NCBI GenBank assembly: GCA_024401555.1
Contig: JAKSKV010000003.1
Span: forward strand, 62,001-126,000
Source of the DNA: Paludibacteraceae bacterium
GTDB taxonomy: Bacteria > Bacteroidota > Bacteroidia > Bacteroidales > Paludibacteraceae
Length of the DNA stretch: 64,000 bases
Direction: 5' to 3'
The position numbers were made by a program, and so were the translations under genes. Position 1 is the stretch's first letter; the number at the start of each line of letters is the position of its first letter. The notes under the pieces were generated by a model. That model saw nothing but the letters and a program-made list of their open reading frames with translations. It was not told where the DNA came from and did no database searches. Shown piece after piece: positions 1 through 64,000 of this stretch.

Positions 1-3000
1 ACAAGGTAATCGTACACGAGTTGCCTAAGCTCCACATCGAGGCGGCATTCGACAGAATCTGTCAGGCCGACATCGATACACTTTGGGTAGTCAACGATAA
101 TCCTAAGGATATCCACGGTGCTCAAGTATTGTTCAAATCATACTCTTGGGGTGATGGAGAGACCGTGGAGAAGATTACCTCCAGCGTGAAGAACAACAAA
201 CGTTTCGACGTGATCGTCCAAGACATCTACGGATGCGTAGGATCGGCCGAGAAGGATATCGAGATCAAGCCATATCCTAAATTGAAGATCAACGCACCTG
301 AATACATCTGTTTGGGCGATGACAACACAGTATCCGTATCAGGCGCCAACACCTACGTTTGGAACGACGGATCGACGAAGAGCGAATTCACCAACACATT
401 GCGCCGCGACACCACCTACTCCGTAACCGGAGATTTAGAGGGATGTAAGTCCGACACCACCTTCAGCGTAGGCGTTAGACAGTTGCCTAATGTTTGGATC
501 TCTTCCAATGTGGATGCCATCTGTTTGAAGGAGAGCATTACCATGAAGGCGAACGGCGCAAGCACCTATGTTTGGAATGTTCGTGACGTCAACACCAACA
601 GAATGGATGGTGAGACAGCGACAGCGATCCCTACCAAGGCAGACCAAACTTACCGCTATAGCATCATCGGTACCGATGAGTTCGGTTGTAAGAATGTCGA
701 TACCTTCGACGTGAAGGTTTATCCATTGCCAACCATCGACATCCACGGAGAGACCGAGATCTGTCAAGGCGATATGGATACCTTGTGGGTAACCGGTGAC
801 GCCACCCGTTACACATGGACCAACACGGGAGAGCAGACCGACACAATCTTCCCTATCGTAGACACCAAGACAACCTATAATGTCACCGCGGAGTCTAACA
901 TGGGATGTATCGCGAAGAACAAGATTACCGTAAGCGTCAAGCCTTACCCTGTCATCAACATCAACGCACCTAAGTATGTCTGCTTCGGCGACAAGGCCAT
1001 TTTGGAGGCATCCGGCGCCAACAGTTACATCTGGCAAAACGACGAGACCTTGACGGGCAAGCGATTGACAGAGACACCTGAAAAGGGCAAGTCATACAGT
1101 GTCAAAGGAACCACCAACGGATGTACCAGCGAGGCCAACGTCTATGTGGATGTGAACCCACTTCCATACGTATGGATCACCGGTGAGGAGAGCCTCTGCT
1201 ACGGAGACAACACCACATTGTCCGCTAATGGTGCCACCACTTATTTGTGGAGCACAAGACAATTGGGCGAACATATCACCGTAACGCCAACAGACACCTT
1301 CAAGACTACGGCCTACTCCGTAATCGGTACCGACGCGTTCGGATGTAAAAACACCGATACATTCAACATCACCGTTCATCCTCTCCCTAATGTGAGAATC
1401 CTCGGCGACAACGCTACATGTAACGGAGATGCGACCCACTTGGAGGCTATCGGTGCGAAGGAGTATATTTGGAACACATCCGAGCAAGGTGCCCACATCT
1501 ACCCTATCATCACGGCGAACAAGACATTCACCGTTGAGGGTACGGACGAATATGGATGTAAGAACACATTCGACAAGACCGTTACCCGCAAGTACTACCC
1601 AGTATTGAGTTACACCGCACCATCAGCCGTCTGCGACGGTAACGAGGTAACCATCTCCGTAACAGGTGCCTCTCGATATACCTGGAGCGGTAGCGAATCA
1701 TTGGTGGCAAAGGGAGGAACCATGAAGGATACCATCCGCGAGCGAACCATCTACACCGTATCCGGTGAAGAGAATGGTTGTACGACCACAAGGGATATCG
1801 TCATCGACAAATACGAGTTGCCTACCATCTGGGTGAATGGTCCAGCCATCGTCTGCCAAGGCAGTCAGTTGAAGTTGACAGCCACAGGAGGTAGCACCTA
1901 CACATGGACTTGGGGTAACAACATCTACCGCAACGCTTCGATGAGCGACAAGCCAGAGAATACAACCACTTACAAGGTTGTCGGAATCGACTCGCACAAG
2001 TGTACGAACTCCGCGGAGCACACCGTAGTAGTCAACCCTGCGCCTAAGTTCTCTATCGATGGTGCGACAGAGGTCTGCGAGGGAACCGCGACCACACTCA
2101 CCGCTGTATCCGAGGACAACTCACAACTCAGCTACAGCTGGAGCAACGGTGCCGGTACACCAAGCATCACCCCTATGATCAACACAACCACTAAGTTCAT
2201 CATCGTAGGTAAGGATGCCAACAATTGCGAAAGCACCATCACACACACGGTTGTCAGCCAAAAGATTCCAGTCGTAAGCTGGAACGGTAAGACAACATTG
2301 TGCCAAAACAAGAACTTGACATTGACCGCGACAGGTGCTAAGTCTTACATCTGGACTTGCAGCGAGAGACCGAACACCACCTTGTCAACCACCAATGTGA
2401 TGACAGACTACCCAAGCACAAGCGCTGTCTATACTTTGGTAGGATCAAGTAATGGTTGTAGCGCGGAGCCAATCAACATTCCAGTAAACGTGTTGCCTAA
2501 TCCAAGTATGACCTACCAAGGAAATACCACGATCTGCGAGGGCAACCAATTGACACTCACCGCTTATGGAGCAAGTCAATACCAATGGAGTACTGGTTCC
2601 GTCAACAGAGTGATGACTACGACACCTCCTGCGGGAGACACCATCATCACCGTCACCGGTACAGACAACAACAGATGTCAAACTACATTGGAGATTCCTG
2701 TAAAGGTGAACCCAATGCCAGTATTCACCGTAGAGGGTAACACCAACGTATGTAAGGGCGAGTACACCACCTTGGTGGCTAACGGTAACGCACAAACCTA
2801 CTACTGGGGTTACCAAACACCGATCTACGACAAGAACATCAGTAACAACGGCATGCCGATAGCGGTTCAAATCGAGACACCAACCTACGTATTCGCCAAG
2901 GGTGTTGACAACAATGGTTGTGAGAGCGAGATTTCATTGCCTATCAACTTGTTGACTCCTCCTATCGTGAAGTACGAAGGCAACACCACAGTCTGCTTGG

Positions 3001-3640
3001 GTGAGTCCATCGAGCTCCAAGCTTCCGGTAACGCGAAGAAGTACTTCTGGAGCACCGACGGTGGCGTCACCAAGAAAGAGGGCAATCCATTCACCTTCAC
3101 GCCTGAGGGTGTAACCAGAATCATCCTCTCCGGAGAGGCGGACAACGGATGTGTGACATCCAACGAAATCTACATCGAGACCAATGTGGCGCCTAATGTG
3201 GATATCTACGGAGACTCAGTCATCTGTGAAGGCGAGATCGCGACACTTGTGGCCGACGGTGCGGCACACTTCGTATGGCAAGACGCCGCCACAAACAAGG
3301 TGGAGGAAGGCAGATCCATCACCAGATCTGGATTGAAGCCAGGTGCCAACAAGTTCTACATCACGGGTACCACAATCAACGATTGTAAGAACACGAAGGA
3401 GTTCACCTTGTTGGTACACGCCAACCCAACTGTGAAGATCCACGACACCATCACCGGTTGTCCGATGACAGAGACCACCGCGGAATTGACGGTGAAGGAT
3501 CCGAACATCCTCTGGTGTGAGTGGAGCAGCTTCCCTATCCACGGCGATATCATCAGTAACTCATCCAAGAAGGTGATCGCAACGATCACAGAGCCTACTG
3601 AGGTTTACGTGACGGCTATCGACGGTAACGGATGTAAGGC
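1..3640 (+). repeat. Protein repeat array of gene 1 (16 repeats, three-domain periodicity)
   Basis: Sixteen Cys-paired repeats were counted by eye. The subtype entered by YP/IP/PP and closed by a short x-x-G-C segment (for example GTTNGCT) recurs every third repeat, beginning near 272, 945, 1596, 2265 and 2958. The spacing is 651-693 bp. The two repeats between them start mostly with LP or another x-P pair and usually close with a D-containing GC motif. Confidence 0.8.
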
Positions 3641-4211
3641 ATACGACACATTGATGGTGGACGCTTTGAAGTTCAACCCTATCAAATTCGATGTCACGCC
3701 AACCATCATCGATAGCAAGAACAATACGATCGAGATGACCGGAATCTTCCCAGAGACACACAACTGGACCTGGGATACCGACGACAACACGGATGACAAG
3801 AGGGGCCAAAGCGTGAAGTACGCCTTCACCAACCCAAGCACAAGGGATAGCTTCCTAATCACCGCCAGAGCGATCGACGAGAAGGGCTGTCTATACGAAG
3901 GTGATACCATCGTATATGTCTGGAAAGATTTCTGGGCACCAAACGCCTTCACGCCAAATGATGATGACATCAATGATGGATTCCACTTCTTAGGTACCGA
4001 GTTCATGACTGACTTCCACTTCATCATCTACGACCGTACAGGACGTATCGTATTCGAGGGCAACGACCGCAACGCCAAGTGGGACGGCCGCGACCTAAAC
4101 GGCAACTTATGTCCTTGGGGCGTTTACGGATATGTGGTTGACTTCAAGAGTGAATACAAGGGTATCGACAAGCAAGATACCCGAAAAGGCACTATCACGC
4201 TGATCAGGTAA
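1..4211 (+). CDS. Giant Ig/PKD-like repeat surface protein, T9SS type B tail (5' truncated)
   Basis: The reading frame is open from the left edge (first full codon at position 3), so the start and any signal peptide lie outside. About 16 repeats of roughly 75-85 residues follow. Each starts with a Pro-containing linker (LP, YP, NP), has a Cys-x-Gly-type motif, a Y-x-W core and a closing Gly-Cys, typical of Ig/PKD-like beta-sandwich domains in Bacteroidota surface proteins. The end carries DFWAPNAFTPN, a D-R-T-G-R segment and a final LIR, matching the gliding-motility-associated (CHU_C) T9SS type B sorting domain. The protein is therefore inferred to be exported by T9SS and attached to the surface as an adhesin or filament; its ligand is unknown. 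It is a tandem paralogue of the next gene, with matching last three repeats and sorting domain, and is followed by a strong terminator. Confidence 0.9.
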   Translation, partial: KVIVHELPKLHIEAAFDRICQADIDTLWVVNDNPKDIHGAQVLFKSYSWGDGETVEKITSSVKNNKRFDVIVQDIYGCVGSAEKDIEIKPYPKLKINAPEYICLGDDNTVSVSGANTYVWNDGSTKSEFTNTLRRDTTYSVTGDLEGCKSDTTFSVGVRQLPNVWISSNVDAICLKESITMKANGASTYVWNVRDVNTNRMDGETATAIPTKADQTYRYSIIGTDEFGCKNVDTFDVKVYPLPTIDIHGETEICQGDMDTLWVTGDATRYTWTNTGEQTDTIFPIVDTKTTYNVTAESNMGCIAKNKITVSVKPYPVININAPKYVCFGDKAILEASGANSYIWQNDETLTGKRLTETPEKGKSYSVKGTTNGCTSEANVYVDVNPLPYVWITGEESLCYGDNTTLSANGATTYLWSTRQLGEHITVTPTDTFKTTAYSVIGTDAFGCKNTDTFNITVHPLPNVRILGDNATCNGDATHLEAIGAKEYIWNTSEQGAHIYPIITANKTFTVEGTDEYGCKNTFDKTVTRKYYPVLSYTAPSAVCDGNEVTISVTGASRYTWSGSESLVAKGGTMKDTIRERTIYTVSGEENGCTTTRDIVIDKYELPTIWVNGPAIVCQGSQLKLTATGGSTYTWTWGNNIYRNASMSDKPENTTTYKVVGIDSHKCTNSAEHTVVVNPAPKFSIDGATEVCEGTATTLTAVSEDNSQLSYSWSNGAGTPSITPMINTTTKFIIVGKDANNCESTITHTVVSQKIPVVSWNGKTTLCQNKNLTLTATGAKSYIWTCSERPNTTLSTTNVMTDYPSTSAVYTLVGSSNGCSAEPINIPVNVLPNPSMTYQGNTTICEGNQLTLTAYGASQYQWSTGSVNRVMTTTPPAGDTIITVTGTDNNRCQTTLEIPVKVNPMPVFTVEGNTNVCKGEYTTLVANGNAQTYYWGYQTPIYDKNISNNGMPIAVQIETPTYVFAKGVDNNGCESEISLPINLLTPPIVKYEGNTTVCLGESIELQASGNAKKYFWSTDGGVTKKEGNPFTFTPEGVTRIILSGEADNGCVTSNEIYIETNVAPNVDIYGDSVICEGEIATLVADGAAHFVWQDAATNKVEEGRSITRSGLKPGANKFYITGTTINDCKNTKEFTLLVHANPTVKIHDTITGCPMTETTAELTVKDPNILWCEWSSFPIHGDIISNSSKKVIATITEPTEVYVTAIDGNGCKAYDTLMVDALKFNPIKFDVTPTIIDSKNNTIEMTGIFPETHNWTWDTDDNTDDKRGQSVKYAFTNPSTRDSFLITARAIDEKGCLYEGDTIVYVWKDFWAPNAFTPNDDDINDGFHFLGTEFMTDFHFIIYDRTGRIVFEGNDRNAKWDGRDLNGNLCPWGVYGYVVDFKSEYKGIDKQDTRKGTITLIR

Positions 4212-4235
4212 AAAAGATTCAAATCGTTTCGTAAG

Positions 4236-4269
4236 AAGGTCGGTTGTCACATAGCAACCGACCTTTTTT
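4236..4269 (+). terminator. Rho-independent terminator after the first giant gene
   Basis: A perfect 11-bp stem (4236-4246 with 4255-4265) encloses an 8-nt loop and runs into six T residues. It separates transcription of the two giant genes, so the second probably has its own promoter. Confidence 0.92.
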
Positions 4270-4472
4270 GTCATAAGCTAAAATGTCCAACCAAAGAGGA
4301 AATGTAGATATCAAATTAGGGTGGAATTGTTTTAATATTCAGCAGTGAATAAATAGTAAAAGGCAATAAAATTGCACCATTTATAATTTGGAAACTCGAT
4401 ATTTTAACTTAAATTAGCAAATTGAATATAGTGGGTATGCTATATTGGTAAACCGCTTAGAAATAACTGCTT
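4270..4472 (+). promoter_or_regulatory. AT-rich leader/promoter region of the 8232-aa gene (no exact promoter match)
   Basis: This 203-bp stretch between the terminator and the start codon is very AT rich and has no convincing ORF. No exact TAnnTTTG box was found. Near-matches are TTATAATTTG at 4381-4390 (wrong internal spacing) and TATATTGG at 4441-4448 with a TTG 16 nt upstream. A promoter must lie here if the preceding terminator works, but I cannot place it reliably. Confidence 0.3.
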
Positions 4473-7400
4473 ATGAAAGAAACAAAGTTAGATCTCAAGA
4501 AGATTGTCAAGATATTTTGCGCCATACTTTTGGTATCTGTCGGACTATGCGACAATGCGTATGCCGTGAACGAAGATACGCCGGGATTGGGATTCCAGGG
4601 AATGACAGGATTCTCCACCACATGTGGCGACGGAGACAAAGGCGTTTGGAAGCGCTATTATGGATATTGGGGCCCTATTAACTTTGGTGCGACGCAGATC
4701 AACTCCGCCATATCCAGTTTGTACTACGGTACCAACCGCAACATAAACACGAAATACAGTTCGGAAGAAAATGGTTGGGTACGATTTGGCCAGCCCATCT
4801 ATGCGTACAGAAAAAATGACGGATCGTTTACCACAGATACCAAGCCATTTCAAAACGGGTCCGAAATTCCCAAAGGAGATGTCTCAATCATCAACACAAG
4901 GGAGTTGGATCCCAACAACAGGAAATGTACTGGCTATCCATTCTACACACAACCGGAGGGGTTAACAGCAGGACAAAAAGTCGTCAGAGTGGGAAGTACC
5001 GGGTATCCTGAAATTGGTTACGAATCCGGTAAAGTCTATGCCTATGAGAGAAGAGCAATGGCGGAACGATTGGTTTACACCTTTGACGTAACCGAAAACA
5101 GCACCCTCCTCACCTACCGATACGCAGCACTCATCGAGGAACCTGAAGGACAGGGAGAACACACCGGTGACGAACGACCAGGAGCACAATTGAATGTTAC
5201 CATCCAAAAGGGAGACGAGATCATCAAACCAGTCTGCAGTGAATTCAGCGTCAACGCGAACAAAAACAACACTCAGCTCGTCAAAATCCCTAAAAACTGT
5301 AGTGGAACAAACAACGATGTTTACTACAAAGATTGGAGCACGGTTGTGTACGATTTGAGAGACTACATCGGCTCAACCGTCAACATCGAAATCATCGTCC
5401 ACGACTGTCTGGTGCAGGTGGATGTTTGCCAAGACTGTCATAAACCATTGGGTTCGAGAGGTGCGTACTCTTGCGGATACTGCAGAAGCAGAAAAGTAAA
5501 AATCATGCCAATGGCCGGAGGTCACCGCGCCTACTGCTACTTCACAGCAGAGACCAGAAGAATGGAGATGAAGGTGGACAACTGTCCAAGCAACGATGTG
5601 GTCACCATCACCGCACCGCTCGGATTCAGCCACTACTCATGGGCAACTGGAGAGGGCGTCGGTTTAAGAACGGAACCAGGAAAGCCTTGGATCGCCTACG
5701 TCAATAGGTCAGAAATCCAAGAACACATGGACTACATCTGTACCATGACCGGAGACGAAGAGGACTGTAGCGCAATTCAAGGTATCGTCCAGTTGGCCAA
5801 AGATCCGCTCGGAGCAAAATTCTCCAAACGTATCGCCTGCGACAACGAGGTGAAATTCGTGAACGAATCCTACATCACCCCTGTCAAGCAACAAACAGGT
5901 GAAATCATCGAACCGGATGAAATCACCAAATACACTTGGAAATGTACGGACGGCATGGGACACAACTACGAGTTGGTCACCACAAAAAAGGATGAGACCC
6001 CTACCTATATTTTGGAATACACCCAAGAGAACAAAGGATACTACACCGTCACATTGGACATTGAGACCAAAAACGGATGTACCTCACACTACGAAGAGGA
6101 GATCAGTATCTCCCCTCGTGAAAACATCAGTATCGATGGTGAATTCAAAGTGTGCCGCGGAAGTGAGGCGAATCTGCAAATCTCCAACTACAACGATCCG
6201 GGCAACGTCTATACATGGTACAGGGTGAACGGCACCAGCAAGACAAAAGTTTGGGAAGGAACCGGCTACGAGTATTCTAAACTCAATGTTAAGCCAAACG
6301 GCAAAGAGAACTATACCGTAGATATTCTCCGCATCGAGGATATCACCTCCAACAACATTGTAGTCGATAAACGTAACTGTATCTACAGCAAAGATTTTGA
6401 AGTGGATGTCTATGAGATCCCAACCATATCCATCACGGGAACGGGAGGCAAAGCCAGCAGCATGACTGCCCGACCAAAGTATGTGGATATCTGCGAAAGC
6501 GAAGATAACGCCACTCTGACAGCAACAGAGACCACAAATCCGAAATTAGGCATCACCTCTTGGACATGGAGTGACTTGAACAACACGAACAAAGACATCG
6601 TCAGTCCGCAAGACACCACCATGTATTATGTCTATGCCAAGACAAAAGAGGGTTGTGAAGGAAAGGATTCCATCAAGGTCAATGTAAGGAAGAAACCAAC
6701 ATTAATCATCGACGGAGGTGACGAAATCTGTGTGGGCGAATCCATCACTTTGAAGGCGAAAAGCGCAGAAAATGATGTGACCGACGCGACCAAATACCAC
6801 TGGTATGAGGTAGATGGCAGCACAGAGCGCGAAATGGTTAAGAGTGCGGCAAAGGGAGGAAGCACCACCGACTCTTTGGTGATCATGCACACCACACCAT
6901 CCAGAATCGGAAGCGATGACTACATGTACAAATTGGTCGGAACGAACAAACACGGATGTACCTCTTCCATCAACAAGCAAGTGGTGGTGAGAGATATGCC
7001 TACCCCAATCATTCCTCAGCCATTGGACATCTGTAAGGGAGGCCTAGTCACCTTATCTATATATGGTGGAGACTCCACCATGATTGAGGAGAGCGAAAAC
7101 CAAAAGTACCAAAAGATACCTTATACCACCAGTTTAAAACCTACGGATGAACCGAAGTTCCACGTTTGGGTGAAGAATGTGTATAACAATGTCCAATGTG
7201 CGAAACGAGTTGAAGTGGATTACCATGTGGACAGCCTCCCTGCCATCCAAATAGAGGGAATCACGGAGATCTGTAACGGTGAAGATATCCAATTGACCGC
7301 ATCGGATGTCATGAACTACGGGGCTAATAAACCCAATAGCAGCGACTACACCTATCGTTGGACAGACCCTAAGGGAACCAAGACCGCGACAATGACAGCG

Positions 7401-10400
7401 AGTCCGACGACAAGTACCACCTACGGAATCACCATATCCAACGGAAAATGTTCCGCTACGGAGAATGTGGATGTGACTGTATTCCCTACGCCAAGAGTCA
7501 TTGCGGAAGCATTCAATGGAAAGGTTTGTCCAGGCGGAAGCGACACCTTGACCGCTTACTACCTTGTTGACGACGAGACCAAGGGCGTTCTAAAGAACTG
7601 CGAGTGGTACACAGACAAGGATAGAACCCATGCGGCAACATTCAGCAGACCAGCCAAAGAGAACGGCAACAACGACACAATCATTGTTTCCAACATCACG
7701 ACACCAACTACCTATTACGCCTATGGCCAAGATAAGAACGGTTGTTGGAAATTAGCGCAAGTCACAGTTTATGTGAAACCATTGCCAACCATCTCCATCG
7801 CGGGAGACACCATCATCTGTAACACGATGAACATCGCCTTGACCGCCGCTGGAGCTGAAACCTACACATGGTATGAAAACGGCACCACAGAGGTGATGAA
7901 GGGAAGTAAACTCACCCTTCAGGCCATGATGGGCGCAGGCGACGGTGAGGAGTTGATTAAGAAATACTCCGTTGTGGGCGTAAAAGAGGGCTGTGAAGGA
8001 ACCAGCGTCAAAAATGTCCACATCTTCAGGGAGCCAACCATCACCATTAAGGGTAGAAATGAGGTCTGCTTCGGTGATACCGCTAAGTTGACAGCCTCTG
8101 GATCAGCGGCAGGCAAAGAGTATATGTGGACCGGACTCGGAAGTACCGAGGCAAGTGTAACCGTAGCGCCAATCGGCAACGAACAAATCTTCCAAGTAAC
8201 CGGTTACAACGAGAAGGGATGTCCAGGAACCGCTGAACACACCATCAAAATCAACGAGAACCCTACCCTCTCCATCACTGGATTGGACCCAATCTGTTAC
8301 GGAGAGAAAGCAAGTCTGATCAATGTATTAGATCTTAACGGTAGTACACTAAAAGAGGTGGTTTGGACAATGTTCGACAAGAAGAAGAGCACAGAGGGAA
8401 CTGTTGTCGCTAACCCAAGAGAGATTGTCCTCCAAGACACCACTATCTTCCAAGTTACCGCAAAGAACGCAGCCGGTTGTGAGGCAACCGCGGAGGCGAC
8501 CATCATCGTATATCCTAAACCAACCATCACCGTTACCGCACCAAGTATATGCGACGGCGAAGAGGTAGTGGCTACCGTAGATGGAGCAGCTACCTATGCA
8601 TGGTTCAAAGGCAAGGCGCCAAGCCTTACCCCAACCACCGAAACCAGCACAAAATATACCGACAACAATGGCTTGACAACAGGTAACTACTACTTCCGCG
8701 TCATCGGATACGAAAATGGTTGTCCTTCCGATCCAAAGGATACATTCCTCGTGATCAACGAAAAGCCAATCTTCACAATCGAGGGTGATACCGCTTATTG
8801 CGAAAACGAACAGATGAAACTCACCACCAGCACATCCGCAAAAGAGTATTTGTGGAGCACCGGTGAGACTGAGAGAAACATCACGCCAACCGCTTTGTTG
8901 GACATCACCTCCATCTCCGTCACCTTGACACATGCCACCACAGGATGTACCAACACGATGAAGAGGGGCATTATCGTCAAGAAGAAGCCAGAACTCACCA
9001 TCAACACTTTGGACAACGCTACCCAAGCTTGTAAGGGAGAGCAGTTGCCAATGGTGGCATTCGACAAAAACGCAAGCAGCAATGCGCGTCAATATGTATG
9101 GAAAGAAAAGGCGATCAACGAGGCTACCGCAACCAACTATGCGGGCACTCTCCTGACCAGCAACCAATATCGATACAACTACGACTCCATCGTACCTATC
9201 ATTAACCAAACCACAACCTATACCGTGGAGGGTACGGAGACGCACAACATCAAGTTATTGAACAACGACAACCTCAGATGTACATCATCCGCAGAGGTGA
9301 CAATCATCGCCAACCCAGTCCCTGAAGTTAAGATCTCAGGCGCAGACTCAATCTGCTACGGATTGGAGACAAACTTGATCGCCACCAATACCAACACCAG
9401 CGCCATTATCCAAAGCTGGGAATGGAAATCCGAGAACGAGGGATTCAGTAACGCTGGTTTGAGCTACACCTCAACAGGCGCCATCAAGGAGAAGAGCGAA
9501 TTCACGGCAATCGCCACTACGAACAACGGTTGTAAGGGTGAAGCAACCCACACCATCGATGTTTACAGCGACTTTAACTTCACCATCAAGGGAGATGAGT
9601 ATATCTGCGAAAACAGCGCATTCAAAATATACGCTTCGCCAGATGCCGCCAACAAGTATAAGAAGGTAGAGGACTACCGATACAGTTGGGCTCCTCAGGG
9701 TGGCGTCTCAGATACAGCCAAGGGATTCATCTACGAGAAGACCGACTTCACATTGACCATCACCGATGTAAACAACTGTGTGAAGTCATTCCCAAGCACT
9801 GTCTTATTCGAGAAATTGCCTAAATTGACCTTGTCTCAAAATGAATCAATCTGTGAAGGCCAGGCCGTAACACTCACAGCCACTTCCGACAAGGATATGC
9901 AACAATTCTCTTGGGATTGGCAAGCAAACGGCGGAGATCCTGAAACTCACATCAAGACAGGAAAGAACGACGAATTTTCCCAAACACTCACACAATCCAG
10001 AACCTATACCGTAACAGGTATCGACAGCAAGGGTTGTGAAGCGCAACCTGAGGTAATCGTGGTAGATCCAAAATTGGCGCCAGACCTCTCCATTACCGGT
10101 GTGACCAACGCCTGCGAGGGATCTGACGTGGATATCATCGCCGCTTCAAGTAGCAACTACGCCATCAAATGGTACAAGGGCGCAAACAGCGCCACCGGTG
10201 AGTTGATCAGCGCCACCACAGGCAACATCTCATCCAAGGATGGAGTGCTCTCGCTCAAGGATTTGAAGAACGGCACCTTTAACTACGCCGCCGTGATCTC
10301 AAACGGTGCCTGCGGTACAGAGAAGCCATTCTCATTGACCGTAACACCTAAACCTTCTGTAAAACTCTTCTCCTCAAAGGAGGGTAGCAGTTGGGCGGAT

Positions 10401-13400
10401 GTCAACACCATTGAGATTTGTGAAAACGACTCTGTCATGGTGGATGCGCGAAGCACAAACGCCGACATCAGGTACATTTGGAACACATCATCCAAATCAG
10501 CCGCTAAAGACACCATCCATCCAAGCAACGATTTGACTTGTATCATCACAGTGGAGGATGCCAACCATTGTACCAACAACGATACGGTAAACATCATCGT
10601 AAACCGCAATCCAATCCTCACCATTAACGGCAGATCCAACGGAGATACTACCGTTTGTGCCGACGCCAACACCTTCGCGGAGGTATTGCTCGTAGCCGGA
10701 AACGGTGGCGGAACACTCTACGAATGGAAGAACGAGGATGGTGTCACCATCAACCTAAGCGGAGAAAAGAACAACACCGCTAAAGTTTCCATCAACACAC
10801 CATTGGTGATCACTTTGGAGGGTGCTAACGAGAAGTTATGTCCAGGAAAGGCAAAATATACCATCAACACCAAGGAGTTTCCAGTATTCGATGCGGAAGA
10901 CATCGAAGCTTGTCAAGGAGATTACGCCTCTATCAAAGTCACCTCAGGAAATGCGGACACCTACAAATGGACATGGACGGAGAATGGCGAGACCAAGAGT
11001 TCAAACGGAGCCAGCCATACCGCACTCCTCATCAACGACCGTGTGTACAAATTGTCCGCGACCAAGAGCGGATGTACCAAAGAGTTGGATAAGGAGATCA
11101 AAGCGATCGTATTGCCTATCCCTACGGTGAAGAGTACCGACGACCAAGCCATCTGTTTCGGTGAAAGCCTCGTATTGGACCTCAAAGCGGGAAGCAACGC
11201 CCAAAGATACGCATGGTCAAAGGGTAACGGTTTGACAGACAACGGAAACGGTAGCGCCAACATCACACCTAACGCGACAGGTAAGCACCAATACATCGTT
11301 ACTGGTTGGAGCGACAAGGATTGTCCTGCCAGCGATACTGTCTTTGTGGATGTGAACGCAAAACCAAACTTCATCATCTCCGGATCTAAGGTAGTCTGCG
11401 CAGGCAATGAGTTTACATTGACCTCAGAAGAGAAAGACGCTTACGCCACTACCGTAACTTGGAGCTGGACCGACAACGGCGTGAAGAAGAGCCACAACGG
11501 GGAGACATTGACCACTTCATTGGAGAACACAAGTGAAGCGGACATCACCGTGACCTTCAAGGCGACCGTCAAGAGCGACTTATGCGAGGATTCACTCTTC
11601 TACCCTGTCACAGTCAAAGCATCTCCTGTAATCGACGTGCCTGCGATCACCACTTGCGAAAACGAGGCGACTACCGTCACCATAGAGAATGCCACCTCGG
11701 TATTCTGGGAGTTTGACAACAAGACAACAGGTCCTTCCAGGGTGCTCTCGTACGAGATCATCGAAGCGAACAAGGCGGGCATAAACATCATCGGATACAA
11801 GAATGGTTGTGGTACGGCTAAACGCATTGAGTCAATCACCATCAATCCAAAACCAGTCATCTCCTTCGCCGCAACCAACATCAAAAACAACACGACGGAG
11901 GGAACAGGCGAAATCTGTTTGAACGACAAGGATGTGAAGATCACCGCCAAAGGAGAAAAGGCCAACAACCAATACATCTGGAAATGGAACGGTGAGGATG
12001 GAGAAAATACTTATGCCCCTACACCGAAAACTTCCGGCGAGATGACCTACACCGTGACCGCAACCGACATAACCACAGGATGCGTCAGCAACAAGTCATA
12101 CAAATTGACCGTGCACGACAACCCTATCATCAAGGTCAGCGACAACGGCGACGACTTTGAGGTAAACGGCAAGGGCGCCATCTGTATCAACGAGCCATTG
12201 ACCTTGAAGGTTCAAGGATTGGATAACGTCAACCAATACACATGGTCCTCGTCACCAGTCGTTCCGAACATCTCCAGCGCAAACGGATCAGACACCTATT
12301 CAATCGGAGCGCCTTCCAACTTGACGCAAGACGCGCGATTCACCATCGTTGGCACCACCAACACAGGTTGTGTCGGAACCGCCACATACGATTTGAAGGT
12401 GAACAAATATCCGACCATCAACATCATCTCAGACTCTAAGTGCGCAGGTGAAAATGTCACCGTACAAATTCAAGGATACACACCAGGCGCACAATACAAC
12501 TGGGGTTGGGATAACAACGGACAACGTGACACCGCGACAAACGCCACCTATGTCAGCCAAGTGTTAGAGAAGGATACCTGGTTCAAAGTAACCGCATCCT
12601 TGAACGAATGCGTGAAGGTGGATAGCCAAAAGATCAGCGTCAACAAACGACCTGTGTTCGAACTTGACAAGAAAGAACTCTCCACATGTGCGGGAGTCGC
12701 CACTGATATCGTGACCGCGACATCCAATATCGGATACCGCTACACTTGGTACGACAACGCTCGCCACATTTTATCAAGCAGTCCTGCGGGATCAACCATC
12801 AGCAGACTGCCTGGACAAACCCCTAACGGAACCACCTTCTATGTGGCAGAGGCGACTATGAGCTACGGAGCTGTCGAGTGTTCTTCCACCGATACCGTAA
12901 TGGTTGATGTCATTCCAAGACCTCGTCCATCTATCGTGAAGTCAGGAGCAGCCTGCGTGGGCAACACCATCAAGTGGGCAGCTAAGGGACAAGACGGTTC
13001 TACCTACAATTGGTATATCGGACAGAAAACCACTCCATTAACAGCCAGCGGTTCAGGCGCATTCAGTTTGACCGGCGCAAACAACGACACCCTCGTGGTG
13101 ACCATCACCGAAGATTTCGCACCTACCACCATCTACTTGGAGGAGATCAACGGAAACTGCCGCAGCGAATTGAAAGAGGATAAAATCACCAAAGAGTTGA
13201 AACCTCATGTGGAGCCTGTCGACAACTCCCCTCGTTGTAAGGGCGACGGCAACAAGACATTGACACTCCAAGGAGCAACCTCTTACACCTGGTTGTCTGT
13301 TCCTGGCACACCAACAGGAATCTCATACACCGAAGCGCTTGAAGAGACAAAGACCTATACGGTACGCGCCGTTTCCGGTGCTTGTGTCGATACCGTGGAC

Positions 13401-16400
13401 ATCACCGTTTATGTCAACGAATTGCCAACAATCGCAATCGACGGCGTGGGCAAGCGCAACAGCGCTACAGGCGACACCACCTACTCTTGTATCAATGATG
13501 AGGTAACACTCACCGCTACCCCAAGCCACCCAAGCGTGATGTACGGTACGGACAACACGGAGAAGGGATTCTCATACAAATGGGACAACAAGGAGAGCGA
13601 GAATCACAAGACATTTGTAAGAAATGCGACCACGACCATTCCACAAACCTACTCCGTCAGAGTGACCGACCAAAATACAGGTTGTGAGAATGTCGGCAAA
13701 TATACCATCACCGGTATCGCCCTTCCGATCGTCAACATCGGAGGAGACAACTCTGTTTGTCAAAACGATCCAGTATCATTAAAGGCGGAAACTTCCAAAC
13801 CAGTGGTTAGCTACGCATGGAACGTCAAGGTGAACAATATCGACCAACCGACTTCCGAGTACGCCACAAATGGAAACGAGATCACCTACAACCACATAGA
13901 CACCATCGCGAACGGTGGCCATACTTACAAGTTTATGGCATCCGCAACCGATAAAGATGGTTGTGTAGGCCAATCAGATCCATTCACCGTCACCAACAAA
14001 CCAAATCCACTCTTTGACGTACACGACACCACCGCATGTTACGGTGAGGTGGCCAATTTGAAGGTCGGAGATAAATCAAAGGCGGATTTCTACCAATGGC
14101 CTGATGGCACACAAGGTGGATCACAATGGATTGGAAGCGAAACTATCACAGAGAACACCACCTACGAAATCATAGCCGAACTAAACGGCTGTAAGTTGTC
14201 AAAGAACGTGAAGGTAGATGTGCTTCAACTCCCTACCTTTACCATGGATGTGGTGAAACAAAGCAACGGAACAACTTTAAGCAAGGATGCGGAGGGCAAC
14301 GTGATCATCTGCGAGAACGACAACAAGATCAGCATCCTCGCCAACCACACATCAGGAGCTGCCGCTCAATCATACGTATGGAGGAACTTCCCAGACTCAA
14401 CCAAGAGCCACCTCTTCCAAGAGCCTGTCAAGAAGACCACCTACACATTGACGATGACCGATATGAACGGTTGTAGCAACCAAATGTCTCAAACTATTTT
14501 GGTTAATGTTCCAGAAAAGATTTTGATAGAGGGTCCTGACGCTGTTTGTCAAAACGGCGAGGCTACCTACACCATCAGCGGTTCCGGTAATTACGGATTC
14601 GAACTTCAACCTGCCACCGCGGGTACGATGGACATCAATGGCAACATCATCACCATCAAGGATGTCAACGCAAGCTTCAAATTGAAAGTTTCAGGTAGGG
14701 ACGCCGCTGGTTGCGATGCGGAAGATGTGGAGAAAGAGGTATCCATGACACCAAAACCAACCATCACATTGGCAGTCACCCCGGAATCCAGAAGCATCTG
14801 TAGTGGAGACAACATCAAGATGAACGTGAAAGCGGAACAAGGCATCTCTATCCAATGGGAGGGTCTTGCGGCCGGATTCCTCGACAACAACCAAACACTC
14901 TACTGCAAAAATGAGGGAGTGGACAACAGAGACACATTCAGAGTAACCGCCACCACAACAGATGGTTGTGTCGCCAAAGACTCTGTCATTGTCACCACCC
15001 ACCCGCTACCAATCTTCACGACGGAGAGCAAAGATATCTGTTACGACACCGACGCGACACTCAGTGTATCGTCAAGCAACAGCAATTTGACTTACTCTTG
15101 GGAGGGAAAGAACTTCACCACCTCGGCAGATAGCAAGTCTATCAACATCTCAGGCGTGAAGAGCGACGAGAATTACAAAGTTGTGGCAACAGACAACAAC
15201 CAATGTAAACGCGACACCATCGTCCGCGTCATTGTCCACAACAGACCTATCGTCGGCATCAGCAGAACAATCAGCGGATCGGACGACAAGAAGATCTGTA
15301 AGGATAGCCTTCTCACATTGGTCGAGAACAATGAGTCAAGCGACTATACCCACGAGTGGTTCTCCCTCAGCGGAAGCAAGAAATTCGCTTTGGGCAACAG
15401 TGGACGTACCATCGATGCGCTCATCACCCAAGACTCCACTTTCCGTGTGGTTGTGACAAAACTTTACAACATTGTAAACGATCTTGATAACTCAAAGAAC
15501 TATACATTGGGTTGCCAAGACAGCACCGACTACACCATCACCAAGAAGGACGCTCCTCGTTTCACCGTCATTGCGGACACCGTATGTAACGGAAGCAACG
15601 CGAAGGTGACCATCAAGAGCGACGAGACAGGTGTAAGCTACAACTGGGCTTGGAAGAGCGCCTCTCAGGCAGACTTCACCACCCAATCAGGTGGAACAAC
15701 CCTTTCACTCAACAATGTGACCGAGGCTATTCAAATCAAGACCATCGGAACCAAGGAGAGCTGTCCGGCTGATACCATCGTCAACGTATTGGTACACCAA
15801 AAGCCAATGATCGACGCAATGACTTTGGCGCCAATCTGTATCGACAAAAACACGGATGTCACACCATCCATCACTTTCGACAAGACCTACAACGCAACCA
15901 ACGCAGCCGCAAGTTACGCTTGGAAAGCCAACAAAGACGGCAACAGCATGACAGAGGGTGCGGATGGTCTATTGAACATCAAACCTAACCAAATCGGCGA
16001 GCGTATCTATACATTGACCGTCACAGACAAAAACGGTTGTGAAAGCAGCGCACCAGCCCTTTTGATGGTAAACGCATTGCCAGAGATCGTAGTAAAGGGA
16101 GAGACCAATGTATGTCCAAACACCAAGGCTAACTTGACTGTCAACGACTTTGACGCGGAGAAGATCAAATGGTACAAACGAGAGGGAGAAACAAGAACAC
16201 TGCTCTACACAGGTAATAACTTCACGCCTCTTATCGGAACCACCGCCGAGACATACGAGGTGGATGTGACAGACGGCAACGACTGCCAAGCGACCAAGGA
16301 GGTGAAGATCACCGTGAAGAGCATGCCAAACATCTACCCTAACGGTAACAAGGTGATCTGTCAGGGAGAAAGCACCCGCATCACCCTTATCGGTAACTCA

Positions 16401-19400
16401 GGCGGTACATACAAGTGGTTGCCGAACAACGGTAACTCCGCCGACAGCACACTCAAACCAATGACCACCACCACATACAACGTGGAGGCGACTACCGCCA
16501 ATGGCTGTTTGGATACCATCCAATTCGAAATCAAGGTGAACAGCTTGCCAGTGGTATTGATCAATGGAAAGAAGTCCATCGATACCATTATCTGTTTGAG
16601 AGATCAAGTCCACATGTTCGCAAGTGGTGCGGATCAATACCAATGGAGCAACAGAAGTACTGGCAACGCTTACGAGCCAAGCCCAATCATCGACTCAAAA
16701 TATTGGGTTGTCGGAACCGACAACACCACCCAATGTAAGGACACGGCCAAGTACAATGTCAAGGTCAATCCACTTCCAACCGTGGAAACCACAGGCGACA
16801 TCTACGTATGTAACGGCAAAGACGCTCACTTGGAGGTAAAAGACGCGAACGCAGAACTTATCTACACCTGGTTCACAGAAGCTGACCAAGTCAACTCAAT
16901 CGGAACTGGAGATAATTACGATGTAAGTGGCGTCACAGCAACCACCAACTACGTAGTGATGGCCGCAAAGGCATACGCAAACGGATTCTGCCACAACACC
17001 GCTATCCAAAAGGTAATCGTGAAGGAGAATCCGAAACCAACCATCACGCCAGCCAAGAGCAATGTCTGCGACGGAGACTATGTGCTTCTCACCGCTACCA
17101 GCTCAATGCCATCGTCCACATTTGGTTGGAGAGGCAACAGCACGACAAGCAGCAGCATCCGCGTGCAAATCAACCCAATGGGTAACGACACAACCTTCTG
17201 GGCTTACACCACCAAAGATGGCTGTATCGACAGTAGCTCTGTCACCATCAACAAGTTGGAACTTCCAAAACTTAGCGCAAAGGCTGTTACCGTTTTGAAT
17301 GATGACACCATCTGCTACAACACAAGCGCTGAACTCAAAGCAGTCGCTACCGGCGGAAACGGCGGATACACCTACGAGTGGGAAAAACGTAACATCGAGA
17401 GCAGCGAAGACGACAAGGCGACAACCTATGCGCTCACCAACACCATCTCCGCTTACGGATTCCCTGTCAAGGTAACGGATGACGCAGGTTGCGTCGGAAA
17501 GGATACGGCAATCGTGAAGGTTAAACCTTTGCCTATTGTCACCATCGAAGGCGACAAGACGGTCTGCGAAGGTGTGGAGAAAACCTTCACCGCCAAAGTT
17601 TCCAACGGAAATCCAGTCTCATACAACTGGATGATCAATGGCGTCGAAACAGACAACCACGAGGCTACCCAAAACGTAACCATAGATGATGTCAAGGTAT
17701 TGACCGTATCCGTCAAGACGGAGAGAGGTTGCGAGAACGTCTCCGCACCATTCACCGTCAACAAGTGGGAGAAGCCAAACATCGCTATCATGGGTGACAC
17801 CATCTTGTGTGCGGGAGAAAGCACTACCATCCGTGTTTCTGGAGCAGGTTCTGACGCCTCCAAGTATATTTGGAACGGAGGAAATCTCGCCGCTAACACA
17901 ACAGGCCTTTCACAAAACATCACACCTGCCGACGCCAACAGCGCCGACACCAAGATCTCCTACACGGTTCAAGGTGAGGACAAGAACGGATGTATCAATG
18001 AAAAGGCATTCAATATCACCATCAACCAACGTCCATCCGTATTGATCAACGGAGGTAATGGTGGTAGCCAGAAGATTTGCGACAACACTTCTGTAGAGTT
18101 GAAGGCAGTAGCCAACCAAACCGTAACCTACAAGTGGAACACCACAGAGACAGAAGATCAGGTGACCGTGAAGCCAATCACCACCACCGAGTATCGTGTC
18201 GTTGTGACCAACGAGAAGGAGTGTAAGGATACTGCTACCCACACATTGATCGTTTACGAACGTCCAATCGTCACCTTGGAGGCTCCTGCTATCGCTTGTA
18301 AAAATAGCGAAGTGGGCATGACCGCTAAGTCAAGCCGCAACGACCTCACCTATACTTGGTCCGCAAACGTTGCTACCACCAACGGCAACCAAGCGACCAT
18401 CGTTATGATCGGAGACGAAACCGTCAGCGTAGAGGCCTCTTATCAAGTGGATGACGCTTTGACCTGCCGTTACGAGGAGAGCAAGCAGATCGAGGTTCGC
18501 GACACGCCTACCGTAGCGATCAAATACGCAGAGGCTCTCTGCTTCGGTCAAGACCAAAGTTACCAATTGGAGAGCGGAAGCGACAAGGCGGACTTCTACA
18601 TCTGGCCGAACACTACCAACGAGACCAGTATCGCTCAATACGCGGAGAGTTCACACCGCAATGTAGGCGAGTACAATACGACCATCAAGGCTATCAACCG
18701 CTACTCATTGGCCACAACAAGCATCAAGTGCGAACAGACGATTCCAGTCAGATTCGTTGTCAATGAGATTCCTGAGGTGAAGATCGACGGTCCGGCATTC
18801 GTCTGCACCGGAGAGACTGTCACATTGACCGTTTCAGAGAATTCAGGACAAGTCATCGATGAGAGCAAGACCGTTTGGTCAACAGGCTCTGCGGATAATG
18901 GTAAGATGGAGATCGCCGTATCACCTACCATGGACGCCTTCTACACCGCCACATTGACCAACATCCACAACTGTTCGGCAGAGGGCAAGTACGATTTGAG
19001 CGCCCACACGACACCAAAGGTATCCATCAAGGGAGAGACCTCATATTGCCAAGACTCTACCGCTAATATCTATGTGGATGGTAACAACCTCATCTTCGTC
19101 AGATGGACCAACAAGGCCAGCGGTCACAGCATAGAGGTGGGTGATTCCACCGGCAATACTTTGCTTACCAGCGATCAATTGAAGATGTCTGTTGTCTTGA
19201 AAGCAGACTCCTCATACGCCGTACGCGCAATCAACAATCAAAATTGTGCGGCAACAGGCGAGATCGATTTGACCACCAAGAGCAATCCTGTCTTGAACAT
19301 GGATGCCCCTGCCTATACATGTAAGGGTAACGATGTAACCATCTCCGTAAGTGGCGCAACTACTTATGAGTGGGTAAATCTTTCCAATACCCGTTCCACT

Positions 19401-22400
19401 TACACCGAAAAGGCGCTTACTGAAGAGAAGACATTTGTCGTGAAGGGTACTACCAATGGATGTACCACCAAGGACAGCGTCACCGTTAAGATTTGGGAGC
19501 GCCCAGAGATCGCCATCTTTGACGGAGAGGCCGATACCGCCGTATGTTACAAAGAGAGCGTGACATTGGTGGCAAAACAGGTATCCGGCGCATCCGCCAT
19601 CGCTTCCGACAAATACCAATGGCAAGGTCTTAGCACCAACGCCAACGAAATCACGGTAACAGCCAACAATGAACAAAAGTATATTGTTTACGGAGAAGAC
19701 AATAATGGATGTAGGGATACCGCCGAGATCATCGTCAAGGTGAACCCTCTTCCACGATTCGACTTCACCTACCCTAACAAGCTTTGCGACATGCAATCCG
19801 GAGAGCTTGAGGCCAACAAGCCTGAGTACGGCTATGTATGGGGTACCGTAGGAAAGGCAGAAACACTTACCTTCCCTACCACCGCCGGCAACACCACGCA
19901 CAATGTGGCGATCGGCGACACTACCACCTTCTTCGCATTGGCGAAGGACGATAAGGGATGTATCTCCGATACAGTAAAACACACCATCATGTGGAAGCCT
20001 AACCCAGACATCGTGGTAACCGCACCAGAATACATCTGTTACGGTACCGCCACTTCACTCTCCGCAGAGGATGTTGTGACCGGATCCATCTATCAAACCA
20101 ACTTCTCATGGATGACCGTGGATGATGTGGTTTTGAAGAGCAACGGAAACAACTATGCAAGTGACGTGTTGAAGGAGAACACAACCTTCAAGATCGTCGG
20201 CGAAAAGGAGGGATGTAAGTCAGATGCCTTGAAGACAATCAACATCTGGGATTTGCCGAAGGTAACCATCACAGACCAAGCAACCGGTCTTCCGAACCTT
20301 GCCCAAGCTTGTTTGGACAGCGAAGTGAAATTGGTCGCTACCGTTGAGGATGTACCTACCCCATACACCTATAAGTGGGACGATAAGAGCACATCCAGCG
20401 CCACCACAGAGGTGACTGACATGACCGTCTTGACTCCTAAGAAGGATATGGAGCAACACATCATCCTCGTAACAGATGGCAACGGATGTCAAAACCGAGA
20501 CACCATCAATGTCCACATCAACCCATTGCCAGACTTCTTGGTAAATGGTGTGGCAGATGTATGTTCCGATACGACCAACAAGTTGTTCACCACGCCAATC
20601 ACCAAGGCTGAGTTGAACTACAACTGGTATGAAGATAACAGCATCATCACTTGGGAGGAGAATGGCGCCACAATGACAGCCACTAACCGCGACACCATCT
20701 ACATGCCAATCGAAAAAGATGCGGTATTGGTAGTGGAAGGAAGTTACCAAATCAACGGTATCACCTGTACCAACTCCCAAACATTTGAGGTGAAGTCGAA
20801 GACAACCCCTACCATCAAGATCGGAACCAGCGACACCACCATCTGTTATGGCAACGCTGTCAGCTTGGTTGTATCCGGTAACTCAACCCGATACGATTGG
20901 ACCGATGGCGAGGGCAACTCATTGAACGGTAACAAGTACAATGACTATACGCTCATCGATACCGTTTGGAAGAAGACCACCTTCATCGTTGAGGGTGAGT
21001 TGGACGGATGTAAGAAACAGGCGAGCGTAGTCGTTGATATCTACGATTTGCCTACAATCAACATCACCGCTGACAAACCAGTCATCTGCTACGGCGACAA
21101 TGTGACATTGACCGCAGAGGGTGGCACTTACGAAAAGTATCAATGGAAGAATGTCAGCAACCAAAGCATCTTAAGCGGCAATACCGATGTGATCACCGAG
21201 TCGCCAAAGATCCAGACCAACTATGCCGTTATCGTCACAGAGAAGCATATGATGAATGGTGTGGCCTCATATTGTGAGAACAGCGACACCTTCACAATCA
21301 AGGTCAACGAGTTGCCGGTATTCGATTTGAAGTCCAACTCCCCTATCTGCGAGGGCGACGACGCGATCATCACTGCCCTTACCGACTCTACCAACATGAG
21401 CTACCAATGGGAGGGTGACAAAGAGGGTGAATTCACCACCATCGACCACAACGCGTTCGCCACTTCAAAGACGGGAAGCGTAGCATCCTACACCTACCGA
21501 GTATTGGCAAAGGATATCAATGGATGTATCAGCAAAGACTCCATCACAGTGGGCACAAAACTCTTCCCTGTAGCGAGCATCGACTTCCCAGAGAATGTCT
21601 GCTACGGTTCGCAAGCAACCGTTACAGGTAAGAATGTGGCCGCAACCTACAAGTGGTTCGACGTACAAGGAGAAGACTCCACCGCATTGTCAAGCAACAA
21701 CAGCTTCACCACTGAATTCTTGAACGGTATTACCCAAGGCAAGCAAATCGTAGCGAAGGTGACTACCCAAGAGTGTACAAGTGATACAGCAATCATCATC
21801 AATCCTTGGGCATTGCCTTTGATCCAAATCGAGCGTGCGCCAGAGATCACCATCTGCGAGGAGTTCACCGACACATTGGTGGCTAAGGGAAGTGACATTC
21901 CATTGGTAGCACCTAACCAAGTCTATAAATGGGACAACAATGCCTACAGCCACTTGGATAGCTTCGAAATCGCTCCTACCGTGAGCGGTACGATGTTCCA
22001 CCTTGCCGGTAAAGACCTCCACGGTTGTGAGAACTTCGACAGCATCAAGGTCAACATCGAGGAGCGTCCAGTATTCTCTTTGTCAAGTGTGCCTGCCGTC
22101 TGCGCAAACGACACCACCATCGGATGGGTTGAAGTGAAGGCCTCTTCCGTTCAAAACTTGAACTACACATGGAGAGATAAGAACGGCAACACCGTCGAAT
22201 TGTTCGACAGCAAGAATTTGGCCAGCGCACACTCCGCTACACGTCAGAGCGGATGGCTCCCTATCACCCAAGATACCACCCTCTTCGTCACCGCGAAGTC
22301 AATCATTGAAGAGGGCAAGAAGGGATGTGAGGAGTCTGACCAAATCACCATCAAGGCGGATCCTTATCCGAACATCATCGTCGTGAAGGATCCTGGTACG

Positions 22401-25400
22401 GTCTGCGTCGGTACAGCCGCTTACATCCAAGTAAGAACAGACATCAACGCTGACTTCTTGTGGAGCACCCAAAGCACCAACAACTACATCCAGGAGATCG
22501 TGGAGAACAACAACACGACCTTCTCCGTCACCGCTACCAGCGAAAAGGGATGTATCTCTAACAGAGATTTCAAGGTCAATGTTTGGGAGTTGCCAACCGT
22601 AGTGGTCCGTGACACCGCCATCTGTTACAACGATTCAGTGAAATTGGTCGCTACCTGCACCAAGACAGATGTCAGCACAGATCCATCCTTGGTAAAGATC
22701 AGATGGAGCGTCGCCAATGCGGACAACGCATCCTACACCACCCCTCAATTGACTTCACCTACCAGCTACTCTGTTAAGGTGACAGACGAGAATGGTTGTA
22801 TCGGACTTGCGACAGCGAAGGTAGCCATCAACCCACTTCCAGACTTCGTCCTCACAGCGAAAGACGCTGTTTGTCGTGGCGGAGAGGCAGAGATCTACGG
22901 AGACAAGAGCAATCTCGTCTACAACTGGAACCACGAGGCTGACCCTGACAACTACGTCACCGAGGGATCCAGCAAGAATAAGCCATACATTTTAGCAGGT
23001 ATGGATCCGACCGGAACGGATACCACATTGACCGTTTGGGCGATGGACAACAACAAGTGTACCAGCAACCGAAACGTAACCGTACACATCAAGGAGTTCC
23101 CTGTCCTTAAATTTAGAATGGACACCAACTATGTATGTTACGGCGGAGACAAATTGGTTTACATCTCCGGTGCGAACGACGGATACACTTGGAGCATCAA
23201 CGGTGTTCAGAATGAATCAAAGAACAACTACATCCGATTGACCGATGTGAGGGAGCCTCAACACATCCATGTGGACGGCGTCACCAACAAGTGTGTCGCA
23301 CAAATCGACACCACCATCCAAGTATGGCAGTTGCCTAATATTCAAATCGAGGCATCCCAAGAGGAGCTTTGTTTGAACGACACCGTAAGATTGACCGGTA
23401 AGAATGGTATCTCAACAGGATACAAGTGGCAATTGAACGGATCAAGAGAGGACTTCATCGACGTGAAGGTCCGCAAGGCGGGCGTCAACACATACACAAT
23501 GACAGGTAAGGATGAGAATGGATGCGTGAACACCGCTTCCATCGACATCCAGGTTGACACATTGCCTGTAATTCGCATCGACGGTTTGGATTCTGTCTGC
23601 GTCGGCGGCATCGCTGACTTGACCGCAAGAGGTGCGAAGGATTACATCTGGTCAAGTCTGAACAACGACAACATCGGCAATGGACAAACATTCCAGCCAA
23701 CCATCGACACTGACACCCTCTTCTCTGTTTTGGGTATCGACGGAAATGGTTGTAAGGGAAGCGCGGAGATTGAGATGACCGCCAAGGCCTACCCTCTCCT
23801 CACCTACCACACCAGCACCGGTAAGGATTCTGTATGCTTGGGCAACAGACTTACCATCTATGTGAATGGTGCAGACAACTACATTTGGAAGAACGAAGAC
23901 AATACAGACAATTACCTCACTCAGGAGTTCAACGCTCCTAAGTCATTCACCATCACCGGTACCACGAAGGGTTGTGCGACCGACACCACCATCAAGATCG
24001 GTATCTGGAAGTTGCCTAAACCGCAATTGGATGCACCAGAGGCTATCTGCTTCAACCAAGAGGCTCAATTGTCCGTGTCGAATAGAGATATCCAAGAGGG
24101 CAGAACCAATATGCCTTTGAACATTAAGTGGAGACACAACGGATCCGAGGAGTACAACATCACCGACAGCCCAAGCGCCGACAAGTGGTACTACGTGACA
24201 TCGACCGACACCAACAGTTGCCGTCACATCGACTCCATCTTCGTAAAGGTGAACCCACTTCCATCCGACATCACCATCGATGGAGAGAACGCTATCTGTA
24301 AGGACTCTTCCGTGATCCTTACCGCCAACAGCGCCCAATTCAACGTTGTCCGTTATGCTTGGCACGCGATGGCAGACGGTTCAGACACGACGCTATTCAA
24401 CAAGTTCGGTCCATCCATCGAGATGACGATCAACAACGACAGCGTCATCTATGTGACCGCTACAGACAAGAACACTTGTCAATACACCACTTCTTACAAG
24501 GTGACTGCCAAGGCTCATCCAGTCTTGACACCAAGCGCGCCTGAATATGTATGTGAGGGAAGCAGAACCACCATCTCCGTAAGAGGTGCGACCGAGTATG
24601 TTTGGGACAACGGATCAACCAACAGCTACCGTACCGTCGAGATCACCAACGACACGACATTTACTGTCAGAGGTATGGCGAACGGTTGTGAATCCGAAGA
24701 GATCACCATTCCTATCAACAAGTGGAACTTGCCAAATATCGTCATCAGCACGCAAAACAACAAGTTCGAGATCTGTAACGGACAAGATAGCCTGACATTG
24801 ATCGCAACAGGTGGCGTAACGACTGGTTACACTTGGAACACCCGCGAGACCACCGACCGCATCGTCGTATCACCGCTCAACACTACCCGTTACGAAGTGA
24901 CCGGTACCGACGCGAATGGCTGTCAGAACAGAACCGACACGACCATCACGGTTCACCCATTGCCTATCATCGAAATCGTCGGTGACAATGCGATGTGTGA
25001 AAACGATACCATTGTTTTGGAGATCAAGACAAACGATGACCAAGCCGTAGAGAACTACACTTGGAACACCGACATCGCCGGATGGAAGGATATGACAATC
25101 AACAAGAACAATAAGAGTATCGCCTTGCCTATCACAGAGGATACCCGCTTCGAAGTAGTCGTAACCGACACATTCGGTTGCTGGAACAAGGGCACCAAGG
25201 ATGTGAAGATGAAGAAATACCCAGTATTGACCTTCCCTTCACCTAAACCAAACTACATCTGTATCGGCCACACCGCTACCATTACCGTAGAGGGTGCCAA
25301 CAGTTATGTATGGGCGGATGGCTCCACACAAAGAAGCTTCCTCACCAGCCCTACCCAAGACAGCACCTACGTTGTGGCAGGTACCACCAACGGTTGTACC

Positions 25401-28400
25401 ACAGTGGATTCCGTGAAGGTATTTGTCAAGGATCTTCCTGTCATCACTATCGAGGGTGACGGCAAGGGAGAACTTCAAGACTCCATCTGTTACGGAGACA
25501 CCATCAACTTGACCGCGAGCGGTGCGGGCGAGAAGGCATACTACACATGGAATACGGGTATCACCAACGATGTCTTGACCACCTCTCCTCTTGGTACGAC
25601 CAAGTACACCGTGGTAGGTGTGGATGAGTTCGGATGTTCAAACGACCAATCATTCACCGTATCCGTCATCTCATTGCCAGAGTTCTCAATCAAGGGACAA
25701 GAGTTGATTTGTCAGAACGACACCAACAAAATCTGGATCGAATACGAGGATCCAACCCTCACCTTTGAGTGGAACGACACCTATAAGAGCGTGGGCGACA
25801 CCATCTATCCTAAGGTGGAGAACAACAGCTCTTACCTTGTGACAGCAAAGGATCCTTACCAATGTAGCACTACCAAAAGTTTGGCAGTCAAGATCAAGCC
25901 TTATCCAGTCTTGAACGACGACGCACCTACCGAGGTATGTGACGGCAGCGAGGTGAAGATTACCGTAACGGGCGCCACTGAATATTTGTGGAGCGACAAT
26001 ACCGTCGGCAACACATTCATCAGTGTTCCAACCCAAGACACCGTTTACAGCGTACAAGGTACCACCAACGGATGTACCACCACCAAGGAGTACCCAATCC
26101 GAATCTTGGCATTGCCTAATGTGGTAATCAACGGTAAGAGCCACGACTTATGTAATGGACAAACCATGCCATTGATCGCAAACGGTGCGAAGAACTACGT
26201 TTGGAGTACAGGTAAAGCAGATAGCCGTATCGACATCAGACCGACATCCAACACCAAATTCATCGTGACAGGTACCGATACGAAGGGATGTTCAGACACT
26301 GCTTCATTCGATGTTTACGTCCGTCCAATTCCACAAGTATCCATCGACGGAGACTATGCGGTTTGTGAAGGCTTAGACGCTAAGCTCTATGTGGTCGCAA
26401 GCAGCAACACCTCTCCTTTGGATGTCTATACTTGGAGATACGATGGCAACATCATCGGTAACCAAGATACGCTTTACACGCCTATCACCACCAACCAAAA
26501 CATCAACTTGTATGTAAAGGATATTTATGGTTGCGACAACACAGCCTCAACCACTGTGAAGAGCAAGCCATTCCCTAAGTTGACCGTCAACGAGTTCGAC
26601 ACTGTCTGCGTCGGAAGGAACATCTCATTGACTGTCGCTGGCGCCAACGCATACGAATGGTTGGATAACGGTGTCGCTATCGACAACGAAAGCAACACCC
26701 TCAGCAAGATGATGGAGAACACCGGTTCGCAACAATACAAGGTACGTGGTACAACCGATGGATGTACCTCCGACTGGTATGATATGAACATTGAGGTGAT
26801 CGACCACCCAATCGTCAACATCAAGGGTGACGATGAGGTCTGCATCAACGACTTGGCTACCCTCAGCGCATCCGGCATCCACAATGGAACCTATATCTGG
26901 AGTGAGGGAACCCAAAACGAAACGATCACAGTGAAGCCAATGGCTACCACCACCTACTCCGTCATCGGTTACGACCAATATGGTTGTGAGGGTACCGCTG
27001 AGATCAAGGTGAATGTCAACTACCCACCAGTAGTGACCATCGACGCACCTAAGTATGTATGTTCCGACAAGGGAGACCTCACATTGACCGTCTCCAGCGA
27101 AAGCGACACTCAGGTAACCTACACTTGGGACGACAACAACTCGCACCAACAAATCAGACAAGACCATATCACTTCGCCAAAGACCTACCGTGTGGAGGCC
27201 AAGGACGCGAACGGATGTACCTCTTACGCTGAACACACGGTGGAGATCACCAAGATTCCGACCATTACTTTGACCGGTAGCACCAATGTCTGCGAGGACG
27301 AGCAAATCGTACTCAGCGCATTCGGTACCGCTACGGAATACGCTTGGTCGAACGGAACGAAGACCAACCAATTGAACACGCTCGCCGAGTTCAACGAGGC
27401 AACCGCGGTCGGAAACAAGTCAACCAGAAACTTCCGCGTCTACGCGATGTTGAACGGTTGTGAGAACTACTTGGATACCACAGTTGTCATCAACCGCAAA
27501 CCGACAATCGGCTACGAAGGACAAACCATCATCTGCGAAGGCGACAGATTGGAGCTCACCGCTAACGGCGCTCAATTCTACTCATGGAGCAACGGAACCA
27601 ACGCCCAAACGCTCGTGGCTCGTCCAACAGCCAACACCCGATACACGTTGACCGGTATCGCTGAAAATGGTTGCCGTAGTTTGATCGACATACCAGTAAC
27701 CGTCTTCCCAGCGCCTCAATTCGCTATCTCGGGCGACAACCAAGCTTGTCGAGGTGCGAACGCCACCTTGACCGCCATCGGATCAGCCATCACCTATCGT
27801 TGGGGATTCGGCACCGATCGTTGCGAGGATGCCGAGAGTGGTAACGAGGCCTCAATCTCCGTACCGGTTATCAACAGTGAGACGCAAGTATTTGTCCGCG
27901 CGATAGACATCAACAACTGTACCGCTACCAAGGTGGTTAAGATCAAGGCGTTGGAGCCTCCTACCCTCTCTTACAGCGGTGCGACGAAGGTCTGCGCGGG
28001 AGAGCCTATCAACTTGACCGCACAAGGCGCAAGTTCCTACTACTGGACAATGGGTGGCGACACCACCAGAGGTTTGAACTTCTCATTCCGACCAATGGAG
28101 AACAAGACCATCAAACTCCACGGTACATTGGGTGAGTGCTCTTCTGACATCAACATCTACGTTCAAGCTTCTCCTGCACCAGACTTGTCAATCACAAGCA
28201 AAGACGAGATTTGCCGAAACGAGGAGGTGATCCTCACCGCCAACGGCGCTTTGTACTTCGAGTGGAGCACAGGAGAGCAAACCAGAAGCATCTCCAAGGT
28301 ATTGACCAACTCAATGACCTACACCGTCAAGGGTATCGGTTACAATGGATGTAGCGCCGTCGTTTCAAAGACTGTCCACGTCAACCAATTGCCAGCAGTC

Positions 28401-29171
28401 AAACTCATGACCAAGAAGGATGGATGTCCGGAAACAGAGACCAAGGTTGACTTGTTCGCAAGAGGCGCCAAGATGTTCAAGTGGAGCAGTATCCCTTACA
28501 TCAGCGACATCGAGAAGAGCATGGAAGATACCATCCTCGGAGCGGTTATCGAAGAGCCAACTCAAATCATCGTTTACGGTATCGACGAGAAGGGTTGTGC
28601 CGGAACAGACACCACATTCGTGGAGCCAGTTCCTTACGAGCCAATCCAATTCCGCGTATCGCCAGGCGTTGTCGAGCATGACGAGGCAACCATCTCCATG
28701 AATGGTTTCTATCCTACCGAGGCATTGTGGTACTGGGATCCAGGAGACAACTCCGAGATCATCAACCGTATGAACGCGATGTACACCTATCCGAACGCCG
28801 GAACACGTGACTCATTCGTCGTAAATGTAGTGGCTGTGGATAAGAAGGGTTGTGAATACCATGGCAACACCACCGTCCATATTTGGAAGGATTTCTGGTG
28901 GCCAAATGCCTTCACGCCTAACGGAGATGGACACAACGACGTATTCCGTTTCTTAGGTACTGAATTGGTAACAGACTTCCACATCGTGATCTTCGACCGA
29001 AGCGGTAGAATCGTCTTCCAAGGCGACGATAAGAATGCCGAGTGGGATGGTACTTGCGACGGTAAAGAGTGTGAATGGGGTGTTTACGGATTCGTCGTAA
29101 ATTACAAGAGTTCATACATGGACTGGAACAAGGCTGACGAGTTCAAGGGTACCGTTACATTGATTAGATAA
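4473..29171 (+). CDS. 8232-aa giant Ig/PKD-like repeat surface protein, T9SS type B tail
   Basis: The protein opens with a Lys-rich stretch and a hydrophobic signal peptide (about residues 1-32, ending NAYA). A unique N-terminal region of about 500 residues follows, with a jelly-roll-like segment and a C319-x2-C322-x11-C334-x2-C337 knuckle. I counted 90 consecutive Ig/PKD-like repeats of about 75-100 residues, each with a first Cys after a beta strand and a second in a G-C motif, suggesting one disulfide per domain. The C-terminus has a PKD-like cap and a CHU_C domain (DFWWPNAFTPNGDGHND, final LIR) for T9SS export. At roughly 900 kDa it is probably a long surface fibre or adhesin; this is inference, as no ligand-binding domain is recognised. 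It has terminators on both sides. Lys codons seem to shift from AAA early to AAG late. Confidence 0.95.
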   Translation: MKETKLDLKKIVKIFCAILLVSVGLCDNAYAVNEDTPGLGFQGMTGFSTTCGDGDKGVWKRYYGYWGPINFGATQINSAISSLYYGTNRNINTKYSSEENGWVRFGQPIYAYRKNDGSFTTDTKPFQNGSEIPKGDVSIINTRELDPNNRKCTGYPFYTQPEGLTAGQKVVRVGSTGYPEIGYESGKVYAYERRAMAERLVYTFDVTENSTLLTYRYAALIEEPEGQGEHTGDERPGAQLNVTIQKGDEIIKPVCSEFSVNANKNNTQLVKIPKNCSGTNNDVYYKDWSTVVYDLRDYIGSTVNIEIIVHDCLVQVDVCQDCHKPLGSRGAYSCGYCRSRKVKIMPMAGGHRAYCYFTAETRRMEMKVDNCPSNDVVTITAPLGFSHYSWATGEGVGLRTEPGKPWIAYVNRSEIQEHMDYICTMTGDEEDCSAIQGIVQLAKDPLGAKFSKRIACDNEVKFVNESYITPVKQQTGEIIEPDEITKYTWKCTDGMGHNYELVTTKKDETPTYILEYTQENKGYYTVTLDIETKNGCTSHYEEEISISPRENISIDGEFKVCRGSEANLQISNYNDPGNVYTWYRVNGTSKTKVWEGTGYEYSKLNVKPNGKENYTVDILRIEDITSNNIVVDKRNCIYSKDFEVDVYEIPTISITGTGGKASSMTARPKYVDICESEDNATLTATETTNPKLGITSWTWSDLNNTNKDIVSPQDTTMYYVYAKTKEGCEGKDSIKVNVRKKPTLIIDGGDEICVGESITLKAKSAENDVTDATKYHWYEVDGSTEREMVKSAAKGGSTTDSLVIMHTTPSRIGSDDYMYKLVGTNKHGCTSSINKQVVVRDMPTPIIPQPLDICKGGLVTLSIYGGDSTMIEESENQKYQKIPYTTSLKPTDEPKFHVWVKNVYNNVQCAKRVEVDYHVDSLPAIQIEGITEICNGEDIQLTASDVMNYGANKPNSSDYTYRWTDPKGTKTATMTASPTTSTTYGITISNGKCSATENVDVTVFPTPRVIAEAFNGKVCPGGSDTLTAYYLVDDETKGVLKNCEWYTDKDRTHAATFSRPAKENGNNDTIIVSNITTPTTYYAYGQDKNGCWKLAQVTVYVKPLPTISIAGDTIICNTMNIALTAAGAETYTWYENGTTEVMKGSKLTLQAMMGAGDGEELIKKYSVVGVKEGCEGTSVKNVHIFREPTITIKGRNEVCFGDTAKLTASGSAAGKEYMWTGLGSTEASVTVAPIGNEQIFQVTGYNEKGCPGTAEHTIKINENPTLSITGLDPICYGEKASLINVLDLNGSTLKEVVWTMFDKKKSTEGTVVANPREIVLQDTTIFQVTAKNAAGCEATAEATIIVYPKPTITVTAPSICDGEEVVATVDGAATYAWFKGKAPSLTPTTETSTKYTDNNGLTTGNYYFRVIGYENGCPSDPKDTFLVINEKPIFTIEGDTAYCENEQMKLTTSTSAKEYLWSTGETERNITPTALLDITSISVTLTHATTGCTNTMKRGIIVKKKPELTINTLDNATQACKGEQLPMVAFDKNASSNARQYVWKEKAINEATATNYAGTLLTSNQYRYNYDSIVPIINQTTTYTVEGTETHNIKLLNNDNLRCTSSAEVTIIANPVPEVKISGADSICYGLETNLIATNTNTSAIIQSWEWKSENEGFSNAGLSYTSTGAIKEKSEFTAIATTNNGCKGEATHTIDVYSDFNFTIKGDEYICENSAFKIYASPDAANKYKKVEDYRYSWAPQGGVSDTAKGFIYEKTDFTLTITDVNNCVKSFPSTVLFEKLPKLTLSQNESICEGQAVTLTATSDKDMQQFSWDWQANGGDPETHIKTGKNDEFSQTLTQSRTYTVTGIDSKGCEAQPEVIVVDPKLAPDLSITGVTNACEGSDVDIIAASSSNYAIKWYKGANSATGELISATTGNISSKDGVLSLKDLKNGTFNYAAVISNGACGTEKPFSLTVTPKPSVKLFSSKEGSSWADVNTIEICENDSVMVDARSTNADIRYIWNTSSKSAAKDTIHPSNDLTCIITVEDANHCTNNDTVNIIVNRNPILTINGRSNGDTTVCADANTFAEVLLVAGNGGGTLYEWKNEDGVTINLSGEKNNTAKVSINTPLVITLEGANEKLCPGKAKYTINTKEFPVFDAEDIEACQGDYASIKVTSGNADTYKWTWTENGETKSSNGASHTALLINDRVYKLSATKSGCTKELDKEIKAIVLPIPTVKSTDDQAICFGESLVLDLKAGSNAQRYAWSKGNGLTDNGNGSANITPNATGKHQYIVTGWSDKDCPASDTVFVDVNAKPNFIISGSKVVCAGNEFTLTSEEKDAYATTVTWSWTDNGVKKSHNGETLTTSLENTSEADITVTFKATVKSDLCEDSLFYPVTVKASPVIDVPAITTCENEATTVTIENATSVFWEFDNKTTGPSRVLSYEIIEANKAGINIIGYKNGCGTAKRIESITINPKPVISFAATNIKNNTTEGTGEICLNDKDVKITAKGEKANNQYIWKWNGEDGENTYAPTPKTSGEMTYTVTATDITTGCVSNKSYKLTVHDNPIIKVSDNGDDFEVNGKGAICINEPLTLKVQGLDNVNQYTWSSSPVVPNISSANGSDTYSIGAPSNLTQDARFTIVGTTNTGCVGTATYDLKVNKYPTINIISDSKCAGENVTVQIQGYTPGAQYNWGWDNNGQRDTATNATYVSQVLEKDTWFKVTASLNECVKVDSQKISVNKRPVFELDKKELSTCAGVATDIVTATSNIGYRYTWYDNARHILSSSPAGSTISRLPGQTPNGTTFYVAEATMSYGAVECSSTDTVMVDVIPRPRPSIVKSGAACVGNTIKWAAKGQDGSTYNWYIGQKTTPLTASGSGAFSLTGANNDTLVVTITEDFAPTTIYLEEINGNCRSELKEDKITKELKPHVEPVDNSPRCKGDGNKTLTLQGATSYTWLSVPGTPTGISYTEALEETKTYTVRAVSGACVDTVDITVYVNELPTIAIDGVGKRNSATGDTTYSCINDEVTLTATPSHPSVMYGTDNTEKGFSYKWDNKESENHKTFVRNATTTIPQTYSVRVTDQNTGCENVGKYTITGIALPIVNIGGDNSVCQNDPVSLKAETSKPVVSYAWNVKVNNIDQPTSEYATNGNEITYNHIDTIANGGHTYKFMASATDKDGCVGQSDPFTVTNKPNPLFDVHDTTACYGEVANLKVGDKSKADFYQWPDGTQGGSQWIGSETITENTTYEIIAELNGCKLSKNVKVDVLQLPTFTMDVVKQSNGTTLSKDAEGNVIICENDNKISILANHTSGAAAQSYVWRNFPDSTKSHLFQEPVKKTTYTLTMTDMNGCSNQMSQTILVNVPEKILIEGPDAVCQNGEATYTISGSGNYGFELQPATAGTMDINGNIITIKDVNASFKLKVSGRDAAGCDAEDVEKEVSMTPKPTITLAVTPESRSICSGDNIKMNVKAEQGISIQWEGLAAGFLDNNQTLYCKNEGVDNRDTFRVTATTTDGCVAKDSVIVTTHPLPIFTTESKDICYDTDATLSVSSSNSNLTYSWEGKNFTTSADSKSINISGVKSDENYKVVATDNNQCKRDTIVRVIVHNRPIVGISRTISGSDDKKICKDSLLTLVENNESSDYTHEWFSLSGSKKFALGNSGRTIDALITQDSTFRVVVTKLYNIVNDLDNSKNYTLGCQDSTDYTITKKDAPRFTVIADTVCNGSNAKVTIKSDETGVSYNWAWKSASQADFTTQSGGTTLSLNNVTEAIQIKTIGTKESCPADTIVNVLVHQKPMIDAMTLAPICIDKNTDVTPSITFDKTYNATNAAASYAWKANKDGNSMTEGADGLLNIKPNQIGERIYTLTVTDKNGCESSAPALLMVNALPEIVVKGETNVCPNTKANLTVNDFDAEKIKWYKREGETRTLLYTGNNFTPLIGTTAETYEVDVTDGNDCQATKEVKITVKSMPNIYPNGNKVICQGESTRITLIGNSGGTYKWLPNNGNSADSTLKPMTTTTYNVEATTANGCLDTIQFEIKVNSLPVVLINGKKSIDTIICLRDQVHMFASGADQYQWSNRSTGNAYEPSPIIDSKYWVVGTDNTTQCKDTAKYNVKVNPLPTVETTGDIYVCNGKDAHLEVKDANAELIYTWFTEADQVNSIGTGDNYDVSGVTATTNYVVMAAKAYANGFCHNTAIQKVIVKENPKPTITPAKSNVCDGDYVLLTATSSMPSSTFGWRGNSTTSSSIRVQINPMGNDTTFWAYTTKDGCIDSSSVTINKLELPKLSAKAVTVLNDDTICYNTSAELKAVATGGNGGYTYEWEKRNIESSEDDKATTYALTNTISAYGFPVKVTDDAGCVGKDTAIVKVKPLPIVTIEGDKTVCEGVEKTFTAKVSNGNPVSYNWMINGVETDNHEATQNVTIDDVKVLTVSVKTERGCENVSAPFTVNKWEKPNIAIMGDTILCAGESTTIRVSGAGSDASKYIWNGGNLAANTTGLSQNITPADANSADTKISYTVQGEDKNGCINEKAFNITINQRPSVLINGGNGGSQKICDNTSVELKAVANQTVTYKWNTTETEDQVTVKPITTTEYRVVVTNEKECKDTATHTLIVYERPIVTLEAPAIACKNSEVGMTAKSSRNDLTYTWSANVATTNGNQATIVMIGDETVSVEASYQVDDALTCRYEESKQIEVRDTPTVAIKYAEALCFGQDQSYQLESGSDKADFYIWPNTTNETSIAQYAESSHRNVGEYNTTIKAINRYSLATTSIKCEQTIPVRFVVNEIPEVKIDGPAFVCTGETVTLTVSENSGQVIDESKTVWSTGSADNGKMEIAVSPTMDAFYTATLTNIHNCSAEGKYDLSAHTTPKVSIKGETSYCQDSTANIYVDGNNLIFVRWTNKASGHSIEVGDSTGNTLLTSDQLKMSVVLKADSSYAVRAINNQNCAATGEIDLTTKSNPVLNMDAPAYTCKGNDVTISVSGATTYEWVNLSNTRSTYTEKALTEEKTFVVKGTTNGCTTKDSVTVKIWERPEIAIFDGEADTAVCYKESVTLVAKQVSGASAIASDKYQWQGLSTNANEITVTANNEQKYIVYGEDNNGCRDTAEIIVKVNPLPRFDFTYPNKLCDMQSGELEANKPEYGYVWGTVGKAETLTFPTTAGNTTHNVAIGDTTTFFALAKDDKGCISDTVKHTIMWKPNPDIVVTAPEYICYGTATSLSAEDVVTGSIYQTNFSWMTVDDVVLKSNGNNYASDVLKENTTFKIVGEKEGCKSDALKTINIWDLPKVTITDQATGLPNLAQACLDSEVKLVATVEDVPTPYTYKWDDKSTSSATTEVTDMTVLTPKKDMEQHIILVTDGNGCQNRDTINVHINPLPDFLVNGVADVCSDTTNKLFTTPITKAELNYNWYEDNSIITWEENGATMTATNRDTIYMPIEKDAVLVVEGSYQINGITCTNSQTFEVKSKTTPTIKIGTSDTTICYGNAVSLVVSGNSTRYDWTDGEGNSLNGNKYNDYTLIDTVWKKTTFIVEGELDGCKKQASVVVDIYDLPTINITADKPVICYGDNVTLTAEGGTYEKYQWKNVSNQSILSGNTDVITESPKIQTNYAVIVTEKHMMNGVASYCENSDTFTIKVNELPVFDLKSNSPICEGDDAIITALTDSTNMSYQWEGDKEGEFTTIDHNAFATSKTGSVASYTYRVLAKDINGCISKDSITVGTKLFPVASIDFPENVCYGSQATVTGKNVAATYKWFDVQGEDSTALSSNNSFTTEFLNGITQGKQIVAKVTTQECTSDTAIIINPWALPLIQIERAPEITICEEFTDTLVAKGSDIPLVAPNQVYKWDNNAYSHLDSFEIAPTVSGTMFHLAGKDLHGCENFDSIKVNIEERPVFSLSSVPAVCANDTTIGWVEVKASSVQNLNYTWRDKNGNTVELFDSKNLASAHSATRQSGWLPITQDTTLFVTAKSIIEEGKKGCEESDQITIKADPYPNIIVVKDPGTVCVGTAAYIQVRTDINADFLWSTQSTNNYIQEIVENNNTTFSVTATSEKGCISNRDFKVNVWELPTVVVRDTAICYNDSVKLVATCTKTDVSTDPSLVKIRWSVANADNASYTTPQLTSPTSYSVKVTDENGCIGLATAKVAINPLPDFVLTAKDAVCRGGEAEIYGDKSNLVYNWNHEADPDNYVTEGSSKNKPYILAGMDPTGTDTTLTVWAMDNNKCTSNRNVTVHIKEFPVLKFRMDTNYVCYGGDKLVYISGANDGYTWSINGVQNESKNNYIRLTDVREPQHIHVDGVTNKCVAQIDTTIQVWQLPNIQIEASQEELCLNDTVRLTGKNGISTGYKWQLNGSREDFIDVKVRKAGVNTYTMTGKDENGCVNTASIDIQVDTLPVIRIDGLDSVCVGGIADLTARGAKDYIWSSLNNDNIGNGQTFQPTIDTDTLFSVLGIDGNGCKGSAEIEMTAKAYPLLTYHTSTGKDSVCLGNRLTIYVNGADNYIWKNEDNTDNYLTQEFNAPKSFTITGTTKGCATDTTIKIGIWKLPKPQLDAPEAICFNQEAQLSVSNRDIQEGRTNMPLNIKWRHNGSEEYNITDSPSADKWYYVTSTDTNSCRHIDSIFVKVNPLPSDITIDGENAICKDSSVILTANSAQFNVVRYAWHAMADGSDTTLFNKFGPSIEMTINNDSVIYVTATDKNTCQYTTSYKVTAKAHPVLTPSAPEYVCEGSRTTISVRGATEYVWDNGSTNSYRTVEITNDTTFTVRGMANGCESEEITIPINKWNLPNIVISTQNNKFEICNGQDSLTLIATGGVTTGYTWNTRETTDRIVVSPLNTTRYEVTGTDANGCQNRTDTTITVHPLPIIEIVGDNAMCENDTIVLEIKTNDDQAVENYTWNTDIAGWKDMTINKNNKSIALPITEDTRFEVVVTDTFGCWNKGTKDVKMKKYPVLTFPSPKPNYICIGHTATITVEGANSYVWADGSTQRSFLTSPTQDSTYVVAGTTNGCTTVDSVKVFVKDLPVITIEGDGKGELQDSICYGDTINLTASGAGEKAYYTWNTGITNDVLTTSPLGTTKYTVVGVDEFGCSNDQSFTVSVISLPEFSIKGQELICQNDTNKIWIEYEDPTLTFEWNDTYKSVGDTIYPKVENNSSYLVTAKDPYQCSTTKSLAVKIKPYPVLNDDAPTEVCDGSEVKITVTGATEYLWSDNTVGNTFISVPTQDTVYSVQGTTNGCTTTKEYPIRILALPNVVINGKSHDLCNGQTMPLIANGAKNYVWSTGKADSRIDIRPTSNTKFIVTGTDTKGCSDTASFDVYVRPIPQVSIDGDYAVCEGLDAKLYVVASSNTSPLDVYTWRYDGNIIGNQDTLYTPITTNQNINLYVKDIYGCDNTASTTVKSKPFPKLTVNEFDTVCVGRNISLTVAGANAYEWLDNGVAIDNESNTLSKMMENTGSQQYKVRGTTDGCTSDWYDMNIEVIDHPIVNIKGDDEVCINDLATLSASGIHNGTYIWSEGTQNETITVKPMATTTYSVIGYDQYGCEGTAEIKVNVNYPPVVTIDAPKYVCSDKGDLTLTVSSESDTQVTYTWDDNNSHQQIRQDHITSPKTYRVEAKDANGCTSYAEHTVEITKIPTITLTGSTNVCEDEQIVLSAFGTATEYAWSNGTKTNQLNTLAEFNEATAVGNKSTRNFRVYAMLNGCENYLDTTVVINRKPTIGYEGQTIICEGDRLELTANGAQFYSWSNGTNAQTLVARPTANTRYTLTGIAENGCRSLIDIPVTVFPAPQFAISGDNQACRGANATLTAIGSAITYRWGFGTDRCEDAESGNEASISVPVINSETQVFVRAIDINNCTATKVVKIKALEPPTLSYSGATKVCAGEPINLTAQGASSYYWTMGGDTTRGLNFSFRPMENKTIKLHGTLGECSSDINIYVQASPAPDLSITSKDEICRNEEVILTANGALYFEWSTGEQTRSISKVLTNSMTYTVKGIGYNGCSAVVSKTVHVNQLPAVKLMTKKDGCPETETKVDLFARGAKMFKWSSIPYISDIEKSMEDTILGAVIEEPTQIIVYGIDEKGCAGTDTTFVEPVPYEPIQFRVSPGVVEHDEATISMNGFYPTEALWYWDPGDNSEIINRMNAMYTYPNAGTRDSFVVNVVAVDKKGCEYHGNTTVHIWKDFWWPNAFTPNGDGHNDVFRFLGTELVTDFHIVIFDRSGRIVFQGDDKNAEWDGTCDGKECEWGVYGFVVNYKSSYMDWNKADEFKGTVTLIR
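6121..28640 (+). repeat. Array of 90 Ig/PKD-like protein repeats (30 triplets)
   Basis: Ninety repeats were enumerated by eye from their x-P linker plus Cys motif. From repeat 52 (near 19285) to repeat 90 they fall into strict A-B-C triplets. A repeats close with a short GTTNGCT-like motif and, through about repeat 73, mostly lead to B through a W-x-LP linker. B repeats close with GxDxxGC and usually lead to C via VNP-LP. C repeats usually lead to the next A via K-x-YP or A-x-P. Late A repeats start near 24515, 25218, 25902, 26571, 27255 and 27957 (spacing 669-703 bp). Earlier repeats keep the phase less clearly. Confidence 0.85.
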
Positions 29172-29191
29172 TAGATTTAATAACCTATGGC

Positions 29192-29229
29192 AAACGAGGA
29201 GTGCGCGGATAACGTACTCCTCGTTTATT
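29192..29229 (+). terminator. Rho-independent terminator after the 8232-aa gene
   Basis: An 11-bp perfect stem (29192-29202 with 29216-29226) extends inward by three more pairs including one G-U, with a 7-nt loop. The downstream arm ends in CGTTTATTG, a weak T tract. It ends 12 bases before mutS2. Confidence 0.8.
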
Positions 29230-29241
29230 GAATGGAAATAT

Positions 29242-31671
29242 ATGATTCAAGAAGAATCCTTTGAGATAAAGACTGGATTTGATAAAATCAGGGAACTTCT
29301 GAAAGAGAAGTGCTCCTCCTCTTTGGGAAGAGACAAAGTGGACGAGATCAGTTTCTCCACACAATACGAGACGATTCTTAACTGGGTGAACCAAACTGCG
29401 GAATTCACCACCATCCTGGAAGAGGAGGATTTCCCATCCGACCCCTTCTACGATGTGCGCGAGGGACTCATTCGCATCCAAACGGAGGGATTCTACCTCT
29501 CCGAACAGGATCTCTTCGACCTCAGACGCTCCATCGAGACCATTGGATCGATCGTGAAATTCTTTGACAGCAAGAGCGAAGAGCACTACTTCTACCTCAA
29601 AGCGTTGGCAAAAGATGTCTTCACCTTCCCCGACCTCATCCGCACCATCGACCGTGTCTTGGATAAATTCGGGCGAATCAAGGACAACGCCTCTCCTGAA
29701 TTGGCCAACATCCGCCGAAGCATCGCCATTGAACAGAGCGCCATCAGCCGTGCCATTAGCCACGCTTTGCACCAAGCGAAAAAGGATGGTTTTATCGACG
29801 AGGATACCAAACCAACCCTTCGAGAGGGCCGCTTGGTAATTCCCGTCCCACCCGCTTACAAAAGGAAAGTCAGGGGAATCGTCCACGACGAGTCCGCTAC
29901 GGGAAAAACGGTCTTCATCGAACCAGAGGCGGCTGTTGAGATCAACAACAAAATCAGGGAGCTCCTATCCGATGAGAAGAAAGAGGTGATCAAGATCCTA
30001 ACGGCCATCAGTTCGGAGCTTCGTCCAAGAGTGCCAGAGATGATGGACTCCTACAATTTCCTTTCAGAAATAGATTTCATCCGCGCCAAGGCTCTCTTCG
30101 CGCAAGATACGGACGCCGTACTACCTAAGGTAAGCAACGAGACGCTGCTCGATTGGAGCATGGCCAAACACCCTATCCTACTCCTCAACAACCGCAGGTT
30201 AGAGAAAGAGGTGGTACCCCTCAACATCCAACTCAACAACGAGAACAGGATCCTCATCATATCCGGACCGAACGCAGGTGGTAAATCCGTCTGCCTCAAG
30301 ACAGTAGGTTTGTTGCAATATATGCTACAATGCGGCCTATTGGTTCCGATGCACGCCTCCAGTAGAATGGGTATTTTCGGCAAGGTGCTCATCGACATCG
30401 GAGACGAGCAATCCCTGGAGAATGACTTGAGTACCTATAGTTCCCACCTCTCCAACATGAAACTATTCGTCAAACAATGCGACGGCAAGAGCCTACTGCT
30501 GATCGACGAGTTTGGTAGCGGTACCGAACCACGCATCGGAGGCGCCATCGCAGAGGCGTTACTGGACCACTTCAACCAAAAGTCCGCCTTCGGTGTCATC
30601 ACCACCCACTATACGAATTTGAAAAATTTTGCGGAGGAGACCGACGGCATCATCAACGGAGCGATGCTCTACGACCGACACCGCATGCAACCGCTTTTCC
30701 AGTTGGAGATCGGCAACCCCGGCAGTTCTTTCGCCGTGGAGATAGCTAGAAAAATCGGACTCCCCGAATCGGTCATCGAAATGGCCACCCAAAAGGTCGG
30801 TGAGGATTTCGTCAACATGGATAAATACTTGCAGGATGTAGTGCGGGACAAACGTTATTGGGAGGGGAAACGGCAAAGCATCAAACAGAAGGAGAAGCGT
30901 TTGGAGGAGTTGACCGCTAAATACGAGGCGGAACTGGAGGAGATGGGCAAACAGAAGAAAGCCATCATCCGCGAGGCGAAACAAGAGTCGCAACACCTTT
31001 TAAGCCAAGCCAACGCCGCCATCGAAAATACCATCCGTAAGATCAAGGAGGCGCAAGCGGACAAGGAGAAGACCAAGGAAGCCCGCAAACAATTGGAAGA
31101 TTTCAAGGAGGAGCAGCGCCGGAAAGAGCACGGAGAGGCCATCGAGCGAAAAATACAGCCTCATAAACCCATCCAAAAACAACCTTCCAAAGAGGAGAAG
31201 CGGGAGAGTATTCAGGTGGGCGACACCGTCCGGATCAAAGGTCAGGGCGGCCATGCCACCGTCATAGAGATCAAGGGAAACAACGCCACCATCGCCATCG
31301 GCCAGCTCAAATCGACCGTCAAGACAGATCGGTTGGAGAAGGTAAGCAAAACGATGATCAAGAAAGAGGTGGCGAAAAGCACCTTTGTCAGCGAGGCGAC
31401 CACAGACGACCTTCGTCAAAGACAACTCAACTTCAAGCGGGAAATCGATGTGCGCGGCATGCGCGGAGACGAGGCTTTGCAAGCGGTCACCTACTTCATC
31501 GACGACGCTGTGATGGTGAATGTGGACCAGGTCAGAATCCTCCATGGAACAGGCACGGGCGCATTGCGGCAACTGATCAGACAATACCTTCAAACCGTAT
31601 CTTCGGTGCGCACCTTCCATGACGAGCATATTCAATTCGGAGGGGCGGGCATAACTGTTGTGGAATTCTAA
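29242..31671 (+). CDS. mutS2: Endonuclease MutS2
   Basis: An 809-aa MutS2-family protein, near the usual family length. Residues 1-300 match the MutS2 core (FDKIRELL near the N-terminus). The Walker A motif GPNAGGKS is at 342-349, followed by a Walker B-like LLIDEFGSGTEP segment. Residues of about 510-630 form a Lys/Glu-rich coiled coil. The C-terminus (about 725-809) is an Smr domain with DVRGMRGDEA and LHGTGTGALR. The family lacks the mismatch-recognition domain and acts in recombination suppression or, in some bacteria, rescue of collided ribosomes; which role applies here is unknown. The ATG at 29242 gives the conserved FEIKTGFDKI beginning. It stands alone between the giant gene and an outer-membrane protein gene. 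Confidence 0.96.
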   Translation: MIQEESFEIKTGFDKIRELLKEKCSSSLGRDKVDEISFSTQYETILNWVNQTAEFTTILEEEDFPSDPFYDVREGLIRIQTEGFYLSEQDLFDLRRSIETIGSIVKFFDSKSEEHYFYLKALAKDVFTFPDLIRTIDRVLDKFGRIKDNASPELANIRRSIAIEQSAISRAISHALHQAKKDGFIDEDTKPTLREGRLVIPVPPAYKRKVRGIVHDESATGKTVFIEPEAAVEINNKIRELLSDEKKEVIKILTAISSELRPRVPEMMDSYNFLSEIDFIRAKALFAQDTDAVLPKVSNETLLDWSMAKHPILLLNNRRLEKEVVPLNIQLNNENRILIISGPNAGGKSVCLKTVGLLQYMLQCGLLVPMHASSRMGIFGKVLIDIGDEQSLENDLSTYSSHLSNMKLFVKQCDGKSLLLIDEFGSGTEPRIGGAIAEALLDHFNQKSAFGVITTHYTNLKNFAEETDGIINGAMLYDRHRMQPLFQLEIGNPGSSFAVEIARKIGLPESVIEMATQKVGEDFVNMDKYLQDVVRDKRYWEGKRQSIKQKEKRLEELTAKYEAELEEMGKQKKAIIREAKQESQHLLSQANAAIENTIRKIKEAQADKEKTKEARKQLEDFKEEQRRKEHGEAIERKIQPHKPIQKQPSKEEKRESIQVGDTVRIKGQGGHATVIEIKGNNATIAIGQLKSTVKTDRLEKVSKTMIKKEVAKSTFVSEATTDDLRQRQLNFKREIDVRGMRGDEALQAVTYFIDDAVMVNVDQVRILHGTGTGALRQLIRQYLQTVSSVRTFHDEHIQFGGAGITVVEF

Positions 31672-31687
31672 ATATTTTATTAATTTC
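31656..31687 (+). promoter_or_regulatory. Candidate Bacteroidota promoter for the beta-barrel gene
   Basis: A TTG at about 31656 is followed after about 20 nt by TAATTTCG, one mismatch from the TAnnTTTG -7 consensus. The expected start of transcription lies just upstream of the signal-peptide ATG at 31716. It overlaps the mutS2 stop. Confidence 0.45.
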
Positions 31688-31715
31688 GCGACATATATTA
31701 ATGTTTAATTCAGCC

Positions 31716-32405
31716 ATGAAAAAGGTATTTAGCATTTTAGCGACGGTTTTTCTTTTTATCTTCAGTGCACAGGCCCAATATGACTACAATAACAAAGTTC
31801 AATTCGGTTTCGATTTGGGTTTAGGAACATCCAACCAATGGGGTAATGCCTATGACGCCTATGGCAAGAAGGGTACCATCGCATTCCAGTTCGGTTTCTC
31901 CTTGGATGTGAATTTCGCACCTTGCGCCTTTATGGAGACTGGAATATCCTTCAATAAGAAGGGTTGCAGAATCTACGGACACGAATGGCTGGAGAATGGA
32001 GGTCCACTCAGATTATATGACAACGAAAGAGCGATCGCCAACCTATTCTACATCGAAGTGCCTGCCATGATCGGTTTCCGTATTCCTATCGAATACGAGG
32101 TGGCTTGGAAGATTTTGGTCGGTCCCTACTTCGGTATCGGCGTGGCTGGAGAGCGAAAATATTGGTTCAAAAGTCCCGAAAACGCCAAGAGGGATATGCT
32201 CATCAGCAGTTTCTCCGAGAATTACGAAAGTCGTTTCAAGCGATTCGATGTCGGTGTGAAGGCAGGAACAGGCATTGAATTCCGCCGTGTCACCCTACTA
32301 TTCGTTTATGAGTTGGGTATGTTCAACAACTACCACAACGATATTTACCACACCTTGAACGCCCGCAACAGTACGATCATGGGTGTGGTAGGATTTAGAT
32401 TCTAA
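31716..32405 (+). CDS. Outer-membrane beta-barrel protein (PorT-like fold)
   Basis: I chose the ATG at 31716 because it starts a standard signal peptide (MKKVFSILATVFLFIFSAQA); an in-frame ATG at 31701 would add five residues (MFNSA). The mature protein has alternating hydrophobic strands rich in Gly and aromatic residues (VQFGFDLGLG, TIAFQFGFSLDVNF, LVGPYFGIGVAG) and ends in an aromatic (GVVGFRF), as outer-membrane beta-barrels do. Its size of about 230 aa fits the small barrel families of Bacteroidota. Specific function is not evident. It stands alone between mutS2 and the His/Tyr-rich lipoprotein. Confidence 0.75.
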   Translation: MKKVFSILATVFLFIFSAQAQYDYNNKVQFGFDLGLGTSNQWGNAYDAYGKKGTIAFQFGFSLDVNFAPCAFMETGISFNKKGCRIYGHEWLENGGPLRLYDNERAIANLFYIEVPAMIGFRIPIEYEVAWKILVGPYFGIGVAGERKYWFKSPENAKRDMLISSFSENYESRFKRFDVGVKAGTGIEFRRVTLLFVYELGMFNNYHNDIYHTLNARNSTIMGVVGFRF

Positions 32406-32463
32406 GAGAAACCTGAATCCGTTCAAGGTATAGATTAATCGTGTTTTATTCTTAAATATCAGT

Positions 32464-32931
32464 ATGATGAATAAAAAATTCTGGGCATTCCTAAGTTCAT
32501 TGGCTTTTGTATTGGTAAGTGTTTCATGTGGTGACCACTACTATGACGATTACTACGATGATTATTACTACGATAACCATCACGGACAATACCACGACGA
32601 TTATCATCACGACTATCACCACGGCTATAACGATGACTACTACCACTACGAGGACAACAACACCTACAACTATATTCGAAAGGGTCGTTGGTTCTTGGTT
32701 TCACAGGATAGTTACGAACAATACATCATATTCACGGATTGGGAGATCCAACACTACAATTGGAGCGGCCATATGTATGACCATGGCACCTACGAGTACC
32801 ACGACAAGCATCTCCACATCCACTACGACAACGGAGATGTGGTGGAATACCACATCAATAAGGCTTGCGACAGCGAACTGATTCTCCGCACCCCAAGCGG
32901 CAAGGAGTACCGCTATGTGAGAAGGCACTAA
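32464..32931 (+). CDS. His/Tyr/Asp-rich lipoprotein
   Basis: A 155-aa protein with a lipoprotein signal (hydrophobic stretch ending SVSC, Cys 22). Right after the lipid-anchored Cys come about 45 residues made almost only of Asp, Tyr, His, Asn and Gly, a composition suggesting metal binding or a disordered spacer. The C-terminal half (RKGRWFLVSQDS onward) looks like a small lipocalin-like beta domain. The 4-base gap to the convergent antitoxin stop leaves no room for its own terminator. ATG 32464 and ATG 32467 are equally possible starts. Function unknown; the metal-binding idea is inference from composition only. Confidence 0.75.
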   Translation: MMNKKFWAFLSSLAFVLVSVSCGDHYYDDYYDDYYYDNHHGQYHDDYHHDYHHGYNDDYYHYEDNNTYNYIRKGRWFLVSQDSYEQYIIFTDWEIQHYNWSGHMYDHGTYEYHDKHLHIHYDNGDVVEYHINKACDSELILRTPSGKEYRYVRRH

Positions 32932-32935
32932 TCCA

Positions 32936-33301
32936 TTACTTGTTCAGACCCAATATCTCCGCAGGAGTGATATCCAGCACTTGGCACAATTGACGAGCCA
33001 CTTTGAGCGTTGGCTCCGCACGGTTGTGGATATAGTCGCTGATACGGCTGGGACTGACACCTATTTTCTCCGCCAATTGACGAGAGGTCATGCCAGCATT
33101 CTCCAAGGCATCCAAAATGATTTCTCCCAAGGTAGGCGTAGCGATGTGGCAATGAACGGCTTCATAAGCCTCCACCACATCGGAGACGATCATCAACTCC
33201 ACCATCATAGGATCATCCATCGGTGTATTTTCATTCACCTGTGGCAACAATGTCTCTATACGGGCTTGCGCATAGTCATATTTTTCTTTCGAAACTTCCA
33301 T
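32936..33301 (-). CDS. higA: HigA-like antitoxin, XRE helix-turn-helix
   Basis: A 121-aa protein whose C-terminal half is a clear XRE/Cro helix-turn-helix (GMTSRQLAEKIGVSPSRISD, followed by a third helix with NRAEPTLKVA). The N-terminal half is helical and acidic, as in HigA-type antitoxins that wrap the toxin. It lies 11 bases downstream of the RelE/HigB-like toxin, in the inverted toxin-first order characteristic of higBA. It is expected to neutralise the toxin and repress the operon through the inverted repeat at 33644-33658. Confidence 0.88.
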   Translation of the reverse strand: MEVSKEKYDYAQARIETLLPQVNENTPMDDPMMVELMIVSDVVEAYEAVHCHIATPTLGEIILDALENAGMTSRQLAEKIGVSPSRISDYIHNRAEPTLKVARQLCQVLDITPAEILGLNK

Positions 33302-33312
33302 AACCTTCCTAT

Positions 33313-33612
33313 TTACAACTTACTACAATCCAACTTGTCATATTCTTGATGCGTCCCCACCCATCTGATATAGACCAATTCAGGCGTAAACATCACCACA
33401 ACAACCAAGCGATAGTTATTTCCCTTAATATTAAAAACATAATGCTGATTACCCACATAATCCGCATTAGGGAAATCCTTTCGCATATCCGAAAAATTTT
33501 TCCAATGAGCGGAGCTAACCTTTTGATGCCATCTCTCCAAAGAAACACGGCTATCAGCATGCCCCTCCTGTTCGTAAAACTCCTCTAATTTTTTCTTTGA
33601 TATAATTCTCAT
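33313..33612 (-). CDS. higB: HigB-like mRNA interferase toxin
   Basis: From the ATG at 33612 this is a 99-aa protein (MRIISKKKLEEFYEQ) matching the HigB branch of the RelE superfamily: an N-terminal helix pair, a conserved W in the middle (SAHWKNFSDM), then strands with VFNIKGNNYRLV and a C-terminal YIRWVGTHQEYDKLD that carries the conserved H-x-x-Y-D-K motif. Family members cleave ribosome-associated mRNA. A longer upstream in-frame extension (to 33705) was rejected because it runs through the promoter. It forms an operon with the antitoxin. Confidence 0.9.
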   Translation of the reverse strand: MRIISKKKLEEFYEQEGHADSRVSLERWHQKVSSAHWKNFSDMRKDFPNADYVGNQHYVFNIKGNNYRLVVVVMFTPELVYIRWVGTHQEYDKLDCSKL

Positions 33613-33639
33613 TGTTAGATATTTTTCATATTGTTTACG

Positions 33640-33670
33640 CAAAAATAGAAACTCTATTCTAAAATTCAAA
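33640..33670 (-). promoter_or_regulatory. higBA promoter (TTTG-N19-TATTTTTG)
   Basis: On the - strand, TTTG (33670-33667) is followed by exactly 19 nt and TATTTTTG (33647-33640). Both fit the Bacteroidota primary-sigma consensus. The leader to the toxin ATG is about 25 nt. Confidence 0.8.
33644..33658. promoter_or_regulatory. Putative HigA operator
   Basis: A perfect 6-bp inverted repeat, AATAGA-AAC-TCTATT, overlaps the -7 box and spacer of the higBA promoter. A palindrome here is where an XRE antitoxin would bind to autorepress. Binding is inferred. Confidence 0.6.
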
Positions 33671-33844
33671 ACAAATAAGCAAAAATATTTTGAATAACAA
33701 AACAATAATTAAAAAGGATCGCAGAACAATTCACATTCTTCGGAAGAAGAGTTATCCAAGTAAATGATTTAGATAAAAATTTGATTTAATCGACAATCAT
33801 CCAATCCACATAAGATGTGGTCGCAACCCGATGGGTGGTTATGC

Positions 33845-33875
33845 AAAAAAGGCCATACTCGTCAGAATATGGCCT
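33845..33875 (-). terminator. Terminator of the GH16 gene
   Basis: An 8-bp stem, AGGCCATA/TATGGCCT (33850-33857 with 33868-33875), is followed on the - strand by a T tract (33850-33845). It lies 20 bases beyond the GH16 stop codon. The stretch 33671-33844 between it and the higBA promoter shows no gene. Confidence 0.85.
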
Positions 33876-33895
33876 ATAAAAAATTAAACTAACAA

Positions 33896-35371
33896 TCAAT
33901 ATACCAGCACTTTGCTCGTCTCCGCACCTGACTGCACGCAATAAATGCCCGGTGGAAGGAGAAGGTCAATGGACTCTCCCTGTTTCATGTTCAATTCACG
34001 GATCGGTTTTCCGTTGGCATCTGTGATTTTAAAACGTCCCGATTTATCCGTTGAGATACGCAATTTCCCCTCCACGCAATGAGCGAGCCATAAATCATGG
34101 AAAGGGACACTCTCCATACCTGTAGGCACCGCCTCCCCCTCTTTCAGTATCCGCCAAAGCGCACTGTTCGGACGATCAGCGGGAATATCATCCTGCACCA
34201 CATCGCCATCTTTACCTAAGACATAATAACCACTGTGGAGAAAACGCATATCAACTACCCAATCCTGAAACTCATTGCGCTTAGAAAGGCCAACAATCTG
34301 ATGCGCTTTACCGTTCCACCCCCAAAGACCGACCGTAGCGCCCGCAGCTTTCGATTCATTAGGAATCTCCAATACCTGATCGCCGAAATTGACGCGATAG
34401 CCACTACCCGACTCCGAAATCGTCGCCAAAGCCTCCGGTGCATCGCAATCACCCAAGGCTAAATCATGCTCTTGGGCGGTCAAGCATCGCCCCTCCTCCA
34501 TGGAGTAGAGACGAAGTTGCCCTTGCGGTAATTCCATGGCAGGATTCTTGCGCCACACACGCACCCAATCACACTCCAAATAGGCGGGATTCCCTGAGGT
34601 CACCTCGATCGGATTACCATTATCGGTCGCCCAGCCGCCGATGGCCAGATTGATGATGATGTAATTCTTCATCAATTGACTGATCTCGGTGGGTTTGTTG
34701 TAGCTTGCCACCAGTTTATCATCGAAATAGAAACTGAGGGTTTGGTCGTTCCACTCCAACCCATAGGTATGGAAATCCGCCGATTTGTCCGGTCCCGTAT
34801 GGACACCGCCGAAAGAGGCCTCGTGGTCCCAAGCGGATCCGTGAGAGGCGTACCAATCGCTCTTGGTGTAATGCAAATAGTAATGATGCTGGTTGCGCGC
34901 ATGAGGCACCTCGAAAATATCGATCTCAGGGGGCCATCCATCCTGAAGCGTCCAAAAGGCAGGCCAAGTGCCCAGCTGCTTCGGCATCTTGAAACGGCCC
35001 TCTATGTAACCATACCTCACCTCAAATTTACCGCGGGTATCGATAGCGCCCGATGTATAATCGAGTGAATAGGTCTTGTCTCCGCTCTTGCAAGTAGCGG
35101 GCGCCTGGGGATGACGCTTCGCCTCACCCTTAATGCGCAACAGACCATTCTCCACCGAGACATTCTCCTCCACGCAATAGGCGCGGTGGTTATGGGTATG
35201 CCCCCAATTATAGGTGGGATTCCACTTGGACTTATCCAAGGCATTTCCTTCGAACTCGTCGTTGAAGACCATGGTCCAGCCACTCATATTGGCTGGCGGA
35301 TTGGCACATAGCTCACCAGTCGTCCCAAGAACGGCTGAAAGCGCCATCAAATATCCCAAACCCCTTTTCAT
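33896..35371 (-). CDS. GH16 endo-beta-glucanase/galactanase with T9SS tail
   Basis: A 491-aa secreted enzyme. A signal peptide (about 1-23) precedes a GH16 beta-jelly-roll (about 30-275): FNDEFEG at the start, a GxWPAFW motif, and the catalytic E149-I-D-I-F-E154 signature with nucleophile E149 and acid/base E154, followed by the family's W-D and D-W-V-R-V-W end. Residues of about 280-430 look like a ricin-type beta-trefoil module. The last roughly 60 residues resemble a T9SS type A sorting domain. GH16 enzymes cut beta-1,3/1,4-glucans or beta-galactans; the neighbouring GH43-GH30 fusion makes a beta-1,3-galactan or laminarin-like substrate possible, but this is unresolved. Its terminator is at 33845-33875. 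Confidence 0.9.
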   Translation of the reverse strand: MKRGLGYLMALSAVLGTTGELCANPPANMSGWTMVFNDEFEGNALDKSKWNPTYNWGHTHNHRAYCVEENVSVENGLLRIKGEAKRHPQAPATCKSGDKTYSLDYTSGAIDTRGKFEVRYGYIEGRFKMPKQLGTWPAFWTLQDGWPPEIDIFEVPHARNQHHYYLHYTKSDWYASHGSAWDHEASFGGVHTGPDKSADFHTYGLEWNDQTLSFYFDDKLVASYNKPTEISQLMKNYIIINLAIGGWATDNGNPIEVTSGNPAYLECDWVRVWRKNPAMELPQGQLRLYSMEEGRCLTAQEHDLALGDCDAPEALATISESGSGYRVNFGDQVLEIPNESKAAGATVGLWGWNGKAHQIVGLSKRNEFQDWVVDMRFLHSGYYVLGKDGDVVQDDIPADRPNSALWRILKEGEAVPTGMESVPFHDLWLAHCVEGKLRISTDKSGRFKITDANGKPIRELNMKQGESIDLLLPPGIYCVQSGAETSKVLVY

Positions 35372-35445
35372 ATGAACATATAAAGAAAACTACATATTGA
35401 ATAACTCCAGAACTATAATTATCTGACCACGTCTATCTGACACGC

Positions 35446-38400
35446 CTATCTGACAACTACCTTGTGGACGCTCTGCTTGCCATTCACCGTCGTCATGACT
35501 AAATAGACGCCCGAAGAGATTGGCAACTCCAAATCGCCAAGAAGGTTATACGTCTGGTCAATAACCGTCAAGCCAGCCATATTCACCACCCATACATTCA
35601 CAGATGTCTCCTCGCCCACCAGTCGGGAGAGACGTATCATATCCTTCTCTCCAGTCACCAGCAAGTCCGTATTCTCCACATCTGCCACCGCAGTCGCATC
35701 CGAAGGCAATTGATTGCCGAAAGGTGCTGGAATAATACGCCACTCACGATGCGCGTTACCACCTGCATTACCAGCCGCCCAGACACCAACATTGGTTCCA
35801 GCCGTGGTCTTCCCACCTTCCAAATCGAAGGATTTGCCATTGCCGGCAGAGATGACTGCATAACAATTCTCGCCCAAATCCTTTAAGCTAAATTGTTGGT
35901 TAGTCTTTCCCTCTCCCATCTTCTCCAACTTCAAGTAATAAGATCCGTCATCAGTAATGGCCAGACGTTCTCCCGCCTTGTTGGTGTAGATCATATAATT
36001 ACCATTGGAGAGTGGTTGGAAATACCATCTCTGCAAAGAGTCTTCAGGGAACAAATTGGCCAACTTCAAACCTTCAGAAGCCTCCGCGCTCATCACGGAA
36101 ACCGCGCTTCGAGGAATAATCGAATAGGCCTTCTCCGGCTGAATGCCCTCAATTCCAGTATCTGCAGTCACATCGAAGATCGCTGTGGAGATCTCTAATC
36201 CACCCATGGTGTAGGAGAATGTCTTATTCTCCACATCGCCACATGGCCTCAACTCACAATTATAGTTCGAATTGGTGGTATAAAGTTGAACGCTTGGAGC
36301 CACCTCCTTAAACAGGGAGAGATCCAAACTGACATGCTTCTTTCCCGAACCGGTATTCAGCATCACCACCACCAACTTATCGCCCGCCGGGCTGATGGCT
36401 GCCAACATATCGTTTCGACCAATGGTCAAGAAGGTATAGCCTTGCTTGATGAAGCGAGTCACCTGCATGCGTACATAGAAGTTCTTCACGATATGGTACT
36501 CCTGTGTGGCGAAATTTCCTTGCACCATACACCATTGATCGTTCTTCTCCTCTACAAACTGCCAATCAACCCATGCGTGGGGCATCAAGTAGTTGAGGTC
36601 GTCGAACATGCGTTGCGCCATGTTGAGGTTACCCGACAATCCAGTTCCTCCGGCGCCCGTCTCCGACATCCAGAAATGGAGCCCCGTCTCATGTACCAGC
36701 CCCCTCAAATTGGCTTTATCCATCACGCCTCCACCATAGGTGTGGACATTATATTGCCCCACCATACCAAGGATATTCTCCTTCTGATAGAGTTGCAACT
36801 CGCCAATAGCGGTGGTCACACTGGTCTCATCACAGGCGGAGATGACCGTGTTCAGACCGGAGTTCTTCAACTTCGGATACAACACTTTGATCAAATTCAC
36901 CTGGGAGGCTGGATCAAAGTGACATCCCTCTTGTGATCCGTTAGCGCCCCAGAAATTGGTATTGGGCTCGTTGAATGGATCCAAGGTTTTGAATTCAATG
37001 CCATAGGTGCTCTTAATGTGCTTGCACACCTCGATCAGATAGTCGGAGAAGATGCCATAATTCTCCGGTTTCAAGTTGTCTTTGCCTGCATTGGTATTTC
37101 CCGACGCACAACCGCTATAGGTCATCCAGTAAGGCGCCGAATTGGAGAAGGCCTCGAAGACAGCATCCTTGCGGGCCTTGTTCAATTTATCCAAGACCTT
37201 CAATTGTCCCGCATCCTTGGTCCAATCATAGGGAGCGGTGGCGCTGGCCTTGAAACCATCCATCTCCGCACGCTTACCCTTTCCGTTGCACATGTGGCCA
37301 TTGTAGTGGCTTGGCGCATCACCACCACCGATATTGTAGCGGAAGATATTGAAGTTCAAACCATCCTCATCCGTCAATAGCTTCACCAAGTGGTCCACCT
37401 TGTCCTCGCTCCACTTGCCGCACATGTGGGCCCACCAACAAAGGGAGACACCCCATCCCTCAAGCTTCTGTTGCTTGGAACCAGGATTGATGCAAGCGGT
37501 GGTCATGATGTTGGGATCATACTTCGCCAACAAACCGTAATATTCATCAGCCGTCAGATTGACCACGGAACCGTGTCGCATCACCGAAGGGAACGCATAT
37601 TGATCCGCATTCAACTGGGTGAATTTTCCTGAAGATAAATCATTGGTCACCAAAGGGAAATAACCCTTTCCGCCAAAGTTGTCCAACAATAGGCACCAAC
37701 GATCCTCGTTATTGAATTTGAAACATGTAGGACCCTCCACGCCAGTGATTTGACTCATGTCGGAGCCAATCTCCTTCCACTCGCCCAACAATGATTTGGA
37801 AGATTCCATGATGATATATTTTCCGCCGGAAGGCATACCCGCCTTGTGGGGAGCCGTAGCCTCGTTCTTCTTGAAACGATAGTAGGTGTCTCCCACCTTG
37901 ATGGCTGTGGCATCGATGGTGCTGATGACATTACCATTTGAATTGCGGAGCTCTATCCAGACCTTCGCCTCGCTAAAGGTTTTGAAATCCTTGGTGGTGC
38001 AGTAATAGACACGATGGGTGTTATCGCCCGAAGGGATCTTCGAGCTCCAGAAGACCAAATATTGTCCGCTCGCCTCGTCATAGACCGCCTCAGGCGCCCA
38101 TGTGCAGCCCGCGCCATCAGGCGCCACACGGCACATACGCTGCTCCGACCAATGAACCAAGTCGGTGGATTCCCAGACCATGATGGATTTGCTACCCGTC
38201 GTTTGGGCGGCGCTCCAGTTGCCATTGCCGTAGATCTTCAAATCGGTGGCGATCACAAAGAAGCGGTCACCCTCTGCCGAGCGCATGATAAAAGGATCTC
38301 GAAGTCCCTTCTCTCCCAAGGAGGAGACAAGCACCGGATTTCCGTCGTTCAGGTCTTTCCAATGGAGACCATCCTCACTGACGGCGAAATAGATTTGTTC

Positions 38401-38547
38401 ACCTTGCGCCAAACCTTCCCCTTTGAAATAGGCGAAAAGATAGGCGGCGTAATTCTCCGCGGCCGCAAAAGCGGTTACAGAGGAAAGCAACAAAAGATTG
38501 ATTAGGGCACAAATCGCGCGGCCCCAAAACTTGTGTGTGTTTTTCAT
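35446..38547 (-). CDS. GH43-GH30 fusion glycoside hydrolase with ricin-like module and T9SS tail
   Basis: The start at 38547 (MKNTHKFWGRAICALINL) gives a signal peptide; the longer in-frame start at 38613 adds 22 residues with no role. The order is a GH43 five-blade propeller (about 30-340; LRDPF with D84, WAPE with E153), a GH30 barrel (about 350-815; LDPFNEP with acid/base E527, FWMSETG with nucleophile E629), a ricin-type beta-trefoil (about 820-955) and a T9SS type A sorting domain (end SVHKVVVR). GH43 members remove arabinose, xylose or galactose; the GH30 part resembles endo-beta-1,6-galactanases. The pair would fit arabinogalactan side-chain breakdown, which is inference. It lies 74 bases upstream of GH16 and is probably co-transcribed with it, as no terminator intervenes. 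Confidence 0.9.
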   Translation of the reverse strand: MKNTHKFWGRAICALINLLLLSSVTAFAAAENYAAYLFAYFKGEGLAQGEQIYFAVSEDGLHWKDLNDGNPVLVSSLGEKGLRDPFIMRSAEGDRFFVIATDLKIYGNGNWSAAQTTGSKSIMVWESTDLVHWSEQRMCRVAPDGAGCTWAPEAVYDEASGQYLVFWSSKIPSGDNTHRVYYCTTKDFKTFSEAKVWIELRNSNGNVISTIDATAIKVGDTYYRFKKNEATAPHKAGMPSGGKYIIMESSKSLLGEWKEIGSDMSQITGVEGPTCFKFNNEDRWCLLLDNFGGKGYFPLVTNDLSSGKFTQLNADQYAFPSVMRHGSVVNLTADEYYGLLAKYDPNIMTTACINPGSKQQKLEGWGVSLCWWAHMCGKWSEDKVDHLVKLLTDEDGLNFNIFRYNIGGGDAPSHYNGHMCNGKGKRAEMDGFKASATAPYDWTKDAGQLKVLDKLNKARKDAVFEAFSNSAPYWMTYSGCASGNTNAGKDNLKPENYGIFSDYLIEVCKHIKSTYGIEFKTLDPFNEPNTNFWGANGSQEGCHFDPASQVNLIKVLYPKLKNSGLNTVISACDETSVTTAIGELQLYQKENILGMVGQYNVHTYGGGVMDKANLRGLVHETGLHFWMSETGAGGTGLSGNLNMAQRMFDDLNYLMPHAWVDWQFVEEKNDQWCMVQGNFATQEYHIVKNFYVRMQVTRFIKQGYTFLTIGRNDMLAAISPAGDKLVVVMLNTGSGKKHVSLDLSLFKEVAPSVQLYTTNSNYNCELRPCGDVENKTFSYTMGGLEISTAIFDVTADTGIEGIQPEKAYSIIPRSAVSVMSAEASEGLKLANLFPEDSLQRWYFQPLSNGNYMIYTNKAGERLAITDDGSYYLKLEKMGEGKTNQQFSLKDLGENCYAVISAGNGKSFDLEGGKTTAGTNVGVWAAGNAGGNAHREWRIIPAPFGNQLPSDATAVADVENTDLLVTGEKDMIRLSRLVGEETSVNVWVVNMAGLTVIDQTYNLLGDLELPISSGVYLVMTTVNGKQSVHKVVVR

Positions 38548-38634
38548 AAATGCAGAATTACAATCGTTACGTATTTCAAAAGTATTAGGCCGTAAAGATA
38601 CAAAAAAACACACAATCTTATATTTTTATCAAAC

Positions 38635-38671
38635 AAAAAAGGAGGATGCTCATCGACGCTGAACATCCTCC
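38635..38671 (-). terminator. Terminator of the beta-helix gene
   Basis: A 12-bp stem with one G-U pair (38641-38652 with 38660-38671) and a 7-nt loop is followed on the - strand by six T residues. It isolates the upstream pair from the GH43-GH30 gene, so the latter must start in 38548-38634, where TATCTTTA on the - strand near 38594-38601 is one base off the -7 consensus. Confidence 0.88.
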
Positions 38672-38707
38672 CTTTTCACACTGATTGTAATTCACAAATT
38701 ATTCTTA

Positions 38708-41236
38708 TCACCAACGACCACCACCAGGGCCTCCCATGCCTTGGGCAGAAGCAGTCTTGGACGTAAGCGTTGTTCCCCCTGTGAGGGTACCTCCTGTCGC
38801 ATATTTCATCGTCGTACTATTCTTTCCGCGAATGACAGTCTCCTCTCCCTCGCTATATTGGCCACCAGAAGTGAAGGTAGCGGAGGATCCGCTCACATAG
38901 ATCAATTGGGTCGCAGACTGCGTAGTCGTAAAGGAAGAGAGCACCTTTCCACCGGCAGATGCTGTATAACGCGTATTCGCCGCGACACCTGTTACCGCCA
39001 AATTGGTGGAAGAGGATGGCAAAGTCTCCGAACTCTTACAGAAGAGCATCAACACCGCACCCGACTTGAAGGCAGGCGTCGCATCACAATCAAGCGACAC
39101 ATTACCACACTCCACGATTACCGCTCCTCCTTGGAAAGACATCGATCCATTAGAATCCAACGCATCGGTATCTCCTGAACCCACATTCAAATAGTGGACA
39201 CCGCCGTTGACCGTCAAAGAGGGAGTTCCGCTACCCGATGTCGAGGTAGAACAGTTCCAGACATCATCCCATCCATAACAAGAGGTAACACCTCCGTTAA
39301 AGACCATCGTCGTACCCTCAAAGGCCTCAAAGGCGTCGGAAACCAAGATGTCGCCGCCATTGATGGTCAAATTCTGCACGCCGTGGATACCTTGGTCATT
39401 GTGGGCTGAAATGGTCAATTTACCACCATTCACGGTCACGTTCCTACCCTTCAATCCTGAGTCAAGCGTCGTGATGTCCAACGTTCCGCTGTTGACCTCC
39501 AACATTTGGTTGGAATGGATAGCCTTCGGGCCACAATAAGGGAGATATTTTTGCTTTTCCGAACTCGCTTTGTAGGTTTGGTCGCTGCTATCGCCCGTGT
39601 TGATGGTCAAAGTCAAATCATTGTCCGCTCCATTTTTATTGCCGATGACGATGCTTTTATCACTGGTGATGCCCTTACCGTGAGCCACCGTAATATGCAA
39701 ATTTCCACCCGAAATAGAGACTAACTCCTCTCCGCGAATTGCCTTCGGAGTCGTGGCATTCACCTCAACGGTGCTTCCGCCGCCGAAGCCGCCACCTCCA
39801 AAACCGCCACCCCAAGGGTTGTTATTGTTGGAAGAACTGGTGGTGGAGGTGTACCAGAACCCACCATTATTCAAGAGGGTGATGTCACCGCCATTGATAT
39901 AGACGTAATCGGCCTTCATACACTTGGCGATATTCGCCGACGCACCGATCTTCACATCCAAGACGCCCGCTTGAACAACAATCGCGGAGTCAGCCTTTAA
40001 ACCGAAAACCGAGGTCGTATCCTTATTGATCGTCTCAATGTTGTATGCGCCACTCAAATCAGCCACCACCTTTCCGCCCGCCAAGACAATCTTGTTGTCA
40101 GCGGAGATGGCTCTTGCTGCAATACCGTCGCCAGAGACTTTGATGGATGCGTTGCCACTTACCTCGACATCGCCATTGGAGACAAGTGCACCATTGTAGG
40201 AGATATCGGTCGCGTCATCAACATTCGTGAATGGTGCGGCGGCAGTCAAATCAGCCTCAACCGATCCTCCAGAAACCACGGTCTTCACACCCGACTTGAT
40301 GGCTTTCGAACCCGCTCCCGAAACGTGAAGCACAATCTCTCCACCTGCAATCTCCACCACACTGTCACACTTCAAACCCTTCACATCATCAGCACTGACG
40401 GAAAGAGTCACCTTTCCATTCTCCACCAAGATCTTTTCACTACAATCCACAGCGTCACCCTCCGTCTGCGAGATGGACAATTCTCCGCCATAAAGTTTCA
40501 ACGCATCCGCATTGATACCATCTCCTTTCGCACCGTCGATGGTCAGTGCGCCCGCATAGAGTTCAATATTCTTCGAACTGTTGATCGCATGCTTACTATT
40601 TCCCGTCACACGCAACGCTCCCTCGGAACCATCCTCGTTGATTTTCAACTTCGATTTGGTATAGAAAGCACCCTTCCTGCTATTTCCGTCGCCATCCGAC
40701 AATTTGGAATCACCCTTCAAGTGGAGCGAACATGTATAGGACTCGCCATCCGCCGCACTGTTCAAAACAATGGGAGACTGGGCATTGGACAACGACAGAT
40801 GATCCAACAAAAGCGTGTAACCTCTGTCTGGCGTCATCTCGAACGAGCCAGCATCGGAAGATCCCGAAAGGCAATAGACAATATCCTTCACATCCGCGGC
40901 GGAGACCACCGTCACAGCTGCACCATCACGGGTGATTGTCACAGATTCGAACGGATTGACCACCTCCACATCATCATTTTTATAAGTGATGAATACGGTA
41001 TCACCATCTGTTCCACTACTCTCCATCGTGAAAGTAGCGCTATCCAACGCAGCCACCTCATACTCCTTGCTCGCACCTTCCAAAATGACTTTGCCCTTCT
41101 TGAAACGAATCGTATCAATGTCAGCGACATAAATGGAGGTTTGATCGCCCGAACTAAAATGGAAATTCATCCGTGTCTGCGCCCAAGCGAATATACACGC
41201 CGCAGCCGACAAAGCCAATATCATATACTTTTTCAT
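38708..41236 (-). CDS. Carbohydrate-binding beta-helix protein (Cthe_2159/DUF4353-like)
   Basis: An 842-aa secreted protein with signal peptide MKKYMILALSAAACIFAWA. The body is made of short strand repeats (GGELSISQTEGDAVDCSEK, NGGDILVSDAFEAFEG and similar), rich in N-G-G and I-x-A-D turns, typical of the right-handed beta-helix family represented by Cthe_2159, which binds acidic or cellulosic plant polysaccharide. A Gly-rich loop (WGGGFGGGGFGGG) interrupts the helix at mid-length and another Gly run ends the chain (GMGGPGGGRW). No T9SS tail is visible. The start codon overlaps the stop of the upstream small T9SS-tailed protein as ATGA, so the two are translationally coupled and likely act together. 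Substrate is inferred from family. Confidence 0.82.
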   Translation of the reverse strand: MKKYMILALSAAACIFAWAQTRMNFHFSSGDQTSIYVADIDTIRFKKGKVILEGASKEYEVAALDSATFTMESSGTDGDTVFITYKNDDVEVVNPFESVTITRDGAAVTVVSAADVKDIVYCLSGSSDAGSFEMTPDRGYTLLLDHLSLSNAQSPIVLNSAADGESYTCSLHLKGDSKLSDGDGNSRKGAFYTKSKLKINEDGSEGALRVTGNSKHAINSSKNIELYAGALTIDGAKGDGINADALKLYGGELSISQTEGDAVDCSEKILVENGKVTLSVSADDVKGLKCDSVVEIAGGEIVLHVSGAGSKAIKSGVKTVVSGGSVEADLTAAAPFTNVDDATDISYNGALVSNGDVEVSGNASIKVSGDGIAARAISADNKIVLAGGKVVADLSGAYNIETINKDTTSVFGLKADSAIVVQAGVLDVKIGASANIAKCMKADYVYINGGDITLLNNGGFWYTSTTSSSNNNNPWGGGFGGGGFGGGSTVEVNATTPKAIRGEELVSISGGNLHITVAHGKGITSDKSIVIGNKNGADNDLTLTINTGDSSDQTYKASSEKQKYLPYCGPKAIHSNQMLEVNSGTLDITTLDSGLKGRNVTVNGGKLTISAHNDQGIHGVQNLTINGGDILVSDAFEAFEGTTMVFNGGVTSCYGWDDVWNCSTSTSGSGTPSLTVNGGVHYLNVGSGDTDALDSNGSMSFQGGAVIVECGNVSLDCDATPAFKSGAVLMLFCKSSETLPSSSTNLAVTGVAANTRYTASAGGKVLSSFTTTQSATQLIYVSGSSATFTSGGQYSEGEETVIRGKNSTTMKYATGGTLTGGTTLTSKTASAQGMGGPGGGRW

Positions 41237-41736
41237 AACTTACAGATTTTCAAATAAGTACCATTCAATTCAATCATATAAACACCCTTTGCGAGTAGCG
41301 AAAGGTCAATAACCGCACCATTCGATGTCACCCCCTTCATCAAGCACTCGCCATCCATCGAATAGATACGATAGGGATAGGAGCCATCCCTATCCATCTC
41401 CACCGTCACCACATCTGACGTAGGGTTAGGAAAGAGAGAAAGCTTCGGCGACATCGAGATGACACGTTCCACTCCACTCGCGGAGAGATCCACCGTCTCG
41501 AAAAGCATTTTATCAACTTGGGAGAGCGCAATGCTCTCAACCTTACCATTTCCCACCGTATCGATCACCATCGAATTACCGGAAAAATAGATTTTTCCCT
41601 CGTCATACATGCGATAGTGGGTAATCCCCTCAGGTTGTTCAACCGACACCCGAGTGAACGTGATCGCCATCAGCGGAGATGCAACCATCCCCGCCAACAA
41701 CATCATCACCGTTTTCATTGTGTTTGTTATTTTCAT
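41233..41736 (-). CDS. Small T9SS type A-tailed secreted protein
   Basis: A 167-aa protein with a signal peptide (MKTVMMLLAGMVASPLMA; an earlier ATG adds six residues). After about 70 residues containing an IDSVDKMLF-like segment (IALSQVDKMLFET), it has a typical T9SS type A sorting domain: LSLFPNPTSDVVTVE, YRIYSMDGECL, LAKGVYMIELNG. It seems to be little more than a sorting domain with a short strand-rich head. The ATGA overlap with the beta-helix gene suggests a partner, perhaps supplying the anchoring signal that the larger protein lacks. Confidence 0.8.
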   Translation of the reverse strand: MKITNTMKTVMMLLAGMVASPLMAITFTRVSVEQPEGITHYRMYDEGKIYFSGNSMVIDTVGNGKVESIALSQVDKMLFETVDLSASGVERVISMSPKLSLFPNPTSDVVTVEMDRDGSYPYRIYSMDGECLMKGVTSNGAVIDLSLLAKGVYMIELNGTYLKICKL

Positions 41737-41787
41737 AATAGTGTCTGTTTGATGTAATTTAAATTATACAGTTATTCGTAGATGGTA

Positions 41788-41795
41788 CAAATGTA
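41788..41795 (-). promoter_or_regulatory. Candidate -7 box for the 41736-38708 operon
   Basis: TACATTTG on the - strand matches TAnnTTTG exactly and would give a leader of about 45-50 nt. No clear -33 TTTG was found at the proper distance, so confidence is limited. Confidence 0.4.
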
Positions 41796-41889
41796 CGGCG
41801 ACGCTTGGTGAAGCGTTAATTTTTTCAATTAAGAATGGCAGATGTTCAATCAAAAAGAGCGGCTATCTAATTTTTCCAACAAAAATCAC

Positions 41890-41897
41890 TATTTTTG
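41890..41897 (+). promoter_or_regulatory. -7 box of the UpxY-like gene (TATTTTTG)
   Basis: An exact TAnnTTTG match lies 22 bases before the start codon at 41919. The -33 region is only T-rich. Together with the opposite box at 41788-41795 it makes 41737-41918 a divergent promoter region. Confidence 0.6.
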
Positions 41898-41918
41898 CGG
41901 TAAAAGAGTGCAATAAAG

Positions 41919-42449
41919 ATGGAGAGCAATCAAGAAGTACATTGGTATGTCGCCAAGACAAAATCCAGGCAGGAGAAAAAGATCAGGGAACAGTTGGAGG
42001 AGATGGGCGTGGAAAACTATCTTCCAACCAGCGTCGAGGTGCGTCAATGGCACGACCGCAAGAAAAAGGTGGAGATGGTACTCATTCCAAGCACAATTTT
42101 CATCCATACGGACAAAGAGAGAGCCTTATCGCTTTCCAACGACAGAGGCGTCCAGATCCGCTACGCCATCGATATGATGGATGGCAAAAGATCGATGATG
42201 ACCGTTTCCGACAAGGAGATGAACAACTTCATCAAATTCCTAGACCTCTCCGACGAGGCGGAAATATCCACCGACAACGATTTGCTTTACGCAAAGGGCA
42301 CCTTGGTGGAGATCACCAAAGGACCTTGGTGCGGCATCGAGGGAGAACTCGTCCGCGTGGACAGCAAGAAGAAAGTGGTGGTCAGATTATCAGGGGTGAT
42401 CGCCTGCACGTTGGAAATTCCAATGAGTTATTTAAAGAAGATAGAATAA
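41919..42449 (+). CDS. UpxY/NusG-like transcription antiterminator
   Basis: A 176-aa NusG-family protein. The NGN domain occupies about residues 7-115 (HWYVAKTKSRQEKKI, then ENYLPTSVEVRQW), and a C-terminal KOW-type domain about 120-175 (GTLVEITKGPWCGIEGELVRV). This arrangement and size match the UpxY/LoaP-type specialised NusG paralogues that Bacteroidota use to read through long exopolysaccharide operons. Here, no polysaccharide operon follows: the next gene converges on it. It may act in trans or be a remnant of a lost locus. Confidence 0.88.
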   Translation: MESNQEVHWYVAKTKSRQEKKIREQLEEMGVENYLPTSVEVRQWHDRKKKVEMVLIPSTIFIHTDKERALSLSNDRGVQIRYAIDMMDGKRSMMTVSDKEMNNFIKFLDLSDEAEISTDNDLLYAKGTLVEITKGPWCGIEGELVRVDSKKKVVVRLSGVIACTLEIPMSYLKKIE

Positions 42450-42466
42450 CCTTACGGTTTGCGCAT

Positions 42467-42493
42467 AAAAAAGGGCGTTTTTCAAAACGCCCC
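42467..42493 (-). terminator. Terminator of the C69-like gene
   Basis: GGGCGTTTT/AAAACGCCC (42473-42481 with 42484-42492) forms a hairpin. On the - strand it is followed by a T run (about 42472-42467). On the + strand there is no T run, so it mainly serves the - strand gene. Confidence 0.82.
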
Positions 42494-42500
42494 TACACAA

Positions 42501-44153
42501 TCATTTCACATCTTCATCCACCTTGAACTTATCACCCGTCTCATCTATAATACGTTGATAATAGCTCTTGGAATAACCAGGCATTTGAATATCCTCCGGA
42601 ACACCCCATCCATTATCCAGGAACTTACCTTTTCGTTCGCGTTTGATGTTACCGTCCGCATATTTCACCATGAGGAACTCGCCCAAAGATTTCCACTGCG
42701 ACATCATGATGCTCGCTTGGTTCTCGGAATACTCCGTCAAGAAACGGTTGGCGTAGTCTGGTGATTTTTTGTAAAGCGATTGGGCAGCCTCCTCCACAAC
42801 ATCGAGGTTATCCTCCAACTTTTGCTCAAACTCGGCCTGGACGCGGCGGATATCTGGCGCCATGTACTTATACTTGCCATACGCCATGTTGGATACCCAG
42901 TTGAACACCCAATAGGCGGCATCCCAAGAAAACTCCAACAAACTACCGTTGCCGGTACGGAAACATGATGGCACTTGGGTGGTTCCACAGTAGATAGGCA
43001 CATAGACAGTAAAGGTCGCGTCGTCCACGCCAAACCATAGCACACCGCCAATCTTATTCGGCAACCAACTACGCATCTGCGCCACAAAGGAGAAAGCGTT
43101 CTTCGGACTCGCAATTGGCGCCTCATTGAAATAGGTATTGCCATCCACCTCCCAGAAGCGAGGCTCGAAACGGAACTCGGCACCGAAAGGTTCCGCACCA
43201 ACATCCTCGGTCAAAGCCAGCGGCGAATCCTCGAAATGGTCGCGCATCAAATTCTTCAACTCCAACAAAGAGACCTTGTTCGTAGGCTTCACCCACAAAG
43301 GCATCTTCTCTTCAGATTTTCCTAAAACATACGAGATATACTTCTCCATCTCTGGATTCACCTTACGGTAGATGCTCCACACCCTGGCATCGCAGAAACG
43401 TCTCGCGCTGAATGACATCGGATCGTAGGCCTCCGAGAAATTGAAATCCTTGTTCTTCCCGTTGAAGTAGCCCATCTCCTTGGCGAAGGAGATCACATCC
43501 CTGGAGTAACGGCAGTTCTCCCGGTCGTTCAAAGGGAAAGTGGTAATGCGGGAGTGGTTGGTATGGGCGCAGATGCAATCATCCGGCACACGCAAAGCCA
43601 CCCAGACGGCACCCTTGATATCGGGTCCCTTGCCGATCATCTCCATGATCCATATTTCGTTCGGATCGGCGATGGAGAAGGTCTCTCCCGTGCTGCAATA
43701 ACCATAATGGTTGGCCAGGTCGCTCATCACCTGAATCGCCTCTTGGGCGGTCTTGGAGCGTTGCAAGGTAATGTAGATCAAATTACCATAGTCCAAAATG
43801 CCCGTGGTATCCTGGAGCTCCTTTCTTCCGCCGAAAGTTGACTCCGTAATACAGACTTGGTACTCGTTGATATTACCCAACACAGCGTAGGTTTCTGAAA
43901 CCTCTTCGATTTTTCCTTGGTATTTATGGGTATCCCAACCATAGATATCCGTCTGCATATACTTGGCGTTGGTGGTAGCGGGATAGAAGGATAACTCTCC
44001 GTAGAGGTAGTAGGAGTCCGCCGAATAGGTACAAAAAGTGGAGCCATCCTTAGAGGCTGCCTTTCCCACCATCACATTGGTACCAGCCCAAAGTTCGGTA
44101 CCAGCAAAGACCAAAGCCACAAACGCCAAAGCGCCTTTCAATATTTTATTCAT
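42501..44153 (-). CDS. C69-family dipeptidase-like protein, N-terminal Cys replaced
   Basis: The ATG at 44153 (MNKILKG) is preferred over an in-frame TTG six bases upstream. The 550-residue secreted protein matches family C69 (PepD-like Ntn hydrolases) along its length: VGKAASKDGS, YSADSYYLYGEL, the GNINEYQVCITESTFGGR segment, DPNEIWIMEMIGKGP and AHTNHSRITTFPLND. In active members, processing exposes an N-terminal Cys in a C-T-N motif; here that position reads A-G-T-N (Gly 24 from this ATG), and a Cys occurs instead at STFCTYSAD. It may be catalytically inactive or use another residue. It starts at the stop of the M23 gene (TGATG), indicating an operon for peptidoglycan or peptide processing. 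Confidence 0.87.
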   Translation of the reverse strand: MNKILKGALAFVALVFAGTELWAGTNVMVGKAASKDGSTFCTYSADSYYLYGELSFYPATTNAKYMQTDIYGWDTHKYQGKIEEVSETYAVLGNINEYQVCITESTFGGRKELQDTTGILDYGNLIYITLQRSKTAQEAIQVMSDLANHYGYCSTGETFSIADPNEIWIMEMIGKGPDIKGAVWVALRVPDDCICAHTNHSRITTFPLNDRENCRYSRDVISFAKEMGYFNGKNKDFNFSEAYDPMSFSARRFCDARVWSIYRKVNPEMEKYISYVLGKSEEKMPLWVKPTNKVSLLELKNLMRDHFEDSPLALTEDVGAEPFGAEFRFEPRFWEVDGNTYFNEAPIASPKNAFSFVAQMRSWLPNKIGGVLWFGVDDATFTVYVPIYCGTTQVPSCFRTGNGSLLEFSWDAAYWVFNWVSNMAYGKYKYMAPDIRRVQAEFEQKLEDNLDVVEEAAQSLYKKSPDYANRFLTEYSENQASIMMSQWKSLGEFLMVKYADGNIKRERKGKFLDNGWGVPEDIQMPGYSKSYYQRIIDETGDKFKVDEDVK

Positions 44154-45868
44154 CACCAAAAGATTTGAGAGTTATATTCCGCCACATTGCCGCAGTTATC
44201 CTTTACGACCACCCGCAACTCGTGGTTCTTATTTCTTTGCACCAAGTTCTTGTCCAGCCAAAAGGTGATCTGGCGTGTCTTGAAATCGAATTCAAACATC
44301 ACCCATTTGCCATCGATGTAACCATCGTATGAGGCGATACCCGAATGGGCATCATTGATCTTTAGGCGGACAAAAGGTTGGGTGACCAGATTCTTCGTAT
44401 GCACGGCTTGGATGGTTGGCGCCACCAAATCCGCAGCCACGGCGAAACGGCCGAACGAATTGACATTGGCCACCATATAGCCATTGTTGTAATGGCCTGG
44501 GAAAGCGCCCAGGAGCGTGCCATTATCCGCCACCTTCGCAATATAATATTTATTCTTATCCGCCAAAGTATCCTGAGTCAAACGGATGGAGAGGTCGCAG
44601 TAACGATGCACAGGCGCCGACCATTGACCAATCTGATGGATGTTGGAGAAGAAACGATCGGATTCGATCTCCTTGTAATTCTCCGCCACATCCGTATAGA
44701 GGGCCTCTGCGGGCAACTGCATCGCAAAATTATCCTTCAAAATAAACCGCGCGGTTCCGCACTGGATCAAGCTATCCGCAGGCAGCGTCGATTTATCCCA
44801 AGACATCTTCTTGCCATGAATCACAAAAGAGAGTTCATCGCTGTTGTTGAAATCATCGACCACCACATATTTCACCCGGTAATCACGCTCCTGATCGATG
44901 ACGAAAGTACCCGCCAAACCGCCATGGATATTGAGCGGCAAATTCTTTTCCTTGAAAGACTTCATATAGAATTCGCCCGATGTGAGCTGTTGCTTGTAGT
45001 CGATGAAACCATTCAAGGCGCGCGTCTCGGAGAATTTGATATCGGTGATATGGACATCCGAGATCATGACATCATCCACATAGAGCTTCAAATGGCGCGG
45101 GGTATAACGGAACGGCGCATTAGTCATCTGGTCAATCGCCTTCACCGCAAAGCCGATCTTTCCCCAGGCGTTGATGTTTTCTCCGCCCTTCAAGACACGC
45201 TTACGGGCCTTATTGACAATCATAGGGAATTTCTGCTCTTCCAAATCATTGACACGACCTTCACCATCCAAACCATAGATCTTCACACCATCGATGCGAG
45301 GCGCACGGTCATCCAAGATACCAAAATATTTATTTAGGATAAATGGGTTCTGCAACGCCTGATCCTCAGTGCGGCGTACCTCAAAATGGAGGTGAGGTCC
45401 ACCAGAAGAACCTGTATTGCCAGAGATGGCGAATTGTTCTCCCTTTTTCACCACAAAATCGTTGGGGCCTAAATCGATCTCCACCTCATATTTTTGCTCG
45501 CCATACTGCTTCGCCTTCACGATGGAGTCCAATTTAGGAACAAATCCATTCAAATGGGCGTAGAGCGTCGTGTAGCCGTTAGGGTGCGCGATCAAGACAC
45601 ACTTACCGTAACTGGCGCGGTGAATGGAGACATGCGACACATAACCGTCCGCCACCGCATAGATCGGTTTATTCTCCTCACCATTGGTTCTAAAATCCAT
45701 ACCACCATGGAAATGGTTGCGTCGCATCTCAGCGAAGCTACCGCTCAAAGTTGTCTCGAAACGGACAGGGGAACACACTTCCCAATTCTCTAATGTCTTA
45801 TTCTCTGATTGTGCGGCCGAAAGCGAGGAGACCACACCCAACATCAGCGAGAAAATTACTCTTTTCAT
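44153..45868 (-). CDS. M23 family metallopeptidase
   Basis: A 571-aa exported protein with a short signal peptide (MKRVIFSLMLGVVSSLSAAQ). Residues of about 35-170 form an M23/LytM domain with zinc ligands H54 and D58 (HFHGGMDF), the YAHL motif around H105, and H159-L-H161, all present, so it should be an active zinc endopeptidase cutting peptidoglycan cross-bridges. The remaining 400 residues are beta-rich with no recognised catalytic motif. Bacteroidota have many such long M23 proteins. It heads a two-gene operon with the C69-like protein. Confidence 0.93.
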   Translation of the reverse strand: MKRVIFSLMLGVVSSLSAAQSENKTLENWEVCSPVRFETTLSGSFAEMRRNHFHGGMDFRTNGEENKPIYAVADGYVSHVSIHRASYGKCVLIAHPNGYTTLYAHLNGFVPKLDSIVKAKQYGEQKYEVEIDLGPNDFVVKKGEQFAISGNTGSSGGPHLHFEVRRTEDQALQNPFILNKYFGILDDRAPRIDGVKIYGLDGEGRVNDLEEQKFPMIVNKARKRVLKGGENINAWGKIGFAVKAIDQMTNAPFRYTPRHLKLYVDDVMISDVHITDIKFSETRALNGFIDYKQQLTSGEFYMKSFKEKNLPLNIHGGLAGTFVIDQERDYRVKYVVVDDFNNSDELSFVIHGKKMSWDKSTLPADSLIQCGTARFILKDNFAMQLPAEALYTDVAENYKEIESDRFFSNIHQIGQWSAPVHRYCDLSIRLTQDTLADKNKYYIAKVADNGTLLGAFPGHYNNGYMVANVNSFGRFAVAADLVAPTIQAVHTKNLVTQPFVRLKINDAHSGIASYDGYIDGKWVMFEFDFKTRQITFWLDKNLVQRNKNHELRVVVKDNCGNVAEYNSQIFW

Positions 45869-45888
45869 CTATCATTATTTTATGACCA

Positions 45889-45896
45889 CAAATTTA
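45889..45896 (-). promoter_or_regulatory. -7 box of the M23/C69 operon (TAAATTTG)
   Basis: An exact TAnnTTTG match on the - strand, about 20 bases before the start codon. No good -33 element is seen at 19-21 bases. Confidence 0.5.
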
Positions 45897-46013
45897 CCAA
45901 ATCCATTCAATTCTAAATTCCAACACGGGAAAAACATAACACACATCCACCGCTATTTTTAGAAACTTTAAGGATTTATTCAATAGAAAGGTTTTAAGAT
46001 TATCCAAATTTTA

Positions 46014-46047
46014 TAATTTTGCATTCGCTTTACGCCTGAATAGGCGT
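46014..46047 (+). promoter_or_regulatory. Promoter and 5' hairpin of the large DUF1573 gene
   Basis: TAATTTTG (46014-46021) matches TAnnTTTG exactly. A perfect 6-bp hairpin with a 4-nt loop (ACGCCT-GAAT-AGGCGT, 46032-46047) should sit at or within a few bases of the 5' end of the transcript, a position typical of mRNA-stabilising stem-loops. About 40 bases of A-rich leader follow before the start codon. Confidence 0.65.
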
Positions 46048-46085
46048 GAGAAAGAGGAAAAAATGTTAAATTAAAATAGAAAGAA

Positions 46086-47156
46086 ATGAAAAAGTTAATG
46101 TTTTCTTTAATCGCTTTGTTCGCAGGTTTTGCGGCAGCGTTTGCGGAGGATGCCCCTGAAATCTATTTCGAGAACATCGTTCACGACTTCGGAACATTCC
46201 CTGAGGAGAACGGCAAGGTATCTTGCACATTCGAGTTCAAGAACACTGGTACCGCTGATTTGGTACTTCAAAAGGTAAAGGCCTCTTGCGGTTGCACCAC
46301 GCCAGAGTGGACCAAGGAGCCTGTCAAGGCTGGTGAGACTGGTATCGTAAAGGCTACTTACAACGCGACTGGCCGTCCAGGTTCATTCACCAAGACCATC
46401 ACCGTCACTTCAAACGCAGGTGAGAAGAGATTGACCATCAAGGGTGAGGTGATCCCTAAGGCACAAAAGGTGGAGGACAAGTATCCATTCGAGGTAAACG
46501 GTCTTCGCTTGATGAAGAAGAACATCTACTTCAACACCGTTATGTTCCCTAACAACTCAAAAGAGGAGAACATCGAGATCATCAACAACGGCAACGAGGA
46601 CATCAAGGTGTCATTCGACAATGTTCCTAAGTTCGTCACTATCAAGTGCGACAACGAGACTTTGAAGCCAGGCGAGCGCAGCAACATCCGTTTGACTGCC
46701 ACCACCAAGGACTCTGAGGTTTGGGGATCATTCAAGAAGACTCTTACCGTTAAGGCAAACGGCAAGCCAGCCACTTTCGACGTGACACTCTACGGAAACG
46801 TAGCGGAGGACTTCTCTCAAATGTCTCCAACTGATTTGGCGAACGCTCCAGTTTTGGGCGTAGGCAACACCGTTCAATTGGGTGAAATCAAGGCTGGTTC
46901 TACCAAGACATTCAAGTTCCCTGTAACCAACAAGGGAAAGAACAACCTTATCATCCGTGCCGCTAACTGCGATGCGAAAGGATTTATCGTAACCGCTCCT
47001 AACAAGCCTATCAAGGCTGAGAAGGAGGCCGCTATCATGGTTAAGGTAAATGCAGCTAACCTTCAAGCAGGCAAGTTCAGCCAACGCTTGACTTTGGTTA
47101 CCAACGACCCTAAGCGTAGCAACTTCGTCATCAACTTTATCGGCGAGGTTAAATAA
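46086..47156 (+). CDS. DUF1573 domain protein, 356 aa
   Basis: A secreted protein with signal peptide MKKLMFSLIALFAGFAAAFA. The first domain (about 24-125) is a typical DUF1573 Ig-like fold: HDFGTFPEENGKVSCTFEFKN, ASCGCTTPEW and GxPGSFTKTITVTSN. Two further beta-sandwich domains follow, the last again ending in a KFSQRLTLVTNDPKRS segment. DUF1573 proteins are abundant, poorly characterised envelope proteins of Bacteroidota. Codon choice is strongly biased (AAG, GGT, AAC, CGT), and with the exact promoter and 5' hairpin this suggests high expression. A strong terminator follows, separating it from the redox operon that contains a second DUF1573 gene. Confidence 0.9.
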   Translation: MKKLMFSLIALFAGFAAAFAEDAPEIYFENIVHDFGTFPEENGKVSCTFEFKNTGTADLVLQKVKASCGCTTPEWTKEPVKAGETGIVKATYNATGRPGSFTKTITVTSNAGEKRLTIKGEVIPKAQKVEDKYPFEVNGLRLMKKNIYFNTVMFPNNSKEENIEIINNGNEDIKVSFDNVPKFVTIKCDNETLKPGERSNIRLTATTKDSEVWGSFKKTLTVKANGKPATFDVTLYGNVAEDFSQMSPTDLANAPVLGVGNTVQLGEIKAGSTKTFKFPVTNKGKNNLIIRAANCDAKGFIVTAPNKPIKAEKEAAIMVKVNAANLQAGKFSQRLTLVTNDPKRSNFVINFIGEVK

Positions 47157-47179
47157 TAGCACTCACGGTTAGACATAAC

Positions 47180-47220
47180 AAAAGCGATAGGGTCGGTAAT
47201 GCCTCCCTATCGCTTTTTTT
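47180..47220 (+). terminator. Terminator after the large DUF1573 gene
   Basis: A perfect 13-bp stem (47180-47192 with 47205-47217) with a 12-nt loop runs into T residues to 47220. Confidence 0.93.
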
Positions 47221-47262
47221 GACCTATTATTTTTTCGACAAGACTCATCGTGATATTCCGAC

Positions 47263-48360
47263 ATGAGAAAACTGATTTCAGCCATATTCATGATAGTGAC
47301 GCTCCTCTCTTGCGGGAAGAACGAGCGATACCATATACAGGGGAATCTGCGATGCGTCAACGCACATGAGGCCTACCTCATGGAGATGACTCCGATTGGG
47401 CAACTGGAAATCATCGACAGCACCTCCATTCGAGGAGGTTCTTTCCGGTTCCGAGGACACGTGGATTACCCCACCATGCGCTTCATCAAGATTGGAACCA
47501 CCCGCCCCTTCCCAGTCTTTGTGGAGAACAACGACATCGCCATATCGGGATCGGTGCTCTACCCAGACGACATTGTCATCACAGGCTCCAACGCCCAAAA
47601 CGACTTGAATATCCTGACGGAGAAATACAAGGAGGTGAACAACAAACGAAACGCCCTCCTCGTCAAGATGACCAACGCCAAAAAACGTGGGGAGAAGGCG
47701 CAAATCAAGCATCTGAAACAAAACTACGACCAACTACCCGACTCGCTTTTGCTCATCACCAACAATTTTGTGGCCAGTAATCCGACCTCAGTGGGCGCCG
47801 CCTACTTTGTCTGTTCCCTGACCGAAACTTTCAGCATCTCCAAATTGGAGAACGTGATCAAACTATTCCACCCCTCTATCTATGGCTCCCAATACGTTAG
47901 TCACCTGAGGGATGAACTCACCCTCACCCAAAGATTCAAAGCCGGAGGATCCGCTCCCGACTTCACGATCAGCACCACCGAGGGCGACGTCGTCACCCTT
48001 GCCGATTACGAGGGGAAATACCTCTATTTGGATTTCGGCGCCTCCTGGTGCAAAGAGACGGAGGAGCGCAACGAAATGATGAAAGAGATCTACGCGCAAT
48101 ACCACAACAACGGATTGGAGATCCTCTCCATCTCACTGGATACCGACGAGGAGGCCTGGCACGAATTCGCCTGCAAGGCACCCGAACTGCCTTGGAAACA
48201 GGCGAGCGACCTGCTCTACTGGGCAAGCCCCGTCACCAAACATTACCACGTCAACAAGATTCCTTACGGCGTCTTCATCGACCCGAACGGAAATATCATA
48301 AAGATCGATGCGGAACGACTCACCTTGGGTGAGTTAGCCCGTAAAACATTTGGCAATTGA
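47263..48360 (+). CDS. Thioredoxin-like lipoprotein (DUF4369 plus TlpA-like), CxxT active site
   Basis: A 365-aa lipoprotein (lipobox LLSC, Cys 17). Residues of about 22-115 match the DUF4369 beta domain found before thioredoxin folds in Bacteroidota. A helical linker follows, then an AhpC/TSA-TlpA-type thioredoxin fold (about 228-365) with GGSAPDF, the active-site segment SWCKETEE and the cis-Pro loop KIPYGVFID. The usual C-x-x-C is C263-K-E-T266, so the resolving Cys is absent; it cannot act as a standard dithiol reductase unless another Cys (for example in FACKAP) helps. It precedes a CcdA-like membrane protein by two bases, suggesting that protein as electron donor. Confidence 0.9.
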   Translation: MRKLISAIFMIVTLLSCGKNERYHIQGNLRCVNAHEAYLMEMTPIGQLEIIDSTSIRGGSFRFRGHVDYPTMRFIKIGTTRPFPVFVENNDIAISGSVLYPDDIVITGSNAQNDLNILTEKYKEVNNKRNALLVKMTNAKKRGEKAQIKHLKQNYDQLPDSLLLITNNFVASNPTSVGAAYFVCSLTETFSISKLENVIKLFHPSIYGSQYVSHLRDELTLTQRFKAGGSAPDFTISTTEGDVVTLADYEGKYLYLDFGASWCKETEERNEMMKEIYAQYHNNGLEILSISLDTDEEAWHEFACKAPELPWKQASDLLYWASPVTKHYHVNKIPYGVFIDPNGNIIKIDAERLTLGELARKTFGN

Positions 48361-48362
48361 TT

Positions 48363-49061
48363 ATGGATTTCATCACTTATACACCCAACTGGGAACATTA
48401 CATCCTATCCTCCATCATCTTAGGCATCATCGTCTCTGTATGTCCCTGCACAATGGCTACTAACATCACCGCATTGACGGCCATGTCGGACAAGGGGAAG
48501 GGAGGGCATCGTTCCTTCCTTCGAGGAGTGGCCTTCGCATGGGGAAAGGCAGGAGCCTATCTCGCCCTTGGTATGGGAATTTTTCTCTTTGCGCAAGGAC
48601 TCCACATCGGAGAATTCATCCAAAACATTTTCGGAAGGATTATCGGACCGATCTTCATCTTCATTGGTGTCATGACGCTGGACATCATCCACATCCACGG
48701 ATTGGAGGAGAAATGCGCGGGACTCTTCGATAAATGGGTAGGTAAGATCAGTTACGGAAAAGCCTTCTTGATGGGCATTCTCTTGGCATTCGCCTTTTGT
48801 CCTTACAGCGCCGCACTCTACTTCGGCATGGCTGTACCATCCTCGTTAGCCCTTACGAACGGCTACTGGGTACCGCTCTTTTTCGCCATCGGCGCTGTCA
48901 TACCATTGATCGCACTATCTGCCCTCTTCGCTTATGGATTCGATTCCGCCAAGGAGGTTTTGCAAAAATTCCAGCGTTACGAACTTTGGTTCCGCAGAAT
49001 TTTGGGCATTCTCTTCATCATCTCAGGAGTAATGTTTATCTTAGAGTATTATTTCGAATAA
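48363..49061 (+). CDS. CcdA/DsbD-like membrane thiol transporter (ArsG family-like)
   Basis: A 232-aa integral membrane protein with about six hydrophobic segments. The start is the ATG at 48363, two bases after the previous stop. It has C27-P-C29 in the first membrane segment (SVCPCTMATN) and C146 in the middle (AFCPYSAALYFG), the arrangement of the paired cysteines in CcdA/DsbD transmembrane domains, which move reducing equivalents from cytoplasmic thioredoxin across the membrane. Length and CPC motif resemble the branch annotated as ArsG-type permeases. Operon context with a thioredoxin-like lipoprotein favours a redox over an arsenical role. Confidence 0.82.
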   Translation: MDFITYTPNWEHYILSSIILGIIVSVCPCTMATNITALTAMSDKGKGGHRSFLRGVAFAWGKAGAYLALGMGIFLFAQGLHIGEFIQNIFGRIIGPIFIFIGVMTLDIIHIHGLEEKCAGLFDKWVGKISYGKAFLMGILLAFAFCPYSAALYFGMAVPSSLALTNGYWVPLFFAIGAVIPLIALSALFAYGFDSAKEVLQKFQRYELWFRRILGILFIISGVMFILEYYFE

Positions 49062-49080
49062 ATCATTCCATATCAACCAT

Positions 49081-49458
49081 ATGAAGAAGATATTATTAGG
49101 CCTATTGTTCGCAACGCCGTTGATGACGGCTGGTGCGGCGGAGAAAGCGAAGATCGAGTTCAACGAGACATCCTATGTGTTTCAGGAAAATATTTTAGGA
49201 GAGACCTCCGAACATGTTTTCGTGTTCAAAAATACGGGTAGCGCTCCATTGGTGGTAACCGATGCGATTCCCTCCTGCGGATGTGTAAAGCCTTCTTGGA
49301 CGAAACAACCCGTACAGCCTGGCGACACAGGATCCGTCCATGTTTACTACACCAGTAAGGTGAGTGGCGCCTTCCATAAAACCATCAAAGTCTACTCCAA
49401 CGCACAAGGAAAGAAACCTATGCTTACCATCACAGGAGAGACTAAAAACAAGAAATGA
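49081..49458 (+). CDS. Small DUF1573 domain protein
   Basis: A 125-aa secreted protein with signal peptide MKKILLGLLFATPLMTAGAA and one DUF1573 domain: FVFKNTGSAPLVVTDA, PSCGCVKPSW and GAFHKTIKVYSN. The C-G-C motif is shared with the large DUF1573 protein at 46086. It is the last gene of the thioredoxin/CcdA-like operon, 19 bases after the membrane protein, so it may be a substrate or partner of that redox chain (inference). It converges on the glycosyltransferase with only 13 bases between stops and no hairpin. Confidence 0.9.
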   Translation: MKKILLGLLFATPLMTAGAAEKAKIEFNETSYVFQENILGETSEHVFVFKNTGSAPLVVTDAIPSCGCVKPSWTKQPVQPGDTGSVHVYYTSKVSGAFHKTIKVYSNAQGKKPMLTITGETKNKK

Positions 49459-49471
49459 TTAGGATTTGAGG

Positions 49472-50554
49472 TTACTTGCTCAGGTCAATCACCTGACGCT
49501 CCACCTCCCAATGATATTGCTCGGACGCTCTTTCGTATAGATCATGATCTATCGGCGCTCCGAGCATTTCGTTTATTACAGCGGCCAGTTGTTTGGGGGT
49601 ATAATCATGGATCACCCTACCCGTTCCCGCCGAGTTCAAAACACGGGCGATTTCAGGGAAATCGGTTGCCAACAACGGCACATGCGCCTGCATAAAATCA
49701 AAGACACGATTGGGCAACGCATAATAGTAACTGAGTCCCTTCTCTTTCAAGAGGCAGACGCCCAAATCCGAAGCGTTCGTATAGTCGGACAATTCAGCGA
49801 AGGGAATATGGCCCAAGAATTTCACGCGATCCGACAGACCATCCTTTTCGCACTTTTCACGAAGCGTATCGTATAGATCGCCCTTCCCAATCACAACAAA
49901 TACCGCATTCTCCACATAGGGCATCGCATCCATGATCCACTCGATGCCCCGTCCTTCGTTGACGGCGCCCTGGTAGAGGATGATTCGTTTACCGTCAAAA
50001 TTCAACTTGTCTGATTTTCCCGAATAGTTTCGCTTGAAGGGTACATTCCGAAGTACCTTCACATCGATGCCATATCTTTGATGATAATAATCGGCAATCG
50101 ATTGACAGACCGTGTAACACTCCTTCACCCTCGGTAGGATCCAATTCTCCAATTGGGTCCAACAACCTTTGACAAAGGGGCGTTGCGCCACCTCCGGCAC
50201 CTCTGGAAACAACTCGTGGAGATCTACCGTAAAGCGTTTCCTTTTCAGCTTGCTGGCCAAGAATCCCGCCAATATCGTATCGGTGTCGTTCGACCAGATA
50301 CGGTCGGAAGTGTGAGATAAAAGATAGAAAAAGAGCCTTAAATTAATTTCAGCATAAAAAAGAGGGCCCTTCTTAAACCACACAGGCAAACGCTTTGTTC
50401 CGTAGGCTTGCTGATAATCATGGCATGGCTGGTTTTGGGAACCTACCACCGTCACCTGCCATCCATTTTCATGGAAGTAGGAGGCCACGCGATGAACCCG
50501 TTGGTCAGACTCCAAATTATTGGACACTGTCATGATAATCCGCTTCTCCGCCAT
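49472..50554 (-). CDS. Family 4-type glycosyltransferase
   Basis: The ATG at 50554 (MAEKRIIMTVSNNLESDQRV) is preferred to 50581, which would overlap the upstream gene. The 360-aa protein has the GT-B arrangement: N-terminal Rossmann part with SDQRVHRVASYF and VDLHELFPE, C-terminal part with RIILYQGAVNEGRGIEW, VKFLGH and the donor-site region LGVCLLKEKGLSYYYALPNRVFD, typical of GT4-like transferases. It should add a sugar from a nucleotide donor to a cell-surface glycan; the specific sugar is not readable. It is five bases downstream of the AAA-ATPase-like gene, which is unusual company and gives no hint of pathway. Confidence 0.85.
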   Translation of the reverse strand: MAEKRIIMTVSNNLESDQRVHRVASYFHENGWQVTVVGSQNQPCHDYQQAYGTKRLPVWFKKGPLFYAEINLRLFFYLLSHTSDRIWSNDTDTILAGFLASKLKRKRFTVDLHELFPEVPEVAQRPFVKGCWTQLENWILPRVKECYTVCQSIADYYHQRYGIDVKVLRNVPFKRNYSGKSDKLNFDGKRIILYQGAVNEGRGIEWIMDAMPYVENAVFVVIGKGDLYDTLREKCEKDGLSDRVKFLGHIPFAELSDYTNASDLGVCLLKEKGLSYYYALPNRVFDFMQAHVPLLATDFPEIARVLNSAGTGRVIHDYTPKQLAAVINEMLGAPIDHDLYERASEQYHWEVERQVIDLSK

Positions 50555-50559
50555 AATCC

Positions 50560-52113
50560 TTAAATCTCCTCCACCTTCCACTCCACAATGTTTCTCTCCT
50601 CCGTGCTGAAGTTCGCCCCGATCTTCACAACCGGTTTGTCGGCGGAAGAGATCTTCTTGGCATATTTTTTCATGTCTATCTGCGCCAAGGCGTCGTCGGC
50701 CGATTGGTCGCGTTTACACTCGATCACATAGACGCGGTTGTCCGTCTCGAAGAAGACATCGACACGTCCGCCTAACACAGGAAGCTCCACCGCCACCTTG
50801 AATCCGGAGAACCTTATCATCAGGTAGATCATGTTGCGGAAGTTCGCCTCTATCTGCTTCACCTCACTGTTCTCAAATGGAATCTGCCCCATTATCAACT
50901 GGATTTGGGTCATGAACGACTCGACATCATCCGCTATGATATAACGTTTTAGCTTTACCAAGTCCAAATCCTTACGGTCACTGGTGATGGAGTCCACGTA
51001 ATTCGGAAGCAACATCTGTGTGAACCCGCCAGACACCTCCTCATTAGGGAAACCTAAATAATAATACCCGTCTTGATAGCCTTTGATTGTCAGGTATCCA
51101 CTCTGATACATCGCGGCAATGACATTGCTCTCTCCATTGCCAAACGAAGCTATCATTTCTCCGGACGCCGTCAAATTGTCGTCGAACTCGGGGAAAACTA
51201 TATCACTTTTAGACAGAATTTTTGTCAAGTATGTCGGTGTGCCGGTGGCAAACCAATAGTTGTTCAGCTGTCTGTCCGCCAATGAATTCAGTAAACTGAA
51301 CGGATTGTAGACATCAACAAGTTTCTCGCTGAAATGATAGCCGTCATACCTTCCCTTCAGTAAGGCGTACATCTGCTCCTTGCTAACACCTTGCTCATCG
51401 GCAAACGCCTGTACCTCATCGTCGAAATACGAGTGCAATTCCTCCTCCGATATGCCACAGATGGTATTGTATTTTTTGTTGTTGGAGATGTCCTTCAGAT
51501 TGTTCGCCGCACTGAAAATGCCAAGTTTACCGTAACGGGTCACGCCGGTAAGGAAAGCGAAACGGATATACTGGTCGGCTCTTTTCATGATGCCGTAAAT
51601 TCCTTGAAGCGCCGCTCTGTTCTGGTCTTGAACCTCCTGGAACCCAATGGTGTCAGTCAACGGTTTGTCGTACTCGTCAATTAGGATTACGACTTGTTTC
51701 CCTGTTTGCTCTTTTGCCCGGCTTATAACTCCATAGAAGCGGTCGCCCAATGAAACTTCATTATCATTTTTTCCATACACCTTTTCCCACGATGTTAGAT
51801 CTATATTCATCCGATTATTGATTGCATTAGGATCAGTGTAGTCGGCCCCCGTAAAGTCGATATGAAACACCGGATACTCCACCCATTCCTTCTCAAGACT
51901 CTCCATGGCAAGACCCTTGAACAACTCCTTTTTACCCTTGAAGTAGGCTTCAAGAGTGGTGGTGAGCAGACTCTTTCCGAAACGACGCGGGCGGCTGAGG
52001 AAATAATATTCTCCAGAAGTCACTAAACTATAGACCAGATCAGTTTTGTCTACATACTGGTAACCTCCCTCTATAATTTTCTCAAATGTCTGTATGCCTA
52101 TCGGATATTTCAT
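50560..52113 (-). CDS. AAA-ATPase-like / PD-(D/E)XK nuclease family protein
   Basis: A 517-aa protein of the family abundant in Bacteroidales: N-terminal AAA-ATPase-like domain (IGIQTFEKIIEGGYQYVDKT, P-loop-like RPRRFGKS near residue 45, ILIDEYDKPL Walker B) and a C-terminal PD-(D/E)XK nuclease-like domain (GRVDVFFETDNRVYVIECKRD, with the D...E-x-K catalytic arrangement intact). Biological role is not established; spread in many near-copies suggests a selfish or defence-like element. Full length, no frameshift seen. Confidence 0.92.
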   Translation of the reverse strand: MKYPIGIQTFEKIIEGGYQYVDKTDLVYSLVTSGEYYFLSRPRRFGKSLLTTTLEAYFKGKKELFKGLAMESLEKEWVEYPVFHIDFTGADYTDPNAINNRMNIDLTSWEKVYGKNDNEVSLGDRFYGVISRAKEQTGKQVVILIDEYDKPLTDTIGFQEVQDQNRAALQGIYGIMKRADQYIRFAFLTGVTRYGKLGIFSAANNLKDISNNKKYNTICGISEEELHSYFDDEVQAFADEQGVSKEQMYALLKGRYDGYHFSEKLVDVYNPFSLLNSLADRQLNNYWFATGTPTYLTKILSKSDIVFPEFDDNLTASGEMIASFGNGESNVIAAMYQSGYLTIKGYQDGYYYLGFPNEEVSGGFTQMLLPNYVDSITSDRKDLDLVKLKRYIIADDVESFMTQIQLIMGQIPFENSEVKQIEANFRNMIYLMIRFSGFKVAVELPVLGGRVDVFFETDNRVYVIECKRDQSADDALAQIDMKKYAKKISSADKPVVKIGANFSTEERNIVEWKVEEI

Positions 52114-52138
52114 ATAACGCTCGACTTAGTTAACTATG

Positions 52139-52146
52139 CAAATTTA
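52139..52146 (-). promoter_or_regulatory. -7 box upstream of the AAA-ATPase-like gene (TAAATTTG)
   Basis: An exact TAnnTTTG match on the - strand, 25 bases before the start codon. The -33 position holds only ATTT. The rest of the divergent gap to 52324 is AT rich with no ORF; no clear promoter was found there for the + strand giant gene. Confidence 0.5.
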
Positions 52147-52324
52147 ATGAAAGTTTTCGATTAATAAATTAGTGTGATAAGATTGAATGTACGAACATCG
52201 ATTCACGTTACTTCCTTGCTTATATCATAAAAATTTTGTTACTTAGCATCGTATTAATGAAAAAGCAAACACGATTATTATAAGCACATTACGGTAGAAA
52301 TTGCCGTTTTAAACCGATACTATT

Positions 52325-55300
52325 ATGGGATATCGAATATGGTCTATATTAGGGTTCATGCTCTGTTGTCTGAACCTTCACGCTCAAAATTGGAACCTTG
52401 TTTGGAGAGAGGATTTCGGCGTGGCGGAGGATACCGTCATCAAGAACTTCCCCAATACAAGCATGACTGTGCCTAGACACTCCTTTGCCGCATACGAATC
52501 CAAACCACACCATAACAACATGGGTGTGCTCGACTACCACGAACAGGGAGAGCTGATCGGAGATTGCGGCTTCATCGATGATGGACAATACGGCATCGCG
52601 AACAATACCCGCTGGGCTTACCAACGATTCGCGTCATGCGGGGAAAACGACCAAGGCCACTTTGTCGCAGGCAAAGACCATACCGGCAACAAGAACGGTG
52701 CCATGATGATCGTGAACTCGGAGGTGGGTACCGGATTGCCCATCTACCAACAAGAGATAGAATTCGATCTCTGCGATAGCAGGGAGTACAAATTCGTGAT
52801 CTACGCCTCCAGCGTCACCACCTACAACGAAGAGGGAGGAAACGCCAACCTCGAGTTGAAAGTAGTCAACAGCAAGACGGGAGAGGTTGTACGTTCCATC
52901 AAGACGGGGGATATCCCTTTCTGGCAATTCGACGGATGGGGAGACTCCAAGGGTGGTCGCGCGGATGTGACGGCACAACGAAAGTGGACCGAATATGCCA
53001 CAGAACCCTTCACCGTCAACAACGGCGATAGGCTACAGCTTCAAGTGACCAACTGGGGAAGCGGTTACAACGATTTCGTCATAGACGACATCTCCCTCTA
53101 CAGAAACGACGATGTGGTCATCATCGACCCTACCATCTCCTCCAACACCATCTCCTCGGAGAATAAGGCAAGTGCCGGCAGTTGCATATTCAACGCCTCC
53201 TTCAACGTGCCGGAATCGGTACTGACCAATTGGAAGAGCGTTTACGACAACGTTTACTTTCTCTGGCAACGCTCCAAGGACGACGGTCTGACCTGGAGCA
53301 ATGAATTGTCGGTCAGCGGCATCAACAAACTTTCCGCCGAATTCGAGGTGTCATCCGAAGAGAGCGAGGTCTATCGTGTGATCATCACAGGCTCCGCTTC
53401 CGAATCAGAAGCCAAGGAGCAAGCCCTTTACATCGCAGAACATGGCGGACCTAAAGATGGTTGCAGCTACTACTCCATCTCCAATACCTTGGCGGGCGTA
53501 TCCCCTACCCCAGACTGCACCTATAAGGAGGGATTACGCACTCTATGGAGCGATGACTTCGGCGTGCTCAGCGAGGAGAGCAGCAGAGGGGCGGACGAGG
53601 TAAAATTAACATTAAAGGAGGGAACGGAAGGACTGAAAAATGGCCAATACGCCATCATCTCCCACCCGGAGAGCGCATTGAACATCAAAAACAGCTGGGA
53701 GCAGGAGAAGGCGCTCCAAGACGCCTCAAAGAGAGCTGGCGGCGCAATGCTCTACACCAAGCTGGACAAATCATCCGGAGATGACGACGCAGACCTCATC
53801 TACGACAAAACACTTTCCGGCAACCTTTGCCCCTGCAAAAGCATGTGTTTCTCCTTCTTCGCCTTCGACCGAAACGAATGGGCAGGAGAGACACTTTTGG
53901 CAAGAGTGGTCACCGAGAAGGGGGATCTGCTCGGCGAAACCACGCTGGAACTGAGCCACAGCAACTCCCGTAGTTGGGTACAATGTTCCGTACCCTTCAC
54001 CCTGCCACAAAACTACAAGCAAAACATCCACTTGCAGATTCTCAACAAGACCAAGCAGAACTCGAACGTCTCCATCGCTTTCGACAACTTCTCCCTATAC
54101 ATCTGCGGAGAGGAGGCACCGACGGGTTCCATACAAATCGACAACCATCCGGGCATAGCCTATTTGGGCGGTGAGGATTGCGACAACGCGACCAACACCC
54201 TCTCCATCCAGGATGATTCGGAGTGGAAAAAGGCTTATCCTGACTACGGCTTCGCATGGCAAAAGAGTACAGACAACGGAAAAAACTGGCTCTTCGCGGG
54301 AAGCGACAGAACCATCACCCACCAAAATAGCAAGGGGGACCTGACCGAGTACCGCATCGTATTCGCCGAGACGCAAGAGAGTGCGGAGCAAGCGGCGCAA
54401 AAGGGTATACCAGATGATCCTTGCATCCTCTTCGGATTCAGCAACCGCCTGGGTATCGAATGTAAAACAGAACCTTGCAAAGCGCCTCAGTTCGAATTGG
54501 ACGGAGAAGATCACTACACCATCTGCGACGACCGCACCGATCCGGTTCTCTTTCAGGTAAAGCAGATAGACGAGGTCAACATCGATAAGATGCAATGGTA
54601 CATCAAAGGCAAGGCAGAGGAAGAGTGGCGGGCGATAGCGGGCGAAAATGGAGAGAGACTCACCATCACCGATTTCGACATTCCATCCTGCGACTATCTC
54701 TTTATGGCCTACAACGACACCTGTCTGTCCGATTCGATCTTCTTCTCCTTGGATATTCATAAAAAAATCGAATTGGAAGGTGAAGAACTGACCGTTTGCG
54801 AAGGATCGGATGTTACTTTGAAAGCGCATGTAAAAGAGAAGAGCGGAGAACCTTCCGAATATGTATGGAACGATATGACCTCTACCCGTAACGAAGCGTT
54901 GATCACCAACACGAAGAGACAAAAGGTGACACTGAGCGCCAACGATGGCGTATGCTTCTCGGAAGAGGTGAGCTATGACATCTCCGTCGAAGAGATATAT
55001 GATCCCGAAAAGGTCTGGAAAGGAGTCCGCGACGTAACCAGATGCCAAGATTCCACAGAGACGTTCATGATCATCCCATCCTCTTCCGAGGCTGACCAAC
55101 AGGCCTTCTTTGAGAGCCACACCTCTCAATGGGTGGAAGACGGAGAGGTAATCGGCGAAGCGTTCAAACTGGATTACACATTCCGAAAGAACAGCACGTT
55201 GACGCACATCGTCGCAGGAGAATATTGTCCGGCCACATCATACGATTTTAACATCATCATCATTCCTACCGCAGAGCTATCCATCCAATCGAGCCAAAGC

Positions 55301-58255
55301 ACGATTTGCGAAGGGGATGCGCTCACCCTCACCGCCAAGGTGAAAAACGCACAAAGCATCGAGTGGCACTTCATCTCATCCAAGGGAGAGGATCAACTTA
55401 TCGACACCAAGGAAATCGCTTCATTGACTCTCCAACCTACCCAAAGCGGTTCCTACTATCTTGCCACATCGAAGGAGAGCGAGTGCGGCATCGTCTACTC
55501 CGACACCATACAAGTAGAGGTCAAGGAGCAACTGGACTTTGATATTTCAGAGGTGCCAACCACTCTTTGCAACGGAGAAGAGATTGAGATGATCGCCATA
55601 CCAACCCAAGGAGAATTCACCCTTGTCCAGTGGAAAAAGAATGGAGAAAAGGTTAGCGACGAGTTGTCGTTCAAGGAGAGGCCAACCGAGAAGAGTCAAT
55701 ATGATTTCGAGGCGAAATCTGACGTATGCCCATCCTTCACCGCCTCTTTGAACGTGGATATTTACCAACCGACCATATTGCATCTCACCTCCGATCAAAC
55801 GCAGGTTTGCGAAGGCGAGACGATCATTTTAACCACTGAGAATAGCGAAGTGGCCAACTTACAATGGCAATCCTCCACCGACGGAAAGGAGTTCACCACA
55901 TTCAAGGAGGGAGCCTCCCAAAAAGAATCCTTCATCGCAGGAAAGGAGAACGAATACTTCTTCAGATTATCATCCGACAACGGAACCTGCGGCATCGACT
56001 ACTCCGACACGGTTAAGGTAAGCGTCAGCCAAACATTGGATTATGAGATAGTGGAGATTCCTACCCTACTCTGCGCCGGCGAAACGATCGAACTCTCCGC
56101 ATCCGAGAAGGGAGGTACAGCCAGCCAACTGGCGTGGCGTAAGAATGGACAAGTAATCGCCACCACACTCATCCACAACGACATGCCGACCGAGAACGCC
56201 ACCTACACCTTCACCGCCTCTTCCGAAGCGTGCGCAGACTTCTCCGTCGACTTCTCTGTCGAGGTGGACAATCCATCCCAACTCACCCTCTCCGCAGAGC
56301 CTTCCCTGGTCTGCGAGGGTAGCACCGTGGCACTGACCACCCAAATGGGAGAGACGAAAAAGGTAAAATGGCAGGTCTCCACAGATGGGCAAAACTTCTC
56401 TGACTTCTCCGAAAAGATGGAGGATGAACAAAACTACACCATAGGCAAGGAGCCGCAATACCACTTCAGATTAGCCTCCGAGAACGAAGGAAAATGTAAG
56501 ACGGGATACTCCAACATCGCCTTGGTGGAGGTTGAAAACATCGTAGAGATCACCACCGACCAGCGAGACTTCAACATCTGTGAAGGCAACGAATTGGAAC
56601 TTTCCTTCGAAGCCAACTTAGGTCCAAACAACAAGATTGTCTGGCAAGAAAACGGACAACCGACCAGCGGTGATGAATCAAGCCTCACCATCCATCCAAC
56701 CGAGGAGAGCAACTACGAAGCAACCATCACAGGCGCACAATGTCCTCCTGTATCAGAATCGTTCCACGTCAGCGTGGAGAAGCGACCAACCTTCCGCCTT
56801 TCCCTCTCGAAAGAGGCCGTCTGCGCGGGAGAGAGCGTGACACTCTCCTTAGAAGCGGACAACGCCAATGGATACGACTGGCAACGCAAAGAGAGCGGCG
56901 AATACACCACATTCAGTTCCGAAACGGTTTCAGAGATCACTTTCGACGCTAAAAAGAGCGCCACCTACCGAGTCACCTCCGCGGCGACGGGTGCCTGCGA
57001 GGGCGTCACCTCCAATGAGGTATCCCTTCTCGTGGAATCGGCCGTCAGCGTTGAATTGCCAGAAAAAGCAACCATCTGCGAAGGTGAGGAGATAGAGATC
57101 AATGCCACTATCACAGGTGAGCCACAAAGCCTCACCTGGTATAAAAAAGAGCCTTTAGACGAGGCCCCTGTGGAGTACCTCAAAGAGAAGAGCAGCTTCG
57201 TGACCGCTCCTGCTCGCACCACTGAATACACATTGGTCTTCTCCTCCGAGAATTGTCCGTCAGGAAAAAGCTCCACCCTTGTCACGGTAGAGGAGATTGC
57301 CCCTATGAGCCTTACCCTATCCGAAGACTCCATTTGCGAAGGAGCGGAAGTGACGCTTACCGCTACCTATCCAGAAACGGAGAAGATCGTATGGGAGAAG
57401 CGAGAGAAGAACGGCTTCACCACCATCGCGCAAGGAGAATCCCAGCTCACCATCACGCCTGACCAAACAGCGGAATACCGCATCAGCGCCACCTCATCAG
57501 CAGGTTGCCAAGCGATACCAGCCAACGCCACCCTTTATGTATTCCAACCTTCGGAGATCACCGTAGAGGAGAGGTCCATTTGCGCAGGAGATTCTGTCAG
57601 AATGACCGTACAAGGATTGAAAGAGGGCGCTACACCTCAGTGGTTCTCTTCGGACGACAATTTCAGCCATCCCCTCTCAACCAAGCAGGCGCTCTACTTG
57701 AAGCCACAAACCAGCACCGACTACAAAGTAGTGGCGGTAAACGGAAAGTGCGTCAATGAGACGACCACCACAATCAAGGTCAACACGCCGCCTATTGTAC
57801 AATCCTGCGAAGAGGTGGCCATCGGCGTATATGAAATTGAAGCCGAGAGCAACAGTTATCCGCTCACCTACGATTTCGGCACGGGCGCAACGCTCTCCAA
57901 CCGTCTCGAAAATGTCTCTTACGGAAGACGCTACGATATCACCATTTCCACCGAAGAGGGGTGCACCACCCTTTACACCTTGGAGACGCCTCTCTACGAC
58001 ATTGTCATTCCTGAATATTTCAATCCAGGCAATGGAAACTGGCAGGTGGAGAATCTCAACAGATTCCCGAAGTCAAACGTGAAGATATATGACCGTTTCG
58101 GCAAGGTAATCGCCACCCAAGAGAGCGACACCGAAGGTTGGGATGGTGCCTATAACGGCACCCCAATGCCTTCCACCGACTATTGGTATCTCATCAATGT
58201 GCCAGAGATAAGGAGACAATTCAAAGGTCACTTCACCCTAATTAGAGAGAAGTAA
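52325..58255 (+). CDS. 1976-aa T9SS type B surface protein with two jelly-roll modules and Ig-like repeats
   Basis: A signal peptide (MGYRIWSILGFMLCCLNLHAQ) is followed by two related adhesion-type jelly-roll segments, each starting with a W-x-x-DFG motif (about 25-270 and 405-595) and each closed by a strand-rich spacer. Residues of about 715-1870 hold some 13 Ig-like repeats with C-E-G-x-x-x-x-LT motifs; unlike in the two giant genes, these mostly lack the three-domain order. The C-terminus (VIPEYFNPGNGNW, VKIYDRFGKVI, FTLIREK) is a CHU_C sorting domain for T9SS export. It is probably a surface adhesin. Its repeats are more diverged from the two upstream giants than these are from each other. 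Confidence 0.92.
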   Translation: MGYRIWSILGFMLCCLNLHAQNWNLVWREDFGVAEDTVIKNFPNTSMTVPRHSFAAYESKPHHNNMGVLDYHEQGELIGDCGFIDDGQYGIANNTRWAYQRFASCGENDQGHFVAGKDHTGNKNGAMMIVNSEVGTGLPIYQQEIEFDLCDSREYKFVIYASSVTTYNEEGGNANLELKVVNSKTGEVVRSIKTGDIPFWQFDGWGDSKGGRADVTAQRKWTEYATEPFTVNNGDRLQLQVTNWGSGYNDFVIDDISLYRNDDVVIIDPTISSNTISSENKASAGSCIFNASFNVPESVLTNWKSVYDNVYFLWQRSKDDGLTWSNELSVSGINKLSAEFEVSSEESEVYRVIITGSASESEAKEQALYIAEHGGPKDGCSYYSISNTLAGVSPTPDCTYKEGLRTLWSDDFGVLSEESSRGADEVKLTLKEGTEGLKNGQYAIISHPESALNIKNSWEQEKALQDASKRAGGAMLYTKLDKSSGDDDADLIYDKTLSGNLCPCKSMCFSFFAFDRNEWAGETLLARVVTEKGDLLGETTLELSHSNSRSWVQCSVPFTLPQNYKQNIHLQILNKTKQNSNVSIAFDNFSLYICGEEAPTGSIQIDNHPGIAYLGGEDCDNATNTLSIQDDSEWKKAYPDYGFAWQKSTDNGKNWLFAGSDRTITHQNSKGDLTEYRIVFAETQESAEQAAQKGIPDDPCILFGFSNRLGIECKTEPCKAPQFELDGEDHYTICDDRTDPVLFQVKQIDEVNIDKMQWYIKGKAEEEWRAIAGENGERLTITDFDIPSCDYLFMAYNDTCLSDSIFFSLDIHKKIELEGEELTVCEGSDVTLKAHVKEKSGEPSEYVWNDMTSTRNEALITNTKRQKVTLSANDGVCFSEEVSYDISVEEIYDPEKVWKGVRDVTRCQDSTETFMIIPSSSEADQQAFFESHTSQWVEDGEVIGEAFKLDYTFRKNSTLTHIVAGEYCPATSYDFNIIIIPTAELSIQSSQSTICEGDALTLTAKVKNAQSIEWHFISSKGEDQLIDTKEIASLTLQPTQSGSYYLATSKESECGIVYSDTIQVEVKEQLDFDISEVPTTLCNGEEIEMIAIPTQGEFTLVQWKKNGEKVSDELSFKERPTEKSQYDFEAKSDVCPSFTASLNVDIYQPTILHLTSDQTQVCEGETIILTTENSEVANLQWQSSTDGKEFTTFKEGASQKESFIAGKENEYFFRLSSDNGTCGIDYSDTVKVSVSQTLDYEIVEIPTLLCAGETIELSASEKGGTASQLAWRKNGQVIATTLIHNDMPTENATYTFTASSEACADFSVDFSVEVDNPSQLTLSAEPSLVCEGSTVALTTQMGETKKVKWQVSTDGQNFSDFSEKMEDEQNYTIGKEPQYHFRLASENEGKCKTGYSNIALVEVENIVEITTDQRDFNICEGNELELSFEANLGPNNKIVWQENGQPTSGDESSLTIHPTEESNYEATITGAQCPPVSESFHVSVEKRPTFRLSLSKEAVCAGESVTLSLEADNANGYDWQRKESGEYTTFSSETVSEITFDAKKSATYRVTSAATGACEGVTSNEVSLLVESAVSVELPEKATICEGEEIEINATITGEPQSLTWYKKEPLDEAPVEYLKEKSSFVTAPARTTEYTLVFSSENCPSGKSSTLVTVEEIAPMSLTLSEDSICEGAEVTLTATYPETEKIVWEKREKNGFTTIAQGESQLTITPDQTAEYRISATSSAGCQAIPANATLYVFQPSEITVEERSICAGDSVRMTVQGLKEGATPQWFSSDDNFSHPLSTKQALYLKPQTSTDYKVVAVNGKCVNETTTTIKVNTPPIVQSCEEVAIGVYEIEAESNSYPLTYDFGTGATLSNRLENVSYGRRYDITISTEEGCTTLYTLETPLYDIVIPEYFNPGNGNWQVENLNRFPKSNVKIYDRFGKVIATQESDTEGWDGAYNGTPMPSTDYWYLINVPEIRRQFKGHFTLIREK

Positions 58256-58270
58256 GAAGAAATCGCATAC

Positions 58271-58302
58271 AAAAAAAGCCGACTGAATAGCCGGCTTTTT
58301 TT
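58271..58302. terminator. Bidirectional terminator between convergent genes
   Basis: An 11-bp stem (58271-58281 with 58292-58302) of A run-GCCG/CGGC-T run; two more pairs form inside past a mismatch. The A and T runs make it work on both strands, serving the giant + gene and the - strand operon ending at 58328. Confidence 0.9.
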
Positions 58303-58327
58303 ATGCGTACATCAAAAGAATATTATA

Positions 58328-59104
58328 TCAGTAGATCTCCTTTGCATCAGAAGCGCCACCCTTGAAGAAAGAGAAGTAGTAGCTGAGCGTGTAACGGAAC
58401 GACCACTTACCATTCTTCTTGCTACCATAGCCAGGCGCATAAGAGTGTTGGACAACGTAACCATCCTGTTCCACCTTATCGACGCTTAAAAAGGGCTTGA
58501 ACATCACCTCACCGCCCAAACAGAATTTCTTGGCCACCGGAGCTTTCATGCCCACAAGGATCTCCATCCAACGGGCTCTGTTCTTGTCATATTTCAACGA
58601 GAAGGTTTGTCGTTCTCCCGCACCACTCCAAAATTGATTATCAATAGGATAGCCACTCAAATCAGAGGAGAAACGGGGCGACCAACCGAAATTGGCTCCC
58701 ACATAGGCGATAGGATTCAACTGCCTACGGAAATTTTTGCGCCACACATTTGCGGCCACACCCACCTTATAGTAGAGGCCATTCACCTCGTAATGACAAT
58801 TCTCCGCCGGAATCGGATAGTTGTACTTGCCGCTTGCGTCAAAATGGTGGTAACCAATGGTAAATGACGGATACAAGCGATGAAAGAGGTCCGCCTGTAT
58901 CGAGGCGTCCAATCCCATACGTTCTTTATTAAAAATATGGATGATTGGATCCAACACATCCAAATCGACATAGAAGCCGTAGAATACCGCTTGAGGCCGC
59001 TCTCCTTGCTTACGATTGCCACGATCCGCAAAGGCGGGAAGGCAAACCAACAGCGACAACAAGAGGCTAATAGTTTTCCAAGTATAATTTAATGTTCTTC
59101 GCAT
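58328..59104 (-). CDS. Conserved envelope protein, DUF6048-like
   Basis: About 258 aa from the ATG at 59104, with a signal peptide (ISLLLSLLVCLPAFA). The mature part shows alternating strands rich in Tyr, Phe and Gly (FTIGYHHFDASGKY, YYKVGVAANVWRK, FRYTLSYYFSF), consistent with an outer-membrane beta-barrel. It overlaps the 3' end of the DUF6452-like lipoprotein gene by 38 bases, which matches the conserved pairing of these two uncharacterised families in Bacteroidota as I recall it. No enzymatic motif is visible; function unknown. Confidence 0.72.
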   Translation of the reverse strand: MRRTLNYTWKTISLLLSLLVCLPAFADRGNRKQGERPQAVFYGFYVDLDVLDPIIHIFNKERMGLDASIQADLFHRLYPSFTIGYHHFDASGKYNYPIPAENCHYEVNGLYYKVGVAANVWRKNFRRQLNPIAYVGANFGWSPRFSSDLSGYPIDNQFWSGAGERQTFSLKYDKNRARWMEILVGMKAPVAKKFCLGGEVMFKPFLSVDKVEQDGYVVQHSYAPGYGSKKNGKWSFRYTLSYYFSFFKGGASDAKEIY

Positions 59105-59774
59105 CACTCAAATTGGTTACGACGGAGTCCACAACAGCCACCGTTCCGATGCCATTGTGCAGAAACCTCACATCCTTGATTCGATGAGTCGTCAAGCAAC
59201 CACACTCGGCAGAGACAAACTCGATCAGGTTGGTATATTGAAAGACGAGGGTATCCACCTCCGGGCGATCCATCAAATAGACATTCTCCTCAATCTCACG
59301 GTTCAACACCCTGATTGTATTGAAATCATCATCAAAGATGAGCGCATTACTACCCACCCTCTCATACGAACCGTATGTTACATTCAACTTCTCTCCCACC
59401 AAACGGTAGCCTTCATCAGAAAGGTAGAGCGTATCACTCAAAGAGTGTTCGCTGGTGACCGCAAAGGCAAAACGGCAACTCTCGCTGCTGTTGTCCAAAG
59501 CCACCTCCACCATATTCTTATCGTCCACATGGATAATGGAGTCGACACCGACACCCTGAATATACAATGCGTAGGGCCTCACCATGACAGAAGTATCCAC
59601 CTCGGAATAGAAGAGAATGTTCGTCGGAGCGAACATCAAATCATCGCAATGGTCATTACGACAAGCCGAGAGCGCGACAAGCGCCGACACCGCTACCATC
59701 AATCGCCGAATCGAGCGCGACAGACGGATACGGATGGGTTGTCTATCTTCCCACAAATTCAGAAGGTTTCCCAT
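59067..59774 (-). CDS. Lipoprotein, DUF6452-like
   Basis: With the ATG at 59774 (one base after the upstream stop) it has a long charged N-region, then a hydrophobic stretch with lipobox LSAC (Cys 38), followed by RNDHCDD. An internal ATG at 59699 would give a more ordinary lipoprotein signal. The mature domain of about 195 aa is beta-rich and has few cysteines, with a C-x-C near the end (SAECGCLTTHRIKDV). It overlaps the DUF6048-like gene and sits in the same - strand operon. Function unknown; the family name is from memory. Confidence 0.7.
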   Translation of the reverse strand: MGNLLNLWEDRQPIRIRLSRSIRRLMVAVSALVALSACRNDHCDDLMFAPTNILFYSEVDTSVMVRPYALYIQGVGVDSIIHVDDKNMVEVALDNSSESCRFAFAVTSEHSLSDTLYLSDEGYRLVGEKLNVTYGSYERVGSNALIFDDDFNTIRVLNREIEENVYLMDRPEVDTLVFQYTNLIEFVSAECGCLTTHRIKDVRFLHNGIGTVAVVDSVVTNLSDAKNIKLYLENY

Positions 59775-59775
59775 A

Positions 59776-60300
59776 TTATCTAAAAGACTTAACCTCATCC
59801 TTCAACGCGGCCAAGGCCATATCAATCGGCGTGTTATCCACAGCCGCGTATCGTTCGATGATTATCTTCGACAACTCCATGGCAGCCAACTCATCAGGCA
59901 TATCCGCCGCGGAAGAGTTGATCAACTGCACCAAACTCTCCTTGGCGTTTTTGGTCAAAAGCCACAATTCGGTACTTACATAGATTTGCTGCGTCACATT
60001 GTGCTCGAACTCCTCACGAATGGTTGCCAACAAAGCCATATGCAACCCATGCACATTCATGCCGGGAGCCTGCACGCGCAACAACAACGACTCAGGCTTC
60101 ATACGCTCCAAAAGAAGAGCGATGCGCTCATAAGCTGTCAATCGGATAGGATTCAACGTCTTCGCCGTCTCCTTCTTTATTTCATAATAACGATTACGCT
60201 CGGCATTGCGAAGCAGATCCCTCAAAACACGGTAAGTGGCGAATAGCACCAACAATCCGGGAATGGTGATCTTTGCTATTTCAAGAAAAAAATTCAACAT
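59776..60300 (-). CDS. Conserved membrane-anchored protein
   Basis: A 174-aa protein with one N-terminal membrane helix (MLNFFLEIAKITIPGLLVLFATYRVL) and a cytoplasmic helical domain (RLTAYERIALLLERMKPESLL ... IREEFEHNVTQQIYVSTELW). This pattern is widespread in Bacteroidota next to housekeeping genes, but I do not recognise a function. It lies in an operon, one base from the lipoprotein gene and seven bases after the GT2 gene. Confidence 0.75.
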   Translation of the reverse strand: MLNFFLEIAKITIPGLLVLFATYRVLRDLLRNAERNRYYEIKKETAKTLNPIRLTAYERIALLLERMKPESLLLRVQAPGMNVHGLHMALLATIREEFEHNVTQQIYVSTELWLLTKNAKESLVQLINSSAADMPDELAAMELSKIIIERYAAVDNTPIDMALAALKDEVKSFR

Positions 60301-60307
60301 AGGTCGA

Positions 60308-61267
60308 TTAGTCTAAATGAATGGTACTCTCTAATTTATAATCATTTCGCTCGGAAGAACTGCGTGCGATCATCTCAGCGATGAATCCCGACAAGAAGAG
60401 CTGCGATCCGAGGATCATAAAGGTCAACGCCAAATAGAAGAATGGACTGGAAGTCACCAAAGGAGCGCTGGTGCCATCGATGATATGGGACAATTTAATA
60501 CCGCCCACAACCACACATGCCACGAAACCGATCAAGAACATCAAAGAGCCCACCACACCGAAAAAGTGCATAGGCTTCTTACCGAACGTGGAGAGGAACC
60601 ACAAGGAGAGAAGATCCAAATAGCCATTGACGAAACGGTTGAGACCGAACTTTGTGGTACCGTAACGACGGGCCTGGTGCTTCACCACCTTCTCACCAAT
60701 CTTCTTGAATCCAGCATTCTTGGCCAAATAAGGAATGTAACGGTGCATCTCGCCATAGACCTCGATGCTCTTCACCACATTCTTGCGATAGGCCTTCAAG
60801 CCACAATTGAAATCGTGCAATTTGATACCTGAAATCAAACGGGTGGTCGCATTGAAAAGTTTGGAAGGTAAATTCTTCGCCAACTTGGAGTCGTATCTCT
60901 TCTTCTTCCAACCAGACACCAAATCGTAGCCCTCCTCCTTGATCATGCGATAGAGTTCAGGAATCTCATCGGGGCTATCTTGCAAATCGGCGTCCATGGT
61001 GATGACCACATCACCCTCCGCACGATCGAAGCCACAATAGAGCGCTGCGGACTTACCGTAATTTCTACGGAAACAGATTCCTTTAACGGCCTCGTCATCC
61101 TTCGCCATATCTTCAATCACCTTCCATGAGGTATCGGTACTTCCGTCGTTCACGAAGATCACTTCGTAAGAGAAGTTATTCGCCTGCATCACACGTTTGA
61201 TCCAAGCGTAAAGTTCAGGAAGGGACTCTTCCTCATTAAACAAAGGGACTACAACTGAAATATCCAT
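60308..61267 (-). CDS. GT2 glycosyltransferase of the DPM1/GtrB type
   Basis: A 319-aa protein with an N-terminal GT-A domain: VVPLFNEEESLPEL at the start, VNDGSTDTSW, the metal-binding D92-A-D94 (DADLQDSPDE), and the RRYGTTKFGLNR segment seen in polyprenyl-phosphate glycosyltransferases. Two C-terminal membrane helices (about 235-260 and 275-305) fit the GtrB/ArnC subgroup, which transfers a sugar from a nucleotide donor to undecaprenyl phosphate for envelope glycan modification. The sugar is not readable. It is eight bases downstream of the DUF4199 gene. Confidence 0.9.
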   Translation of the reverse strand: MDISVVVPLFNEEESLPELYAWIKRVMQANNFSYEVIFVNDGSTDTSWKVIEDMAKDDEAVKGICFRRNYGKSAALYCGFDRAEGDVVITMDADLQDSPDEIPELYRMIKEEGYDLVSGWKKKRYDSKLAKNLPSKLFNATTRLISGIKLHDFNCGLKAYRKNVVKSIEVYGEMHRYIPYLAKNAGFKKIGEKVVKHQARRYGTTKFGLNRFVNGYLDLLSLWFLSTFGKKPMHFFGVVGSLMFLIGFVACVVVGGIKLSHIIDGTSAPLVTSSPFFYLALTFMILGSQLFLSGFIAEMIARSSSERNDYKLESTIHLD

Positions 61268-61275
61268 ATTATTGA

Positions 61276-61779
61276 TTATATATTTTTTAACTTACGAAAT
61301 AACGAAACCAAAAGCGAGACGACTAACCCATGGAAAAGGACGCACCACATGGTGGAGAAGGTCATATCCACAGGCGTTATTCGTCTGAACTGCGCCACCA
61401 TCTCCTTCTGCTGCTCTGTCTGCGACACCGACTCCCACACCTTCGCAGCCTCATCCAACATAGAGGCGTAGAGATCGGGGCCCATCGATTTCAAATAGAT
61501 ATACATCGCCACAGCCAACAACATAGAGGAGAAAAAGGAGATGTAACTCCCCATCATAAAGGCGTGTGAAAAGCGGAACTCCCCCGCCATCTCCTGCATC
61601 GTGAAGAGCTTGCCATACTTATGGATGACAAAAAAGTAGGAGGCAATGACTCCCATCAACGCCAACGCGGAAAAAACGGGGAGGAATCGACCAATCACCA
61701 TACAAGAGACCACAGACAAGGCAAGGACTAAACCGCCCTGCATCGCATAGGTAACCATATTTCTCTTCGAATCCTCCAT
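61276..61779 (-). CDS. DUF4199 membrane protein
   Basis: From the ATG at 61779 (MEDSKRNMVTYAMQGG) the protein is 167 aa. The longer frame to 61824 runs into the promoter and was rejected. Four hydrophobic segments are visible (residues of about 9-28, 30-48, 66-90 and 135-160), with the family-typical arrangement of a short first loop and a longer third loop carrying an acidic/Gln-rich helix. DUF4199 has no established role, but it is often encoded next to a GT2 glycosyltransferase, as here. First gene of the - strand operon. Confidence 0.85.
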   Translation of the reverse strand: MEDSKRNMVTYAMQGGLVLALSVVSCMVIGRFLPVFSALALMGVIASYFFVIHKYGKLFTMQEMAGEFRFSHAFMMGSYISFFSSMLLAVAMYIYLKSMGPDLYASMLDEAAKVWESVSQTEQQKEMVAQFRRITPVDMTFSTMWCVLFHGLVVSLLVSLFRKLKNI

Positions 61780-61798
61780 TTTCGCCTTTATTTCCCCA

Positions 61799-61829
61799 CA
61801 AAAATACGTTTTTTCAATCGCCACCGAAA
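61799..61829 (-). promoter_or_regulatory. Promoter of the DUF4199-GT2 operon
   Basis: TATTTTTG (61806-61799, - strand) matches the -7 consensus exactly, with TTTC 19 bases upstream as a one-mismatch -33 element. Confidence 0.65.
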
Positions 61830-61858
61830 ATTTTTACTGAAAAATATTCGGCAAAAAG

Positions 61859-61888
61859 TTTGACGTAAGAAAAAAATGTCTAATTTCG
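61859..61888 (+). promoter_or_regulatory. Promoter of the SRP RNA-tRNA unit
   Basis: TTTG (61859-61862), 18 bases, then TAATTTCG (61881-61888), one mismatch from TAnnTTTG. The RNA should begin within a few bases. Confidence 0.65.
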
Positions 61889-61889
61889 C

Positions 61890-61991
61890 GGTGGGTAAGT
61901 CCTACACGACTAGCTCCCTTCTAAGTCCCCAGGGCTTGACCGCAGCAAGGAAAGTTGGTTGTAGCAGTGCGATGTAGTCAGCTTGCCCACC
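61890..61991 (+). ncRNA. ffs: Small signal recognition particle RNA (4.5S type)
   Basis: About 102 nt. The ends pair over 10 bp (GGTGGGTAAG with CTTGCCCACC, one G-U), and CTACA (61902-61906) can pair with TGTAG near the 3' side, giving the single long hairpin of bacterial small SRP RNA. The apical part, CCCAGGGCTTGACCGCAGC followed by AAGG, has the SRP domain IV layout: a symmetric CAG / AGCA internal-loop region and an apical CUUG-type loop instead of the more common GGAA. With Ffh it targets nascent membrane proteins. Exact ends are estimated. Confidence 0.85.
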
Positions 61992-61992
61992 T

Positions 61993-62066
61993 GCCTCTTT
62001 AGCTCAGTTGGCCAGAGCACGTGATTTGTAATCTCGGGGTCGTTGGTTCGAATCCGACAAGAGGCT
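61993..62066 (+). tRNA. tRNA-Thr (anticodon TGT)
   Basis: 74 nt. Acceptor stem GCCTCTT pairs with AAGAGGC; D arm GCTC...GAGC; anticodon loop TTTGTAA with anticodon TGT reading ACA; T arm GTTGG-TTCGAAT-CCGAC. The anticodon stem has one U-U mismatch. CCA is not encoded. It starts one base after the SRP RNA end, so both are probably cut from one precursor. Confidence 0.97.
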
Positions 62067-62071
62067 CAAAG

Positions 62072-62104
62072 AAAGGAACAAACGCTTTAGTTGTTCCTTT
62101 TTTT
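62072..62104 (+). terminator. Terminator of the SRP RNA-tRNA unit
   Basis: A 10-bp perfect stem AAAGGAACAA/TTGTTCCTTT (62072-62081 with 62091-62100) followed by four more T residues, only 5 bases after the tRNA. Confidence 0.92.
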
Positions 62105-62147
62105 ATTTTCATCCAATCGCAACCAACACTTTATATTATTATATACC

Positions 62148-62182
62148 AAACGGGGATACCACACTTGTGATATCCCCGTTTT
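62148..62182 (-). terminator. Hairpin downstream of the GH44 gene
   Basis: An 11-bp stem AAACGGGGATA/TATCCCCGTTT (62148-62158 with 62171-62181) with a further 3 bp inside past one mismatch. The T run is short on either strand, but it lies 26 bases after the GH44 stop. Confidence 0.65.
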
Positions 62183-62207
62183 CCTTTTCTATCGGTTAGT
62201 TGTCCGA

Positions 62208-64000
62208 CTATCTCTTCACGATAATTTGTTTAGCGAAGCAACCGATGCTGGTATAAACTTTCGCATAGTAAACACCCGTAGCGCACTGCGACAAATCGAT
62301 GCGAAGATCGTTCATCTGTTCACAATCTTGTAGGCTATAAACACGCTGTCCCACCGCGTCATACACCTCTACGGAAGAGATGACGCCATCATAGTTGGCC
62401 ATGTAGAATTCGCCTGTGGTTGGGTTCGGATAGGCGACGAAAGAGGCAGCGATCTGGGCCTCATCCTTCAAGCCGGTCGCCTCCTTGCTCAACACCAAGG
62501 CTGTAATGGATTTCGCAGGCAATGTGATCAATGTCTGGTTATTCTCCATCTTGGCATAGCCCACCTTCAAAGCATTCTGCTCATGGGAGGTGAAGGTCTC
62601 TTGCTTAGGCAAGCCAGACAACTCATACTTCTTGAATACACCATCGCCCACACTGAAGTTATCGATATTTACCTGAACATCCACCGCATCATTCTCCGCA
62701 CGGTTCACAAAGATGACCGTCATGGAATCAGCAGCCTCATTCACAGTCGTATAGGCTGAAACACCTTTGTCGGAAGAAATCGCCTGCACATTGAACTCCT
62801 GGGAGTAGCGGCTAAAGAGGTGAAGTGTCTCCCACATTCCGACCTTCCATGTCCATGGAGAGAAGATATCCACACCGTTCTCCATAAAGGTACCCAAGAA
62901 GTTGGCATAGGTCAACGCGACAGTCGTGGCGTCATCCGACTCGAACGCAGTCTCGGTCAAAGCCAAAGTGATGCCATGTCCTTCGCCGAAATGCTCATCT
63001 AACCATTCATTCACACGGGCGAAAATCATCTCTTGGGAAATCGATTCCCAACCACCATAGATGGTCTTCAAACCATTTGCGCTTGGATAGGAGAACTTCT
63101 CGTCGAAGAATACGCGATGAAGGTTCATCAAGCTGTAGAAACTCTTGTCTGTAGGATACCAGTGCAAATCGAACACATCCAACAACCTCACGCCGGAAGC
63201 CTTTTGCTCATCAGCGATACGCTTGATGAAATACTCCAACCAGCAGTAGTAACGACCATCGATGGTCAACGTCTCGTTTCCGAACTTAAACCATTGCCAC
63301 TCGTTTGCGGTGACAGGACCACAAAGTTTAATGTCTGGATAGAGGGCTCTCGCCTTCTTTGCGACCGCTATATATTTCTCAATAAACTCATCCGCCGTAA
63401 ATTCCAACGGCAAATCATCGTGCGTTCCGCTCCAAATCTCAGGCTCGTTGTCCATGCTCCAATACTGGAACTTCGACATATCGAAGCCCAAATCGTTTTT
63501 CCAATAGTCCAAAATAGCGACGGTAGAATCGGCAGGCCACTCCTGCAAATAGAGCTTATAATCGCCCTCCACACTCGCCTTGGTTCCATTGGCGCTTGGC
63601 TCGCCACCTCCCGCCAAATTTTGGACAGTACCTTTCCACCATTGGGATTGGTTATACTCATAATCATTAAAGTTATGATCCTTGTTATCAGCTACATACC
63701 CTGTCAACTGGAAGGCATACATCGCCTGTAGATCCGGCAAGTTATCCCTCAAGCGCATGGCGGAGCCATTCCAATCGTGCGCATAGACATTATTGTACCA
63801 GTCAGGGTGGCTACTCAGACACTTTCGCCAATTGTACTTTGACGCATTGTTACCATCGTTCATACGGGCAAAACGCAAACCTGCCTCTTGGGCCAACTTC
63901 ACGTTTTTTATGTCCGCACCCACCAATGAGCCTGAATACTTCGAATCGCCCACACATCCATTTTTACCGTAAATGTAGGGAGATACCAGTTTTTTGCCCG
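62208..64000 (-). CDS. GH44 endoglucanase/xyloglucanase with T9SS tail (5' part beyond window)
   Basis: The frame stays open to the right edge, so the signal peptide and first residues are outside. The first visible residues contain KLVSPYIYGKNG, the start motif of the GH44 barrel. The acid/base Glu lies in WSMDNEPEIW (around 63445) and the nucleophile Glu in LTETAFESDD (around 62957). A small beta domain follows the barrel, as in known GH44 structures. The end (FVAYPNPTTGEFYM, VEVYDAVGQRVYS, GVYYAKVYT, QIIVKR) is a T9SS type A sorting domain. GH44 enzymes cut beta-1,4-glucans such as carboxymethylcellulose and xyloglucan, so this is a secreted plant cell wall enzyme. Confidence 0.93.
   Translation of the reverse strand, partial: GKKLVSPYIYGKNGCVGDSKYSGSLVGADIKNVKLAQEAGLRFARMNDGNNASKYNWRKCLSSHPDWYNNVYAHDWNGSAMRLRDNLPDLQAMYAFQLTGYVADNKDHNFNDYEYNQSQWWKGTVQNLAGGGEPSANGTKASVEGDYKLYLQEWPADSTVAILDYWKNDLGFDMSKFQYWSMDNEPEIWSGTHDDLPLEFTADEFIEKYIAVAKKARALYPDIKLCGPVTANEWQWFKFGNETLTIDGRYYCWLEYFIKRIADEQKASGVRLLDVFDLHWYPTDKSFYSLMNLHRVFFDEKFSYPSANGLKTIYGGWESISQEMIFARVNEWLDEHFGEGHGITLALTETAFESDDATTVALTYANFLGTFMENGVDIFSPWTWKVGMWETLHLFSRYSQEFNVQAISSDKGVSAYTTVNEAADSMTVIFVNRAENDAVDVQVNIDNFSVGDGVFKKYELSGLPKQETFTSHEQNALKVGYAKMENNQTLITLPAKSITALVLSKEATGLKDEAQIAASFVAYPNPTTGEFYMANYDGVISSVEVYDAVGQRVYSLQDCEQMNDLRIDLSQCATGVYYAKVYTSIGCFAKQIIVKR

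Follow-up and report, generated by a model that had tools for sequence, protein, structure and literature searches.

Two giant proteins with type-B sorting domains in a Paludibacteraceae bacterium share arrays of thirty three-domain units

Tandem-repeat surface proteins are usually thought to be free to change length, and the super-repeats of the titin A-band are 7 and 11 domains long. Like the two bacterial giants described here, titin is a giant Ig/FnIII array in which subtypes recur at a fixed multi-domain period, and its positional conservation has been linked to possible filament contacts (PMC10665226). However, titin is eukaryotic and intracellular and has other periods, and it is likened to the giants by architecture. 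GhlA of Litorilinea aerophila has 49 Ig-like (DUF11) domains and forms a multi-chain hook filament with a probable C3 stem; it differs from the giants in belonging to the Chloroflexota and in its DUF11 domains, and no super-repeat is reported for it in the available part of the source (PMC13319060). The same source describes grappling hook protein A (GhpA) of Aureispira sp. CCB-QB1 as a heptameric fibre whose chains span the filament (PMC13319060), and the hook protein GhpA is secreted by the T9SS (PMC11205867). SprB of Flavobacterium johnsoniae is, like the giants, a very large type-B T9SS substrate; it is anchored via a PorP/SprF shuttle (PMC12635249, PMC12618676), and the C-tail cysteines of SprF bond to GldK (PMC12635249). 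As kinds, type-B giants, arrays of Ig_7 domains and the super-repeats of titin have been known before. In the titles and abstract openings searched, no three-domain super-repeat in a T9SS protein was found, but the GhpA paper (Lien et al. 2024) may describe one; neither a fixed number of 30 triplets in paralogues nor family sizes in steps of three appeared there.

The window, the whole stretch of 64,000 nucleotides that was analysed, covers positions 62001-126000 of contig JAKSKV010000003.1 (C83) in the 3.5-Mb genome of a gut bacterium. Close named relatives are Paludibacteraceae or unclassified Bacteroidales, several of them labelled rumen or hindgut. The window opens inside gene 1, which was read from the contig beyond the window and encodes 8320 aa when complete (window position -20751 to 4211); it is followed by gene 2, which is complete in the window (Table 1). 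Segmentation with an iterated domain model (HMM) showed 93 Ig/PKD-like domains in each giant, arranged as two leader domains, 90 array domains forming 30 A-B-C triplets and one trailer; a type-B sorting domain of the T9SS follows at the C-terminus. For D78 of gene 2, the start was shifted 7 residues upstream by eye. Ig_7 (PF19081) matched the part of gene 1 in the window with 104.4 bits and the C-terminal part of gene 2 with 95.8 bits (cut-off 27.3), and it had no match in the first 676 aa of gene 2. An earlier note on this DNA had placed five A-type domain starts in gene 1 and six late ones in gene 2, and all 11 agreed with the segmentation to within 7 bases; their spacing was 651-702 bp, where 651-703 had been claimed. 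The statement in that note that 90 repeats make 30 triplets held for gene 2 once the two leaders and the trailer were set aside, but not for gene 1 as it stands in the window, which truncates it; complete gene 1 likewise has 90 array domains.

Table 1. Features of the two giant genes, in window coordinates.
Feature	Start	End	Strand	Remarks
Gene 1, 3' part	3	4211	+	C-terminal 1402 aa of 8320 aa; start outside window
Gene 1 array domains D77-D92	27	3701	+	End of 30-triplet array; HMM segmentation
Gene 1 D78	279	488	+	A-type domain
Gene 1 D81	951	1166	+	A-type domain
Gene 1 D84	1602	1823	+	A-type domain
Gene 1 D87	2271	2504	+	A-type domain
Gene 1 D90	2964	3194	+	A-position domain; phase model favours another subtype
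Gene 1 trailer domain D93	3702	3929	+	PKD-like
Gene 1 T9SS type-B sorting domain	3930	4208	+	CHU_C / TIGR04131
Gene 2	4473	29171	+	Complete giant, 8232 aa
Gene 2 N-terminal region (NT)	4569	5549	+	Ahead of first domain
Gene 2 leader domains D1 and D2	5550	6116	+	D1 Ig-like, D2 PKD-like
Gene 2 array D3-D92	6117	28634	+	90 Ig_7-like domains, 30 A-B-C triplets
Gene 2 D75	24522	24734	+	A-type domain
Gene 2 D78	25224	25439	+	A-type domain
Gene 2 D81	25908	26117	+	A-type domain
Gene 2 D84	26577	26810	+	A-type domain
Gene 2 D87	27261	27503	+	A-type domain
Gene 2 D90	27963	28181	+	A-type domain
Gene 2 D78-D84	25224	26810	+	A-B-C-A-B-C-A; AlphaFold2-modelled stretch
Gene 2 trailer domain D93	28635	28892	+	PKD-like
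Gene 2 T9SS type-B sorting domain	28893	29168	+	CHU_C / TIGR04131

We analysed the similarity of domains as a function of their distance along the array. The data showed that it peaked at lags 3, 6, 9 and 12 in both giants, with z values of 8.9, 7.3, 4.5 and 4.6 in gene 1 and 8.5, 7.6, 4.1 and 5.4 in gene 2, and the three-domain super-repeat that the earlier note had proposed is real. The contrast between lags that are multiples of three and the others was reached by none of 2000 order shuffles in either giant. The normalised alignment scores (x100) at lags 1 to 6 were 11.9, 11.4, 14.5, 11.6, 10.1 and 14.0 in gene 1, and 11.5, 11.0, 15.0, 11.4, 10.6 and 14.7 in gene 2; lags 1 and 2 were close to chance in gene 2, while lag 1 was slightly raised in gene 1 (z 2.2). 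The effect on plain identity was modest, with 31.2 and 31.5% at lag 3 in comparison with 29.2-30.0% at lags 1-2 and 30.5-30.7% at lag 4. The lag-3 z was 1.7 (gene 1) and 3.0 (gene 2) in the N-terminal half and 9.1 and 7.7 in the C-terminal half, and the contrast exceeded all shuffles in both halves. Similarity between triplets dropped with distance (lag 3 > lag 6 > lag 9), neighbouring triplets being most alike. Lag tests with two different domain models agreed, and the same peaks were found in all 25 giants tested from 13 genomes (0 of 500 shuffles each).

The register was also examined with phase models that were trained on one array half in three other species and then applied to five giants. 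These models placed 28-33 of 46 domains of the N-terminal half and 26-35 of 43 domains of the C-terminal half in register per giant, where about 15 would be expected by chance. Counted from the C-terminus, the register also fitted giants of other genera, namely three 10.5-kaa giants (66-79 of 120-121 domains), the G100 giant (47 of 76) and the G020 giant (36 of 54), and it was weak or mixed in six g20 giants (30-38 of 75-80). Models from the genus of the window assigned the right register to 477 of 657 array domains, taken from 56 short members, where 219 would be expected by chance. Among arrays of at least 20 domains in other named records, 13 of 16 peaked at lag 1 or 2, and the remaining three (L139, L145 and L160) peaked at lag 3, two of them with lags 1-2 raised too.

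The subtypes carry recognisable sequence marks. The short GTTNGCT-like motif that had been described as closing the A domains was borne out as a short loop, G-x4-C, which was present in 299 of 356 A, 13 of 387 B and 22 of 326 C domains; these are the domains of 24 giants with a recognisable G...C loop, out of 720 examined of each type. It was the rule from about triplet 18 on, except in triplet 22 (one scorable A domain), and was patchy before about triplet 18; triplet 12 had the short form at the C position. In three g4 giants it occurred in 55% of A, 5% of B and 2% of C domains among those matching the pattern. The phase information was then located in 534 domains of six giants over 71 columns. 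Of the 11.9 bits in the A-type signature, 3.4 fell into nine columns that surround the FG turn and the second cysteine, 2.4 into columns 18-30, 2.0 into the first strand and 1.4 into the C-end, while the C-type signature had 3.9 of its 8.7 bits within the last six columns. C-type domains end in K-x-x-P, often with Y before the last P.

The stretch D78-D84 of gene 2 was modelled by AlphaFold2 on an alignment that included 83 additional in-register rows, drawn from the window and from named relatives, which gave a mean pLDDT of 92.7 and a pTM of 0.60. In the secondary structure of the model, each of the three A domains has an FG turn of 2 residues, against 4-5 residues in each of the four B and C domains. 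A domain finishes with strand G at its C-terminal end, so that by topology the FG turn should face the preceding domain, and the C-type end and the A-type turn would then belong to one junction. Judged by fold topology, the marks of C (last strand and K-x-x-P end) and of A (first strand and shortened FG turn) should therefore sit on the domain ends that meet at the C-to-A junction, and for this reason the triplet is probably a structural unit.

The genus was sampled by 16 genomes, and both complete giants were obtained from 12 of them, including that of the window. All 24 giants of the genus (12 species with two paralogues each) had exactly 90 array domains, as counted between D2 and D93 anchors whose models were built from these same 24 proteins; a generic domain model missed one leader domain in seven giants, giving 92 domains instead of 93. 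A full-length alignment of the giants showed no deletion of at least 30 aa and no insertion of at least 40 aa in the array, and the one larger insertion lay before it, near alignment position 223, in the gene-1 clade. The tree had a total length of 10.06 substitutions per site, and the gene-1 and gene-2 clades split before the genus radiated. The longest exact DNA repeat in gene 2 was 19 bases, which leaves little substrate now for homologous recombination between triplets.

Next to the giants, the genomes contain shorter relatives, and the family was defined by its conserved ends (NT, D1, D2, array, D93 and CHU_C); a region related to NT stood at the head of all short and long members tested. 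At E 1e-15 it was found in 48 of 358 genomes of the taxonomic family, five of which were distant (g57 and g2). The domain totals from D1 to D93 in 83 anchored members were 15 (n = 41), 12 (n = 10), 9 (n = 2), 24 (n = 3), 123 (n = 3) and 93 (n = 24). All six totals are multiples of three, corresponding to arrays of 2, 3, 4, 7, 30 or 40 triplets. Because many members are orthologues, the independent evidence amounts to six sizes and not to 83 events. Broken or partial members (G131C8, G014C28, G118C141, G101C125, G182C138, a G117 fragment and two partial giants of G003) were left out of the counts, as were G140, G153 and a 676-aa G015 protein with a family-like start and no sorting domain. The size claim also leaves out eight divergent giants (six of g20, G020 of g6 and G100 of g5), in which group-specific models gave unstable counts (57 to 83 matches) and passed over stretches of as much as 290 aa; the automated census gave 58, 72 and 75 domains for three of the eight, with weak D1 anchors, and five were unanchored. 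The register held without a break through most of the arrays in g5 and g6, and it shifted by one near aa 4000-5100 in g20, which could be due to an unrecognised domain. The basal proteins were smaller: both g57 proteins had 6 domains, five of seven f76 proteins had 6 (partly by weak matches) and two had 5, and both g2 proteins had 5, one with D2 inferred from a gap. The domains of f76 and g57 showed no clear A, B and C subtypes. The g2 proteins lie outside the differentiated arrays, yet they are a counter-case to a universal rule of three. More distant proteins, L188 and L189, have another make-up.

The order of triplets was compared between arrays of different size. The 40-triplet arrays of g4 shared their order with the 30-triplet arrays only in the last eight or so triplets: with all triplets, the score was reached by 2 (gene 1) and 0 (gene 2) of 500 shuffles, and without the last eight triplets, by 410 and 327 of 500. 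Since the order is common only near the C-terminus, the 30- and 40-triplet arrays seem to have been expanded separately by whole triplets, and insertion of ten triplets into one ancestor (30 to 40) was unsupported. The four triplets of three short members best matched the last five triplets of gene 2, a sequence pattern which suggests that on more than one occasion a short ancestor was lengthened into a giant, by growth upstream of its final triplets. The triplet as the unit of array growth is thus well supported. Of the interpretation offered with the first description, growth by triplet duplication stood, given counted array sizes in threes, adjacent triplets that are most alike, separate expansion of the 30- and 40-triplet arrays and the identical tandem blocks of three domains in the distant relative GhpA, while the data were only consistent with its other part, a structural unit of three domains.

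The best profile match among solved structures was GhpA of Aureispira (E value 0, 1564 bits in 13 stretches; PDB 9flp and 7 further entries, 56 chains), a match that is expected of any Ig_7 array. The GhpA gene was located in a genome as a 5909-aa frame, 99% identical to a 298-aa query stretch. Over 4641 aa it contained 44 domains with a lag-3 z of 11.0 (0 of 500 shuffles), and three successive three-domain blocks in it were identical and in tandem. Two other giants of the same genome had lag-3 z values of 7.6 and 8.3. GhpA resembles the window giants as a giant Ig_7-like array with a three-domain super-repeat, and it is a T9SS-secreted protein according to PMC11205867. It is unlike them in its length of 5898 aa and in triplets that are identical in places, a sign of recent growth; moreover, its fibre is described as a heptamer, whereas the window giants are known here by single-chain prediction. 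The A, B and C models of the window genus placed 21 of 44 GhpA domains in the best register, with one phase alone standing apart. With no one-to-one correspondence between these models and the three positions of GhpA, a shared ancestry of both kinds of triplet is unsupported, and by sequence comparison those of GhpA may be of independent origin. Its partial orthologue L266 (10 domains) favoured lag 5 over lag 3. In 14 of the 28 loci of the G747 family (Saprospiraceae), with arrays of 9-16 domains each, the best lag from 1 to 6 was 5 in six (L266 among them), 2 in five and, weakly, 3 in three. Three is thus not a rule of the fold, since other arrays of GhpA's family favour a period of 2 or 5.

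We consider it fairly probable that the giants are long surface fibres secreted by the T9SS, in which the triplet is the unit both of growth and of building. Three ancestral domains would have diverged in sequence, and the arrays would then have changed length by whole triplets. The sorting domain would load each giant onto a PorP/SprF shuttle at the outer membrane, and the N-terminal region with the two leader domains would be the likely distal, binding end, above a stalk of 30 Ig_7-like triplets. Every third junction would differ from the others, so that a bend or a lateral contact would recur at intervals of about 250 residues. An Ig-like domain is about 3.5-4 nm long, and with 90 such domains each giant would extend roughly 0.3 micrometre. 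The analysis itself shows the register, the constant 30 triplets of both paralogues, the multiples of three among counted members, the sorting domain and the secretion genes of the genome. From these we infer that the proteins are displayed on the surface with the N-terminus farthest out, that they form fibres and that the C-to-A junction has a structural role.

The register might instead be a relic of recombination in threes that took place while the triplets were still alike, with no structural meaning, and the count would have stayed constant since diverged repeats no longer recombine. This account is possible but doubtful. It agrees with the scarcity of recombination substrate noted above, with the fall of triplet similarity with distance and with a register that is weakest where the array is most diverged. 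However, the marks stay concentrated on particular domain ends despite a domain identity of about 30%, and they are present in arrays that seem to have been expanded separately (30 and 40 triplets). Not one domain of the 90 has been lost in any lineage of either paralogue, and a three-domain unit is also found in the distant fibre protein GhpA.

The equal length of the two giants was examined together with the order of their triplets. Although gene 1 and gene 2 of the window are 28% identical, both paralogues of all 12 species have 30 triplets. When four orthologues of each gene were averaged, the best path through the comparison ran from triplet 1 with 1 to triplet 30 with 30, and for 26 of the 30 the same-numbered triplet of the other gene was the best match. 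Such triplet-by-triplet collinearity would fit a fibre in which gene 1 and gene 2 chains lie side by side and make lateral contacts with an axial period of one triplet. The chains of the nearest solved relative, the GhpA heptamer, span its filament, and another giant Ig-like-domain protein forms a probable three-chain C3 stem. An equal number of triplets is required by a shared fibre, but it is also expected from descent from one 30-triplet ancestor gene without later indels. In addition, 3 of the 12 species have the two genes on different contigs, and in other genera one giant of such architecture was found per genome. We hold a fibre of two subunits to be unlikely. Equally unlikely in our judgement is the wider proposal that the products of both genes are different strands of one multi-chain surface fibre, aligned by triplets and fixed at a length of 30, as a bacterial counterpart of titin's super-repeat ruler, and that periods of 2, 3 and 5 are a general geometry code in T9SS giants, of which grappling hooks would be the solved example.

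Whereas tandem-repeat surface proteins would be expected to vary, arrays of about 25 kb here keep one count in two paralogues across a genus, and countable family sizes step by threes. It thereby becomes testable whether giant bacterial surface proteins set the length and geometry of a fibre by the number and order of their repeats. Because the grappling-hook fibre to which the giants are linked has been solved, its deposited coordinates allow a check of the structural side.

The secretion genes of the genome were examined. The TIGR04131 type-B sorting domain scored 61.2 bits in gene 2 and 49.3 bits in gene 1 (cut-off 35), and PF13585 was above its cut-off in both. The genome encodes SprA (SprA_N, 523 bits), 14 matches to PorP/SprF (PorP_SprF) over the cut-off, and 22 sorting domains over the cut-off among 28 matches. 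Type-B substrates commonly, though not always, have their PorP/SprF gene immediately 3' of them, but none of the 14 PorP/SprF matches of the genome lay inside the window, beside the giants. In g4, g5, g6 and g20, a PorP/SprF gene was directly 3' of the giant at all six loci examined. The two matches in the window genome that are closest to the shuttle of the G100 giant adjoin the window genome's own two 15-domain paralogues, and one of these paralogues with its shuttle shares the contig of the giants, some 40 kb upstream of gene 1. The two giants may share one of the shuttles beside the 15-domain paralogues.

The giants could also be adhesins of the SprB kind, carried on the gliding track and moving cells over plant particles or mucus. 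The type-B sorting domain and the PorP/SprF partners in relatives are as for SprB (PMC12635249). However, SprB is a gliding adhesin with an adjacent shuttle gene, and the window giants have none beside them. SprF, furthermore, has a Cys-x-Cys pair, whereas seven shuttle tails examined here, six beside giants or a 15-domain paralogue and that of the C83 shuttle, read C-P-[VIM]-[VI]-Y-W, with one cysteine. A gliding role is improbable to a greater degree than a two-subunit fibre. An artefact of assembly or segmentation can be dismissed with near certainty: large repeats can collapse or expand in assembled genomes, but 90 array domains were read in 24 genes from 12 assemblies, the two domain models agree on the lags, and collapse is unlikely because the repeats are too diverged for it, as the 19-base limit on exact repeats indicates. 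On the 3' side of gene 2 lie a MutS2-like gene and an OMP_b-brl_2 gene.

The periods of other arrays were compared by the similarity of each domain i to domain i + k (lag k). In two Bacteroidota arrays of other named records, L139 (41 domains) and L145 (56 domains), a lag-3 peak (z 8.9 and 8.7, respectively) stood above already raised values at lags 1 and 2. Some partial Ig_7 arrays in the family of G747, the genome of a Saprospiraceae record, had other periods. The best lag was 5 in L277, L279, L284, and L285 (z 4.3-6.7) and 2 in L291 (z 4.7), while L269 gave z 7.7 at lag 7, which lies outside the range of lags ranked. Multi-domain periods may be common among T9SS giants.

Locus L098 (genome G009, contig C13, 647001-662000) carried one 15-domain and two 12-domain paralogues of the family in tandem, and the last triplets of the 12-domain paralogues were closest to the last triplet of the 15-domain paralogue. 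Two adjacent large proteins of 4331 and 3193 aa (L102-L103, genome G018, contig C39) had N-terminal ends corresponding to the NT and D1 regions of the family, with two matches to each region in the larger protein. Examination of both proteins showed no type-B sorting domain and no consistent A-B-C register.

The third type-B protein of the window was tested for the family's ends and for the A-B-C register, and had neither.

Other features of the window
Feature	Window position	Remarks
MutS2-like gene (MutS_V, Smr), then small outer-membrane beta-barrel gene	29242-32405	after gene 2
Glycoside-hydrolase genes	33896-38613	near giants
Third type-B protein	52325-58255	1976 aa; Ig_7 domains; TIGR04131 81.8 bits
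Glycoside-hydrolase genes	62208-63953	near giants

The linkage of the MutS2-like and beta-barrel genes to gene 2 looks conserved, because a frame of similar size followed by a shorter frame was also found downstream of gene 2 in genomes G009, G006, and G002; for the genes of these relatives, the comparison used just their sizes and end letters. The glycoside-hydrolase genes in the two segments are GH16, a GH30-like gene that also matches GH43 more weakly and carries a ricin-type lectin domain, and GH44, which bears a Por_Secre_tail sorting domain.
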